DNA of 64,000 bases from Bugula neritina (Eukaryota; Bryozoa; Gymnolaemata; Cheilostomatida; Bugulidae): positions 724,501 to 788,500 of the forward strand of contig OZ037766.1 of NCBI GenBank assembly GCA_964035545.1, in the 5' to 3' direction. Below the pieces are notes generated by a model. It worked only from the letters and a program-made list of their open reading frames with translations, ran no database searches and was not told where the DNA came from. A program made the position numbers and the translations under genes. Shown here in pieces: positions 1 to 64,000 of the stretch. Positions within the stretch are counted from its first letter, which is position 1; every line of letters starts with the position of its first letter.

Positions 1-131
1 GGGAAACACTGTCTGGCAGAGTGTTAGGGGAAACACTGTCTGGCAGAGTGTTAGGGGAAACACTGTCTGGCAGAGTGTTAGGGGAAACACTGTCTGGCAG
101 AGTGTTAGGGGAAACACTGTCTGGCAGAGTG
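1..131. repeat. 27-bp minisatellite, about 5 units
   Basis: About five near-identical 27-bp units containing AACACTGTCTGGCAGAGTG fill the left edge and may continue outside the window. They lie on the 3' side of the DNAJC1-like gene, probably in its last intron or 3' flank. The short open frame across them is a by-product of the repeat. Confidence 0.9.
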
Positions 132-582
132 CTAGACTGTGGAGGAAACAAGACAACTGAACAAAACAAGCAGCGTCTTTGTTACCTACTAGTACATGTG
201 TACTTTGCAGTACTTCTACTAGTGTAGTATGTAGACACACGGAGTTGAGTATTCTTTATAGAAAGGTTTGAGGAATGTAGAGTTGTCTTCTATCGTCTCA
301 GTGGTAATCTAGTAACCGCGCAGGTCTTTGTTTCGCTTAGGAATTTGTGTTTAATAACTTCCGCTGTTTGATGACAGTGGCCAAATGTTTATATCTGGCA
401 ATACACTCTGCCTACAAGTTAGATTTATTATTATATTATATATAATATTGTAATATATAATATAATTACATTACTATGTGATAGCATAACATACAACACA
501 GACAGCACCACTGAAACACTTGGGGGTCGGAAAAGGGAGGAACGATTAGTTAAACATGAACATAGCCTAAGCACCAACTTGC

Positions 583-3500
583 CTTGGTTTTGTTGGGGAC
601 TAGATTAGCTATCTCCTCCCACCGATCATCAGCAGTCTTTGGCACTGAGGCTAGAGCATTCTCTAGACATTTCTGCTGAACCTGAGTCCAGTCTGAGACC
701 GGCTGAGACGGCGCAGAGTTACTAGCCTCAGGATCTTCAACTCGGTACGAGATTCCACCCTGGGGCTTGTAGCCGGCCCCCTTGTTTTTTATTTCTACAG
801 TAAAGAGCTTGTGTAATTGGACTACAGACATGATTAGAAGGATATTTTACAGATGTGTCAACCTGATGACACCTGTCAATATATGTCAACAACCTGTCGG
901 TATGTGTCAACACAAGTGATATTTACCTGGCAAAGCTGTCGCTGAGCTGCTGGCAGGTTTCTGCTGCAGTTGATTAGCCCGAGAGATCTGACTAGCCCTG
1001 GAATGAGCCTCTGCAGGTAAACAGTTGAGTTGTTGTGCTATCTTCTCCCACCTCATCTGAGTACCTACAGGGAACTTCTGCATGGCCCGGGCCAGCTTAG
1101 AGTAGTCTGCGTCTGTCCAATGAGTCTGTAAGGAACGAGTAGCTTATGTGTAAGGAGAGACAACTTCAACATATCAACACTGGCCATACAAACGAGTACT
1201 AATATCTACAGGAAAATGACATACAAATAGTAAGCAGCTTTTACTATGTCAGCAGTTGATTCATCATAACGAGATATTGTCACCTTGACCCACAGTTTAG
1301 TAATTAATAGAACAAAGTTCACTATTCCACGGCTGGCTGAGTATTACTCAACAGTTGAGAGACCTTTTTAGCCTGAGCAGTTGGTTTCTTAGCCTCAGGT
1401 GGTGAGACAGCAGGAAGGGGGGTGTCTTGGTACACCACAGGTTTGATGTAGGTGGCCATCTCTGGGGCAGACATGTTGGAGAATACGTCGTCACATCTCA
1501 CCTTCTTCTTCGACTCTTGATTGGTTTCTGCATACAGGAAGTCTGTTGAGGTGAGACAACTCCAAGTGCAAAGTGAAGTCATCAATATTATTATTAGAGA
1601 CGTCAAACTGTTGACTGATACTACGTAGAATACAGACAGACACAAGTGCGACATGAGAAAGTAAAGTGATTGTAATTTACCATCTTCAGACTCCGCCTCC
1701 CCTACTGGAGGTTTCACTCTCTGATGTAGGGCGGATAGACACCACCCTATGTTACTAGGCAAGTCAATGACTGTGCGTACAGTGAAGGTGACTAGACGGC
1801 ACACTAGCAGGTGTGAGAGGCGGGGCTTAGTCACACTTTCTAGCTCCTTCGCCATCGCTTCCTCTAAACTCTCATTATACTCCTGGTGATTCCTTCTTTT
1901 CGTGTCCTTTTTCATCCTTCTCTGAAATACTTCCTCCTACAACACAGGACCTGTGGTAGAGTACCTGTGGTCTAGTAGTAGAGTAGATCTAGTAGTAGAG
2001 TAGATCTAGTAGTAGAGTAGATCTGGTAGTAGAGTGCCAAAACTGAGAGAAACTAAGTAAGTAAAGTACACACTTACTATTTCATATCGTTTCTCCCAAA
2101 AAGCTGCCCAAATCATGGCATAGTGAATTACTGAAACTATTATCAACAAAACCAGAGCACTTTCTGTGAAGCCAAACTTTCTAACTTTCCTGTAGTAATA
2201 GATGGGTTGGCGCCATGTTGGTAGCCCATTCACTAGAATCTCATCATACCTGCAGTGTGGACACGCATTACGGATAATAACATTGGAAAAGGAACTCAAT
2301 TGATGTTTATTTCCAATTCACAGGCAACTCAGAAAATATAACTGTTGAGTCAGATGATTAGAATGCAAGTAGAAGTCTCTCAAGAATATCGCCATCATTA
2401 AAGTGAAACAGTTGTACAGTATGAGCCTGATACGTACACACATGTTCATCAGATACGTACACACATAGCAGATACGTACACATAGCAGATACGTACACAT
2501 ATAGCAGATACGTACACACATAGCAGATATGTACACACATAGCAGATACGTACACACATAGCAGATACGTACACATATAGCAGATACGTACACACATAGC
2601 AGATACGTACACATAGCAGATACGTACACATATAGCAGATACGTACACACATAGCAGATACGTACACATATAGCAGATACGTACACACATAGCAGATACA
2701 TACACATATAGCAGATACGTACACATATAGCAGATACGTACACACATAGCAGATACGTACACATATAGCAGATACGTACACATATAGCAGATACGTACAC
2801 ACATAGCAGATACGTACACATATAGCAGATACGTACACACATAGCAGATACGTACACACATAGCAGATACGTACACACATAGCAGAGATGTATACATACC
2901 GAGATCTCTTCCCATCAGTTCTCAATATGTCATAAATCCCAGCCAACTAAAAGCAAAAACTATTGTGATGTAATACAGTAAACTATTGTGATGTAATACA
3001 GTGAACTATTGTGATGTAATACAGTAAACTATTGTGATGTAATGCAGTAAACTATTGTGATGTAATGCAGTAAACTATTGTGATGTAATGCAGTAAACTA
3101 TTGTGATGTAATACAGTAAACTATTGTGATGTAATGCAGTAAACTATTGTGATGTAATGCAGTAAACTATTGTGGTGTAATGCAATGGATAAATTTTTAA
3201 GTGCTGCAAACATTGGGATTGCTGCTTTTACTTCTGCAAGTAAAAGCTGTAGATGCTACCAGTACCTGTCTAAACCTTTCTTCTGCGTCATCATTTTTAT
3301 TCTTGTCAGGATGCAAGACCAACGAGAGTTTTCTGTAGGCTCTACGAATGTCAGACGTGGTACAATCCTGCCGTATACACAGAACATAGACAATGACGAT
3401 GCTAATGTAAACATCTCAAACAATCAAAAGTTAGACTGTATACAATACTCATATGATCATCATCAATATGACTATTATAATCATATTGATACTCAGCTAT

Positions 3501-4883
3501 TGAATGATAGTCATAGTTATAGTGAATGTGATAGTCACAGTTATAGTGAATGTGAGTCATAGCGAGAGTGAAAGTGATAGTTTGAGTCTCTGACAGTCGA
3601 ACTCCAAATCTATCAGTATTACTATCAGCATCAGTCTAACTTTAACACTGTCACTATCAGTTGGAGTGGTTTCATCCCACTTGGACGCTTTTTTTATTTT
3701 GGTACAAAATATATAGTAATATACACATATAACTGTTGCATTTACTGCTAAACATGAAATAAGCTGCCAAGCCAGCTATTTGCTTTAACTCAATACTAAT
3801 TTAGCTACAGTTTATTTTATTCAAAATAACAGAATAAAATGCACAAATGCATTTCATGGTATATCACATACTGCTATATTACAACTTTACTGTACTTTAT
3901 TTTACTGTCTAAAATATCTTTTAATATATCACTTAATAAATATATTTGATATTTTTTTTAGTATATTTGGTCTATCTTTTACCTTTAAGTTTAAGGTTTG
4001 TGTAAGATGGCTTCTTATAGAAGCATTGTTACTGTAAGTGGCTTGCTGATAGCTTCTTTGTTTTCTATTATGCGCTAAATAATAGCATAAAATACATATA
4101 TTACACTAAAATTTATAAATATCATCTAACTGGGAATAGTCTAAGTGGGATAACACCGTTGGAGTATGACCATGGTTCATGGTTAATTATTTTATTTATT
4201 AGAATTAGTTATTACTTGTTTCTATTTCTTAAACTGTAAAAGTAAATTCAAAATGAAAACCTCAATAAAAATTAAACTTATATTTGAAATCACTAAATCA
4301 CTTAGTTTTGCCATCATGTGCACTTAGTCTTAGTCTTATACTGATAATTATTATAGCCATAGTGATACTGATAGTGATAGTTATAGCAAGATTTACGGCA
4401 AATTTATTATTCAGTTTTAATTTAAAACCAATTGTTATTGTCATTCACTCATTGACGATTTAAACTTTAGTTTTATTATTTAAAATTCAAACTTAATCAT
4501 AATGATAATGATAATGAAGTAAAATAAAACGGTAAACTTATTAAACTACAAAACTAAATTGGTAAATCATAATAGATTACCAATAATAATTGTCATTGTG
4601 ATTGTCACAATGATGATAATTCAAATTCAGATTGTCATCGTGATCGTCATTCACACTGTCATTGTCATTGTGATTGTGAAGTAATCAAGTATAAACTTAA
4701 ACTTAAAGTGAAACCAACCTTATCTAGCCCTAAAAACTCGTAGAATGTGCCGTTAACTTCTTCAACCAAATCATACAAATCTAACTCATAGTCTTCTAAA
4801 CAATTAACGTTTACAAACAGAGCATGACAAAACCAAGCGTATAATAAATAAATGCTAGGCTTTCCAAAGTAAAAGTTGAGCAT
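583..4883 (-). CDS. DNAJC1: DNAJC1-like ER membrane J-domain/SANT co-chaperone (3' end outside window)
   Basis: Minus-strand gene read from exons 4719-4883, 3266-3367, 2900-2946, 2078-2249, 1681-1936, about 1360-1542, 927-1125 and 583-794. The ATG at 4883 opens a signal peptide (about residues 1-28). A J domain follows (about 43-106) with the HPD motif near residues 74-76, which in this family stimulates the ATPase of the ER Hsp70 BiP. After YDEILVNGLPTWRQP comes one membrane segment (about 134-155). The C-terminal half carries two SANT domains: HWTDADYSKLARAMQKFP in 927-1125 and WTQVQQKCLENAL in 583-794. Order and spacing match vertebrate DNAJC1. The second SANT domain stops at a GC donor at 581-582, so the final exon lies further left or outside the window. 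The 3' end of the 1360-1542 exon is uncertain. Introns 2, 3 and 4 contain minisatellites. Confidence 0.85.
1965..2035. repeat. 17-bp repeat in DNAJC1 intron 4
   Basis: About four units of a 17-bp TAGTAGTAGAGTAGATC motif, beginning about 42 nt downstream of the donor of the membrane-segment exon (2078). The whole intron is only about 140 nt, so the repeat is roughly half of it. Confidence 0.8.
2449..2888. repeat. 19-bp minisatellite abutting the donor of DNAJC1 intron 3
   Basis: About 23 units of a 19-bp motif (CAGATACGTACACATATAG and variants). The array starts about 10 nt inside the intron whose donor is at 2894-2899 on the minus strand. It creates long spurious open frames rich in Cys, Tyr and Val that are not genes. 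Confidence 0.95.
2956..3185. repeat. 23-bp minisatellite next to the acceptor of DNAJC1 intron 2
   Basis: Ten units of ACTATTGTGATGTAATACAG plus TAA. The array ends about 9 nt before the acceptor AG (2947-2948) of the short J-domain exon 2900-2946. Confidence 0.95.
3460..4690. repeat. Degenerate hexamer-rich DNA inside DNAJC1 intron 1
   Basis: Intron 1 (3368-4718) is mostly low-complexity sequence built from loosely repeated AGTGAT, ATAGTC, GATAAT and GTCATT hexamers, separated by AT-rich stretches. No exon is visible between 3368 and 4718. Similar DNA recurs near 19200, 31000 and 61700. Confidence 0.6.
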
Positions 4884-6210
4884 TTTACCTTTTTATTTCA
4901 GTTGGCCAGCATTACATCCGGTTAGGTGATACAATCGATAAAACATTTACTCGCTACTACATATCAAACTTTTTAACTAATCATTGATCTTTGTCAAAAC
5001 CTTTTGTTTCATAGAAGACAACTCTAATTAGTTGTAAGCGCTCTGTGGAATTCACACAATAAATGATTATTGTATAGTTAGTTCATTAGAGGCATCTTTC
5101 TAATTCAATGAAATGTTTCATGAGCTTTAATAAGGTATATCTTTTGTAGTGAAGCAAAATGAAAATAAATATTTGGAGTTGTGTTCCCAGCTAGTGTGTC
5201 GCTACCACTCAGTAGCAGAAATCTTCATAAATTAAACAACGCAGTATGATATATTGATGAGGTTTTCAATATATTATTTTTTCTCAAAATTCAAAAACAT
5301 AACAATACAGTATCACGAAATAAAATAATAAAAAATAATTTCAAAACATAATAATATAGAACTGTAATCATTTAAAACTGGCAGTATAAGTCATGATTCA
5401 TTAACCTCCACCAAATACAGATTATAACTCAAATAATAAATCACCTTAACATGATGTATAACAGAAATGCTAAGTACATAACATTATATATATACAAAAC
5501 ACTAGTCTGATGTCTTAATAATACACAGTAAATATAAATTTGGGTTATGCAGACATCACTAAAATAAATCTAGATATAGGCTGAAACTGAAAGCTAACTC
5601 AGTTTACTTCAACAACTTGAGTCAAATTATGTCGCTCGCAGTCGGGTATTTGTCATTATTGTATCTATCACCTATCTAACACTAACGACATACTACTGCC
5701 AAAATGTTATATTTAATAGTTTTACTGCGTCAGCAAAGAGTCAGGAAGAACTAATATAATATTTTAATGTTGAGCAACTGGCAATTGCTAATGGAGCAGT
5801 TAATTTATAACTGCAACTAAACCACAATGGAAAGAGATGAGTGCGTGAGTGAGTGAGTGAGTGAGTGAGTGAGTGAGTGAGTGAGTGAGTGAGTGAGTGA
5901 GTGAAAAATTAAGTGTGTGACTTCATGAGTGATAAAAAACGAGCGAGTGAATCAACAAGTAAGTTAACCAGAAAGTAAATGAGTGAGTTAGTGCCATGCT
6001 TCCCTGAATCATAATAATATAATGATTCTAAAAAGTTCAGCAATATGTAGTTGAACCGCTTGTGTCATGTGTGCGTTAGCTCTATCAATTATAGATTACT
6101 AGAAGACAAAGATTAGCACCCATTTCAGCTGCTCAGCTTGTTATGGAATTTAGTAGATATTATGCAATAAAGTAATATTTAACTAAACAAAGTAGAAGTG
6201 TCAGAGTAAT
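4884..6210. other. Intergenic region between DNAJC1 and SLC13
   Basis: AT-rich, with no supported gene. It holds a GTGA tetranucleotide run (5843-5903) and, from about 5490, the outer part of an inverted duplication that reappears near 18470-18840. GAGTTGTCTTCT, on the minus strand about 140 nt upstream of the DNAJC1 ATG, matches a motif seen elsewhere in the window. Confidence 0.6.
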
Positions 6211-6490
6211 TCATGTACATTGGCTGGTGGTGGTTATGTTGGCCCAATCAGGGAACGTATTGAGTTTGAAGTAGGCGGTTCCCCAAGTGTTGATAGCCAA
6301 CATGCATGCTCCGAGACACAGGAAGTTCATCAGCATACCGGACTTGACCTAGAAAATATTACCTCTCAATGAGACATTTATTAAACAATGAAAATGAATA
6401 TATAGCATTCATCATGGATTCTGTATTTCTTATATACTTATATGCATATTAAACAAGAATAAAATATTTTCATGAAAGATATTTGGTAAA
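5490..6490 (-). repeat. Outer arm of SLC13 inverted duplication (original side)
   Basis: Contains the SLC13 terminal exon plus 3' flank and the end of the preceding intron. Its reverse complement, with a few percent differences and small indels, is found at about 18150-18840. Matching stretches include the terminal exon, a TAATCTATAA-containing flank and a segment with AGACATCAGACTAGTGTTTT. Confidence 0.85.
5843..5903. repeat. (GTGA)n microsatellite
   Basis: About 15 perfect GTGA units. A shorter, degraded CACT version lies at the corresponding place of the inverted copy (about 18670-18750). Confidence 0.95.
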
Positions 6491-9400
6491 AAATGCTATT
6501 TATGTATTAAATTGTATTATGATTTAACGTTATTAAAATTCTTCCAGGGTTTTACTTGATAAGACTAAATAGTTTCCACTATTGTTGCATATTTAATGCA
6601 ACTGAGATAGTGACAGGAGAAATTAACATAATATTAGAAATTGTGTTACCATGTCTAGCACTTTCAGATGTCCAAAAGCAAATACAATAGCATTAGGTGG
6701 TGTTGCTACGGGAAACGCAAAAGCGAAACTGGCGCATATAGTGACTGGAACTAAAATATATAAGGGATGGACTCCAATAGTGGCAGCCTACAAAACAGCA
6801 ACACAGAATGATTAGTACTCAAATATTCTACAAGAATAGCGTAATATTGTACTACAGGATAGACAACTCCAAATGATGACTAGATGTACCCACCAGTTGA
6901 GCTAGTATAGGTAGGAAGATACTGGCTGAAGAGGTGTTGCTGGTAAACTCAGTAAAGAAGGTCATCACAACTCCACATATAAATACTAGAGCAGCGGGTG
7001 GAATAGAGTCTAACACTCCTAGCTTACAGCCTAACCAATCAGAGAGGCCAGATTTCTAAATGAACCAATAAGAACTCATGTAAATATATAATATATATAA
7101 GATACTTCTGTTTATACCAGAACTGCTACATCTGTAATAAGAAGTTATAATAATGTTAGAGACACTATTTATTACGTAGTTAACATTACACAATACAAAG
7201 TTGTGGTTTCTATAATTGTGGAGATAATGAGTTAACTATTTATAATAGATAAGAAGTTAATTTAAACCACAATAATTCTTAGTATTTGAATAATAATATT
7301 ATAAATAGAGAATATAAATCCTCCAATGAAAAGCTAGTAATGATATAATAGTAAATAGTTAACTTCAGTACTGAATAAGATTACAGTAATACATACCTTG
7401 CACATGTCTGCTAAGGCGAAACCACCCCCTAGAAGGATGATAACTCCCCAAGGGAGCTTCTTCTGTACTGTAGGCCAGTCCAGTATGGGTGGACCCAACT
7501 GCAACCCTGAAATATGTGGTAAGAAACTTTATAACCCCAGTCTTTATTTTAATGAACTTATACTATGGAATGTGTGCGATTAAAATCATAATATTATAAT
7601 GTTACCACAATTTCCTATAACATATTACTTCATCTCCTAAAAATATAATATAAAATAAAGCAATATAATATAATATACGATGTGTACCTGATTTGTGTCC
7701 GCTTACACCCGGGAAACTGGAGGGGAAGACAAAGAGAAGCGTGCAGATGAATAAACCAGTAGCTGCGTCCGTTACAAACCTGCAAAGAAGTCAATCAGCT
7801 TATAAACATTACTGTAGAATACACTTACTCACAGTTACTAAATGTACAAATTATAGCTGCAGAATGCACTTACTTGGGCTCAAAGGCACTGGACCACCCT
7901 GGCATAAACTTGGGATCTCTGAACAACCACAGTAGGACCAGAATCACAAAGAAGGTTATCAAAATTATCTCCGGGCAACTGCAATTACAGAAATATACAT
8001 TCGTTAGACTATATTTTACAAAAATATTCAAATAAACTAATTAAACCGGTGACACAAACTCAAGTTTTGAATACTGAAGCAATTTTTTAAAGTAATTTGA
8101 AATGTTTCAGAGAGCACAGCTAATCTAGACGTACCTCGTTTTACCCAGTTTCTGGTATTCTCTTTTTAAAACTAGCTTCCCCCCTTCATTCTCAAACTCT
8201 GCGTCATTCTCACGGCAGAACAATGTTCTACAGAAAGTGCAGTTTTGGTAACATTGTACAATAGAATAACAATCTTAATGGAAGTTTAATAACCGCCCCC
8301 AAACTACCCCCCAAACTACCCCCGAACTACCCCTCAAACTACCCCTCAAATTACCCCCCAAACTACCCCTCAAACTACTCCCCAATCTACTACTCAAACT
8401 ACCCCCCCCCCCCCCTATGCTACTCCTCAACCTACCTCTCGAACTACGGATATAAGAACACAGATGTGAAACTGATTTTAGCTATAACAATACAGTAGTT
8501 AAACTCACCTGGGACCCAAGAACATTACTACCAGAATCACCCAACATATAAAAAGACAGATAATCATGAGAGGAAGGGAGAAGAGAATCCATGAACCAAA
8601 TGTGATGTCATCACTTTCTGGAAAATACCTGCAAACCGTAAATAATGATATCTATACTGAATACACCTATGAGTAAGTTATACCAACACTCACTTTGACA
8701 TGGTGTCATCTATGATTAAGCTATATCAACACTCACTTTGACATGCTGTCATCTATGAGTAAGCTATATAAAAACTCACTTCGACATGGTGTCATCTATG
8801 AGTAAGCTATATCAACACTCACTTTGACATGGTGTCACCTATGAGCAGGTTTGGCCCAGTGCCTGTCAGCGTACCAGTACCCCCAATGTTGGCAGCATAA
8901 CATATCGACAAAGAAACAGCTTTGCCCAGGTTCTGAAACTTTGGGCTCATTTCACTGGGTTTGAGCTCCTCCTCACCTCCTTTAGAGCTTGTGGGTCTGA
9001 AGAGTAGAGAGAAGAAGCTATTAGATACATGTTGATACTGTATATAGCCCTACATAACAGAGTATATACCTTTGTTCAGTCTCATTAGTTTGGTTCAGTT
9101 CAGCACCAGAAGTTGAACATCTGGAGAGTAACATTTGATAATCTGTACTCACGGTGCTTCACTGACAGCTACTCCATTTTCTTCATTTTGAGGTTCCAGT
9201 GGATATTCGTTTTCTACAATATTTGGCAATATAAAGACAAGTTCCACAGATGTAGAGGTAACTTAAAGTATTTCATGTTAAAACAAGGGTCATATTAAAT
9301 CCTCCAGTCTATTCACTAGAGCCAGAAACCATGCATACCATTCTCATGCTTCTTTTGTTTCCACATCTCTATGACAACGGCGTGTGCTATGGGAATCATC

Positions 9401-12400
9401 ATGGCCGTAGTAGCAGTATTGCTGAGCCACATGGAGAGGAAACCAGTAACGCTGATGAAGCCAAGTAGCAACCTGCAGAAATTTCACTAAATTATGTAGA
9501 TAACGGCAAGTAAAGTTCTTAAATTGGTCAAATAAAACTCAAAACTCAATGATATATTTGTTAGACCCTTAAACAAGTCAACAGAGGGTTTCTTGTGCTC
9601 ACATCTAACAGCTGCAGAGCTGAGTACAAAAGCTGGCTAAACTCTCTGGAAGTACATTCCTATTACAGGTGATAGAACTGTATTTCCAGCACATTGCAGC
9701 CATAGGACGCTCTAGCTATTCCATGTATCAAATATCAAGTGGTTATTGTTGCCTTAATATAGTATAATACACTGCAAGTTATATTGAGTTGTGTACACAA
9801 TATACATGTTAGGTTACAATATATTACATTACATATTATATATAATACATATCAGGTATCAATAGCTGCATGCTTATAATGAGCTATTATCTAGGTGTAT
9901 GAATAGACCTTCTGTCTCAATCACTTACTTGTGTTTATAACGATTGCAAGAAAAATATGTTACAGATTTTTAGGATAGAATTTTGGTTGACCAGCTCATG
10001 CTGGCTGCTGGTTGACAGGCTGGTTAGAGGTCAACTGAGTGCAAACTCGACTTGTTTAGCTTATGGTACCAACTGACATGTGGGTATAACGGGTATTCAA
10101 CCAGCAAACCATTCTTTACCAGTTGATTGTCAACCTAATTATTGTAGTATTTTCATTCTTGATAGAGTGATATTAAATATCTTACGTAAATTCGGCTAGA
10201 AAACTACCATGGCTCAAGTTTTACCATTAAACTAAAACTTTTTTAACTGCTTTCTTTTTGTAAAAAGAAATTTGTGGTAATTGATTTAAAACAATGGTGT
10301 TGGCGAGATGCCAAAGTGATTGAACAATGTTCAAAATAAACGTTGCAGTTCACTGAAGTTGGAAATTGGATTTCGGTTTATTAAATTAGAGCTGCGACCG
10401 AACATAGTCAGTGCAAGAATTGTTCTATTCAGAGATGAAATGTTAAGGAAAGTGTTACAATCACCATTTTGGATTTTTATTATTATTCCAAAATCATGAG
10501 GCATCAGAATATGATTGTAAATCAATTGGATTCATCACATGAGAGTGACTGAGTCACTTTGATTACTACTCACACCTGGCACTGGTGACTCATAGACTAG
10601 TAGTTAATAAAATAATATCCAGGTGGAATAAATGAATCTTTTACTCATGAGAGAAGACTGAAAGGAAAATGCTAGGAAAACCATGTTGATTGTTAAATGA
10701 ACTATCAGGAATTTTCATCTCTGCTAGATTTTACTTTCCAGAAATATGCGGAGTAATTCCCTTCTACTTAAGTGTTTGGCACAGAGCCAGATGTTAGAGA
10801 AATAACGAAGCGCTCATGTGAGGACTAGCATTACAAGAGCACACTAGCTAGCTATAACAGTGTGGAGTAGCCAAGCAATGCTGAGCTGTAATGTAAATTG
10901 ATTATTCAGTATTAACAGATACTAATATTATTTACTCATATGTAAGTGGATGTACGTCAACCCACACTATAATTACTACCCCTATATGTGGCTTGGTTCA
11001 TGCTGAATATAATATAAATAGTAGAAATCCTTACTCCAAACTTCCGGCTTTTAACGTTAGGTTAGAAAGAGCTGAAGTCAGAAGATACTAATAAGGCATT
11101 CAGTCAATATCATAGACTGTGAATGATTTGGAAAGAGTACGGGTGGGCTGTGGGAGCAACCCTACTTATTAAATATCTGTTTTAGTCTGGAAACTAATTA
11201 GCAAATGCTAAATTTATCTGCTCTGTTAATTATCAGAGTACAAATTACTTTCATGAGTTCATCTACAGACTTCTTCTCCCATTGGCTGAAGGCCAACTGA
11301 CAATGCAATATTTTTAGAAAGCTGTCATCACAGGTATTATGTAATAGTCTTACATTTTTGGCCTCGTTCCAACTAACATCAAAACTCTCAGGGCAATTCT
11401 TATGTGTAGATTCCACTTTTCTATTGCCACTGCAAATATCAGTCCAGCAACAAATAGGAAGTTTAGATCCTGAAAAAATGTAAAAGGTGTAGGCCTGGCC
11501 AGCTAGTGCAAGGCCTGGCCAGCTAGTGTGTGGCCCGGCCAGTGAGAATATGATAAACATATAAAAGTTAACTTATCAGAAATGTCCAAGCTGAAGGCAC
11601 TCAACTTGCAGTTTGCAAATCTACAAGTTTTAGAAAATAATTTTTGCACTGTCAGTCAAAAACTGCTTTCAAGATCAAAAATCAGCCCTAAAAGTCAAAT
11701 TATTCAAATATAGTTTTTGACATAAATTAAAAAGCAGTGCCAACAACTTTACCAGACAAAGCCATTACCCCAGATCTGTTAAACTGAAGTTAATCAGTCA
11801 AACAGCTTGCAGCTGCTAAACTAATCTCTCAATCAACTGATTTCACTATGATTCAAATGCTTTTTACAGAAAACTAGTTTTAGTGAAATTCTTACAATAG
11901 TTTTAGCTTTATAAGGTTATTTTGATATTAGCTAGTCTGTCACATTAAACAGGGGCAGACATGAGTGAGGGGCAGATGGGAGGTTATATAGTATACTTAC
12001 TGTTATATAGTATACTTACAGTATATAGTATACTTACAGTTATATAGTATACTTACAGTATATAGTATACTTACAGTTATATAGTATACTTACAGTTATA
12101 TAGTATACTTACAGTTATGTAGTATACATACAGTATATAGTATACTTACAGTTATATAGTATACTTACAGTATATAGTATACTTACAGTTATATCATACT
12201 ATACTTACTGTTATATAGTATACTTACTGTTATATAGTATACTTATAGTTATAGATTATACTTACTGTTATATAGTATACTTACAGTTATGTAGTATACT
12301 TACAGTTATGTAGTATACTTACAGTTATATAGTATACTTACAGTATATAGTATACTTACAGTTATATTATACTATACTTACTGTTATATAGTATACTTAC

Positions 12401-14304
12401 TGTTATATAGTATACTTACAGTATATACTATAGATTATACTTACTGTTATATAGTTTATAGCTATGACCTTTGCACCCAGCAAGCCAATGGCAGGAGATA
12501 GAAACATGGGAATTAAGGCTGTTGCTGGTAGTGGTAGTGCCTCGGTACACCAGTAGGTAGCCATTAATATCAGTATGTACAGACATTTGGCAATCTAAAA
12601 TATTTATAAGTAATAAATAACTTTTTGATAAATCAGTCTTTTCATTGCTACAGAAGGCCTGCGACATGAAATGCCTTCTGCTGGAACTGATTCCGTTCTA
12701 TACAGAATTTCTAGCATTTGACTCATGAGAGAGATTGTTTCACTGACTGAGATCTCTACCGCTGCCTACACACCATGCTGTCATACTTGGACAGCTTGTA
12801 TAGAGTGACATTTAGGTCAGCTAGTAGCTAATTAGTGGTGGGCAAGCTTGCCTAGCTCTAGAAGTTGTCTTGAAATTAATAAACAACTAGAGAGTATGTT
12901 TAGGTAAAAGCCCAACAGAGCTGGCATGTGAAAATCTCAATTCTGCATTTCCTATTATCTTGATTACATTATCTGATCCACTCCAGCAACTGTGTAACTT
13001 ACTGCTTGTCATGCAAACTCTAAATATCTATTATCTATATAATAGAAAGCCAATACCAGCCATCTTTAAAGGTGCAATAAGCTGGGAATTCCAGCTATTG
13101 AGTTCTACATTACCATACAGAGTCTGCAAGCATACTAAGTGATAGTCACCTGTTCATTTGGCTGCTGAGCTACCAGAAGAGGTGAGAGAAGTATCGGGGT
13201 GAGTACAATGACTAACAACTTCCAGTTCTTCAGCAACTCCTTCACAGTACTGCGCCAATGGCTACCTCCAGAGCTTATCGGGGAGTCCTCACGTCTGTCT
13301 GATAACTTTGTCAACGGTTCAGTGCTGGTGATGAAGTCGTGTTGAGAGGAGTCTGGGGAGAAGTCTAGCATAAGGGAAAGAGAAGACAAATCAGTTTATT
13401 TCAACTAAGAATATTGCTTCGCAAAGAGTTTAGCAAAACAAAACACAGTGAAGAGTAAAAGATACATCTAGGGTGAAAGTTTATGTAGCGCAAAATAACA
13501 CAAAATAGAATAAATAGCTTTGGTTTTAGTTTTATTTTCACTGAGTGTTTTGGAAGGGCCCCCATAAAGACGACCCAATTTCCTTCGGAGTCATGCTAGC
13601 CTTCTATAGGATGTTCACATGTAACTGACTCTGTACTAGTAGGCGACACTCCATACAGTTTACTCACTAAACTTTTAGCTCACAATCAACTATGTCTGTA
13701 GCATCACTAGAAGTTTACTAATATTAACACACTCAGCAATATTATGCTATTTAATTAGTGAGAACATAATTATCCTCTAAACCATATGAGTGATAATTAT
13801 TATATGAATTCACAGCACACTTTCCCTCTTCATGTTCATATTAATTGTTTATCATATTCCCATGTTGAAAGAGTTTGGAAAATATCATATTTTTACAGAT
13901 ATAAAAAGTTTAAAGCCTGACAACATTGCAAACTAATCTATCAACAGAGTCATGACGTGATAGCAACAAAATTTGTGTTGAATTGTCCTTTGAGCAATTC
14001 ACAGTTGAAAGCAACGGCACTGCAACAGGTCTGATAAGCAAAAGTGTGAGTGATCTAGTCAGTTAGCGTCAACCGCTAAGCTAGCAAACAACACCACTTA
14101 CCAGTCGTCTGTTCGAGCAGACGTACGTGCTCCCCATAACCATTCACTCCTGGAGTAAATAATCATGTCACATTACTCCCTATCACTGATGGCAACCTTT
14201 AGAGTTTATGTTTATTAATTGTCTTCACGGATACTTTTAGTTTACTCACCAACTTTGATGTCTTTATCCATGGGTGGAGAGAGATGATTGTTAGTAGAAG
14301 CCAT
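6211..14304 (-). CDS. SLC13 family Na+-coupled dicarboxylate/citrate/sulfate transporter
   Basis: Sixteen exons on the minus strand: 14250-14304, 14102-14149, 13150-13364, 12445-12594, 11354-11469, 9339-9472, 9153-9213, 8823-8996, 8509-8628, 8135-8227, 7874-7978, 7688-7779, 7397-7506, 6894-7055, 6650-6787, 6211-6348. They sum to 1,911 nt (636 aa plus stop) with phases that join throughout. The plasma-membrane symporter family is recognised from [68 protein letters not shown] and the SLC13 signature [19 protein letters not shown]. Both SNT sodium/substrate motifs are present. The C-terminus [17 protein letters not shown] is typical. The substrate (citrate, succinate or sulfate) cannot be decided. 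The ATG at 14304 gives a short cytoplasmic N-terminus before the first membrane segment. Several introns contain minisatellites, two of them built from the donor site. Confidence 0.93.
8281..8420. repeat. C-rich minisatellite (G-rich in the SLC13 transcript)
   Basis: About nine irregular AACTACCCCC-type units ending in a run of about 14 C, inside the intron between exons 8509-8628 and 8135-8227. In the minus-strand transcript it reads as repeated GGGG runs separated by TAGTTT. Confidence 0.9.
8665..8836 (-). repeat. Four 43-bp units duplicating an exon end and its splice donor
   Basis: Units 8665-8707, 8708-8750, 8751-8793 and 8794-8836. The last is the authentic end of exon 8823-8996: on the minus strand the exon ends GACACCATGTCAAA and continues GTGAGTG. 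The other three lie downstream in the intron and repeat that boundary with one or two changes, giving three extra potential donors. Confidence 0.95.
9473..11353 (-). other. Long SLC13 intron, no gene seen
   Basis: About 1.9 kb between exons 11354-11469 and 9339-9472. No coding exon, RNA gene or clear repeat is recognisable. Short open frames in it show no family resemblance. Confidence 0.5.
11985..12460 (-). repeat. About 19-bp minisatellite made of splice-donor copies (SLC13)
   Basis: More than 20 units whose minus-strand form is TATATAAC(A/T)GTAAGTATAC. The authentic exon 12445-12594 ends TATATAACA and is followed by GTAAGTATA, so the array repeats the last exon bases plus the donor. Its first unit overlaps the coding exon. 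Confidence 0.93.
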
Positions 14305-14650
14305 TGTGCTTGCATTCAATTCTCAGTCTATTTTCATACACTTATGGGTGGTCTAACAGTGTCCCCTTATATGAGCAAACCTCTGATTACTCTGATGAAA
14401 AGTTCCTTAACCTCACTGTGGATGAGAACTGGTGGTGGTAAAATATTTATATAGTGAACAGGAAATGAACATCAATGTAAACTCAACTAATATCTGCAGC
14501 TTCCTACACTTGAATGAATACACAACCCTTCTCTGTGTACTTCACGTGTGTACATACCAGAGCAATGGCTTATTGATGATCTATGTGTTATACATTGTCC
14601 AACAGAGATAATGGAAACACAACTCCCAATGCAAGTTTATTAGTCTATAC
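14102..14650 (-). repeat. Inner arm of SLC13 inverted duplication (original side)
   Basis: Covers exons 1-2 and about 350 bp upstream. The reverse complement is present at 17209-17820 with small differences, including the upstream GGGAGTTGTGTTTCC segment and both exons. Confidence 0.9.
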
Positions 14651-14744
14651 TCTAGTAATGAGAGAGCTACAACAAGAGAGGGGTAGTAACTACTCTACAA
14701 ATAGCAGTACAGTGAAAGTTATTACTGATGTATATTGAAGCTCT

Positions 14745-15415
14745 TTTAGTATTACATAGTATTGCATAGCACTACAGTATTACATAGTATAGCATAGCAC
14801 TACAGTATTACATAGTATAGCATAGCACTACAGTATTACATAGTATAGCATAGCACTACAGTATTACATAGTATTGCATAGCACTACAGTATTACTTAGT
14901 ATAGCATAGCACTACAATATTACATAGTATAGCATAGCACTACAGTATTACATAGTATTGCATAGCACTACAGTATTACATAGTATTGCATAGCACTACA
15001 GTATTACATAGTATTGCATAGCACTACAGTATTACTTAGTATAGCATAGCACTACAGTATTACATAGTATAGCATAGCACTACAGTATTACATAGTATAG
15101 CATAGCACTACAGTATTACATAGTATAGCATAGCACTACAGTATTACATAGTATGGCATAGCACTACAGTATTACATAGTATAGCATAGCACTACAGTAT
15201 TACATAGTATAGCATAGCACTACAGTATTACATAGTATTGCATAGCACTACAGTATTACATAGTATTGTATAGCACTACAGTATTACATAGTATAGCATA
15301 GCACTACAGTATTACATAGTATAGCATAGCACTACAGCATTACATAGTATTGCATAGCACTACAGTATTACATAGTATAGCATAGCACTACAGTATTGCA
15401 TAGTATTGCATAGGA
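14745..15415. repeat. 28-bp minisatellite between the head-to-head SLC13 copies
   Basis: About 24 units of AGTATAGCATAGCACTACAG plus TATTACAT. It lies upstream of the SLC13 start, in the 3.2-kb spacer between the intact gene and the inverted copy. Confidence 0.95.
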
Positions 15416-16900
15416 CTTCTGCTCTAATCAACTTCAAGTTCACTAGCACTTACTTAAAATTAACATATTGCAACATCTGTAATAAAATTTTGTGGGAAAC
15501 ATAGCTCTCTGTACAGCAGGAAATTTTTCACCATAGCAAGCATAAATCAAAGATTAAACCCAATGATAAGTAGAAGTGGTTAATAGAAATGGTTAGGAGA
15601 AAGACTGGCTATAAGCTCCCACCCCTACCTAACCTTCCTCATGTCACACTTCAGTAAAGCTGATTATTCATTGCCAAAGTAAACAGCATTTAGATGGAGT
15701 AACAGAGAAATTTCAATAACCTAAATTATACAACTTTCTTAATGAAATCTGGTTTGGGGTGTGGGCTAACTTAAACATAACTTATCATAGCAAGGCAAAT
15801 ATTTGTAAGCACAGGTTTTCTTCAGATTTACAATGTTGATTAAAGACAATGGGGAAAACAGCAAAGACTTAGTCATAAAACATGCTAAAAGAGTAGATTT
15901 TTTAGTAGTTTTAGTTGAAAGTTAGTAACCAAATGTAGTACTACAGGCTAATATCACATCATTGTTTATAGCTCTCCTAACTAAACCCTCAACTCCAATA
16001 AAATACTATAATAATACAAACATCTTACCGAAAATAGCTCAAGACAAAGTTTGAAAGTTCTAGGTTCTGTTAGCATCGGAATTTGAATGGTTTTCAAAAT
16101 TCAACCAACAGTCCCCTGCGAGATACTTTGTTTGAATGCTGTTACTATTACAATACAGCAGCTTTCAATAGCAGCTTTAATTATAGAAGAAAAGACTACT
16201 GTTTACTTATGTAACAGTTTTATAAAATGATCACACTGTTAGTTTTAATTCAATTGCATATGTGATTGTAGACTTACAATAAGAGTGTTGAGTGAGATTT
16301 TATGATATATAATTGAGTATTCAAGTCAACACAAATACTGAAATAGATTGAATTTATAGACTCTGCACTTACTTCAAAGATAAAAAGGTGACCCAGCACA
16401 GTTGAGTGCAACAATTAACTAAAACAAGATTCACTGAATGGTATTATTTTCATATTTAACAATGCTACACCACTTTTACTGTGTAAGCTAAATATTACAG
16501 CAATAAGAATTAAGATTACATCTGATTGTGTGTTAGGCATTCCAGTTAGATGGATATGAACACTAATTAATAATTTGGTAGTAAACTATTACTCCATATT
16601 GTATTAATGCTGGTCCTTTCAACTCACAGCCATAATCATTATCAGACAACTAGAAAAGGCTACAGGGGTCTGAGGAAATTATAAATACTCACAGTCATGT
16701 TCTTTATGATGCTTACTGACTCGAAGCTCTCCCTTCAAAATACACGTGTTTTAGTATTACTACAGAATACGGCATTGTTATGCTCGTAGCTAGGCAACGC
16801 ACAATGGGATCAAAATGGGAAAACAATTTATTTGTGCATTGATAATGTTAGTATAACAATCCTACAGTATCGGCAAATATACTCATTAGATGTATATTAT
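15416..16900. other. Spacer without recognisable genes
   Basis: AT-rich unique sequence between the 28-bp array and the TA repeat. I see no supportable exon, RNA gene or transposon end. Confidence 0.5.
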
Positions 16901-16904
16901 ATAC

Positions 16905-16907
<3 letters not shown>

Positions 16908-16966
<59 letters not shown>

Positions 16967-17095
16967 CGAATATATAGAAGATAGAAATATAGAATATAGA
17001 ATATAGAAGATAGAAATATAGAATATATAATATAGAATATAGAAATATATAATATATAATATAGAATATAGAAATATAGAATATAGAATACAGAA
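16908..17095. repeat. (TA)n microsatellite with adjoining ATAGAA-type repeat
   Basis: About 27 TA dinucleotides (16908-16963) followed by irregular ATATAGAATATAGAA units to 17095. It lies close to the inner boundary of the SLC13 inverted duplication. Confidence 0.95.
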
Positions 17096-17208
17096 TAGCA
17101 TGCAATGACTCAGTAATCAGTATCAATTTTATAACAAATTACTATTTGTACAGTATTTACCACCATTTTATTTTAGTTGATCTACAATATACTATATGTA
17201 AAGTAATA

Positions 17209-18840
17209 TACTTGCATTGGGAGTTGTGTTTCCATTATCTCTGTTGGACAATGTATAACACATAGATCATCAATAAGCCATTACCCTAGTATGTACACAC
17301 GTGAAGTACACAGAGAAGGGTTGTGTATTCATTCAAGTGTAGGGAGCTGCAGATGTTAGTTGAGTTTACATTGATGTTCACTTCCTGTTCACTATATAAA
17401 TATTTTACCACCACCATTTCTCATCCACAGTGAGGTCAAGGAACTTTTCATCAGAGTAATCAGAGGTATGCTCATATAAGGGGACACTGTTAGACCACCC
17501 ACAAGTGTATGAAAATAGACTGAGAAGTTCATGCAAGCACAATATGGCTTCTACTAACAATCATCTCTCTCCACCCATGGATAAAGACACCAAACTTGGT
17601 GGGTAAACTAAAAGTTTCAGTGAAGACAATTAATAAACATAAACTCAATGAAGACTGCACATGCTGTTTCAATGTCAACCTGTAAATACTTGCTAAATAC
17701 TATATTATAACTCTGCGCTTATGTGCCAATGAGTTCTAGTAGATAAATGTGTCCTGATTTCTAACTTTAGAAGTCAATGGCGTGCATGGGGAGCAAGAAC
17801 TTCTGCTGGAACAGACAACTGGTATGTGGTGTCGAGAATCGATTGATGAGAAATTCTGAGAGAAACTCAGCTAAACCCAGTAAAGCTAAATTTAAAGCTA
17901 AAGCTATTTGTTGCGTTAAGCTATTCCAGTTACGCTATTCCAGTTGTTATGCTGTAGTATTTGCTTTTGGACATCTGAAAGTGCTAGACATGGTAACACA
18001 ATTTCTAATATGTTATTTTCTCCTATCACTATTTCAGTTGGATCAAATATATAAGAATAGTCGCAACTTATTAATCTTATTTATTAAATTCCTGGAAAAA
18101 TTTAATATAATATAATATTTTAATAACATTACATCAGAATACAACAATTCAATATATAAATAGTATTTTACCCAAATATCTTTCATGAAAATATTTTATT
18201 CTTGTTTAATATGCATATAAGTATAATATAAGAAGTACAGAAGCCATGATGAATGCTACATATTTATTTTAATTATTTAATAAACATCTCATTGAGAGGC
18301 GATATTTTCTAGGTCAATTCCGGTATGCTGATGAACTTCCTGTGTCTCGGAGCATGCATGTTGGCTATCAACACTTGGGGAACCGCCTACTTTAAACTCA
18401 ATACGTTCCCTGATTGGGCCAACATAACCACCACCAGCCAATGTACATGAATTACTCTGACACTTCTACTTTGTTTGTTCCAATATATTACTTTATTGCA
18501 TAATTTCTACTAAATTCCATAACAAGCTGAGCAGCTGAAATGGGTGCTAAACTTTGTCTTCTAGTAATCTATAACTGATAGAGCTAATACACACATGACA
18601 CAAACCATTCAACTACTTAATGCTGAACTTTTTAGAATTAGTGTATCATGATTCAGGAAAGCATGGCACTAACTCACTCATTCACTCTCCGGCTAACTTA
18701 CTTTTTGGTTCATTCACTCATTTATTTACACACTCACTCACTCACTTATCTCTCTCCACTGTGTTATATTTAGGAATGTCTATATAACCCAAATATATAT
18801 TATTATGTTCCATATTACCAAGACATCAGACTAGTGTTTT
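17209..18840 (+). repeat. Inverted-duplication block carrying the partial SLC13 copy
   Basis: 17209-17820 mirrors 14102-14650, and about 17955-18840 mirrors about 5490-6690. The segment corresponding to 6700-14100 is absent. About 130 bp at 17825-17955 do not match either side and mark the deletion junction. Confidence 0.85.
17544..18449 (+). pseudogene. Internally deleted inverted copy of SLC13
   Basis: A plus-strand copy of the SLC13 gene at 6211-14304. It has exon 1 (17544-17598, ATG kept), exon 2 (17771-17821, 3 nt longer than the original), the tail of the penultimate exon (about 17955-17995, reading [14 protein letters not shown]) and the terminal exon (about 18312-18449, stop kept). 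About 7.6 kb with eleven complete exons and most of the penultimate one is missing, so no transporter can be made. The retained exons have no stops and keep their splice signals (GTGGGT, GTATGT and GTAACA donors; CTTTAG and TTCTAG acceptors). It may still be transcribed, but a function is not shown. The 5' flank is copied too, so the promoter may be as well. Confidence 0.85.
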
Positions 18841-20640
18841 GCATAATAACTTAGTGGTGAAGAACGATTTTAGTTTGGGGGGGGGGAAGCCTCAGATTTG
18901 GCGTCGTGGACCTAACTCCACACTTGGGACCCTCAAACTAATATTGTCCTTCGACCCATTGGAACTGCTCATAGAACACTACTAAAAATATAATGCATAA
19001 TGTTGCAGCGTGTTAAATGCGCGCCAAATTGTGGGAGTCTTTTTATCACGCTTTAAACATCGTCAAATATATAAGAATATAGGGCTAAAGTGTCGTTTGG
19101 GCTAGCAAATAATTTATTTTACCAGCTAAAATTTTATGCTTTATTAGATTTTCAGAAAGAAAGTTTTCAAGTCCAACTTATGCAGTTATAGTTATTAGGA
19201 TTACTATTACTAGTATCAATTTTTCTTATTAACTCTTATACTTATAGTTATACTTATAGCTTAGAGTATAGTTAATGTCATGTTTTACTACTTATAGTTA
19301 TACTTGTAGTTATAGTGATAGTAATTTTAAATACCTTTGAAGACACAGAACACTTGGAAACACTCAAGTTGAAGCTAAAGTTTATACTTATCTTATAGAA
19401 GTGCATCACTAATACTAATAGTAATACTAATACTAATACTAATAGTAATACTTATACTAATAGTAATAGTAGTACAGTATTACTAATAGTAATACTTATA
19501 CTTATAGTGAGTTATACTAATAGTAATACTCTAATAGTAATACTCTAATAGTAATAGTAATACTAATACTAATAGAGTAATAGTAATAGTAATACTAATA
19601 GTAAGATGTAATACTAATACTAATAGTATTACTAATAGTAATACTAATAGTAATACTAATAGTAATACTTTTACTACACATTGGGCTTGGCATTATGATT
19701 ATCATTATGATTGTTATTCTGATTCTGATTATGAATAACTTTAAATGATTACATCTAGTTCTACAGTGAAACTTTAAAGGAATGTGATGAAATGAACATT
19801 TTGATTTAATTTTATTAGTATAATCAGCATCTTAATCTGAATCATAATTATTGCAATTTATCATTAATTGCTTATAATTCAAGTTTGAATTTTTATTATT
19901 TTTATAAATAATAATATATTTAAAAAATAGTACTAGGCTACTATCAGCATTAATATCGCTAATATTTTTAGTTATACTTATAGTAACAGTTTAGTAATGT
20001 TAATCACTTAATGCTAATAGTAATATAGTAATGATGCTACCAAGACTGAATGCATCTTAATAGTAATCATTAGTAATATTATTATTTGAATCTAAATTTT
20101 GTTTTGTTTTATTTTACTATAGCATTGGCTTTGCCGGCCAACGCAGCAGTGAGAGATGCCAAAATTAACTTTCTGTATACATATATGTGATTGAGTATAG
20201 CTATGAGTGTTAGTAAAACTGTATTCTATAGGCTACTATTTGTTCAAGTGTTCAGACTAACAAATTTATTTTTATGTGGCTTGTTATTAGCATGAGTATA
20301 AATATATAACTGTACTACTAATACTACTAATAGTAAAGTTAAAAATACCTTACCTCATAATTAAAAGTTATTAATATTAGCAGGAGACTAAGAAATTTAC
20401 AATAATTTATGTCTGTAAAGTAAATTTTTCATGCATTTATTTCCATTTTAGTAGAATCAAGGCAAAGTCTGTCTTAGATCTAATAACATACTGAGCAAGT
20501 CGTTTGTTTGAATATGTTATTATAGATATGCTTTGAGGAGATTAGGAACTAGGGCATTTCATCAGCTCTGATGAGAGTTTATAATTTGGCAATCTGTTTT
20601 TGAGATGTGTCAATATTATCAGGTTGACTCATGTGTCATC
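18841..20640. other. Intergenic region with degenerate AGT/ATA repeats
   Basis: Upstream of POLE3. 18852-18985 resembles DNA near 62700-62830 (shared GGTGAAGARCGATTTTRG). 19230-19680 is a dense mixture of TAATAGTAATAC and TAATACTAATAC units, followed by AT-rich sequence. No gene is supported. Confidence 0.5.
19230..19680. repeat. TAATAGTAATAC-type microsatellite
   Basis: Irregular but dense 6-bp units (AATACT, AATAGT) over about 450 bp, flanked by looser TTATAGTTATAC units. Confidence 0.85.
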
Positions 20641-20674
20641 TTTTCTACACAGAACTTGAGTTTTGCTAATAAAG

Positions 20675-21548
20675 ATGGCCGAAAGACCAGAAGACCTGAA
20701 TCTACCCAATGCTGTTGTGACGAGAATCATGAAGGAGGCCCTTCCTACTGGCATTAATATCGGTAAAGACGCCCGCACAGCTATCAGCAAAGCTGCCAGC
20801 GTCTTTGTGCTCTACGCGACTTCCTGGTTAGTGTGCAGACGTCATATGATATGCAGACGTCATGTGATGTGCAGACGTCATGTGATGTGCAGACGTCATG
20901 TGATATGCAGACGTCATGTGATATGCAGACGTCATGTGATATGCAGACGTCATGTGATGTGCAGACGTCATGTGATATGCAGACGTCATGTGATCTGCGG
21001 ATGTCATGTGATATGCAGACGTCATGTGTCATTTCTTAATCTTGTCTTATTTTACATCCTTGTATGAGAAATGTTTCTGTGTATATCCACTCATCAAGCC
21101 GTCTAATACGACACGGTTATTAGCTGGGTGGGAGTTAGCCTCTAATTCTTGTCTTTCAGTGCGAATAACAACGCCTTGAAAGGGAAGAGAAAGACCATCA
21201 CAGCCAACGATGTCTACTCCGCGTTGTCTGAGATGGAATTTGAGGAGTTTATTGATCCGATAAAAGGGGAATTGGAGGGTGAGTAGTTAGTAGTTAGTAG
21301 TTAGTACTCAGTAGTTAGTAGTTAGTACTCAGTAGTTAGTGAGATACTCTTTATTAACAGTCCACAAGCAAGCCCAGGCTAGTAAAAAGAGTAAGAAAGC
21401 CGCCAAGTCTAAGTCAAAGGAAACTGTTGTCTCAGAGGAAGCGGATGCTGCAAATGATGTGAACGGGGTTGATCCAGGGGTGGATGAAGAACTAGTTGAG
21501 GGGGAAGACGCTGAGTCTAAGGAAAATGAAGTTATGGAGACATCCTAG
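20675..21548 (+). CDS. POLE3: POLE3 / CHRAC17, histone-fold subunit of DNA polymerase epsilon
   Basis: Three exons, 20675-20826, 21160-21278 and 21361-21548, total 459 nt (152 aa). The N-terminus [18 protein letters not shown] is nearly identical to animal POLE3. The histone fold continues through [20 protein letters not shown] and [20 protein letters not shown]. The tail is Lys-rich then acidic, as in the family (human protein 147 aa). POLE3 pairs with POLE4 in the leading-strand polymerase and with CHRAC15 in the ISWI remodeller, and chaperones H3-H4. The ATG at 20675 matches the conserved start. Intron 1 is almost entirely an 18-bp minisatellite starting at the donor; intron 2 is a short AGTTAGT repeat also starting at its donor. 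An AATAAA at 22072-22077 could serve as polyadenylation signal. Confidence 0.97.
20830..21029 (+). repeat. 18-bp minisatellite filling POLE3 intron 1
   Basis: About 11 units of GCAGACGTCATGTGATAT, beginning about 6 nt after the donor (GT at 20827-20828). Each unit contains the palindrome GACGTC. Confidence 0.95.
21279..21345 (+). repeat. Donor-derived AGTTAGT repeat in POLE3 intron 2
   Basis: The intron opens GTGAGTAGTTAGTAGTTAG and continues as repeated AGTAGTTAGT and AGTACTC units almost to the acceptor at 21360. The array includes the donor sequence. Confidence 0.85.
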
Positions 21549-23600
21549 TGAGTTGTGAAAGCAACAAAGTTATGTTTGGCTGAGAAGCTTAGCTAAACTA
21601 TCTCAAATTTATACAAAAACTTAAGGGTTTTGTTTTGCTGTGTATTTGTGTTCTGTTTTTCCAACAGCTACTTCAGCTGTATGATGACTCATCTGTCGAG
21701 ATAGTGTATATTGAGTGAGCTGTCATGTGTGTTGCAGGTAACTGGATGGTTTATATATCCGTCTGCCAGAGAGAAGAAAACTCCTGTTATATTCACTGTA
21801 ATTGCAGACGCTATGTTTTGTGTATAAATCTTATCTTCCACCTTCTCTAGCTACTCTGTAGACACAATGAGTGTCTACTTGTCAGTAGGTGCAGGTGCTT
21901 GTCTATATATATACCACATGACATGTGCAAGCACTTGTCCTTGTATACTGTATTATGATCCTGTATATTGTTATCGTCATCATCTTTTGTACAATATTTT
22001 CCGTGTATTGGTATATAATGAAGATTCAACTCTATTTTTATATTGTAAATACTGAGAGTCTTTGTTTAGCCAATAAATATCGGTTTTACAGAATATCTTG
22101 TTGGTCTGTATTTGCATTTACTCATTTCTAATTAAATAACACAGTTCTCTGATGTGAGGGAAGAAAACTACCATGAGTATAAATATACCACAAGCACCTA
22201 CTCTTTCCTAACACCAGTCTAATGTGTTGTCATGTTGTAAAGTAAAACCCGTTCTCAGTATCAAGTTTATTTTATCACTATAATAGACTCTATTAGTAAC
22301 ATAAGTATCGAATTATTCTAAATACACCACTCTGGCTTTGGTAACTTTAACTCGCAACAAATATAGGTGCATTACAAATTAGTGCACCTGCACTGCAAAG
22401 TACTACATCCACTACAAAATGATGCAAGTAGTATTTTGTAGGTAAAGTAATATTTTGTAGGTCAACAATTCGTGTCTTAAATCAGTCAGAGCAAAGTTTC
22501 ATAGTTAAACTTCTATTATTGTTTGACAACCAGCTATAAAGGGCAGTTGGAGTTGTCACACTACATACACTGCTACAGTCATTGCCCGCAGTCAACTGCA
22601 TATCTACAGTCATTGCCTGCTCCAGTCTGTTGGACCTCTTCAGCACAGTAATAGAACTGAGTCATAAATCTCATCCAGCTACGTGGATATCTTGTAACAT
22701 TACCTGTTAAGCCTCGCGCTGTATTATATTTTATTTTACACTTCAATGAAAGGTTTAATACATTGACTGCATCACAATAGCTTTAGAATAGTGGATCAAT
22801 AAGCGTGTTACACTTCAAGTGTTGCTACTGAAGTTTCCCCAGTATTGGCGTTTTGTGTAGCTAAAAAAGGATTGGCATAATATAAGATGCCAGTTGCTGT
22901 GCATATTAATTACTGCAGTGTGTGTTTGTTGATGGTCGTGTAACTCTATGTTTATTAGCTATTGAGGCGAACCAACACTTCGCGTAGGACAGCAAGTTAT
23001 TAGAGCTAGTATTTGGGAGATTACAGTTACATACACCAGCTCTTAGTAGAAGCGCTGCAGTAGCATTATGCAATGAAAGCTCAATATGCAGCTACTCCTT
23101 TATATTATTAGTTTTGTTATAAGCATCTACTAGCTGAGTGAGAAGAAATATGAAGCATCCCCTTTCCACTCTCTCTTCTCTCTGTAAGTTTTTGCCTTTA
23201 AATGATTGTGCAGAACTTTCTAGATTGTAGTACTTCTGCAGTGTTGATTCATTAAATAGCTGTGTTTCTGCTATTAGAAGTATAACTTGCAGGGCTGTAA
23301 GCAAATGTCCGCACATATACTCAATACAAGGTTTGGTAGTGTTTTTATTGGAAATTTGCTAAACTTATCTAAAGTGTATTTTCAAAATTCAACAATCAAA
23401 CGTTATTTTTCTTTCTGCCGCAATTTATTTATATGGCATCAAAATATTCATATAAATCTTAGCTTTCTTTTACAAACTGTTTGACGTTGCATGCTCAAAC
23501 AGTTTTGTTTCATAATAATTTATATGTTCTCTGCATGGAGTATGTGGTATTATAAAACTATAATACTAATTATTGATGACTGAATTATTGCATGCTACTC
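21549..23600. other. POLE3 3' flank and intergenic DNA
   Basis: The first 530 nt are probably POLE3 3' UTR, up to the AATAAA at 22072. The remainder shows no coding exon I can support. Short open frames on both strands have no recognisable domain. Confidence 0.5.
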
Positions 23601-23606
23601 TTAGCT

Positions 23607-23685
23607 GCTGCAACACACAACCTAATCACTGAGGTCAAAGTTCAAACCTTTAAGCTAGCTCAGTGATTATGCTGTGTGTTGCAGC
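23607..23685. mobile_element. Short hairpin element (MITE-like)
   Basis: Arms GCTGCAACACACA...TAATCACTGAG and CTCAGTGATTA...TGTGTGTTGCAGC are inverted complements over about 27 bp with two mismatches, around a core containing GTCAAAGTTCAAACCTTTAA. A related core (TTTAAACTTTGAACTCTAAG flanked by CAGCTCAG inverted ends) occurs at 29745-29830. No flanking duplication was established. Confidence 0.5.
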
Positions 23686-23863
23686 CTTTACATGAGTGTT
23701 GAAGAAGGTATTCCTGAAGACCTCATTGCTAGAGATTTAGGCTATATATCTATATATACCGTAGCTGCGTAGTATTGTTCATACAGTCACCCAACCAATA
23801 GAACGACTATAACAATACTAACTTGATCTACAACTTCCCATTCTACAATTCATTGTTTTATAG

Positions 23864-24118
23864 TAGTGTTTTGCGCACTATTACCTCACATCCTGTTGGC
23901 TGCGAGGAGGCGGTGCTACGAGTGTGAGGCGGGAGATGTGGGCTGTAGAGATCAATATACCCGCCCCCTGGCTCACGACATGACGTGTGACGACCTCAGC
24001 TTCAACGCTTGCGTCAAATACATCTACCCTAAGGCAGGCCAAAATGATGGTAAGTAGAAACTGCGTATTAATACTATAATAGTTTATACTTACTATATAT
24101 TAGTATATACTTACATTA

Positions 24119-24154
<36 letters not shown>

Positions 24155-24596
24155 ACATATTGATGATGGCTCATGTATTGATTTTGACCAATTTATACCC
24201 ATGATAGTGGCTATGACAAAACGTTTTACTAAAACATCAATTACTACTTCAGATTTGCCAGATTTAGAATGCCTTTATATGTATATATAATATTGATTGG
24301 TCAGATTTTCACCTATAAGTAGTATTCATTGGTATTAGTTTACTTATAGTTGAGCTTTTATAGTTTCTTAAATGTCAAGATTACATTTCATTGTCTTTCC
24401 AGTAACCCGGAGCTGTTACAAGATTGCATCAGACACTGTGGGAGACCCAACTGGATGTAATACTCATAAAGATGGAGGCAGAAAATATACAAAATGTGTT
24501 TGTACCGACGGCGACTTGTGTAACGTATCCACGGTAACCAAGGTTAGCCTGGGGACCATGTTGGTTACACTCACGCTACTATCTTCATTATGTTAG
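23864..24596 (+). CDS. Ly6/uPAR three-finger domain protein, probably GPI-anchored (5' exon not found)
   Basis: Two exons, about 23864-24049 and 24403-24596, joined at phase 1 (AATGATG then TAACCCGG). The first begins inside a signal peptide (hydrophobic FCALLPHILLAA) and enters the domain at RRRCYECEAGDVGC. The second has RSCYKI, GCNTH and the family's terminal KCVCTDGDLCN, then a hydrophobic tail (VSLGTMLVTLTLLSSLC) without charged residues, as expected for GPI attachment. Ten cysteines are present, the usual number for Ly6/three-finger folds. These proteins act at the cell surface as receptor modulators or adhesion proteins; the partner is unknown. There is no ATG in the first exon, so a short upstream exon carrying the start is expected. 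Acceptor candidates are the AGs at 23862-23863 and 23865-23866. Confidence 0.8.
24050..24402 (+). other. Intron of the Ly6-like gene with TA repeat
   Basis: A 353-nt intron with GTAAGT donor and TTTCCAG acceptor. A TA-rich microsatellite lies at about 24120-24152. Confidence 0.75.
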
Positions 24597-25246
24597 CTCA
24601 CTTTTGTATTTGTAAATACCTCTATGATGTCCTCAACTAACATAACCACAATAGAAATTCAGAGAAGTTTGTACTATTGTATACAAGATGTAAGAATATA
24701 TTTATTGTATAACTTTAACATAATTGATACTTTAATATTTCTATGAAGTCAGAGTTACATTATTCAGCACTGGATGCTTTCTAAAGCTGCATTAAGCCTC
24801 AGTGCCAAATGTATACCAACTTGAATGCACTATTAAACTAGTAGATACTCATGTATCTGATTGCACACTCTACTTATTTGTAGCCCATTGAAAAGGTTAA
24901 TTACCCTCTGTTGTAAAACAAAGATAAGACAGAGCAGTCTTTACAAAATAATAGTAAATGTTAAAACCTATCCCTGTATACAAGTTATATCAGTATATTT
25001 TGGAGTTGTCAGCCCTGAATCCAGTCGACTAGGAAACGACCCACAGCCGATATTCTCGTAATATTTTTACAACTTTGTCGTCTTTTAACCTCTTTATTTT
25101 ACAAATAATGACTAAACTTAAATACTAGCAGATAGAAAATACCTTTCAAGTGGTAATAAATACATCCATAACAATTTCATTGTTTTGTAAAAATTTACAA
25201 TATTTTGTACACAACCCAATAATTCTACGTGATGCACCGGGAATGA
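24597..25246. other. Intergenic, convergent 3' ends
   Basis: Between the stop codons of the Ly6-like gene (plus) and ZCCHC7 (minus). It presumably holds both 3' UTRs. No other feature is seen. Confidence 0.5.
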
Positions 25247-28200
25247 TCAGGCAGGTTTTTTCTTGATCTGCAGACTTTTTCGTTTTCTATTGAAATTCCT
25301 AGGAGAGTTCGTCAGCTTCTGGCTGGCAGTCGACTCCTTGCTAGCAGATGGTTTCCTGCTAGCAGACAATGTCTTGCTATCAGACGACTTTTTGCCAGCA
25401 GACGAGTTTTTGCTAGTAGACGGTTTCCTGCTAGCAGACGGTTTCCTGCTAGTGCACGGCAAGCCGCCATTTGCAAAGAATGAGTCGATGCTTTGAGTCA
25501 CGGGAATACCCAACTGTTCTTTCAACTTTTTCCGTGCTTTTCGTTCTGATTTGGTTGGTTTTATCTTCTTTGGTTTTGTTTTAGTTTCTGCAAGTTGTTT
25601 AGGACTCTTGGAGACATTGGAGTTAGACTTTCTCTTGCTTCTCTTTATTACAGTTTTAGTTTGAGGAGTATTTTGGCCGTTTGAGTCTTCTGCGAGTTTG
25701 CGTTTCCTCTTCTGCCGGCCAGAATGAGACGGAGAATTATTTGCTAGGCTCTGCGCATTCACTGCCCATCCTACAGAATCACGTGCCTTTCGTACAGAGA
25801 AATGCTAAATATAATCAGTTATCTAATATATTAATTTATTGATTGACCAAACAAGTATCAAGTGTTATTACATAATACAGGTAGTAGAGGTTACTGAGAG
25901 TTGTTCAGAGTATTACATAATACAGGTAGTAAAGGTTACTGAGAGTTGTTCAGAGTATTACATAATACAGGTAGTAGAGGTTACTGAGAGTTGTTCAGAG
26001 TATTACATAATACAGGTAGTAGAGGTTACTGAGAGTTGTTCAGAGTATTACATAATACAGGTAGTAGAGGTTACTGAGAGTTGTTCAGAGTATTACATAA
26101 TACAGGTAGTAAAGGTTACTGAGAGTTGTTCAGAGTATTACATAATACAGGTAGTAGAGGTTACTGAGAGTTGTTCAGAGTATTACATAATACAGGTAGT
26201 AGAGGTTACTGAGAGTTGTTCAGAGTTTTACATAATACAGGTAGTAGAGGTTACTGAGATGGTAGAGCTACTCACGTTTACACCTGCTTAGCTGATCATT
26301 ACTCAACTTTTCCGCCACATAGTCTGGTTTCTTAGTCTTCTTCTGGAGGGTTTTACGGGCAGTGGAGCGTTTAGCCCAAGTTTTCTTGAAGTCGCTGGGT
26401 TTACCGGATGTGTTGTAGTGCCGCACACAGGTGGATAGGATAGGGAGACTCCACCAGGGGGTGAGTTTACACTCCTGTGACATCACAACACGTGATAGAA
26501 GCATTACTGTGTCATGCACTCAGATAAACTCATCTGATATACACTCAGTGCAACTCACCTGAGCAAAGTGACCCTCCATGCCGCACTGTGGACAATACTT
26601 TATCTCCTTCTGGAACACTTGAGTCGGTGGCGTAGGGTAAGCCCACCCCTCCTAAGCAACATAACTCATGTGGAACTCAGTCTAATAGCAGTATATTACT
26701 CACAGTATATTACAGAGTATATTACAGAGTATATTACGCAGTATATTACGCAGTATATTACGCAGTATATTACACAGTATATTACACAGTATATTACTCA
26801 AAGTATATTACACAGTATATTACACAGTATATTACACAGTATATTACAGAGTATATTACAGAGTATATTACACAGTATATTACAGAGTATATTACACAGT
26901 ATATTACACAGTATATTATTACTCAAAGTATATTACAGAGTATATTATTACTCAAAGTATATTACACAGTATATTACAGAGTATATTACAGAGTATATTA
27001 CACAGTATACTACACAGTATATTACACAGTATATTACATAGTATATTACACAATATATTACAGAGTATACTACAGAGTATACTACACAGTATATTACAAA
27101 GTATATTACATAGTATATTACTCAAAGTATATTACACAATAATATATTACTACATTACGCACCGACAGCGCTGTAGTTGCATGCCACTGTCTCCAGAGTT
27201 CGTGACAATCCTGCAATCAGCCAATGAAAACAAAGTAATGAGAATATTCACCAACAAGTCTGCTAGAAGACGTATACATCTTATGTACTACTTACTCTCT
27301 CCACTCAGTGCATCATACAACTCATCTCACTATCAGTTGACTAACACAGTTGAATAGAAAGTGGGGAAACGAACCCTCGGTTTGTGCCCTTTGCTGCCGC
27401 ACCTGTGACAGAACATGCTCCTGATGGATCTCTGCTGCTGGCAGCGGAATGTAGAGTGACCGGACGCGGAGCACCACTGGCAGATGGTGTGGGGGCAGAA
27501 CCTGCGGTCCTTGGAGGTGGTGTGAACCTCCGCACAGAGGTGACACACCTTCTCCTTCTGTGACAGTAAGTTACTGTATATACTAACTAGTAGTCGAGGT
27601 AAGTTACTGTATATACTACCTAGTAGTTGAGGTAAGTTACTGTATATACTACCTAGTAGTTGAGGTAAGTTACTGTATATACTAACTAGTAGTTGAGGTA
27701 AGTTGCTGTATATACAAACTAGTAGTTGAGGTAAGTTACTGTACGTACTAACTAGTAGTTGAGGTAAGTTACTGTATATACTAACTAGTAGTTGAGGTAA
27801 GTTACTGTATATACTACCTAGTAGTTGAGGTAAGTTACTGTATATACTAACTAGTAGTTGAGGTAAGTTACTGTATATACTAACTAGTAGTTGAGGTAAG
27901 TTACTGTATATACTAACTAGTAGTTGAGGTAAGTTACTGTATATACTAACTAGTAGTTGAGGTAAGATGCTGTATATACTAACTAGTAGTTGAGGTAAGT
28001 TGCTGTATATACAAACTAGTAGTTGAGGTAAGTTACTGTACGTACTAACTAGTAGTTGAGGTAAGTTACTGTATATACTAACTAGTAGTTGAGGTAAGTT
28101 ACTGTATATACTAACTAGTAGTTGAGGTAAGTTACTGTATATACTAACTAGTAGTTGAGGTAAGTTACTGTATATACTACCTAGTAGTTGAAGTAAGTTA

Positions 28201-30521
28201 CTGTATATACTAACTAGTAGTTGAGGTAAGTTACTGTATATACTAACTAGTAGTTGAGGTAAGTTACTGTATATACTAACTAGTAGTTGAGGTAAGTTAC
28301 TGTATATACTACCTAGTAGTTGAAGTAAGTTACTGTATATACTAACTAATAGTTGAGGTAAGTTACTGTATATACTAACTAGTAGTTGAGGTAAGTTACT
28401 GTATATACTAACTAGTAGTTGAGGTAAGTTACTGTATATACTACCTAGTAGTTGAAGTAAGTTACTGTATATACTAACTAGTAGTTGAGGTACGTTACTC
28501 ACCGTTGGTTTGGGGCAGTTCTCAGCCCGATGTCCACTCTGGTCACAGTTGCGGCACTTGAGTGAGTGGTACCGCATCCTTTTCTTAGCGCCGTTACTCA
28601 GTCTACAGTCGGTGGGCAGAATGTCCCACCCTGAATCTAGAAAAAGAAAAACACCGAGAGATTTGAAATTACAGCTTGAGTATTGGTATGTAGAGAGCAC
28701 CTGTTCTAGCTAGTCTGACTTACATACAGATAAGTGTCACTCACCAGGCAGTGTAGAGAGCACCTGTTCTAGCTAGTCTGATTTACATACAGATAAGTGT
28801 CACTCACCAGGCAGTGTAGAGAGCACCTGTTCTAGTGAGCCATACTCATTGACATGTGACAGAGTGACCAAGGGCAGAGTGTCATCACCCAGGACACTGC
28901 TGTTGTGACTCATTATGCTGTCATGTCTCTGCCGTCCATGAGTTCTGATGTGGAGGTCAAGTTTGGAGTCAGTCAGCTGAGTGCCAGAATCCAGTCTGGC
29001 CCAGAAGGGCATCTCCTCTGAGAAGAGACAAACTTATACTCAAAACAACTTCTCAACACAACTGTCACAGTCCTACTCTGAATAACCTCATTGTAAGGAT
29101 GTGACAGAAGAGTGGGGAAACACTAAACAGTGATATGGGAACTTAGTCTACTCTACTTGGAGTTGTGTTCTCTATAAACAGAGTACAAGTAAGCATCCGT
29201 ATAAGTATAAGTATACCATCTGCAGTTTAACAGTGAAATGTTACACAGAGCTGGTAATACATCATATATTGATTATATTCACACAAGACTATGAGTTGGT
29301 GGAGTATACAGCTAGTCACAGACTCTACAACATGTACATAACAAGCGTAGGTAGCACAGTAGGTTGTCCGGAGACTCCCCCCTCAGTGCACACAGGTCCT
29401 CAGTCTTACCCTCTTCATCCTCAGGTATCGGGCTATTGGCTACTTCCTCCTCTCTAGAGCCTTGCGTCTCAGTCACTGTCACAACCTCTCTAATCACCTG
29501 GCAAGTAGAATCCCTGACACACTTCACTTTATGCAGTATTGAAATATTCTCATACACATCAGCTGTCATCTACATACTGCCTTAGGAATTCATGAGCACA
29601 CAGTATTGTTTTATAATGAATTTTGTGTGCGGAATTGATTTGGGAATTCTGATCGCTTGAGGATGACATTTCACTTTGACTTTACCTCTACTATAAAACT
29701 TATACTACTTAGTGGCAACCTCCATGACATAACCTTTACCTGCTGCACTGCACAGCTCAACACTGAGCTGGCTTGAAATGTTTAAACTTTGAACTCTAAG
29801 TCAGCTCAGCGACAGAGTGTCGTGCCTCACCTGAATATCTGAGTCATCCCCGTCTGATGACAGCAGAATGGGTGAAGTTGAGGTCACAGGGTCAGCAGAG
29901 GGTTCACCAGGAGAATTGTCCTGCAAGAGAAACGCTGCCGGTAAAATATTTGAACTGGACATTGTAGGAAGTTACTTCCACCTGCACCTCCCTCATGTGA
30001 TACTATAGAAAGTTTCCCTTTGTAATAAGGAGTTGTGTGTCCCAACAGTCAATTGAGAAAGCCCTCACTGAGGAGTTAATACAAACAGCCATATTTACAG
30101 AGAAATATAATCTTAAGGGAAACACTTACTAGTAGAAGTGACCTTGACTTTAGCGACGAGTCGGGAGTTGTCAGTGACTGGTACAAGTCTACATTCTCAG
30201 CTTCACCTGAATCAAGACACAATTATACCTGTTAGCTTCTGATACACAAGACTATTTACCAGCTAGTTAATTACCTGCTAGTTAATTACCTGCTAGTTAT
30301 TTACCTGCTAGTTATTTACCTGCTAGTTATTTACCTGCTAGTTATTTACCTGCTAGTTATTTACCTGCTAGCTATTTAACTGCTAGTTATTTACCTGCTA
30401 GTTATTCACCTGCTAGTTATTTACCTGCCAGCTCGTGGTATATTTGACTGTAGAGGAAATTTTCCTGCTCCAGTTTGTCATAAGCTGTCTCCTCGCTATC
30501 ACTCCACGAGTCTGACATCAT
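25247..30521 (-). CDS. ZCCHC7: ZCCHC7-like zinc-knuckle protein (Air1/2, TRAMP-type RNA surveillance)
   Basis: Eleven exons on the minus strand: 30425-30522 (ATG at 30521), 30130-30206, 29831-29920, 29410-29497, 28808-29017, 28503-28636, 27375-27557, 27163-27210, 26559-26651, 26276-26474, 25247-25770. The sum is 1,743 nt (580 aa), close to human ZCCHC7. An acidic N-terminus has family-like FLYSQI and VIREV segments. CCHC knuckles follow: CRNCDQSGHRAENC, then CHLC..CQWCSASGHSTFRC, CHRCGSKGH..DC (split across 27375 and 27210) and CPQCGMEGHFAQEC (split across 26559 and 26474). DCHELWRQWHATT matches the family linker. The C-terminus is a long Lys/Arg/Ser-rich tail with SAGKK/SASRK repeats. Such proteins bring RNA to the nuclear TRAMP poly(A) polymerase-helicase complex for exosome decay. 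At least six introns carry tandem repeats touching splice sites. Confidence 0.93.
25860..26262 (-). repeat. 45-bp minisatellite in ZCCHC7 intron 10
   Basis: Nine units of a 45-bp sequence containing CAGGTAGTAGAGGTTACTGA. The array begins about 13 nt after the donor (26270-26275, GTGAGT on the minus strand) and fills most of the intron. The plus-strand open frame through it is spurious. Confidence 0.95.
26690..27150 (-). repeat. 12-bp minisatellite in ZCCHC7 intron 8
   Basis: About 35 units of ACAGTATATTAC and variants, beginning about 12 nt after the donor GTGCGT of the 48-nt exon 27163-27210. Confidence 0.95.
27567..28497 (-). repeat. 33-bp minisatellite filling ZCCHC7 intron 6
   Basis: About 28 units of 33 bp (plus strand TAAGTTACTGTATATACTAA then CTAGTAGTTGAGG). 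The array starts 6 nt after the donor GTGAGT (28497-28502) and runs to the acceptor at 27558-27559. The intron is 945 nt, has no stop in the coding frame, and would encode tandem 11-residue units (PQLLVSIYSNL). Confidence 0.95.
28690..28815 (-). repeat. 63-bp duplication of an exon end plus donor (ZCCHC7 exon 5)
   Basis: Units 28690-28752 and 28753-28815. Both contain, on the minus strand, CACTGCCTG followed by GTGAGTGACAC, which is the authentic end of exon 28808-29017. A decoy donor therefore lies about 63 nt downstream, with a second copy of CTAGAACAGGTGCTCTCTAC. Confidence 0.9.
30255..30424 (-). repeat. 15-bp repeat of the splice donor after ZCCHC7 exon 1
   Basis: About 11 units of TTACCTGCTAGTTAT, on the minus strand ATAACTAGCAGGTAA. 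Each holds CAG/GTAA, reproducing the real boundary GGCAG/GTAAAT at 30424-30425. Confidence 0.93.
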
Positions 30522-30522
30522 T

Positions 30523-32666
30523 CTGAAATAACAGTTACACTAAATACAGTTACATAATATCTCATATCTACACTATATTAACAACAGCTATACTTTACAG
30601 TTACATAATATGTCATATCTACACTATATTATTTACAGTTATGTTAATACTATAACCTGTGTCAGTAAAGAGGGTCCTTTTAGAATATTTAATGTAAATA
30701 TCAGATCTAAACAATAAGGAGATAACCGAGGACACAGTCAGAGTGTGAATGAGCTAAATCATAAAATTAAAGCAGACAATATTCTTATTCGCTTAAAACT
30801 GCCTCCTTCGTATCTTCACGCCTCATGGTGAACATAGAGCCTTTCTTTAGCAAACTTAGGATCAGCTTAAGAGACTAAGAGTAAAATTAAAGTTATAACC
30901 TACCAGCAATAGCTAATTATAAGCCTACATCATTAACAATAACTATAGGTATAACTACAAGTGTTACTACTACTACTAGTATAAGGCAAACGTACGACTC
31001 ACAGCTTATGTTACAGCTACAGACTTACACTTAGTCTTACAGGCTATAACTATAAGACTAAGTAAAACAGAAACACTAAGAGTAACAGTAAGTCAAAATG
31101 TAACACTAAGAATAAGTCTAACATTAACAGTAACACTAACAGCACAGTCACATGTCGTCAGCCTCAAGCATCAGCTAATCGATGATTGATTGAATGCCTC
31201 ATTATATTTATTATAATGATAATCATAATAATTATAACATAATATTAATAAAAACAATTATATCTATCAATATTTATAATTATGATCATAATCATAATGA
31301 TAATCACAATCATAATGAGAATTATAATCATAATGAAGCACATTCATATTCAATATCGTACCGTCATTGATAATTTAAATCATTTAATTTGATTACATTT
31401 TCAAAATCAGATTTTCATTTTCATTTATAAATTAAAATATAACAATTATCATTTATGATTTAATTTCATTTTTAAAGATTCAGTTTTAGTGTTACACTTA
31501 CTGTTACTAACACTAACAGTAACAGTGTTAGTCATAGTCATAGTGATAGTGAGATAGTCATAGTGATAGTGTTAGACTTAGAGTTACTGTTAGTGTTAGA
31601 CTGTTACTGTTGGTAATCTAAATCTGTTGAAAGCATATTTTGTTTTATTGATTGATCAATAATTGTCATTAGTATTATCATTAAAAAGTGAGATGAAACA
31701 ATCTATTTTAATTCAGTGACCATTAGTATTACTATTGTCTATTAGATTCAGTATTATTATTACTTTTAGACATAAAACTTACGAAAGCAAGTGCAAGTCC
31801 ACATGCAATATTTAGCAAGAAGTAGTAAAATTGGAGTCGGTGATGAATCATGTTTTGTTTTGCCTACATTCATTCGATTAAAATGCATCTAAATAGCGTG
31901 CAACGGTTTTTTGAGGAGACAACTCCATAACAAAACACACAATGTTCTCAAAACTTCAAACAGTTATTTTGTAACAAATTGATGTTTAATCACTAATATA
32001 ATTATTACATGATATCTTGCAAATATCAATCAGTTCCCAGAAATGTAGGTATTTTGTATTGTTTAGTGTGTGCTGAGTGACATGGTATAACTAGTGTGTG
32101 CTGAGTGACATGGTATAACTAGTGTGTGTTGAGTGACATGGTATAACTAGTGTGTGCTGAGTGACCACAGGTCTTATTAATAATAAAACTTCAGGTGATT
32201 TTATCATTTTAAGGTGCAAAAGGCACTTTATTTTTATAGACTAGGTAAAACACCTAGATAGCATCACAGTCAAAGATAACTTATACTTGACTATTTCATG
32301 GCTGTTTAATGGCAACTGTGTAAATGAATAAAAATCTAAACTGGAATACTGAAACTTAGACAGAGTTCCAGGTGCAAATACGAATTTTAATAAAAGGCTG
32401 TATAATTATGTATATACTGACAAGAAAATCCAAAGTAAAAATCCTAAGATCCGAGACTTACAAAACCAATGACTGGGAAAACGACAAATAATGACTTAAA
32501 ATGATCCAGAGTTGAGCTGCGATTGTTTAATGACTAGTAGTTGGGTGACGAGAGTAATAATCTCCCATAATAAATAAAACACATGAATTATGCTGCCGAG
32601 CTAATAATAAAATGAATAAATAGAGAAGTTGCTGTCAGAGATGGAAGACTCAGCTCCTGACTACAG
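30523..32666. other. Intergenic region between ZCCHC7 and the first MFS gene
   Basis: Holds ZCCHC7 upstream DNA and degenerate hexamer-rich DNA (about 30890-31780, units such as AGTAAC, AGTCAT, AGTGAT). A 28-bp array of about four units lies at 32068-32165 (CTAGTGTGTGCTGAGTGACA). No gene is supported. Confidence 0.55.
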
Positions 32667-35600
32667 CTATACAACCTTTCCATCCTCCCCTCTTCCGTTA
32701 AATGATATGGCAAGTACAAAGGCTACAAAATTAGAATCAAAATCACTCTAAAAATATCTATTGGAATAAAATCTTGGCAGCTGCTTAAAATCGTATCAAA
32801 GCAGCTTTAGCTTTATCTAAATTGGCAAATTAGCTTTAGTAGGTGACAGTATCAGGTGACAGCAGGTAGCAAGTAGTAGGTGACAGCAGGTAGCAAGTAG
32901 TAGGTGACAGTAGGTAGCAAGTAGTAGGTGACAGCAGGTAGCAGGTGACAGCAGGTAGCAAGTAGTAGGTGACAGTAGGTAGCAGGTAGCAAGTGACAGT
33001 AGGTAGCAGGTAGAAGGTGACAGCAGGTAGCAGGTAAGACTTACAAATGGCGGATATGGTTGCACAGAATATAAAGACTCCGTATGACATGATAGTCTCC
33101 AGTAACAAGGTGCTCAGCATTGAAGCTATGATACCAGAGAATGCCTGAAACAGAGTGTCTTATTAAAGTTATTATAATAATATAGTAATGTAATAATATA
33201 GTAATATAATAATATAGTAATATAAGAATATAATAATATAATATAGCAATATAATAATGTAGTAATATAATAATATAGTAATATAATAATATAGCAATAT
33301 AATAATGTGGTAATATAGTAATATAATAATATAGTAATATAAGAATATAATATAGCAATATAATAATACAATATAGTAATATAATAATATAGTAATATAA
33401 TAATATAGTAATATAGTAATACAATAATATAATGCTGCCGGAACTCACAGAAGAGGAGAACAAGAGGCCATAATTCTCGCAGACGTATTTTGAGCCAAAC
33501 GTCCTGGAACAGGCAGTCGGGAAAAGCGAGAAGTTCCCGGAGAATGTGAGGTAGAGGAGAGAAATCCATGTGAAGAGTAAATACTTGCCGGCTGAGGCAG
33601 CAAACACGTGAGATAAATAGAGAGTGGCCATGAGCAGCACCATCAGACCACACAGAGTGATCATACACGTCTACAATAGTCAGCATCATGCAGTTATGTA
33701 ATAGAGAGAGAGGGAGAAAGCTGTAAAAGGGTGGTGAGACTTACTCTGAATGAGGTCTTGTCTGCCACAAACCCCCAGGATATCCTGCCAACTCCGTTGC
33801 AGAGAGCCGAGATGGAACCGAGGAGTGTCAGGAACTGATCATCATTGATCACCTCAGACTGGCCATAAGTTTTGTATAGAGTAGAGACGAGGATGACACA
33901 GGCATTGTTCAGGAACAGCATGAACCAGAGGGTGATGAAAGGACGGGTTTTGATCATCTGCAGTGGGTGAGTGTTGAATCCTCCTTCATCCCTACTATCG
34001 GCTTTCCGGTCTTTCTTTTCCCCTTTGGCAACCTGCTTGTTCCTGTCAGCTGGGTGGTGTTTTTTGTCAGCTAGGTGGTCTTTACTATCTACTGGGTGGT
34101 CTTTACTATCTACTGGGTGGTTGTTTTCAGTGTATCTAGTTGGTGAATAGAAACACATACACTGAAATCAAGTCTTTAAAAGCAGAATTCAATGTTTAGA
34201 TGAGGGAAAACAGCTCCTATAATTATTGTGCACATCAACTGGGAGTTTAGAATGTCATACTTAGTGCCAGCACATTCTATGTGAGGGCTACTAGCACATT
34301 CTATATGAGAGCTACTAGCACATTCTATGTGAGGGCTACTAGCAATGTAACAACATCACACAACACTGAGAAGGTACCGGTAACTGGGCTAAGTCAATAT
34401 TTGGGACATAATGTATTCTCATCCGTTTAATATAATTATAATTATAATAATAATATGCTATAATGTTACACTATGGAATATATATTATACTGCAGTATAC
34501 ACAGTAAATAGTTCAATAGAGAGAAATGATACTCATCTCAACTTTGGCTTCAGAGGAACTTACAGTTATATCCTTCTATTAGAATCATCCATCAGCTTCC
34601 TAGTGGCCAACACTAATTGCTTCAATCAACTAATTAGTTCGATTTGTCAATTTTATTAATAGGATGTCACACATGTAGACAAGTGTCACACATGCAGACA
34701 AGTGTCACACATGCAGACAAGTGTCACACATGCAGACAAGTGTCACACATGCAGACAGGTGTCACACATGCAGACAAGTGTCACACATGCAGACAGGTGT
34801 CACACATGTAGACAGGTGTCACACATGCAGACAAGTGTCACACAAGTAGACAAGTGTCACACATGCAGACAAGTGTCACACATGCAGACAGGTGTCACAC
34901 ATGTAGACAGGTGTCACAGAATGTAGACAAGTGTCACACATGTAGACAAGTGTCACACATGTAGACAGGTGTCACAGAATGTATCAAATACTCACAGAGA
35001 CTGAATAGATGACTTTTTGACGAGCAGTTCCGTGTCTTCATCAGGTTTCTTCAGGTCAACAGGAAACAACAAACTAATTCCAATAAGTTGTATCGCGAAG
35101 TAACAGCCGGCGAGTAACATGAACATGTTTGGCACTTTAACGAGAACAGATTCCTCCACAAAATACCTGCAACCAGTATTCAACAGGTGAGTGTGAACTC
35201 GAGAGAGAGAAGATCTGAGTGTGAACTCGAGAGAGAGAATATCTGAGTGTGAACTCGAGAGAGAGAAGATCTGAGTGTGAACTCGAGAGAGAGAAGATCT
35301 GAGTGTGAACTCGAGTATAAAGTAAACAACGCACTTGCTAATGGATAAAGTTCCATCTACTGGAACGCTCACGGCCTTGACATTCAAGGGGTTGAGGTAG
35401 GCTATTTGCACCTGGTCGAATATGAACGCCCCGACACCGGTACCGGCTACTATGAAACCACTGGCTACACCTTTGTGCTGTGGAAACCACTGCAACATAT
35501 ACAGGACAGTAGGAAATATAAAATTAAGCATGTAACTCTGAGAAGTGAAGCATGAAATTATTACCCAAGGAATATTATTACAATGATATACAAAGTGACA

Positions 35601-38600
35601 TGAATAAAGGCCTGGCCTCACACTCGTGAGAATCACACGGAATCGTCTATTTGACACGAAAACACAATCGTACAATCAAATCTGAGGGAATTCAAATAAA
35701 ATGGTCTTCAGTGGGTGCACCCAACGAAGACAATGGACGAAAAAGCGAAATTAACAATAAGCACTATTCGATTAGTCAATAGAATTTTAGCAACAGTAAT
35801 TATTTCATTTCTACCACGTTTCTCTGTTTGGCAATTTTCAGCTGTTTGTATTTCGTGCAAGACTCATTCAAGGACTATTTATTATGTGTTTCGTCCGACG
35901 AGTGTGTGACTGGTCATAACGAGAGGATAACTCACGAAAATCTTCACATGAGTTTCGTGTGATTCTCACTAGCATGAGGCCAGGCCTTAAAGGCTAAATA
36001 TGAAAACACAGTGCTGTAACAGAGTAGAATGGGGTCTCACCCTGATGGCCAGGCCAAGGGGTATGACATAGGTCAGCCCCATACCCAGACCAAAACACAG
36101 GCCATACGTCAGCAGCAGGAGGTAGTAGCTGACCTTCACTGTGAAGGCCGTCAGGAACACGCTGATACTAAAACACACAGTGCTGATACTAAAACACACA
36201 GTGCTGACACTAAAACACACAATGCTGACACTAAAACACACAATGCTGACACTAAAACACACAATGCTGACACTAAAACACACAATGCTGACACTAAAAC
36301 ATACAATGCTGATACTAAAACATTCAACCTATTCTTCTATGAAATACAAAAGACTAACAGTTGAGTGGCAAGTATTTCAACAAAAAAAATTATTATTTCA
36401 GAATGAGTATTAAAATATTATGGCTCGCGGCCTAAGTAGAATTAGGGCTTTGCTGCTGAAACTAGGCTATATGTTATCAATTGAGAGCTGAGTGCATGTG
36501 TACTAGTACTAGTGTGGTGGCTCGTGGAGCTACCAGCAACACAATACGCAAGGTTGCGTATTGACCCGGAACAATGTATTAGCCAATTAACTAAGCTGTT
36601 TGATAAGTAATAGTAGCCGCTTCGCGCTACTAGCTCAGTTGAGGATAGTGCTGTAAATTAAATAGACGTGCGTATCATTACTGTTGTACCTTAAATTTTA
36701 TTATGTATTCTTGTATTAAAATATAACGATATCTACTCGACTTAACACGGTGAAGTTTCTCTAGTGATAAATAGACTCTCTTGGTGACACATCAACCCTA
36801 AATCTGAAAACTATAACAGTGGTGGCAGCGGTGGGATAGTGTACATTAAAGATGGAGACTGAAAATGCTAGAATGCAACCACCCCCAGTAGAAGGTGAGC
36901 GTAGAAATGCTGTTAATCCTGTAAATCGTGAGGCAGAAGAAGCTTATAGACATTGCTTGAAAGCTCCCACCTTTACTGGGTCGGAAGATGTCGAACAATT
37001 TATACAAGAATTTAGAGAGGTAATGGAGGTTGCTCAATGGCCGCATAGAGTGGCCCTCATTCAATTGCGGAGAGCGGTGACGGAGCAAGCCAAGCCGTAC
37101 GGAGTGGGAACGGACGTGGACGGCATACTGGCTGCGCTGCGGGCCCGTTTTGGCACCTCCGTCATAGACGCTAGGACCAAGCTGGAGAGATTGTGCCGCA
37201 CCCCGCGGACCTCGCTGCAGGAACATGCCGCGACGGTGAAGAAGCTGGCGCAGATTGCATATAGCGATCTGCCAGCACAACACCAAGAGCGTTACACCTA
37301 TGACGCCTTTGTCCAGTCCCTAAACGACCTGGGCCTAGACCATCACCTACGAGCTAAAGGGATAACCAGAATAGAGGATGCCCTGAAGGCTGGAGAAGCT
37401 TACCTGTTGGCTACCCAAATGCATCAGGCACAAAGGAACCCCCCAGTAGTCGGAGTCAGCGCTGCCAGGGCTACGACAGGCTCCGAAGCCCTCCCGCTGG
37501 AAGCCGAAGTGGACCGCATGGTAGAGATGCTGGGACAATTGGTAACCATTCTGGCCAGTGCTGGCCCCGGTCAGGCATTACGGATGCCCCCAACGTCTGT
37601 GGGACAGGGCTGGAGTAGCGCTGATCAGGACCAGGGACCGAAAGGACGACCCCAATACCAGGGGGCGTTAAACTGTCACGGCCCGCGGACACACTCCCTC
37701 CCCGCGGGCCGCAACTAAAGGAGTATGGTGGGAAACGCCGTCGCCTGTCCGTACGGACACGACGGAACGCTCCACCCGAGTGGCAGGTACCACGCAGGAC
37801 TAGTAGGCCCGCACAACGGCCAAGTACCTTCTCCCTGCCACTCACTAACCGGTTTCACCGGTTACCTCGGGAAGAGGAGCCCGCCACTGAAATGGAGCCA
37901 GAAGGCCCAGTGGAGAGGCCCGAACCCCGCCGGCACCAACCTCGCCGCCGGAAGCCCCGTAAACCACGGGTGAAACCCCCGCCGTCCTGTCAACCCAGGA
38001 CAACACATGCGGGGGGGGTGAAAGTACAACCACATGGAGAGAGCTATTTCCTACCCGGAAAGGTGGCCGGCAATGCCGTCACTTTCCTGCTCGACTCCGG
38101 TTGTACTACCAACCTTCTCAGTCGTAGAGTCTTTGAGGCACTGCCCCGCCGGGACAGGGATAGAGTACGACCGTATACTGGAGAACATGGCACCCTGGCA
38201 GACGGGTCATGTATCCCCTTTTATGGTATTATCGAGCTCCCTGGGCGTGTCCGAGATCAGGCTGTACAGGAGACCTTTATCATAGGTCAACTGGAGGAAG
38301 ATGCTATCCTCGGCATGCCCTTCTTGAAGCAACACCAATGCCGAATCGACTTTAGTAAGTCGGTGGTGCTGATGGGCGGGCGAGAACTCGCCTGTGTGGA
38401 TAAGTTTGGGCGTCCTCTGGTGGGCGGTGTTCAGGTAGTTCGGAACTGCACCGTACCCGGACGCTCCAGAGCTACTATCCACTGCCGAGTGAACAGCAAC
38501 CGGATAGCCAGGCTCGGGGTCGTTGAAGGCGCGCACGAAAGGATCCAACTCGCCAGTAGTTTAAACCGACTAACTGAGCGAGGGGAGGTCTTAGTGCAGT

Positions 38601-41600
38601 GTGTCAACCCCTTTACTGAGCCCATTGAGCTCCCAGCTGGGTCAATGCTGGGCCGGTTCCACTCCGTCCAGGAAGAGGACGTGGGCCCGTCGCTGGGTGA
38701 CGCGACGGAGGCACCCCCTCGACACCCTATTCAGGGACGAGGGGCAGTCCCAACACATCTCCGGGAGTTATATGAAACAGCCAGTGGCGGCTGCGCGAGT
38801 AACAGAGAACGCCAAGCTATGGCTAAGTTACTACGCGACTACGGCGATGTGTTCAGCAGCGGAGAGCATGACGTGGGGCTGACTGGAATTGTCAGACACG
38901 AAATACCGCTGACTGCAGGGACAGCTCCTGTCCGGCAGCCCACACGCAGGCTGGGGCCGGAGAAAGAGAAGGAGGTTAGCCGACAAGTACGGGATCTTCT
39001 GGACCGGGGACTGATAGAGCCCGCCCATAGTGCGTGGAGCTCGCCAGTCGTACTGGTCCGGAAGAAAGACGGCAGTTGGCGGTTCTGTGTGGACTACCGC
39101 AAACTCAATAGCGTAACCATACAGGACGCCTACCCTCTACCTCGTATTGACGAGTCATTGGACGCCCTAGCCGGCAGCAAGTACTTCAGTACGTTAGACT
39201 TGCTAAGCGGCTATTGGCAGGTTCCTCTGAGTCCCGACGCCCAAGAGAAAGCGGCGTTTATCACACGGGACGGTTTGTGGAAGTGGAAGGTGCTGCCCTT
39301 CGGGCTAACCTCCGCCCCAGCCACCTTCCAGAGGCTGATGGAACAAGTCCTTAGCGGACTCCATTGGAAGACACTGCTGGTCTACCTCGATGATGTCATC
39401 GTAATCTCTCCAGACTTCGAGACACATGTCAGTCGTCTGCAGGAGGTTTTCGAGAGACTCCGAGGTGCCGGTCTCAAGCTCAAACCTTCCAAATGCGCTC
39501 TATTGCAGCCGGAGGTCAAGTACCTGGGGCACGTTGTCGGTCGAAACGGCGTGGCAACGGATCCCGAAAAGGTACGGGCGGTAGAAGACTGGGTCACCCC
39601 CCAAGACTTGACCGGACTCCGGGCTTTCTTGGGGCTGGTAGGGTATTACAGGCAATACATACCAGACTTTGCGGGCATAGCCCAGCCGTTAAACCGGCTC
39701 ACCGCAAAGGGAGTGACGTGGCAGTGGACCCCAGTCGAACAAGAAGCGTTCGACCGCCTCAAGGGTTGCCTACTAACGGCGCCCATCTTGGCCTACCCAG
39801 ACCCCACTCTGGAGTACATCCTAGACACGGACGCCAGTGACCAGAATGTTGGCGCCGTGCTGTCACAAGTGCAGGAAGGCCGAGAAGTAGTAGTAGCCTA
39901 CTACAGCAAGTCTCTCTCTCCCGCTGAACGAAATTACTGCACTACCCGCAAGGAGCTGCTGGCAGTAATCAAGTCAGTGAAGCACTTCAGACCATACCTA
40001 TATGGCAGGAAGTTCCGGCTGCGTACGGATCATGCCTCGCTGATCTGGTTGTGCAAGAGAGCAGAGCCCTCTAGTCAGGTCGCCCGGTGGCTCGAAATCC
40101 TAGCTGAATTCTCATACCGGATCGAACATCGACCGGGCAAGAGACACAGCAATGCGGATGGGTTGAGTCGCCGACCTGACGGAGGTTGCAAACAGTGTCT
40201 CAACATCGAGAGGAGGGATGGAGGTCCCCCGCGATGCGAGTTGGAGACGCTGGCTCATCACGGAGCACCGTTTGACTGGGATCAAGGTCAACTCAGGCAG
40301 AGAGTTGATGAGTCCCCGGAGGATGTGCAAAACCTCCGCGCCAACCCTGTACTGGCCGGTAATGTTCGAGAGCTGAAGAAGCTCCAAGAAGAACTGCCTG
40401 GAGTCGTGGCAGACATATACCGGGCCAAACGGGAAGGGCGACGACCCAGCGAGGAACGCATAAGACAGGGATGCGCCGAGTTCCGGCTATACTGTCAGCG
40501 TTGGGACTCGCTGCGGATCGGGCAGGATGGGTTGCTAACCATCTCTCTAGCTGCCAGCGGCAGACACCCGGAAAGGAAGAGGGTAGTCTGCCCCACAGCC
40601 ATCCGCCGTGAGTTGATTTGGGATACTCACAAGCAGGCCCACGCAGGGGTCAAGCGAGTGATATCCAAATTACGACTCCGGTGGTATTGGCCGCAGATGG
40701 AGCGTGACGTCCGGCTCAGAGTCAAACAGTGTGAGATCTGCCAGGCCAGTAAGCATAGCCGCCCCCCTGGTGAAGCAGGACGGCGGAGGCTATATGCTGG
40801 CAGGCCCTGGCAAGTAGTCGCTGTAGACCTGGTCGGACCCATGCCCCTGACCCCCAGAGGCAATAATTGGATCCTAGTACTAACCGACCACTTTACTAGG
40901 TGGGCGGATGCTCTGGCCATCCCAGATGCATCAGCCCCAACAGTGGCCAGGGCACTAGACCAACATGTATTCTGTTATTTTGGGCTTCCCGAACAGATAC
41001 ACTCTGATCAAGGCGCTCAATTCCAGTCTCAACTGATGAGCGACCTTTGTCACCTCTGGGGAGTAAATCAGAGCAGGACCACCCCCTACCACCCTCAAGG
41101 TAATGGGGTGGTGGAGCGCAACAACCGAATGCTAGGTGATGCGCTCCGGAGTCTCCTCCTTGGACGAGGTCAAGAGGAATGGGATACGGTGTTGCCACAG
41201 GTCATGCGGGCATACCGTAGCACCCCACACACCAGTACTGGTGAGACCCCAAACCTCTTGATGCTCGGGAGAGAGACTCGTGTCCCTGACCATCTCACCT
41301 ATCACGTTCCCGAGCAAGACAACTCGGTTCACGAGTATGCCAGTGAACTAGTGGAACGGATGAAGGCCGCACACGATATACTGCGTCAACAGCAGTGGAA
41401 GGTGCGGCACGAAGATTCCGATGAACCCCCGCTCTATCAAAGGGGAGATAAGGTGTGGATGGTCAATTACCGTAGGCGCCGCGGACAGGCTGATAAGCTG
41501 AAGCCTAAGTTCGTAGGCCCCTACGTGGTCGTCGAGGCTATGCCCAATCATACGTACAAGATTGAGCGCTCAGGACAGGTGTCTATCCAGAATGAGTCTC

Positions 41601-44600
41601 GCTTGAAACCGTATTGGGCTAGCCCTGACGGAGTGGGAGAAGCCCCCCCGTTGTTAGAGCCCAGGAGGCAGACAACGACGCGCGGGCGACGGCGGCGTGG
41701 ACCTGAATACGAAGTGGTCATACCGCGGGAGGAAAACTTGGTGAGAGAGGAGCGGCAGCTTTTGTCAACAGAAGCGTGTCCGCCGCCGCCAAGTCTAATT
41801 CCATCACTTCCAGAAACCGAGCCGGTTCCGGAAGTGCAAACCCCCACGGAGGGAGGGGCTCCATCCGGAGAACAAGAAGAGGTGACCACTAACGGTGAAG
41901 TAGAGACGCCATTAGAGGCTCCTACTAACGAACCGGCAAGCGTGTCATCCAGAGAACAAGAAGAGGTGACCACTAACGGTGAAGTAGAGACGCCATTAGA
42001 GGCCCCTACTAACGAACCGGCAAGCGTGTCACCCCCCCTAGAAAGGGGACAGCGTACGAGGAAGCCCCCACCGTATTTGAAAGACTTCATATGTGACTGC
42101 ATTAGAAGCGGCGCACATGAAAGTCTAGGGGAAAACCGTACGATGAAATGTTGGAGTTGTGAACCCCACGCAAATATCAACTTTTGCGAGGGCGGAATAG
42201 TGGGAGGAATTAATGCGCGTAAAGCAAATAGTTCCGACCTCGTGCCTCAGAAACGATGCTCAGCCTTTTCTTATGCTGACATCGCCAAAGGCAGACGTAT
42301 CCCACAACCAGCTCCAACCTTACCAAGAACGTTGAGTATGGACATTAATACCGAGTTCTCAGGTAAGCCAGTATAAGTCTTGTATTCCTATTCATGGAAA
42401 CGGGCTCGATGCCAGTAAATTCTGAACTAATTCAGCAGATTGAATCAGAATTACTGGGAACCACGTTTCATGTGAATGACGATGAAGACACTGTAATGGC
42501 CGACGGTCTTTTAGACCTGGAGCTAGACACTGTTCTTGGTCAGTCCACACATGATTCATCAGTTCCTCGAGTGCATTCCAAAAGCTGTGACTCTCAGGCT
42601 AGCAACGGTCGACAGTCACTAGAATTATGTTGTAAAGATCCACCGCGATCTAACAATAATTCTACTTTTGTAGACACACTCGCGCCCGTCTCTACGGGCA
42701 TGCCTTCTCTAGAGATGGCGTGGGACCCAGAGCCGGCCCCAACAACTCCTACCACCAGGCAACTGCCACCTCAGTTGGAAGCAACCTCCAACTGGATTAC
42801 CCCTGCCACAGAGAGGGAAATCAGGACCCATCAAGGAGGTGAGAGTAATCGTGAATGCAACCTCTGCCAGCAGCGATTCACAACCCACCGCAGACTAAAG
42901 GTGCACTTGCCGCAGCATTACATCACCACTTTCTGCCCTTGCGGCGAATATAGCTATAACCGTGATTATCTGCTGCGGCACCAACGTACTATGCAGTGCT
43001 ATCAAGGACATGTCTATGAAGTAGACGAATCATCCTATCCTGCCTTTCTCAACGCCATTAAACCACTCATCACTGACTCAGCTCGGCTATCTCGCCTGGA
43101 GCAAGGCTTCCCTTCCCCGCGACCTATCACCTCTGGAGCTACAGATAAACCTACCCAGTCTGCTAACTCTCCACCTCACAGTCCTATACGCATGCCGCAT
43201 ACCTTTCCTCGTGTCGTACTACAGAGAGTAGACACAAATGCGTACACACTCCCTCCTCCTATTCCATCCTCAGAGCGGAAACGACACAGGCAACCAACTT
43301 CCTCTCGCTCGTCCCCCTGGGCCCGTAACCTACGTGAGGTAGAAGCTAGGGCGCATGACTTGGAGCAAGAAGTCTACAGGCTGGCCCCACGAATACAAGC
43401 AGCCTCCAGTGAACTCAAATACTTACAGGAGTCGATTAAACGCATGAAGCGTGCGGCCCGCAATTAACTCGAGTCTACCTACCACTCCCTACTACTCATT
43501 CCCCTACCTCTCTGTGGCATTCCCTACCGTAATGGTGGCACGTACTCTATATGTAGATAGGACCTTCTCTTGCTTATTACTTAGTGCACGATATATATAC
43601 CTGTATATTTTTTTTACCAGTTGTTGTTTTTTTTTTATATATATTATATACTTTTATATTGTTCTCTTACCCCCCAACGAAGTATACGTTTTTTTTTGTG
43701 AATCTTATTTTATCAGAAAGTGGGCTTTCTGCTGGAGGGGGCAGTGTGGTGGCTCGTGGAGCTACCAGCAACACAATACGCAAGGTTGCGTATTGACCCG
43801 GAACAATGTATTAGCCAATTAACTAAGCTGTTTGATAAGTAATAGTAGCCGCTTCGCGCTACTAGCTCAGTTGAGGATAGTGCTGTAAATTAAATAGACG
43901 TGCGTATCATTACTGTTGTACCTTAAATTTTATTATGTATTCTTGTATTAAAATATAACGATATCTACTCGACTTAACACGGTGAAGTTTCTCTAGTGAT
44001 AAATAGACTCTCTTGGTGACACATCAACCCTAAATCTGAAAACTATAACACTAGCATATGCTATCAGTCTCAAAAAGCACAGTGAAGACACGGTAAGCAG
44101 CTAAGGACTAGAAAGACACCAGCTGCATGAGGATGGCTTCGTATCAATCGATAAGAATAATAAATTACTAACTCATCCTCAACTCTCTCTATAAAATGGC
44201 ATAATTAGGTAACATAAATCAATTATAATCACTATTTCACACCAGCCATGGGAATATTACAATACCTCAATTCACAGTATAATATTAGGCAATAGTACTA
44301 TAGACTAAATACAGCCCAGTAGGATATTCAGATACATCTTTATACTCTGTATACTCTACTCTGTATATTCTGTATATTCTACTCTGTATATTCTACTCTG
44401 TATACTCTACTCTGTATACCCTACTCTGTATACTCTACTCTCTATACTCTCTACTCTGTATACTCTGTATACTCTACTCTGTACACTCTACTCTGTATAT
44501 TCTACTCTGTATACTCTACTCTGTATACTCTGTATACTCTGTATACTCTACTCTGTATACTCTGTATACTCTACTCTGTATACTATACTCTGTATACTAT

Positions 44601-45641
44601 ACTCTGTATACTCTACTCTGTATACTCTACTCTGTATACTCTACTCTGTATACTCTACTCTCTATACTCTACTCTCTATACTCTACTCTGTATACTCTAC
44701 TCTGTATACTCTACTCTGTATACTCTACTCTGTATACTCTACTCTGTATACTCTACTCTGTATACTCTACTCTGTATACTCTGTATACTCTACTCTGTAT
44801 ACTCTACTCTGTATACTCTACTCTGTATACTCTACTCTGTATACTCTACTCTCTATACTCTACTCTCTATACTCTACTCTGTATACTCTGTATACTCTAC
44901 TCTGTATACTCTACTCTGTATACTCTACTCTGTATACTCTACTCTCTATACTCTACTCTGTAGAAAAGCAGACGTACCTAAACAGGAAACAGCCGACTAG
45001 AGCTGCCAGCCGGGTTCCGATTCTCTTCTCCAGAAGCCCGCCAAAGTACATGGCCGCCCCCTGACCAAAGACGTTGAGCCCAAACACCCACACCGTGTCA
45101 CTGTATTCAAGGGTGGAGGGGGAGGAATAGGTCCGGATGTAGGACGTTACGTAGGGGTTGAGGTTACCTGGAAGGGGATGGACAAACAGACAGAGTGAGT
45201 CATATGAAAAGAATGATAAGAATTACGTTCTGAGTTTAGTTTACTTTGATAAAATAGCAAATTATTATATTATATAACTAAAATATTGTATATAATGAGT
45301 ATTATATACTATTTATTATCTTATATGGTGTAATTGATAATACTTATAACATAGAACAATATATTATGTAACATTTTAGATACTTACAACTAGACATTTA
45401 AGAACCCCTAGTCATTAGATTAGTTCCTTTGATTCTGCATGAGAATAACATTGTATTTTTTTTGAGATAGTCCTAGAGGGAGTTACCCTATAATACCATC
45501 ACACCAGGAGTTTGAGAAAGGCTGTAGTCATACTGACATGTGGAATATAAATTAGCCCTCACCCCAGCAATACAGAGTACCCAGTGTGAGGTGTATCAGT
45601 AGGCCCCCAAACACTGAGAGATATCCTTTGTAAGAAGTCAT
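32667..45641 (-). CDS. MFS transporter 1 (OFA/monocarboxylate-like), interrupted by an LTR element in intron 2
   Basis: Nine exons: 45563-45641, 44978-45167, 36041-36167, 35335-35489, 34996-35166, 33745-34135, 33449-33670, 33045-33144, 32667-32722; total 1,491 nt (496 aa). A 12-helix major-facilitator protein. The N-terminus is IHLTLGTLYCWGNLNPYVTS. Loop motif A is seen twice, as GGLLEKRIGTRLA after helix 2 and GRISWGFVADKTSFR in the second half. The central loop (exon 34135) holds hydrophilic DHPVDSK repeats. The protein resembles oxalate/formate-antiporter-like carriers; the substrate is unknown. Exon boundaries and phases (1,2,0,2,2,0,0,1) equal those of the paralogue at 55765-59488, which fixed the terminal exon SFVLAISFN...KVV. 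Intron 2 is 8.8 kb because a 7.5-kb retrotransposon sits in it in antisense; exons 1-2 lie between two inverted copies of that element. Confidence 0.88.
32835..33033 (-). repeat. GTAGCAGGTGACAGCAG repeat after MFS1 exon 8
   Basis: About 11 units of 17-25 bp (GGTGACAGCAGGTAGCAAGTA variants), starting about 6-11 nt after the donor GTAAGTC at 33038-33044. Confidence 0.93.
33170..33435 (-). repeat. AT-rich repeat in MFS1 intron 7
   Basis: Irregular TAATATAGTAATATAATAA units over about 265 bp, starting about 13 nt after the donor GTGAGTTC (33441-33448). Confidence 0.93.
34670..34985 (-). repeat. 19-bp minisatellite in MFS1 intron 5
   Basis: About 16 units of GTGTCACACATGCAGACAA, starting about 14 nt after the donor GTGAGT (34990-34995). 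Short frames through it are spurious. Confidence 0.95.
35189..35325 (-). repeat. 28-bp minisatellite in MFS1 intron 4
   Basis: About 4.5 units containing GTGTGAACTCGAGAGAGAGA, starting about 16 nt after the donor GTGCGT and occupying most of the 168-nt intron. Confidence 0.93.
36161..36330 (-). repeat. 21-bp repeat of a splice acceptor (MFS1 exon 3)
   Basis: Eight units of GCTGATACTAAAACACACAG plus T. On the minus strand each reads TGTGTTTTAGTATCAGC, the same as the real acceptor TTTTAG and the first bases of exon 36041-36167. About seven decoy acceptors lie directly upstream of the real one. Confidence 0.93.
36513..36818 (+). repeat. 5' LTR, copy A
   Basis: 306 bp, TG...CA ends. It holds a near-perfect palindrome CAATACGCAA-GG-TTGCGTATTG (36542-36563) and a hairpin TAGTAGC-CGCTTCGC-GCTACTA (36611-36632). 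Confidence 0.97.
36820..36837 (+). promoter_or_regulatory. Primer binding site (tRNA-Leu type), copy A
   Basis: TGGTGGCAGCGGTGGGAT starts 1 nt after the LTR. It is the complement of the 3' end of a common animal tRNA-Leu including its CCA (from memory of tRNA-Leu(AAG) ends), so tRNA-Leu probably primes minus-strand DNA synthesis. Confidence 0.8.
36852..37718 (+). CDS. gag: Gag, copy A
   Basis: 288 codons, beginning 33 nt after the 5' LTR. The central part (KAPTFTGSEDVEQFIQEF, then WPHRVALIQLRRAVTEQAK) resembles the capsid region of gypsy-type Gag (retrotransposon_gag family), which forms the particle around the RNA. No CCHC zinc knuckle is visible, although most Gag proteins of this group have one. 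The last 95 nt overlap the pol frame, and a slippery site lies 15 codons before the stop. A frameshifted product would have 274 Gag residues followed by a strongly basic segment (GGKRRRLSVRTRR) that may bind nucleic acid instead. Confidence 0.9.
   Translation: METENARMQPPPVEGERRNAVNPVNREAEEAYRHCLKAPTFTGSEDVEQFIQEFREVMEVAQWPHRVALIQLRRAVTEQAKPYGVGTDVDGILAALRARFGTSVIDARTKLERLCRTPRTSLQEHAATVKKLAQIAYSDLPAQHQERYTYDAFVQSLNDLGLDHHLRAKGITRIEDALKAGEAYLLATQMHQAQRNPPVVGVSAARATTGSEALPLEAEVDRMVEMLGQLVTILASAGPGQALRMPPTSVGQGWSSADQDQGPKGRPQYQGALNCHGPRTHSLPAGRN
37667..37711 (+). promoter_or_regulatory. -1 ribosomal frameshift signal between gag and pol, copy A
   Basis: Heptamer G_TTA_AAC (37667-37673), phased exactly on gag codons. 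A 5-nt spacer follows, then a hairpin with a perfect 10-bp GC stem (CGGCCCGCGG at 37679-37688, CCGCGGGCCG at 37702-37711) and a 13-nt loop. The pol frame is open across this point (stop at 37622-37624) and is -1 relative to gag. Confidence 0.85.
37673..42376 (+). CDS. pol: Pol polyprotein (PR-RT-RNase H-IN), copy A
   Basis: Open from the frameshift point to TAA at 42374-42376. The first in-frame ATG is at 37892 (1,494 codons from there). Numbered from that ATG: aspartic protease LLDSGCTTN (DSG at 68-70), reverse transcriptase with YLDDVIV (498-504), RNase H with DTDASD (from 645), integrase zinc domain H913-x3-H917...C947-x2-C950, and catalytic D979, D1039, E1075 with the DD35E spacing. A GPY/F-like segment (PKFVGPYVV) follows. 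It makes element cDNA and integrates it. The C-terminal tail is Pro/Glu-rich and contains a 78-bp in-frame tandem duplication (REQEEVTTNGEVETP twice). No key residue is missing, so the protein could be active. A CAG/GTAAGC donor-like site lies near the 3' end. Confidence 0.96.
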   Translation: MSRPADTLPPRGPQLKEYGGKRRRLSVRTRRNAPPEWQVPRRTSRPAQRPSTFSLPLTNRFHRLPREEEPATEMEPEGPVERPEPRRHQPRRRKPRKPRVKPPPSCQPRTTHAGGVKVQPHGESYFLPGKVAGNAVTFLLDSGCTTNLLSRRVFEALPRRDRDRVRPYTGEHGTLADGSCIPFYGIIELPGRVRDQAVQETFIIGQLEEDAILGMPFLKQHQCRIDFSKSVVLMGGRELACVDKFGRPLVGGVQVVRNCTVPGRSRATIHCRVNSNRIARLGVVEGAHERIQLASSLNRLTERGEVLVQCVNPFTEPIELPAGSMLGRFHSVQEEDVGPSLGDATEAPPRHPIQGRGAVPTHLRELYETASGGCASNRERQAMAKLLRDYGDVFSSGEHDVGLTGIVRHEIPLTAGTAPVRQPTRRLGPEKEKEVSRQVRDLLDRGLIEPAHSAWSSPVVLVRKKDGSWRFCVDYRKLNSVTIQDAYPLPRIDESLDALAGSKYFSTLDLLSGYWQVPLSPDAQEKAAFITRDGLWKWKVLPFGLTSAPATFQRLMEQVLSGLHWKTLLVYLDDVIVISPDFETHVSRLQEVFERLRGAGLKLKPSKCALLQPEVKYLGHVVGRNGVATDPEKVRAVEDWVTPQDLTGLRAFLGLVGYYRQYIPDFAGIAQPLNRLTAKGVTWQWTPVEQEAFDRLKGCLLTAPILAYPDPTLEYILDTDASDQNVGAVLSQVQEGREVVVAYYSKSLSPAERNYCTTRKELLAVIKSVKHFRPYLYGRKFRLRTDHASLIWLCKRAEPSSQVARWLEILAEFSYRIEHRPGKRHSNADGLSRRPDGGCKQCLNIERRDGGPPRCELETLAHHGAPFDWDQGQLRQRVDESPEDVQNLRANPVLAGNVRELKKLQEELPGVVADIYRAKREGRRPSEERIRQGCAEFRLYCQRWDSLRIGQDGLLTISLAASGRHPERKRVVCPTAIRRELIWDTHKQAHAGVKRVISKLRLRWYWPQMERDVRLRVKQCEICQASKHSRPPGEAGRRRLYAGRPWQVVAVDLVGPMPLTPRGNNWILVLTDHFTRWADALAIPDASAPTVARALDQHVFCYFGLPEQIHSDQGAQFQSQLMSDLCHLWGVNQSRTTPYHPQGNGVVERNNRMLGDALRSLLLGRGQEEWDTVLPQVMRAYRSTPHTSTGETPNLLMLGRETRVPDHLTYHVPEQDNSVHEYASELVERMKAAHDILRQQQWKVRHEDSDEPPLYQRGDKVWMVNYRRRRGQADKLKPKFVGPYVVVEAMPNHTYKIERSGQVSIQNESRLKPYWASPDGVGEAPPLLEPRRQTTTRGRRRRGPEYEVVIPREENLVREERQLLSTEACPPPPSLIPSLPETEPVPEVQTPTEGGAPSGEQEEVTTNGEVETPLEAPTNEPASVSSREQEEVTTNGEVETPLEAPTNEPASVSPPLERGQRTRKPPPYLKDFICDCIRSGAHESLGENRTMKCWSCEPHANINFCEGGIVGGINARKANSSDLVPQKRCSAFSYADIAKGRRIPQPAPTLPRTLSMDINTEFSGKPV
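42394..43467 (+). CDS. C2H2 zinc-finger/coiled-coil ORF3 in the env position, copy A
   Basis: 357 codons, starting 17 nt after the pol stop. Residues 155-175 fit a classical C2H2 finger (C155-x2-C158-x12-H171-x3-H175). A second, atypical finger follows: C181-x-C183-x12-H196-x5-C202. The N-terminus is acidic; the middle is Ser/Pro-rich; the last 50 residues (AHDLEQEVYRLAPRIQAASS) look like a coiled coil. There is no signal peptide, furin-like site or membrane segment, so it is not an envelope protein. A DNA- or RNA-binding accessory role is inferred, not shown. How it is translated is unclear: reinitiation or a spliced RNA are possible. Confidence 0.8.
   Translation: METGSMPVNSELIQQIESELLGTTFHVNDDEDTVMADGLLDLELDTVLGQSTHDSSVPRVHSKSCDSQASNGRQSLELCCKDPPRSNNNSTFVDTLAPVSTGMPSLEMAWDPEPAPTTPTTRQLPPQLEATSNWITPATEREIRTHQGGESNRECNLCQQRFTTHRRLKVHLPQHYITTFCPCGEYSYNRDYLLRHQRTMQCYQGHVYEVDESSYPAFLNAIKPLITDSARLSRLEQGFPSPRPITSGATDKPTQSANSPPHSPIRMPHTFPRVVLQRVDTNAYTLPPPIPSSERKRHRQPTSSRSSPWARNLREVEARAHDLEQEVYRLAPRIQAASSELKYLQESIKRMKRAARN
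43733..43744 (+). promoter_or_regulatory. Polypurine tract, copy A
   Basis: TGGAGGGGGCAG immediately before the 3' LTR, the usual primer for plus-strand synthesis. Confidence 0.8.
43745..44050 (+). repeat. 3' LTR, copy A
   Basis: 306 bp, identical by inspection to the 5' LTR of the same copy. Confidence 0.97.
44331..44962 (-). repeat. 14-bp minisatellite in MFS1 intron 2
   Basis: About 45 units of TCTGTATACTCTAC, starting about 15 nt after the donor GTACGTC (44971-44977) of exon 44978-45167 and ending about 280 bp before the LTR element. Confidence 0.95.
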
Positions 45642-46165
45642 ACTCTCAGACTATAGTTTGAAGTTTCAGCAGCTGTAAGCAAGTTCTAGCTAAAATAGGA
45701 AAATATAATATAGTGTGGTTAAAATAGTAAGAGTTGAATGTGTTACATATGAATTGTATTTATGATAATGACATGTACATAATAAAACCTTAGTGGGATT
45801 ATGGTTATTCCAGATATGAAATTAATCGGAAACAATTTAGTTCAAAAATGTCCAAGCAGTAAACCTAGAACCCCAGACTATTATCACAGAAAGGCAGAAT
45901 ATTGCCAGCTGATTTACCATATAGGTACACCCTGTGGATTAACTTTACTCAAAATGAAGTGTTTGAGAAGGCTCAACTGTCCCTAGGGTTCGAACCCAAT
46001 TAAATGGAAAATATTTAAAATTATTTTACATCTCACTACATAGAAAAATGATAACTATATTATATGCAGGCAGAATACATATTACTTTACTATTAATATT
46101 AGAAGATTAGCATTGGATTTTACCCAAACTATTATTATTCTTAGCTGGGATGTAATTACAACTAT
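45642..46165. other. Upstream region of MFS transporter 1
   Basis: About 520 bp between the MFS1 start and copy B of the LTR element. AT-rich and probably promoter-bearing; no defined motif is assigned. Confidence 0.4.
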
Positions 46166-46471
46166 TGTTATAGTTTTCAGATTTAGGGTTGATGTGTCAC
46201 CAAGAGAGTCTATTTATCACTAGAGAAACTTCACCGTGTTAAGTCGAGTAGATATCGTTATATTTTAATACAAGAATACATAATAAAATTTAAGGTACAA
46301 CAGTAATGATACGCACGTCTATTTAATTTACAGCACTATCCTCAACTGAGCTAGTAGCGCGAAGCGGCTACTATTACTTATCAAACAGCTTAGTTAATTG
46401 GCTAATACATTGTTCCGGGTCAATACGCAACCTTGCGTATTGTGTTGCTGGTAGCTCCACGAGCCACCACA
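46166..46471 (-). repeat. 3' LTR, copy B
   Basis: 306 bp, reverse complement of the copy A LTR with the same TG...CA ends. Confidence 0.97.
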
Positions 46472-46483
46472 CTGCCCCCTCCA
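46472..46483 (-). promoter_or_regulatory. Polypurine tract, copy B
   Basis: Minus-strand TGGAGGGGGCAG adjoining the 3' LTR. Confidence 0.8.
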
Positions 46484-46748
46484 GCAGAAAGCCCACTTTC
46501 TGATAAAATAAGATTCACAAAAAAAAACGTATACTTCGTTGGGGGGTAAGAGAACAATATAAAAGTATATAATATATATAAAAAAAAAACAACAACTGGT
46601 AAAAAAAATATACAGGTATATATATCGTGCACTAAGTAATAAGCAAGAGAAGGTCCTATCTACATATAGAGTACGTGCCACCATTACGGTAGGGAATGCC
46701 ACAGAGAGGTAGGGGAATGAGTAGTAGGGAGTGGTAGGTAGACTCGAG

Positions 46749-47822
46749 TTAATTGCGGGCCGCACGCTTCATGCGTTTAATCGACTCCTGTAAGTATTTG
46801 AGTTCACTGGAGGCTGCTTGTATTCGTGGGGCCAGCCTGTAGACTTCTTGCTCCAAGTCATGCGCCCTAGCTTCTACCTCACGTAGGTTACGGGCCCAGG
46901 GGGACGAGCGAGAGGAAGTTGGTTGCCTGTGTCGTTTCCGCTCTGAGGATGGAATAGGAGGAGGGAGTGTGTACGCATTTGTGTCTACTCTCTGTAGTAC
47001 GACACGAGGAAAGGTATGCGGCATGCGTATAGGACTGTGAGGTGGAGAGTTAGCAGACTGGGTAGGTTTATCTGTAGCTCCAGAGGTGATAGGTCGCGGG
47101 GAAGGGAAGCCTTGCTCCAGGCGAGATAGCCGAGCTGAGTCAGTGATGAGTGGTTTAATGGCGTTGAGAAAGGCAGGATAGGATGATTCGTCTACTTCAT
47201 AGACATGTCCTTGATAGCACTGCATAGTACGTTGGTGCCGCAGCAGATAATCACGGTTATAGCTATATTCGCCGCAAGGGCAGAAAGTGGTGATGTAATG
47301 CTGCGGCAAGTGCACCTTTAGTCTGCGGTGGGTTGTGAATCGCTGCTGGCAGAGGTTGCATTCACGATTACTCTCACCTCCTTGATGGGTCCTGATTTCC
47401 CTCTCTGTGGCAGGGGTAATCCAGTTGGAGGTTGCTTCCAACTGAGGTGGCAGTTGCCTGGTGGTAGGAGTTGTTGGGGCCGGCTCTGGGTCCCACGCCA
47501 TCTCTAGAGAAGGCATGCCCGTAGAGACGGGCGCGAGTGTGTCTACAAAAGTAGAATTATTGTTAGATCGCGGTGGATCTTTACAACATAATTCTAGTGA
47601 CTGTCGACCGTTGCTAGCCTGAGAGTCACAGCTTTTGGAATGCACTCGAGGAACTGATGAATCATGTGTGGACTGACCAAGAACAGTGTCTAGCTCCAGG
47701 TCTAAAAGACCGTCGGCCATTACAGTGTCTTCATCGTCATTCACATGAAACGTGGTTCCCAGTAATTCTGATTCAATCTGCTGAATTAGTTCAGAATTTA
47801 CTGGCATCGAGCCCGTTTCCAT
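46749..47822 (-). CDS. C2H2 zinc-finger/coiled-coil ORF3, copy B
   Basis: 357 codons, identical in sequence to ORF3 of copy A, including both finger motifs and the C-terminal coiled coil. Begins 17 nt after the pol stop. The intact second copy argues that the ORF is a regular part of the element, not a chance capture in one insertion. Confidence 0.8.
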   Translation of the reverse strand: METGSMPVNSELIQQIESELLGTTFHVNDDEDTVMADGLLDLELDTVLGQSTHDSSVPRVHSKSCDSQASNGRQSLELCCKDPPRSNNNSTFVDTLAPVSTGMPSLEMAWDPEPAPTTPTTRQLPPQLEATSNWITPATEREIRTHQGGESNRECNLCQQRFTTHRRLKVHLPQHYITTFCPCGEYSYNRDYLLRHQRTMQCYQGHVYEVDESSYPAFLNAIKPLITDSARLSRLEQGFPSPRPITSGATDKPTQSANSPPHSPIRMPHTFPRVVLQRVDTNAYTLPPPIPSSERKRHRQPTSSRSSPWARNLREVEARAHDLEQEVYRLAPRIQAASSELKYLQESIKRMKRAARN

Positions 47823-47839
47823 GAATAGGAATACAAGAC

Positions 47840-50800
47840 TTATACTGGCTTACCTGAGAACTCGGTATTAATGTCCATACTCAACGTTCTTGGTAAGGTT
47901 GGAGCTGGTTGTGGGATACGTCTGCCTTTGGCGATGTCAGCATAAGAAAAGGCTGAGCATCGTTTCTGAGGCACGAGGTCGGAACTATTTGCTTTACGCG
48001 CATTAATTCCTCCCACTATTCCGCCCTCGCAAAAGTTGATATTTGCGTGGGGTTCACAACTCCAACATTTCATCGTACGGTTTTCCCCTAGACTTTCATG
48101 TGCGCCGCTTCTAATGCAGTCACATATGAAGTCTTTCAAATACGGTGGGGGCTTCCTCGTACGCTGTCCCCTTTCTAGGGGGGGTGACACGCTTGCCGGT
48201 TCGTTAGTAGGGGCCTCTAATGGCGTCTCTACTTCACCGTTAGTGGTCACCTCTTCTTGTTCTCTGGATGACACGCTTGCCGGTTCGTTAGTAGGAGCCT
48301 CTAATGGCGTCTCTACTTCACCGTTAGTGGTCACCTCTTCTTGTTCTCCGGATGGAGCCCCTCCCTCCGTGGGGGTTTGCACTTCCGGAACCGGCTCGGT
48401 TTCTGGAAGTGATGGAATTAGACTTGGCGGCGGCGGACACGCTTCTGTTGACAAAAGCTGCCGCTCCTCTCTCACCAAGTTTTCCTCCCGCGGTATGACC
48501 ACTTCGTATTCAGGTCCACGCCGCCGTCGCCCGCGCGTCGTTGTCTGCCTCCTGGGCTCTAACAACGGGGGGGCTTCTCCCACTCCGTCAGGGCTAGCCC
48601 AATACGGTTTCAAGCGAGACTCATTCTGGATAGACACCTGTCCTGAGCGCTCAATCTTGTACGTATGATTGGGCATAGCCTCGACGACCACGTAGGGGCC
48701 TACGAACTTAGGCTTCAGCTTATCAGCCTGTCCGCGGCGCCTACGGTAATTGACCATCCACACCTTATCTCCCCTTTGATAGAGCGGGGGTTCATCGGAA
48801 TCTTCGTGCCGCACCTTCCACTGCTGTTGACGCAGTATATCGTGTGCGGCCTTCATCCGTTCCACTAGTTCACTGGCATACTCGTGAACCGAGTTGTCTT
48901 GCTCGGGAACGTGATAGGTGAGATGGTCAGGGACACGAGTCTCTCTCCCGAGCATCAAGAGGTTTGGGGTCTCACCAGTACTGGTGTGTGGGGTGCTACG
49001 GTATGCCCGCATGACCTGTGGCAACACCGTATCCCATTCCTCTTGACCTCGTCCAAGGAGGAGACTCCGGAGCGCATCACCTAGCATTCGGTTGTTGCGC
49101 TCCACCACCCCATTACCTTGAGGGTGGTAGGGGGTGGTCCTGCTCTGATTTACTCCCCAGAGGTGACAAAGGTCGCTCATCAGTTGAGACTGGAATTGAG
49201 CGCCTTGATCAGAGTGTATCTGTTCGGGAAGCCCAAAATAACAGAATACATGTTGGTCTAGTGCCCTGGCCACTGTTGGGGCTGATGCATCTGGGATGGC
49301 CAGAGCATCCGCCCACCTAGTAAAGTGGTCGGTTAGTACTAGGATCCAATTATTGCCTCTGGGGGTCAGGGGCATGGGTCCGACCAGGTCTACAGCGACT
49401 ACTTGCCAGGGCCTGCCAGCATATAGCCTCCGCCGTCCTGCTTCACCAGGGGGGCGGCTATGCTTACTGGCCTGGCAGATCTCACACTGTTTGACTCTGA
49501 GCCGGACGTCACGCTCCATCTGCGGCCAATACCACCGGAGTCGTAATTTGGATATCACTCGCTTGACCCCTGCGTGGGCCTGCTTGTGAGTATCCCAAAT
49601 CAACTCACGGCGGATGGCTGTGGGGCAGACTACCCTCTTCCTTTCCGGGTGTCTGCCGCTGGCAGCTAGAGAGATGGTTAGCAACCCATCCTGCCCGATC
49701 CGCAGCGAGTCCCAACGCTGACAGTATAGCCGGAACTCGGCGCATCCCTGTCTTATGCGTTCCTCGCTGGGTCGTCGCCCTTCCCGTTTGGCCCGGTATA
49801 TGTCTGCCACGACTCCAGGCAGTTCTTCTTGGAGCTTCTTCAGCTCTCGAACATTACCGGCCAGTACAGGGTTGGCGCGGAGGTTTTGCACATCCTCCGG
49901 GGACTCATCAACTCTCTGCCTGAGTTGACCTTGATCCCAGTCAAACGGTGCTCCGTGATGAGCCAGCGTCTCCAACTCGCATCGCGGGGGACCTCCATCC
50001 CTCCTCTCGATGTTGAGACACTGTTTGCAACCTCCGTCAGGTCGGCGACTCAACCCATCCGCATTGCTGTGTCTCTTGCCCGGTCGATGTTCGATCCGGT
50101 ATGAGAATTCAGCTAGGATTTCGAGCCACCGGGCGACCTGACTAGAGGGCTCTGCTCTCTTGCACAACCAGATCAGCGAGGCATGATCCGTACGCAGCCG
50201 GAACTTCCTGCCATATAGGTATGGTCTGAAGTGCTTCACTGACTTGATTACTGCCAGCAGCTCCTTGCGGGTAGTGCAGTAATTTCGTTCAGCGGGAGAG
50301 AGAGACTTGCTGTAGTAGGCTACTACTACTTCTCGGCCTTCCTGCACTTGTGACAGCACGGCGCCAACATTCTGGTCACTGGCGTCCGTGTCTAGGATGT
50401 ACTCCAGAGTGGGGTCTGGGTAGGCCAAGATGGGCGCCGTTAGTAGGCAACCCTTGAGGCGGTCGAACGCTTCTTGTTCGACTGGGGTCCACTGCCACGT
50501 CACTCCCTTTGCGGTGAGCCGGTTTAACGGCTGGGCTATGCCCGCAAAGTCTGGTATGTATTGCCTGTAATACCCTACCAGCCCCAAGAAAGCCCGGAGT
50601 CCGGTCAAGTCTTGGGGGGTGACCCAGTCTTCTACCGCCCGTACCTTTTCGGGATCCGTTGCCACGCCGTTTCGACCGACAACGTGCCCCAGGTACTTGA
50701 CCTCCGGCTGCAATAGAGCGCATTTGGAAGGTTTGAGCTTGAGACCGGCACCTCGGAGTCTCTCGAAAACCTCCTGCAGACGACTGACATGTGTCTCGAA

Positions 50801-52544
50801 GTCTGGAGAGATTACGATGACATCATCGAGGTAGACCAGCAGTGTCTTCCAATGGAGTCCGCTAAGGACTTGTTCCATCAGCCTCTGGAAGGTGGCTGGG
50901 GCGGAGGTTAGCCCGAAGGGCAGCACCTTCCACTTCCACAAACCGTCCCGTGTGATAAACGCCGCTTTCTCTTGGGCGTCGGGACTCAGAGGAACCTGCC
51001 AATAGCCGCTTAGCAAGTCTAACGTACTGAAGTACTTGCTGCCGGCTAGGGCGTCCAATGACTCGTCAATACGAGGTAGAGGGTAGGCGTCCTGTATGGT
51101 TACGCTATTGAGTTTGCGGTAGTCCACACAGAACCGCCAACTGCCGTCTTTCTTCCGGACCAGTACGACTGGCGAGCTCCACGCACTATGGGCGGGCTCT
51201 ATCAGTCCCCGGTCCAGAAGATCCCGTACTTGTCGGCTAACCTCCTTCTCTTTCTCCGGCCCCAGCCTGCGTGTGGGCTGCCGGACAGGAGCTGTCCCTG
51301 CAGTCAGCGGTATTTCGTGTCTGACAATTCCAGTCAGCCCCACGTCATGCTCTCCGCTGCTGAACACATCGCCGTAGTCGCGTAGTAACTTAGCCATAGC
51401 TTGGCGTTCTCTGTTACTCGCGCAGCCGCCACTGGCTGTTTCATATAACTCCCGGAGATGTGTTGGGACTGCCCCTCGTCCCTGAATAGGGTGTCGAGGG
51501 GGTGCCTCCGTCGCGTCACCCAGCGACGGGCCCACGTCCTCTTCCTGGACGGAGTGGAACCGGCCCAGCATTGACCCAGCTGGGAGCTCAATGGGCTCAG
51601 TAAAGGGGTTGACACACTGCACTAAGACCTCCCCTCGCTCAGTTAGTCGGTTTAAACTACTGGCGAGTTGGATCCTTTCGTGCGCGCCTTCAACGACCCC
51701 GAGCCTGGCTATCCGGTTGCTGTTCACTCGGCAGTGGATAGTAGCTCTGGAGCGTCCGGGTACGGTGCAGTTCCGAACTACCTGAACACCGCCCACCAGA
51801 GGACGCCCAAACTTATCCACACAGGCGAGTTCTCGCCCGCCCATCAGCACCACCGACTTACTAAAGTCGATTCGGCATTGGTGTTGCTTCAAGAAGGGCA
51901 TGCCGAGGATAGCATCTTCCTCCAGTTGACCTATGATAAAGGTCTCCTGTACAGCCTGATCTCGGACACGCCCAGGGAGCTCGATAATACCATAAAAGGG
52001 GATACATGACCCGTCTGCCAGGGTGCCATGTTCTCCAGTATACGGTCGTACTCTATCCCTGTCCCGGCGGGGCAGTGCCTCAAAGACTCTACGACTGAGA
52101 AGGTTGGTAGTACAACCGGAGTCGAGCAGGAAAGTGACGGCATTGCCGGCCACCTTTCCGGGTAGGAAATAGCTCTCTCCATGTGGTTGTACTTTCACCC
52201 CCCCCGCATGTGTTGTCCTGGGTTGACAGGACGGCGGGGGTTTCACCCGTGGTTTACGGGGCTTCCGGCGGCGAGGTTGGTGCCGGCGGGGTTCGGGCCT
52301 CTCCACTGGGCCTTCTGGCTCCATTTCAGTGGCGGGCTCCTCTTCCCGAGGTAACCGGTGAAACCGGTTAGTGAGTGGCAGGGAGAAGGTACTTGGCCGT
52401 TGTGCGGGCCTACTAGTCCTGCGTGGTACCTGCCACTCGGGTGGAGCGTTCCGTCGTGTCCGTACGGACAGGCGACGGCGTTTCCCACCATACTCCTTTA
52501 GTTGCGGCCCGCGGGGAGGGAGTGTGTCCGCGGGCCGTGACAGT
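47840..52544 (-). CDS. pol: Pol polyprotein, copy B
   Basis: Same 1,494-codon frame from the ATG at 52324 as in copy A, with an upstream open extension to the frameshift site at 52543-52549. The protease DSG, YLDD, RNase H and HHCC/DD35E integrase residues are all retained, and the 78-bp tail duplication is present too. Transcribed in the same direction as the MFS genes. Confidence 0.96.
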
Positions 52545-53364
52545 TTAACGCCCCCTGGTATTGGGGTCGTCCTTTCGGTCCCTGGTCCTGATCAGCGCTA
52601 CTCCAGCCCTGTCCCACAGACGTTGGGGGCATCCGTAATGCCTGACCGGGGCCAGCACTGGCCAGAATGGTTACCAATTGTCCCAGCATCTCTACCATGC
52701 GGTCCACTTCGGCTTCCAGCGGGAGGGCTTCGGAGCCTGTCGTAGCCCTGGCAGCGCTGACTCCGACTACTGGGGGGTTCCTTTGTGCCTGATGCATTTG
52801 GGTAGCCAACAGGTAAGCTTCTCCAGCCTTCAGGGCATCCTCTATTCTGGTTATCCCTTTAGCTCGTAGGTGATGGTCTAGGCCCAGGTCGTTTAGGGAC
52901 TGGACAAAGGCGTCATAGGTGTAACGCTCTTGGTGTTGTGCTGGCAGATCGCTATATGCAATCTGCGCCAGCTTCTTCACCGTCGCGGCATGTTCCTGCA
53001 GCGAGGTCCGCGGGGTGCGGCACAATCTCTCCAGCTTGGTCCTAGCGTCTATGACGGAGGTGCCAAAACGGGCCCGCAGCGCAGCCAGTATGCCGTCCAC
53101 GTCCGTTCCCACTCCGTACGGCTTGGCTTGCTCCGTCACCGCTCTCCGCAATTGAATGAGGGCCACTCTATGCGGCCATTGAGCAACCTCCATTACCTCT
53201 CTAAATTCTTGTATAAATTGTTCGACATCTTCCGACCCAGTAAAGGTGGGAGCTTTCAAGCAATGTCTATAAGCTTCTTCTGCCTCACGATTTACAGGAT
53301 TAACAGCATTTCTACGCTCACCTTCTACTGGGGGTGGTTGCATTCTAGCATTTTCAGTCTCCAT
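52498..53364 (-). CDS. gag: Gag, copy B
   Basis: 288 codons, identical to copy A Gag, again without a CCHC knuckle. The ATG at 53364 is 33 nt after the 5' LTR. Its end overlaps the pol frame at the frameshift signal. Confidence 0.9.
   Translation of the reverse strand: METENARMQPPPVEGERRNAVNPVNREAEEAYRHCLKAPTFTGSEDVEQFIQEFREVMEVAQWPHRVALIQLRRAVTEQAKPYGVGTDVDGILAALRARFGTSVIDARTKLERLCRTPRTSLQEHAATVKKLAQIAYSDLPAQHQERYTYDAFVQSLNDLGLDHHLRAKGITRIEDALKAGEAYLLATQMHQAQRNPPVVGVSAARATTGSEALPLEAEVDRMVEMLGQLVTILASAGPGQALRMPPTSVGQGWSSADQDQGPKGRPQYQGALNCHGPRTHSLPAGRN
52505..52549 (-). promoter_or_regulatory. -1 ribosomal frameshift signal, copy B
   Basis: Mirror of the signal in copy A: slippery heptamer at 52543-52549 and the 10-bp GC hairpin at 52505-52537. 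Confidence 0.85.
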
Positions 53365-53378
53365 CTTTAATGTACACT

Positions 53379-53396
53379 ATCCCACCGCTGCCACCA
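53379..53396 (-). promoter_or_regulatory. Primer binding site (tRNA-Leu type), copy B
   Basis: Minus-strand TGGTGGCAGCGGTGGGAT, 1 nt inside the 5' LTR, as in copy A. Confidence 0.8.
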
Positions 53397-53397
53397 C

Positions 53398-53703
53398 TGT
53401 TATAGTTTTCAGATTTAGGGTTGATGTGTCACCAAGAGAGTCTATTTATCACTAGAGAAACTTCACCGTGTTAAGTCGAGTAGATATCGTTATATTTTAA
53501 TACAAGAATACATAATAAAATTTAAGGTACAACAGTAATGATACGCACGTCTATTTAATTTACAGCACTATCCTCAACTGAGCTAGTAGCGCGAAGCGGC
53601 TACTATTACTTATCAAACAGCTTAGTTAATTGGCTAATACATTGTTCCGGGTCAATACGCAACCTTGCGTATTGTGTTGCTGGTAGCTCCACGAGCCACC
53701 ACA
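53398..53703 (-). repeat. 5' LTR, copy B
   Basis: 306 bp, identical by inspection to the other three LTRs in the window. Confidence 0.97.
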
Positions 53704-55764
53704 CTATTACTTATTTACTATAACAATAATGTATAAACTAACATCTTGATTAGTTGTTCTAAATCCTAATTCTTTGAGTTTCTTGCTTTTGTAAGCACTT
53801 TGGTTTTTAAATTACAAATGATAAATCTGTTTACTATTAGGTATGTATGATATTAGACATAGTAGCCTACCGCATTAACTATAACTACAACTATAATATT
53901 AACATAATATGTTGATGTATAAGAAACTGAACAGTGGTGACATCAGAATAGCTGATCAAAAATAAAATAAGCTTTCATCTCTCTATTACTATTAGCATTA
54001 CAAATTTGATTTACTTTTAAAATTAATGACTGAAAGGAACAAATGTTAATGTAAACATCTTAATGTGAGTGAATACTGAACAGGTACTTACCCTTAACAT
54101 TGGCTTTGTAATTTGTAGTTATGCCAATACTTTAACTGGTAGATGCTTCTGTATGCAATTTGAATTAAAACGCAAACTGAAACTGCACAATCACTCTGAC
54201 AAATCGCACTGAGTATGACACTGACAGTCACAGCGTGAGTGAGTGCAGTAGATTGAACGGCAACAACTATGATTTATTAGTAACACTATAGGCATAAGTT
54301 GTTGAATAAGTAAAACAATTTAAATTACTCATTTAGTCGAAATTTTGAAAATCAAAATGAATAACTATAACTACATGTATAAGTCATTTAATTTTATGAT
54401 TTAAGTGCACTGTACTGGTAATTCACTAATTGCTACTAGCCAAAGGTAACTACAGGCTATAAGTATAAGTATATATGATATGAGTACATCATAATCGCAG
54501 ACTAAAAGTAAATCTACAATATTTGTAAAATACTGGTAAACTCAACACACATTCGTCATAACTCATAGTAATCAATTGCTACATTTAGTGCAAATGTGCA
54601 TTCTGGAACAGCTGTGTAAACAGCTAGCCAGGGGGTGAAAGGTTAAAAGGGTAAACAAACCATACATATGACTATTCTAATACCAATAAGCTGAAAATCG
54701 CTAGAAGTAGCACCAAGTTAGGGGTGACTAATTACATACTTTGTATAAACTATAGAGCATTAACAACCTCGAGACCGCCACCAACACTGCACTAAATGAC
54801 CACCATCTTTACGCTGCTTCGAGCGATTTCGTAACATAGTCGTGTACATAATTGTGATTGCCTCCTAAGTTGTTCAACTGCAACTGCTAAGTAATAGTTT
54901 AAGTAAAAGAACACACTGGTCAACTGTAGGGAAAAACTAGATACATGGGCATATAACTCATAATTAGTTTTTAAATTATTTTTCAGGCTACAAAAAATGA
55001 AGAAGATTTAGTATTAATACATGCATGCATCATGTCGTTACAAGTGCTTATTTCCTAAGTTTATTGTAACAGAGCAACTGTTGAACTGGTGACTGAAATC
55101 CACTAGTCTAATACTATACAGGCACTAAGTAGGATATACTAGATTCTAGATGAATGAGAAACCATAAACTACTCATCGAATGGTTGACATTTGCAAACTT
55201 GTGGAAATTATTGGTGAATTTTCTTAAATATAACTATATTATGGACATTAACAAAATATAACAAATTTTCAATTGAAATAATAATAATAATAGTGGAATC
55301 AACATGAATTAATATAAATTTCAACAAATCCCTTTTCCTTAATGTTGACAAAAACAGAGAGAATCAAAATAAAATATTGTTTAGTAACTTCAGCATATCG
55401 TGAATAAGAACTGATATGAATTATAAAGTCGCTAGTTTACTAGGTAGTTTAAGTATTCAGTAATCTCGAATTGATTAACCACACTTGTATAACAAACAGT
55501 GAATATAAATCCTACTTAGCATACTTAACAATGTGTTAATATATCTCAAGGACAGACAGTAGATGAAAATAACTCATAACTCTATTTTGCACAAAAATTA
55601 TTAAACAAAAATATATTACACTACAAAAAAGTAATAACAAAAAATATCTAGTAGAGAGAAAGGAATGCTTACGGAATCATCGAGAATATTAGATATAATG
55701 TTATAGAGTTATTGTAGCACCAGAAAAATATTGCTTTTACAACTTTTTCATTTATTTCTTCTAC
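53704..55764. other. Intergenic region between copy B and MFS transporter 2
   Basis: About 2 kb of AT-rich sequence. No coding exon, RNA gene or transposon end is recognised. Confidence 0.5.
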
Positions 55765-58700
55765 CTAGACGAGTTTTCCATTAGCCCGTCTCGCATTGAA
55801 TGTCAGACTGAGAACAAAGGCTACAAAGCAGCAGAACACAACTCTCAATATCGTCATAGTCGAGCCAAAACATTGGAACATTACACAGAGTAACTACTGC
55901 ATAGAGTTGTGTCCTCTTGTACTTATATAAATAATAGTCATGGAGTTGTCTTCCATCATCTCACTGAAGTTAGATATGAGCTACACAAACAGTATTGACA
56001 TTTAAAGTGTATATAATATTATATACTTACATATAAATGATAAACCAGCCGATAGAATGAATATCCCGTAAGAATGTAACTTCTGAAGTAGAAAAGTGCT
56101 GAGTAGTGCTCCTATTGGCCCAGCCACTGCCTACGGAGGGATGATGCAATACAACATTATAGAAAGACATGGGTCTACTAATTATACCAGCGCAAGAGTT
56201 CTTCAGATAATTTAAGCCACACTTACCGAGGAGGTGAAGAGAACCCCGTAGTTTATGGAAACGTATTGAGGGCCAAAAGTCTTAGCAATGGCAGTAGGAA
56301 ATAAAGAGAAATTCCCAGAGAATGTCATAAAGATGAGACAAATCCAAACAAAGAGTAGAGGTTTCCCAGCTGACTCGGCAAATACGTGAGTAATGTAAAG
56401 AGAAGCCATGAGGCAAGTCATTGCAGAGGTGAGTGTGACGATGGCAGCCTACAGTACGGCAGCATGACTCAGAGTCAGCAGGTCATATTGACTGGTTTAT
56501 ACAGGTAATATATGGTACATATTAACTGGTTTATACAGGTAATATATGGTACATATCAACTGGTTTATACAGGTAATATATGGTACATATTAACTGGTTT
56601 ATACAGGTAATATATGGTACATATCAAGTGGTTTATACAGGTAATATATGGTACATATCAACTGGTTTATACAGGTAATATATGGTACATATCAACTGGT
56701 TTATACAGGTAATATATGGTACATATCAACTGGTTTATACAGATAATATATGGTACATATTACCTGGTTTATACAGGTAATATATGGTACATATCAACTG
56801 GTTTATACAGGTAATATATGGTACATATCAACTGGTTTATACAGGTAATATATGGTACATATTAACTGGTTTATACAGGTAATAATCTATGACTCACCTT
56901 GAAAGAAACTTTGTCAGCAAACAACCCCCATATTATCCTCCCGACAGCATTGCATACGGCAGCAGCAGAGCCGAGAGTGGATAAAAACCGGTCATCATTG
57001 ACGACCTCACTCTCCCCGTACGTCTTGTACAGAGTGGATATGAACAGCACACACACTGCATTCAGCAGAAACATGAACCATAGAGTAATAAAGTGCCGTG
57101 TCTTTACCATCTCTCTTGGTGACATACTGGATACTGGGTGAGACCCCCTAAGGGCTGGAGTCTCCCCCTCCTCACTACAGATAAACAAGTAGATCACAGT
57201 CTAGCTTGCTGTCACACCATACTGTGTACAGGATAAACAAATAACTACTCAATACTGAACACCACTGACTATTTATAGCAAACTTTCTTAGTTTAAATTA
57301 CCACTTCAATCCTAAGAAATGTGAATAAGGAACTAATTGTATGTCACAAGACACCAAGGCAGAAGGGCATATACTATAGAGGGGGAATACCCAGTGGATA
57401 GCGGAGGTTCTGTTATTAGAGCCTGTGCTTCTTCCTTTCTCATGTTAGTGCGAGATTTGACTGGAAACAGTAGCATAACTCCAACAACTTGCAGGGCCGC
57501 ATAGCAGCCACCCAACAGCATGAACATGTTAGGAACTGAGTCTAGAATGGAGTCGTCATTGAAGTACCTGCAGGAAATGAGGTAGTACAGGAAATGAGAT
57601 AGTACAGGAAATGAGATAGTTACTACAGGAAATGAGACAGTTACTACAGGAAATGAGATAGTCAGTACAGGAAATAAGATAGTACAGGAAACGAGATAGT
57701 CCCAGCTTACTTGTCATTCCCGATATTCTGAGTAGTGTTCAGTTCTTTAGCCCCAACGGCCTTGACATTGTGAGGATTCAGGAAGGCTGTTTGCACTTGA
57801 TCAAATATAAACGCCCCACCTCCAAATCCTGCCACAATAAACCCATTGGCTATACCCTTGTGTTCAGGAAACCACTGGAGAGTAAATCATTTTATCATCA
57901 GATTGATGAGATTCAGAAAGGTACACACGTCTGCACGGGTAGATTCAGTTCTCAAGTTCTGATTGGTACAAGAATAAAACTCACACTCATGGCTACAGAC
58001 ATTGGTGGAGCATAAGCTATGCCGATACCAACTCCAAACATAACACCATACGTTACTAGAAACAGGTAATAACTAACTCGGATTGTAAACGCAGAGAGAA
58101 ATACTCCTAAACTGAAAATAGAGAAATAGGAACAGCTGTTACTATAAATGGAAAAATAGGAACAGCTGTTACTATAAATAAAATTAGAACAAAACTAGAG
58201 ATTTCATACCCTGAAAAGTTAAAATATAAAAACAAGAAACACAATGCCGTTTGGTAATCATTTGCAAAAATTTTAAATAATGAAAAAAACTTCAAATCTT
58301 TTCACAAACAGTTTTATACACAGAGGGCAGTAATCATAGAGTATATTGCCTGCAGCAGACACAGAAATAGACTGTAACCTTGTGGTTAGACCTCCGATTA
58401 AAGTAGCAAGTCGGGTGCCAATCCTCTTCTCTAGGATTCCCCCGAGAAACATGGCTAAGCCTTGTCCAGTCACGGCCAGAGCAAACACCCAAACCGTATC
58501 CCCGTACCGCAGTGTCGTGGGCTGGGAGGAGCGCCTTATGTAGGACGTTACGTAAGGGTTGATGTTACCTACAGGACGTTACGTAAAGGTTGATGTATAA
58601 ACCAAACAACAAACTATAAATTAAAAGCTTCATTCTACAGAAAAAACAACAACTATGTTCATTCAAAGAGAAATGTATTAGAGCTACAACTATTACTTAT

Positions 58701-59488
58701 ATTTATTATATTATGTATGATACAGAACAAAAACTATTGCGTCGTCAACGTTTAGTGAATGAAGATTTATATTCTTAAAATAGAATTTCATATCAGGAGG
58801 TCTTAAATTCCACAGGAGTAGGTTTCCTGTGCCCCTAGCAATGTGTGCAGCATTGGAATGCTTCATGCTCACTGAATCTACGCTGCACAAACACATTATG
58901 GACAGAAAGGTTATATTTTAGAATAAAAAAGTACATTAGTATTTTATAAATACATAGTGCAGGGTTAGATTATAAATACATAGTGCAGGGTTAGATTATA
59001 AATACATAGTGCAGGGTTAGATTATAAATACATAGTGTAGGGTTAGATTATAAATACATAGTGTAGGGTTAGATTATAAATACATAGTGTAGGGTTAGAT
59101 TATAAATACATAGTGTAGGGTTAGATTATAAATACATAGTGTAGGGTTAGATTATAAATACATAGTGTAGGGTTAGATTATAAATATATAGTGTAGGGTT
59201 AGATTATAAATACATAGTGTAGAGTTAGATTATAAATACATAGTGCAAAGTTAGATTATAGCACCCATGACATTCTGTCTTTCTGAACACTAACAGAGTA
59301 CAAAATATTATGTTGGTTAGAATCATTGCATCTCAGATTTTCTGATAATACAAGAAACTGATAAGTTACAGAAGAGTGCCAACTCTCCATATACTGAGTC
59401 TCTCACCCCAACAATAGAGAGTGCCTAGTGAGAGGTGGATTAGAATACCCCCCAGCACCGCCAATACCCCTCTATACCTCTGTGACAT
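55765..59488 (-). CDS. MFS transporter 2, tandem paralogue of MFS transporter 1
   Basis: Nine exons: 59407-59488, 58379-58568, 57985-58111, 57711-57874, 57391-57567, 56898-57174, 56227-56448, 56031-56130, 55765-55820; total 1,395 nt (464 aa). A 12-helix MFS protein with IHLSLGTLYCWGNINPYVTS, GGILEKRIGTRLA, WFPEHKGIANGFIVAGFGGG, VKTRHFITLWFMFLLN and GRIIWGLFADKVSFK. It ends SFVLSLTFNARRANGKLV. Exons 2, 3, 7, 8 and 9 have exactly the same length as in MFS1, and all intron phases agree. The central loop is shorter and lacks the DHPVDSK repeats. OFA/monocarboxylate-like; the substrate is unknown. The two genes most likely arose by tandem duplication. Confidence 0.9.
56480..56885 (-). repeat. 34-bp minisatellite in MFS2 intron 6
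   Basis: About 12 units containing GGTTTATACAGGTAATATAT, starting about 12 nt after the donor GTGAGTC (56891-56897) and filling most of the intron. Confidence 0.95.
57572..57705 (-). repeat. Repeat filling MFS2 intron 4
   Basis: Units of 18-27 bp around ACAGGAAATGAGATAGT occupy nearly the whole 143-nt intron, from about 6 nt after the donor to the acceptor. The acceptor (minus strand TTTCCTGCAG) is itself a variant of the unit (TTTCCTGTA). Confidence 0.9.
58542..58602 (-). repeat. Duplication of the first bases of MFS2 exon 2 across its acceptor
   Basis: Minus strand: ACATCAACC(C/T)TTACGTAACG occurs once at the start of exon 58379-58568 and again directly upstream in the intron. The acceptor TGTAG lies between the two copies. 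Confidence 0.85.
58925..59262. repeat. 26-bp minisatellite in MFS2 intron 1
   Basis: Twelve to thirteen units of TTATAAATACATAGTGTAGG plus GTTAGA. It is about 145 nt from the donor at 59406, so not adjacent to a splice site. Confidence 0.95.
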
Positions 59489-59639
59489 TCTCAGTAGTGT
59501 ATCTCTACAACAGAGTTAGTGAGTAGAGCAGAGAAGGTTTAGTCATCCTTTCATCAAGACAAATAATATGGAGAGATGATTAGCAGTAAAATAGTTGCAT
59601 ATTATATTATGGAAAACTTTATGAAGACTTTATGAAATG

Positions 59640-59760
59640 CTATATAAATAGTATAACGTATTACTATATTACTACAATACTATATTACTATATTACTACA
59701 ATACTGTATTACTACAATACTGTAATACTACAATACTGTATTACTGTAATACTATAACTA
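59640..59760. repeat. TATTACTACAATACTG repeat upstream of MFS2
   Basis: Irregular 8-16-bp units (ATTACTAC, AATACTGT) over about 120 bp. Confidence 0.8.
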
Positions 59761-59823
59761 CATTATTGAGAAGCAAATCACTAGACTAATAGCTCACACA
59801 TAGCAAATAACAAACTAGATAAT

Positions 59824-60600
59824 CACGGGCTTTCCATGTACCGATCTCAGATCGATCTCACTGAGATCGATCTGAGAAATGTGCTCAGATCGATCGTTTT
59901 TCCATGAGAGTGTCAGATCGATCTCGCGAAGTTGCCTCCTCTTAAATGAAGGATATTTTAAAAGTATATTTTGTTTACCTATTTGAGTGATTAAAGCTAC
60001 TACTGTTGAAAACAAGATGGTCCTAGTCTAAAATTTAATCCCAGCTATAAACTATACGCAGCAAAGCTTTCAGTGTATGGTAATTTGGCCAATTTAAAAT
60101 AATTAATTTTAATTTTTTAGCTTGACAGCTTATATAAAATTAATGGCTGTCTTGCAAATTATTATTAAACTTACAGAGCTGTTAGGCTTAAAATTACAAA
60201 GAAAATAGCTAATGAAACCAAGTTTTAATAGTCATTTAAATTCAATTTAAATTCTCCCATTTTTTTTACCTTCTACTGCATATAATTGAGTTTTCTTAAT
60301 CATTGTACTGAAAGTCAAAGTTTTGGCATCTGAATAGGTGGCTATCATAATTATTAAATACTTTGCTTAGCAATTATCAATAAGTTATTATATTTATTAG
60401 CAGACAACATTGTAGCGCGCAGTCTTTTTCTACTTCTCAGATCGATCTGGCGTCTTTCCATGGTCTTATTGACATGAGATCGATCTGAGTTCGAGCTCCA
60501 CAGACCGACCAGCTCAGATCGACGGAGATCGATCTTTGGCGTCTTTCCATGGATCGATCTCACTGAGATCGATCTGAGATCGGTACATGGAAAGCCGGTG
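59824..60600. mobile_element. Non-autonomous TIR DNA transposon with GATCGATC-rich ends
   Basis: 777 bp. Left end CACGGGCTTTCCATGTACCG and right end, as reverse complement, CACCGGCTTTCCATGTACCG; the match continues through CAGATCGATCTCA. Flanked by AAT on both sides, a possible 3-bp target duplication. The CAC termini and 3-bp duplication would fit a CACTA/CMC-like element, but the superfamily is not established. The subterminal 100-170 bp on each side are full of GATCGATC and TTTCCATG copies. The AT-rich centre has no transposase. Confidence 0.8.
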
Positions 60601-61900
60601 AATGAAACCAATTTGATTATCACATTATAAATAAATGTCAAGAACATATTATTTGTTTCAGCTTATTATGATAACCGTAATAATGAGCAAACTATTAGTT
60701 AATATTTATTAATATATCAATATATTTTATTTAAAAGACACTAGTAAATTGATATTATTAGACATAAGAGGTTTAAAATATTAAATTTTACAATAATAAA
60801 ACTGCACACAACTGCAAGATATTAATTAATCCTATTTATGTTTATTATACTCACAGTAAACAATGATACTCTTATTGGCTATAACTCAAACTCTTACACT
60901 TACTACTTCTATAAATCAGAGCTCAGGGCAGAAATATACTTCACAGAGAAAGCGAAGTGACTGTTCAATAAAATTAAACCATCATGAATGGGAATGAACC
61001 AAATGCCATCTTATTACTGCGCAATTCGATCGTAAATGCCAATTCATTTGACTAACTGGAAACTGGTTTGGTAATTAAGAATACAACTTTGAAATTGAGG
61101 CTGGTGACTTAAAAATTACTATAAGTTATTACAATGGAGTAGATTTTATTTTAATGAAACGCATATTTAATCCACTTACTAAAACGTGCAAAACTTGAAA
61201 ATGCACCAATGTGTTGAGCAGAGTAGGCTCATTGAACCATAACTTAGTATTAATTCATTGAGTCGGCTAAAGTGAATTACTAACACAAGATAATGATAAA
61301 TTTAAATGTTAACACCAGCTCTTGTTACAATTATCATAGGTATAGTATTTCAAGTTGGATGAACATCTTACAAAGAAAAAGTTAACATGGAAAAACTTTT
61401 ATTTTTAAACCCTCAAAACTTAAAGGCTTACCACTGCCACTGCTTGGTTTTTGTGATAAAAGATACTATATCTATTTAGAGTTGATAAGATTATTTTTAC
61501 ATTTTCTATCACTTTTTGCAAAATATCTAACTTCTACTCTATTATCACTATAATTATGATAAAGGTGATTATAATTATAGATACGATGATCCTTTAGCCT
61601 TACAATTAGTATTACTGACTATTAAATAAAATTATTGATGTTATAATGATTACCAATATGAATATCTAAAACTAGGAGTATAGTATAACTCGGTAACACT
61701 AACAGTAACAGTAAGTTATGTGAGACTGAGTAACACTAAGTCTAACTGTAACTGTAAGCGAGATCAGTATCAGTATCAGTATGGCTATGAGTATCAGTAT
61801 GACTCAGAGTCATACCAGGAGGAGGTCACACTCACTATTACCTCTGTATTACCTCTGTATCCTTTGCACGCTCGAGATTGCTAGAAGCACAAGCGGAGCG
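60601..61900. other. AT-rich intergenic sequence
   Basis: No gene seen. The end (61680-61830) is degenerate hexamer DNA (AGTAAC, AGTATC units) like that at 19200 and 31000. Confidence 0.5.
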
Positions 61901-61929
61901 CCTCAGGTGGGCTAAATAAAAACGGTGTT

Positions 61930-62280
61930 GCAGAAACTATGGTCTGGGGTTGCAGCATAACGCTGTTTGACATTAGTCATCAGTTTCATTTTGCAATAGA
62001 CGCATATCGCGTATTGTCCTGGGAAGGAAACTGTCTCGGAAAACGCTTGATGAGGCATATATTGAATTCAGTTGCCCACGGCTGGCAGCACGAGTGTACA
62101 TGGTGGTCTTTGATCTGCTTTTCATAATTTCATCGTAACTGGTCGAGAGTGCGCTGTGGTGTTCCTCATCCCCGAGGATTCTGACAAGCACTAGCAGTCC
62201 CACTCGGTGACCCCTTCGACGACTGGCTAACGTTTTCAACCCAAGCTGGTTTCTGGCATCAGCGACACTTTCACGACCCT
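61930..62280 (-). pseudogene. Fragment of a non-LTR retrotransposon reverse transcriptase C-terminus
   Basis: A minus-strand frame of 88 codons (61973-62239) reads TLASRRRGHRVGLLVLVRIL, then a Ser/Thr/Arg-rich stretch and SVFRDSFLPRTIRDM. The ...SFLPRTIRDW-type ending after a TLxxRR...R start is typical of the C-terminal region downstream of the RT domain in animal LINE-like elements. No RT catalytic motif or endonuclease is present, so this is a truncated remnant. It is distinctly more GC-rich than its surroundings. Identification is from pattern memory only. Confidence 0.5.
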
Positions 62281-62480
62281 ATGCCTATGGCTATGACTAT
62301 GGTATGTGTATCACTATCAGTATGACTATGAGTATGAGTAGAGGTAAGTGATAGTGATACCGATAGTCATAGTGATACTCATACTGATAATCATAATGAT
62401 AGTATCAGTATGACTATCACTATGAGTATGAGTATCAGAATGTGATGCCACAAACTTCAAGATAAATCCATAATCATAAT
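62281..62480. repeat. Degenerate TATGACTATGAG hexamer repeat
   Basis: Mixed AGTATG, ACTATC and AGTGAT units over about 200 bp, directly beside the LINE fragment. Confidence 0.75.
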
Positions 62481-62689
62481 TAATGATTAATCATTAAATT
62501 TAATGATCATCAATATGAATATGGAAAATCATTGTGAAATATTAATCTAAGTCATTATAATTCACGATAATAACAACATTATTAAAATATAATGAAGAGC
62601 ATAATATTTATACTTAGAATAGTGAAATAAAAATATGTAATTATCAGTTATTCATTATCATTATGATACAAATGACGACTACAAGTTTT

Positions 62690-62900
62690 GAATGCTTCTA
62701 TAAGCAGCTCCGAGTCGCTGGTGAAGAGCGATTTTGGTTCGGGCTGGGGGCTCGAGTTTATAGTTGGGTACATGACTCCAAGCGTCAATTTTGACACTGT
62801 GCTTACTGGGACTGTCAGGGATTCTATAAGCTTCGCCCACCGGTATTCCACCAGTGTGTTTATTATAGATGAGATGTACCTTCTGAGAAAGAGTATGTTG
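62690..62900 (-). other. GC-richer segment, possible exon of unknown identity or dispersed repeat
   Basis: About 200 bp with higher GC than its flanks. On the minus strand an acceptor-like CTTTCTCAG (about 62885) precedes an open stretch (RRYISSIINTLVEYRWAKLI) ending at a donor-like GTAAGC (about 62801). Part of it resembles 18852-18985, so it may equally be a dispersed repeat. No family recognised. Confidence 0.3.
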
Positions 62901-63389
62901 GAGTTATCATAACTTGCTAAAGTATCTCTGTACATCAACTGGATAGACAATATAGTAACAAAAATTTACCACTAAGATGTCAATAGTTAAACACTATTAG
63001 TGGATATTGGCCAATTATTGGCCAGAATTTTGTAAAGTATTATCAGCTGTATGATAGTCTAAGTGGAGATAACCACTAATCAGTTTTGTTGCACTGTATC
63101 ATTTATTCTCTTTTAAATTTATTGTTATTTAATTACTATATTAATGACAGTTACTGTACCTGTCACACCAGTTGACTTTGTTGACATGTATACAGCAGGT
63201 GGTTCTCATGTCTTGATAGTGACAGACAGTGTAAATATCCAACACTTGGTCTGCTAACTATTACCAACTATAGTGTGAGATCTATTAACTGCTATAAAAG
63301 TTTTCGAATGTACATTAAAAGCTAGGAGTTGTCTTCTATATTCACTGTGTCTAAAGTGAGTGCAAGAAGCTGCTGCTCTGAGGAATAAT

Positions 63390-63572
63390 CATGTGACCAC
63401 CCACTAAGTAATCATGTGATCACCCACTAAGTAATCATGTGACCACCCACTGAGTAATCATGTGACCACCCACTAAGTAATAATGTGACCACCCACTAAG
63501 TAATCATGTGACCACCCACTAAGTAATCATGTGACCACCCACTAAGTAATCATGTGACCACCCACTAAGTAA
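63390..63572. repeat. 23-bp minisatellite
   Basis: Eight units of GTAATCATGTGACCACCCAC plus TAA. Confidence 0.95.
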
Positions 63573-63739
63573 GTTTGTTTCAAACCCAGTTTCCATGACA
63601 ACTAGTTACAGAGACAGGAAATAACTAAACCTCACTCTGATACTAGTACCACGTGACTCCTTGTTATTGAGCAATGTCTAATAAGTAATATAAATATAAT
63701 AAAGATAATGCATAATATATTCACTCTGGGGTAGCAGCT

Positions 63740-64000
63740 ACTTAACATATTTTAGTGCCAACCCTTTAATGGCTGCTAACACTTTAGAGAAAAACTGGTT
63801 TGTTTTGTGATGAAACATCCCAAACACTTGAGTGCAGATTAAATATTCCAAAAGATTTATTGGTATAATTATAAATATTATAAAGATAATGTTAATTACT
63901 TTAAAGTGACAACTTAACATATTTTAGTGCCAACCTTTTCTGGTTGACAATATTTTAGAGAAAGAAGTTGTTTTGTAGATGAAATATCTCATTACTTGCA
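63740..64000. repeat. Two diverged tandem copies of a longer repeat
   Basis: ACTTAACATATTTTAGTGCC followed by CAACC, TTTAGAGAAA, TTGTTTTGT and GATGAAA words occurs from 63740 and again from 63911, a period of about 170 bp. The second copy runs off the window edge. Confidence 0.7.

Follow-up and report, generated by a model that had tools for sequence, protein, structure and literature searches.

Tandem arrays close to splice sites in short introns near an end of Bugula neritina chromosome 2

The window, the whole stretch of 64,000 nucleotides that was analysed, lies 0.72–0.79 Mb from the low-coordinate end of Bugula neritina chromosome 2. We rebuilt 37 introns in six genes from five families (DnaJ, SLC13-like, POLE3-like, zinc-knuckle and the MFS paralogues A and B) on both strands, where the original prediction had counted five unrelated genes. 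The 17 donors listed in that prediction are all GT and all belong to the 37 introns, across which the reading frames are open; when genes outside the window are included, GT and AG were present at 75 of 75 introns, again with open frames. The SLC13 and POLE3 junctions aligned without gaps to solved homologues (the sequence of the SLC13A2 structure for the SLC13-like gene), the junctions of GRB2, a gene outside the window, also aligned gap-free, and the two MFS paralogues support each other's exon ends. The zinc-knuckle and DnaJ models are based on open frame and splice consensus, and the homologue search found no homologue of the zinc-knuckle protein. No match was obtained with Rfam at gathering scores, in the PDB with the KIF4-like piece, or in Pfam for the first GBF1-like piece and the KIF4-like tail. 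It is very improbable that the pattern described below stems from misplaced exon ends or assembly errors: the exon ends are read from the DNA, the zinc-knuckle gene lacks homologue support and the gene finder applied outside had been trained on the window, but the open frames, the gap-free SLC13, POLE3 and GRB2 junctions and the reported assembly QV of 53.7 (PMC11480708) argue against it.

Some arrays include a splice site; except for the two POLE3-like arrays, which are on the forward strand, all those described here belong to reverse-strand genes. In the SLC13-like gene, the array at 11983..12461 (donor 12444, acceptor end 11470) has a 19-bp unit made of exon tail and donor, and contains 23 donor-like sites above 5 bits including the true one (22 at 8.8–9.0 and one at 6.2); its edge lies at −11, with the donor included, in the 173-bp TRF reading and at +12 in the other TRF reading. 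The array at 8667..8845 (donor 8822, acceptor end 8629) has 4.2 copies of a 43-bp unit consisting of about 16 exon nt and 27 intron nt. In the zinc-knuckle gene, the array at 28689..28835 (donor 28807, acceptor end 28637) has 2.3 copies of a 63-bp unit, of which about 26 nt are exonic, and the 15-bp unit of the array at 30253..30428 (donor 30424, acceptor end 30207) repeats the donor CAG/GTAAAT, with 11 donor-like sites above 5 bits including the true one. At the acceptor end of MFS A intron 1 (36168), the 21-bp unit of the array at 36161..36322 combines acceptor and exon head, and the array reaches 7 nt into the exon. Inclusion of the donor, predicted at five introns, was thus found at 8822, 28807 and 30424, at 12444 only with the 173-bp reading, and not at 21279, where the array starts at +3. 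Among the acceptors predicted to be reached or included, 36168 was included, the array at 2947 ends 10 nt short, and at 58569 inspection by eye showed a segment of about 30 nt in two copies, with no larger array.

Other arrays lie within introns. In the zinc-knuckle gene, a 934-nt array of a 33-bp unit (27566..28499) fills the 945-nt intron 28502–27558, a 12-bp array (26689..27138) lies 24 nt from the donor and 37 nt from the acceptor end of intron 27162–26652, and a 45-bp array (25866..26259) begins 16 nt from the donor of intron 26275–25771, the acceptor of which was set by frame. The DnaJ introns 2899–2250 and 3265–2947 contain a 19-bp array (2450..2886; 13 nt to donor, 200 to acceptor end) and a 23-bp array (2957..3184; 81 nt to donor, 10 to acceptor end), and the POLE3-like introns 20827–21159 and 21279–21360 (82 nt) an 18-bp array (20834..21028; 7 nt to donor, 131 to acceptor end) and a 7/21-bp array (21282..21340; 3 nt to donor, 20 to acceptor end). 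In MFS A, arrays were found in introns 33044–32723 (24/89 bp, 32849..33036; 9 nt to donor, 126 to acceptor end), 33448–33145 (16 bp, 33173..33433; 15 nt to donor), 34995–34136 (19 bp, 34665..34976; 19 nt to donor, 529 to acceptor end) and 35334–35167 (28 bp, 35188..35315; 19 nt to donor, 21 to acceptor end), and in intron 1 (44977–36168, 8810 nt, containing an LTR element), where a 14-bp array (44343..44962) begins 15 nt from the donor. The B introns homologous to the first three of these have no array, those of the second and third being 96 and 216 nt long. In MFS B, a 34-bp array (56484..56884) lies 13 nt from the donor and 35 nt from the acceptor end of intron 56897–56449, the homologous A intron (74 nt) having none; intron 57710–57568 has 17/21/42-bp repeats (57571..57701; 27 nt to donor by the best-scoring row) with a unit that differs from the one in the homologous A intron, and intron 58391–58107 a 30-bp array (58116..58191) 9 nt from the acceptor end. 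By TRF edges, arrays beginning in the intron do so 3 to 27 nt after the listed donors, rather than the proposed 6–16 nt.

The units are mostly unrelated, as predicted: a common 14-mer was found in nine pairs among 132 arrays, one pair being a duplicated LTR element and several simple AT-rich motifs, and one spreading repeat family was therefore rejected. The four arrays lying wholly in rebuilt exons have periods of 18, 21, 21 and 15, all divisible by three (a fifth exonic TRF row straddles an acceptor and is not among them); the 50 intronic periods modulo 3 are distributed 20/17/13. The sense strands of these 50 arrays are T-rich (AT skew −0.12, p=0.0003), but this is no clue to their origin, because array-free introns are at −0.13.

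Seven intron positions are common to MFS A and B. Both paralogues have arrays at I1 and I3, only A has them at I4, I6 and I7, only B at I5, and I2 is array-free in the two genes; five of the six array-free introns are 74–216 nt long and one is 551 nt. Since positions are shared and arrays differ, the MFS introns predate the arrays. The birth or extension of introns by tandem duplication of AGGT-containing segments, also raised in the original prediction, could account for introns that are nearly all array (934 of 945 nt at 28502) and for the AG/GT in the units at 30424. However, intron gain would require an intron to be absent from related genes, and the MFS comparison revealed instead common introns with and without arrays. 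We rejected this explanation on that comparison and regard it as extremely improbable.

Fifteen of 24 intronic arrays (non-TE, TRF score of at least 80, an 84-bp array of the LTR element being left out) begin no more than 20 nt from the donor, in a window chosen because it displays the pattern. Uniform placement in the same introns yields 6.9–7.0 (p=5e-5), and a protected null, in which 3–6 nt at the donor and 20–45 nt at the acceptor are barred to placed arrays, yields 9.6–11.1 (p=0.0007–0.006). At window acceptors, 6 of 24 arrays lie within 20 nt, with no excess. In four genes outside the window, 9 of 26 arrays are near the donor versus 6.1–8.8 expected, which is not significant (p=0.10–0.57), and with the protected null alone (7.4–8.8) the donor excess is gone. 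Comparison with random placement gives an excess beyond chance at donors of the window, and does not confirm a genome-wide rule. With intron lengths drawn from array-free introns (ancestral-length null), 24 of all 50 arrays are near the donor versus 17% (p=4e-7), and 9 of 26 versus 17% outside (p=0.023). In introns whose non-array part is 100 nt or longer, taking all genes, 9 of 24 arrays are near the donor versus 1.7 expected, seven of the nine being in the window; no comparable excess was found at acceptors (2 of 24 arrays at 20 nt or less and 6 at 60 nt or less).

Two broader analyses covered sequence outside the window, the stretches L013 (pure satellite), L016 and L018 being left out. In an ab initio set of 183 introns, some of them across false genes (e.g. 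across GRB2), 13 of 62 arrays are near the donor versus 8.5 expected (p=0.035), once introns whose flanking exons scored below 3, and arrays extending more than 20 nt past the acceptor or 60 past the donor, had been removed. The gene finder recovered 33 of the 37 window introns exactly, but these were its training set. In a motif-only test, 13 of 90 arrays have a donor-like site at the edge versus 7.6 expected; 17 of 500 random placements reach 13, and the reversed control gave 4. We prefer the four recognisable genes, because the ab initio introns include false genes. Some donor excess is left over after these tests, most of it in the window, itself a selected sample.

In 8 of 50 arrays, the unit matches its own junction with a score of at least 10, at five donors and three acceptors, whereas 0.22 and 0.08 of 50 would be expected from the control; one of the donor matches (GRB2) is CT-rich and weak. 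When units were ranked against other junctions, 5 donors and 4 acceptors of 50 reached 0.05, as did 4 of 50 reverse-complement units, and at 0.02 there were 5 donors and 3 acceptors versus none with the reverse-complement unit; combined rank tests over all 50 arrays were not significant (0.42, 0.59). The idea that arrays are copies of splice-site DNA applies to the eight with junction matches and not to the 42 whose units match neither junction. Because matches occur at both donors and acceptors, junction crossing takes place at both intron ends, contrary to a start at donors only.

In our view, 5′ splice sites are unlikely to be favoured starting points of tandem duplication, through R-loops or paused transcription and spliceosomes for instance, from which arrays then grow into the intron. 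The window excess, the junction-derived donor arrays at 8822, 12444, 28807 and 30424, and the arrays without junction homology speak for such targeting: among the latter, 19 of 42 are near the donor in all genes versus 10.0–15.3 (p=0.0002–0.06), with 11 of 19 in the window (5.5–8.0, p=0.001–0.027) and 8 of 23 outside (4.5–7.3, p=0.05–0.44). However, acceptor-derived arrays are nearly as frequent as donor-derived ones, the outside genes have 9 of 26 versus 6.1–8.8 expected, and the sense strand shows no G-richness (mean GC skew −0.08, with positive values in 21 of 50 arrays, p=0.19), so that R-loop skew was rejected as a cause. Furthermore, a donor-like site of at least 7 bits in the consensus unit is as common antisense (5 of 50 arrays) as sense (6). 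There is thus a small chance that the B. neritina 5′ splice site is a hot spot of array birth, seeded by transcription-linked breaks or template switching, in which case introns would be lengthened, rows of usable donors left behind and the map of repeat birth shaped by splice-site positions. If the donor excess held genome-wide, repeat birth would be tied to splicing or transcription.

The near-equality of sense and antisense sites also led us to reject selection for sense donors, and it bears on whether arrays are retained for splicing or transcript protection, their donor rows recruiting U1 or giving alternative 5′ splice sites. In the 12444 array, 22 of 23 sites still score 8.8–9.0 bits, and the 30424 array has retained 11 sites at 15-nt, in-frame spacing, but most 12444 sites would shift the frame and paralogous introns do without arrays; we consider such a function decidedly improbable.

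Clustering of minisatellites near chromosome ends is a general pattern. We compared 12 low-coordinate end stretches, taken no more than about 0.8 Mb from the low ends of eight chromosomes (5 on chromosome 2), with 17 others, all from chromosome 2. The array fraction was 0–62% in the former and 0–13.7% in 16 of the latter, the seventeenth being pure satellite, and array density was higher at the ends (p=0.0017). Arrays are almost absent from two end stretches, on chromosomes 5 and 6, and one stretch far from an end (27.7 Mb) is array-rich. The sampled ends thus resemble the subtelomeric minisatellites described in humans (PMC3486850), with the difference that only low-coordinate ends were sampled in Bugula and that those of chromosomes 5 and 6 are array-poor.

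Most of the pattern can probably be explained without a new targeting process, as a side effect of tandem duplications that often arise in small introns near chromosome ends and persist only where splicing and reading frame allow. Short segments in the minisatellite-rich end zone would be duplicated in tandem, often and at many places, and the arrays may grow by slippage or unequal exchange. Selection in exons would retain units divisible by three, and in introns would tolerate arrays as long as donor, branch site and acceptor can still be used. Because the median length of array-free introns in this sample is about 200 nt, an array has both exon edges nearby; a donor needs about 6 nt, the branch site and acceptor tens, and arrays would thus come nearer to the donor. 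Duplications crossing a junction would form a minority that produces series of duplicate donors or acceptors and may survive because the original outer splice site still serves, splicing presumably using the outermost site. This explanation is supported by the array-rich end stretches, by MFS introns that are shared while their arrays differ and are mostly short when array-free, by the exonic periods, by junction matches at both intron ends, and by the loss of the outside donor excess once splice signals are protected. Against it, we count the window excess that survives the protected nulls while acceptors have none, the excess under the ancestral-length null (all arrays and outside genes), the array-poor ends of chromosomes 5 and 6 with the array-rich 27.7 Mb stretch, and the smaller amount of non-array sequence in array-bearing introns (median 114 nt, one unit counted, versus 203 nt in array-free introns, p=0.018), which it explains only loosely. 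In any case, short-intron arrays will appear anchored on splice sites.

The original prediction knew of no genome with arrays routinely placed at donors, but tandem repeats over exon–intron boundaries, called mirages, have been described in lancelets, in Adh3, troponin C, the globins BflGb6 and BflGb9 and PGBD5, with undisturbed splicing and length instability (PMC3087553, PMC3902484). The junction-crossing minority of Bugula arrays resembles these mirages: a minisatellite-like unit of tens of bp spans the boundary (8 of 50 arrays), 5′ and 3′, in several genes, and an intact original splice site stands beside the array. The lancelet belongs to another phylum, and most Bugula arrays (the other 42) lie beside the junction and do not cross it. 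The phenomenon probably extends to a distant phylum, in which numerous cases can be compared with one another and with array-free paralogous introns; the chromosome-level assembly, together with a second haplotype, makes array birth and the effect of duplicate donor rows on splicing testable. In human IFI6 (6-16), a minisatellite carries multiple splice donor sites (Turri 1995, as cited in PMC4526556 and PMC2572611), and repeats likewise supply donors in the 30424 and 12444 arrays, although IFI6 is a single gene with known alternative donor use and the Bugula donors are read from the DNA. Variable internal tandem repeats are also described at exon–intron boundaries in human segmental duplications (PMC2812944), where they form novel introns, whereas the Bugula introns are older than their arrays wherever paralogues permit the comparison.

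Thirty-seven introns were reconstructed over six genes of the window, with reading frames open across all 37, and the 17 donors on which the original prediction had been built are all among them. The genes are two OxlT-like MFS paralogues (MFS A and MFS B), an SLC13-like transporter, a POLE3/CHRAC14-like gene, a DnaJ gene, which we take to be DNAJC1-like, and a zinc-knuckle gene, presumably ZCCHC7-like. Homologue support was good for the MFS, SLC13 and POLE3 models and thin for DnaJ and zinc-knuckle. The top protein match of MFS B (55758-58568) was a Bugula neritina protein, with only 91% identity over 48% of the query; a paralogue or the cryptic species within B. neritina could account for this.

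The window introns contain 24 minisatellite-like arrays outside transposable elements: 15 begin within 20 nt of the donor (donor-proximal), and 6 have their far edge within 20 nt of the acceptor. With arrays placed uniformly, 6.9 would be donor-proximal, and random placement in the same introns with splice-signal nucleotides kept array-free predicts 9.6-11.1, so the donor excess in the window is real. The comparison set consisted of four recognisable genes from other sampled stretches, not picked for the pattern (38 introns, 26 arrays): a GBF1-like gene (Pfam TPR_28), a KIF4-like gene (kinesin domain; presumably KIF4), a mitochondrial carrier and GRB2. Their introns came from a small, array-blind gene finder whose training set was the window, except for one GBF1 donor, placed by eye against the GBF1 protein. 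Nine of these 26 arrays were donor-proximal, against 6.1-8.8 expected (p=0.10-0.57); an excess was obtained when intron lengths were drawn from array-free introns (null of 17%, p=0.023). Among the 24 arrays in introns with 100 nt or more of non-array sequence, 9 were donor-proximal versus 1.7 expected, 7 of the 9 coming from the window. The claim that arrays sit at donors beyond chance thus holds in the window; beyond it the excess has the same direction, but a general rule is unproven.

Some units resemble the junction itself. For each donor, 14 exon and 6 intron nt (mirrored for acceptors) were aligned to the array unit, with the junctions of all other introns as the control. At a score of at least 10, 5 of 50 units matched their own donor (0.22 expected), at 8822, 12444, 28807, 30424 and, weakly, in GRB2, and 3 of 50 their own acceptor (0.08 expected), one of them at 36168 in the window, another in the mitochondrial carrier and the third in the GBF1-like gene. 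Since a rank test of unit-junction likeness across all arrays was not significant, and its reverse-complement control gave 4/50 at 0.05 and none at 0.02, the case for junction-derived units rests on few strong examples. The SLC13 exon end is fixed by protein homology, making the exon the source and the junction-matching SLC13 arrays the copies. Above 5 bits, the 12444 array holds 23 donor-like sites, a count that includes the true donor; 22 of these score 8.8-9.0. At acceptor 58569 (58530-58600), about 30 nt at the MFS B exon start, together with the acceptor, are duplicated in tandem in two copies.

Intron birth by tandem duplication, which had also been proposed, is contradicted by the MFS paralogues. 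Seven intron positions (I1-I7) are common to both genes. Three of them (I4, I6 and I7) carry an array in A alone and one (I5) in B alone; I1 and I3 have arrays in both paralogues, and I2 is array-free in both. The arrays are therefore younger than the introns. Between A and B, I3 units were no more alike than shuffles (6.0 vs 5.7), and the I1 comparisons scored 7.0 vs 3.9 and 5.2. MFS A intron 2 (35490-36040, 551 nt) contains an inverted-repeat, MITE-like segment; its MFS B counterpart has 110 nt.

An R-loop origin found no backing either, as R-loop-like skew was looked for in the arrays and none was seen. The most likely process is local tandem duplication in a repeat-rich zone, with slippage or unequal exchange, filtered by splicing and frame. 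Arrays would arise and grow in this way, and splicing and the reading frame would determine which persist. Introns of about 200 nt would leave them little room, with a smaller block to spare at the donor than on the acceptor side, so that array edges would end up close to donors. Duplications crossing a junction would presumably persist where the outer original splice site still functions. Non-array sequence amounted to 114 nt in array-bearing introns vs 203 nt in array-free ones (p=0.018); arrays may have been born in short introns or have replaced intron sequence. Four arrays lie entirely within reconstructed exons, with periods of 18, 21, 21 and 15, including in-frame repeats in the zinc-knuckle gene (25317-25452, 18 bp) and MFS A (34074-34121, 21 bp), whereas intronic periods divide 20/17/13 modulo 3, a contrast predicted by frequent duplication everywhere followed by selection.

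The assembly holding the window (C2:724501-788500) comprises 215.8 Mb in 295 contigs; tzBugNeri2.1 of B. neritina is given as 216.00 Mb in 320 scaffolds (PMC11480708). Array fraction ranged from 0 to 62% in 12 stretches by the low-coordinate ends of chromosomes 1-8, versus 0 to 13.7% in 17 other chromosome 2 stretches, one pure satellite apart (p=0.0017); the sampled points of chromosomes 5 and 6 were array-poor. A 20-bp satellite, possibly centromeric, spans the entire 10 kb of C2:18100001-18110000 (about 517 copies). The first reconstructed exon of MFS A lies between two copies of an LTR retrotransposon, one in each orientation (36511-44050 and 46166-53705). Over 7550 positions the copies show 2 differences, the LTRs within each are identical (308/308), and their 4-bp target duplications appear by eye to differ in the flanks; they are therefore two insertions, both very recent. 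Pol is followed by a distinct 366-aa ORF that looks zinc-finger-like by eye. Imperfect inverted repeats (60-345 nt, 82-97%) lie nested in the gap between the SLC13-like and POLE3-like genes (14202-14647 / 17199-17646 and 5929-6693 / 17949-18731).

No bryozoan report of boundary-spanning tandem repeats was found in a limited search of open-licence literature, and the words tandem repeat, minisatellite and intron are absent from the Flustra genome paper. Known relatives are the lancelet mirages, tandem repeats that span exon-intron boundaries (PMC3087553, PMC3902484), and human IFI6, cited as carrying a minisatellite with multiple splice donors (in PMC4526556, PMC2572611).
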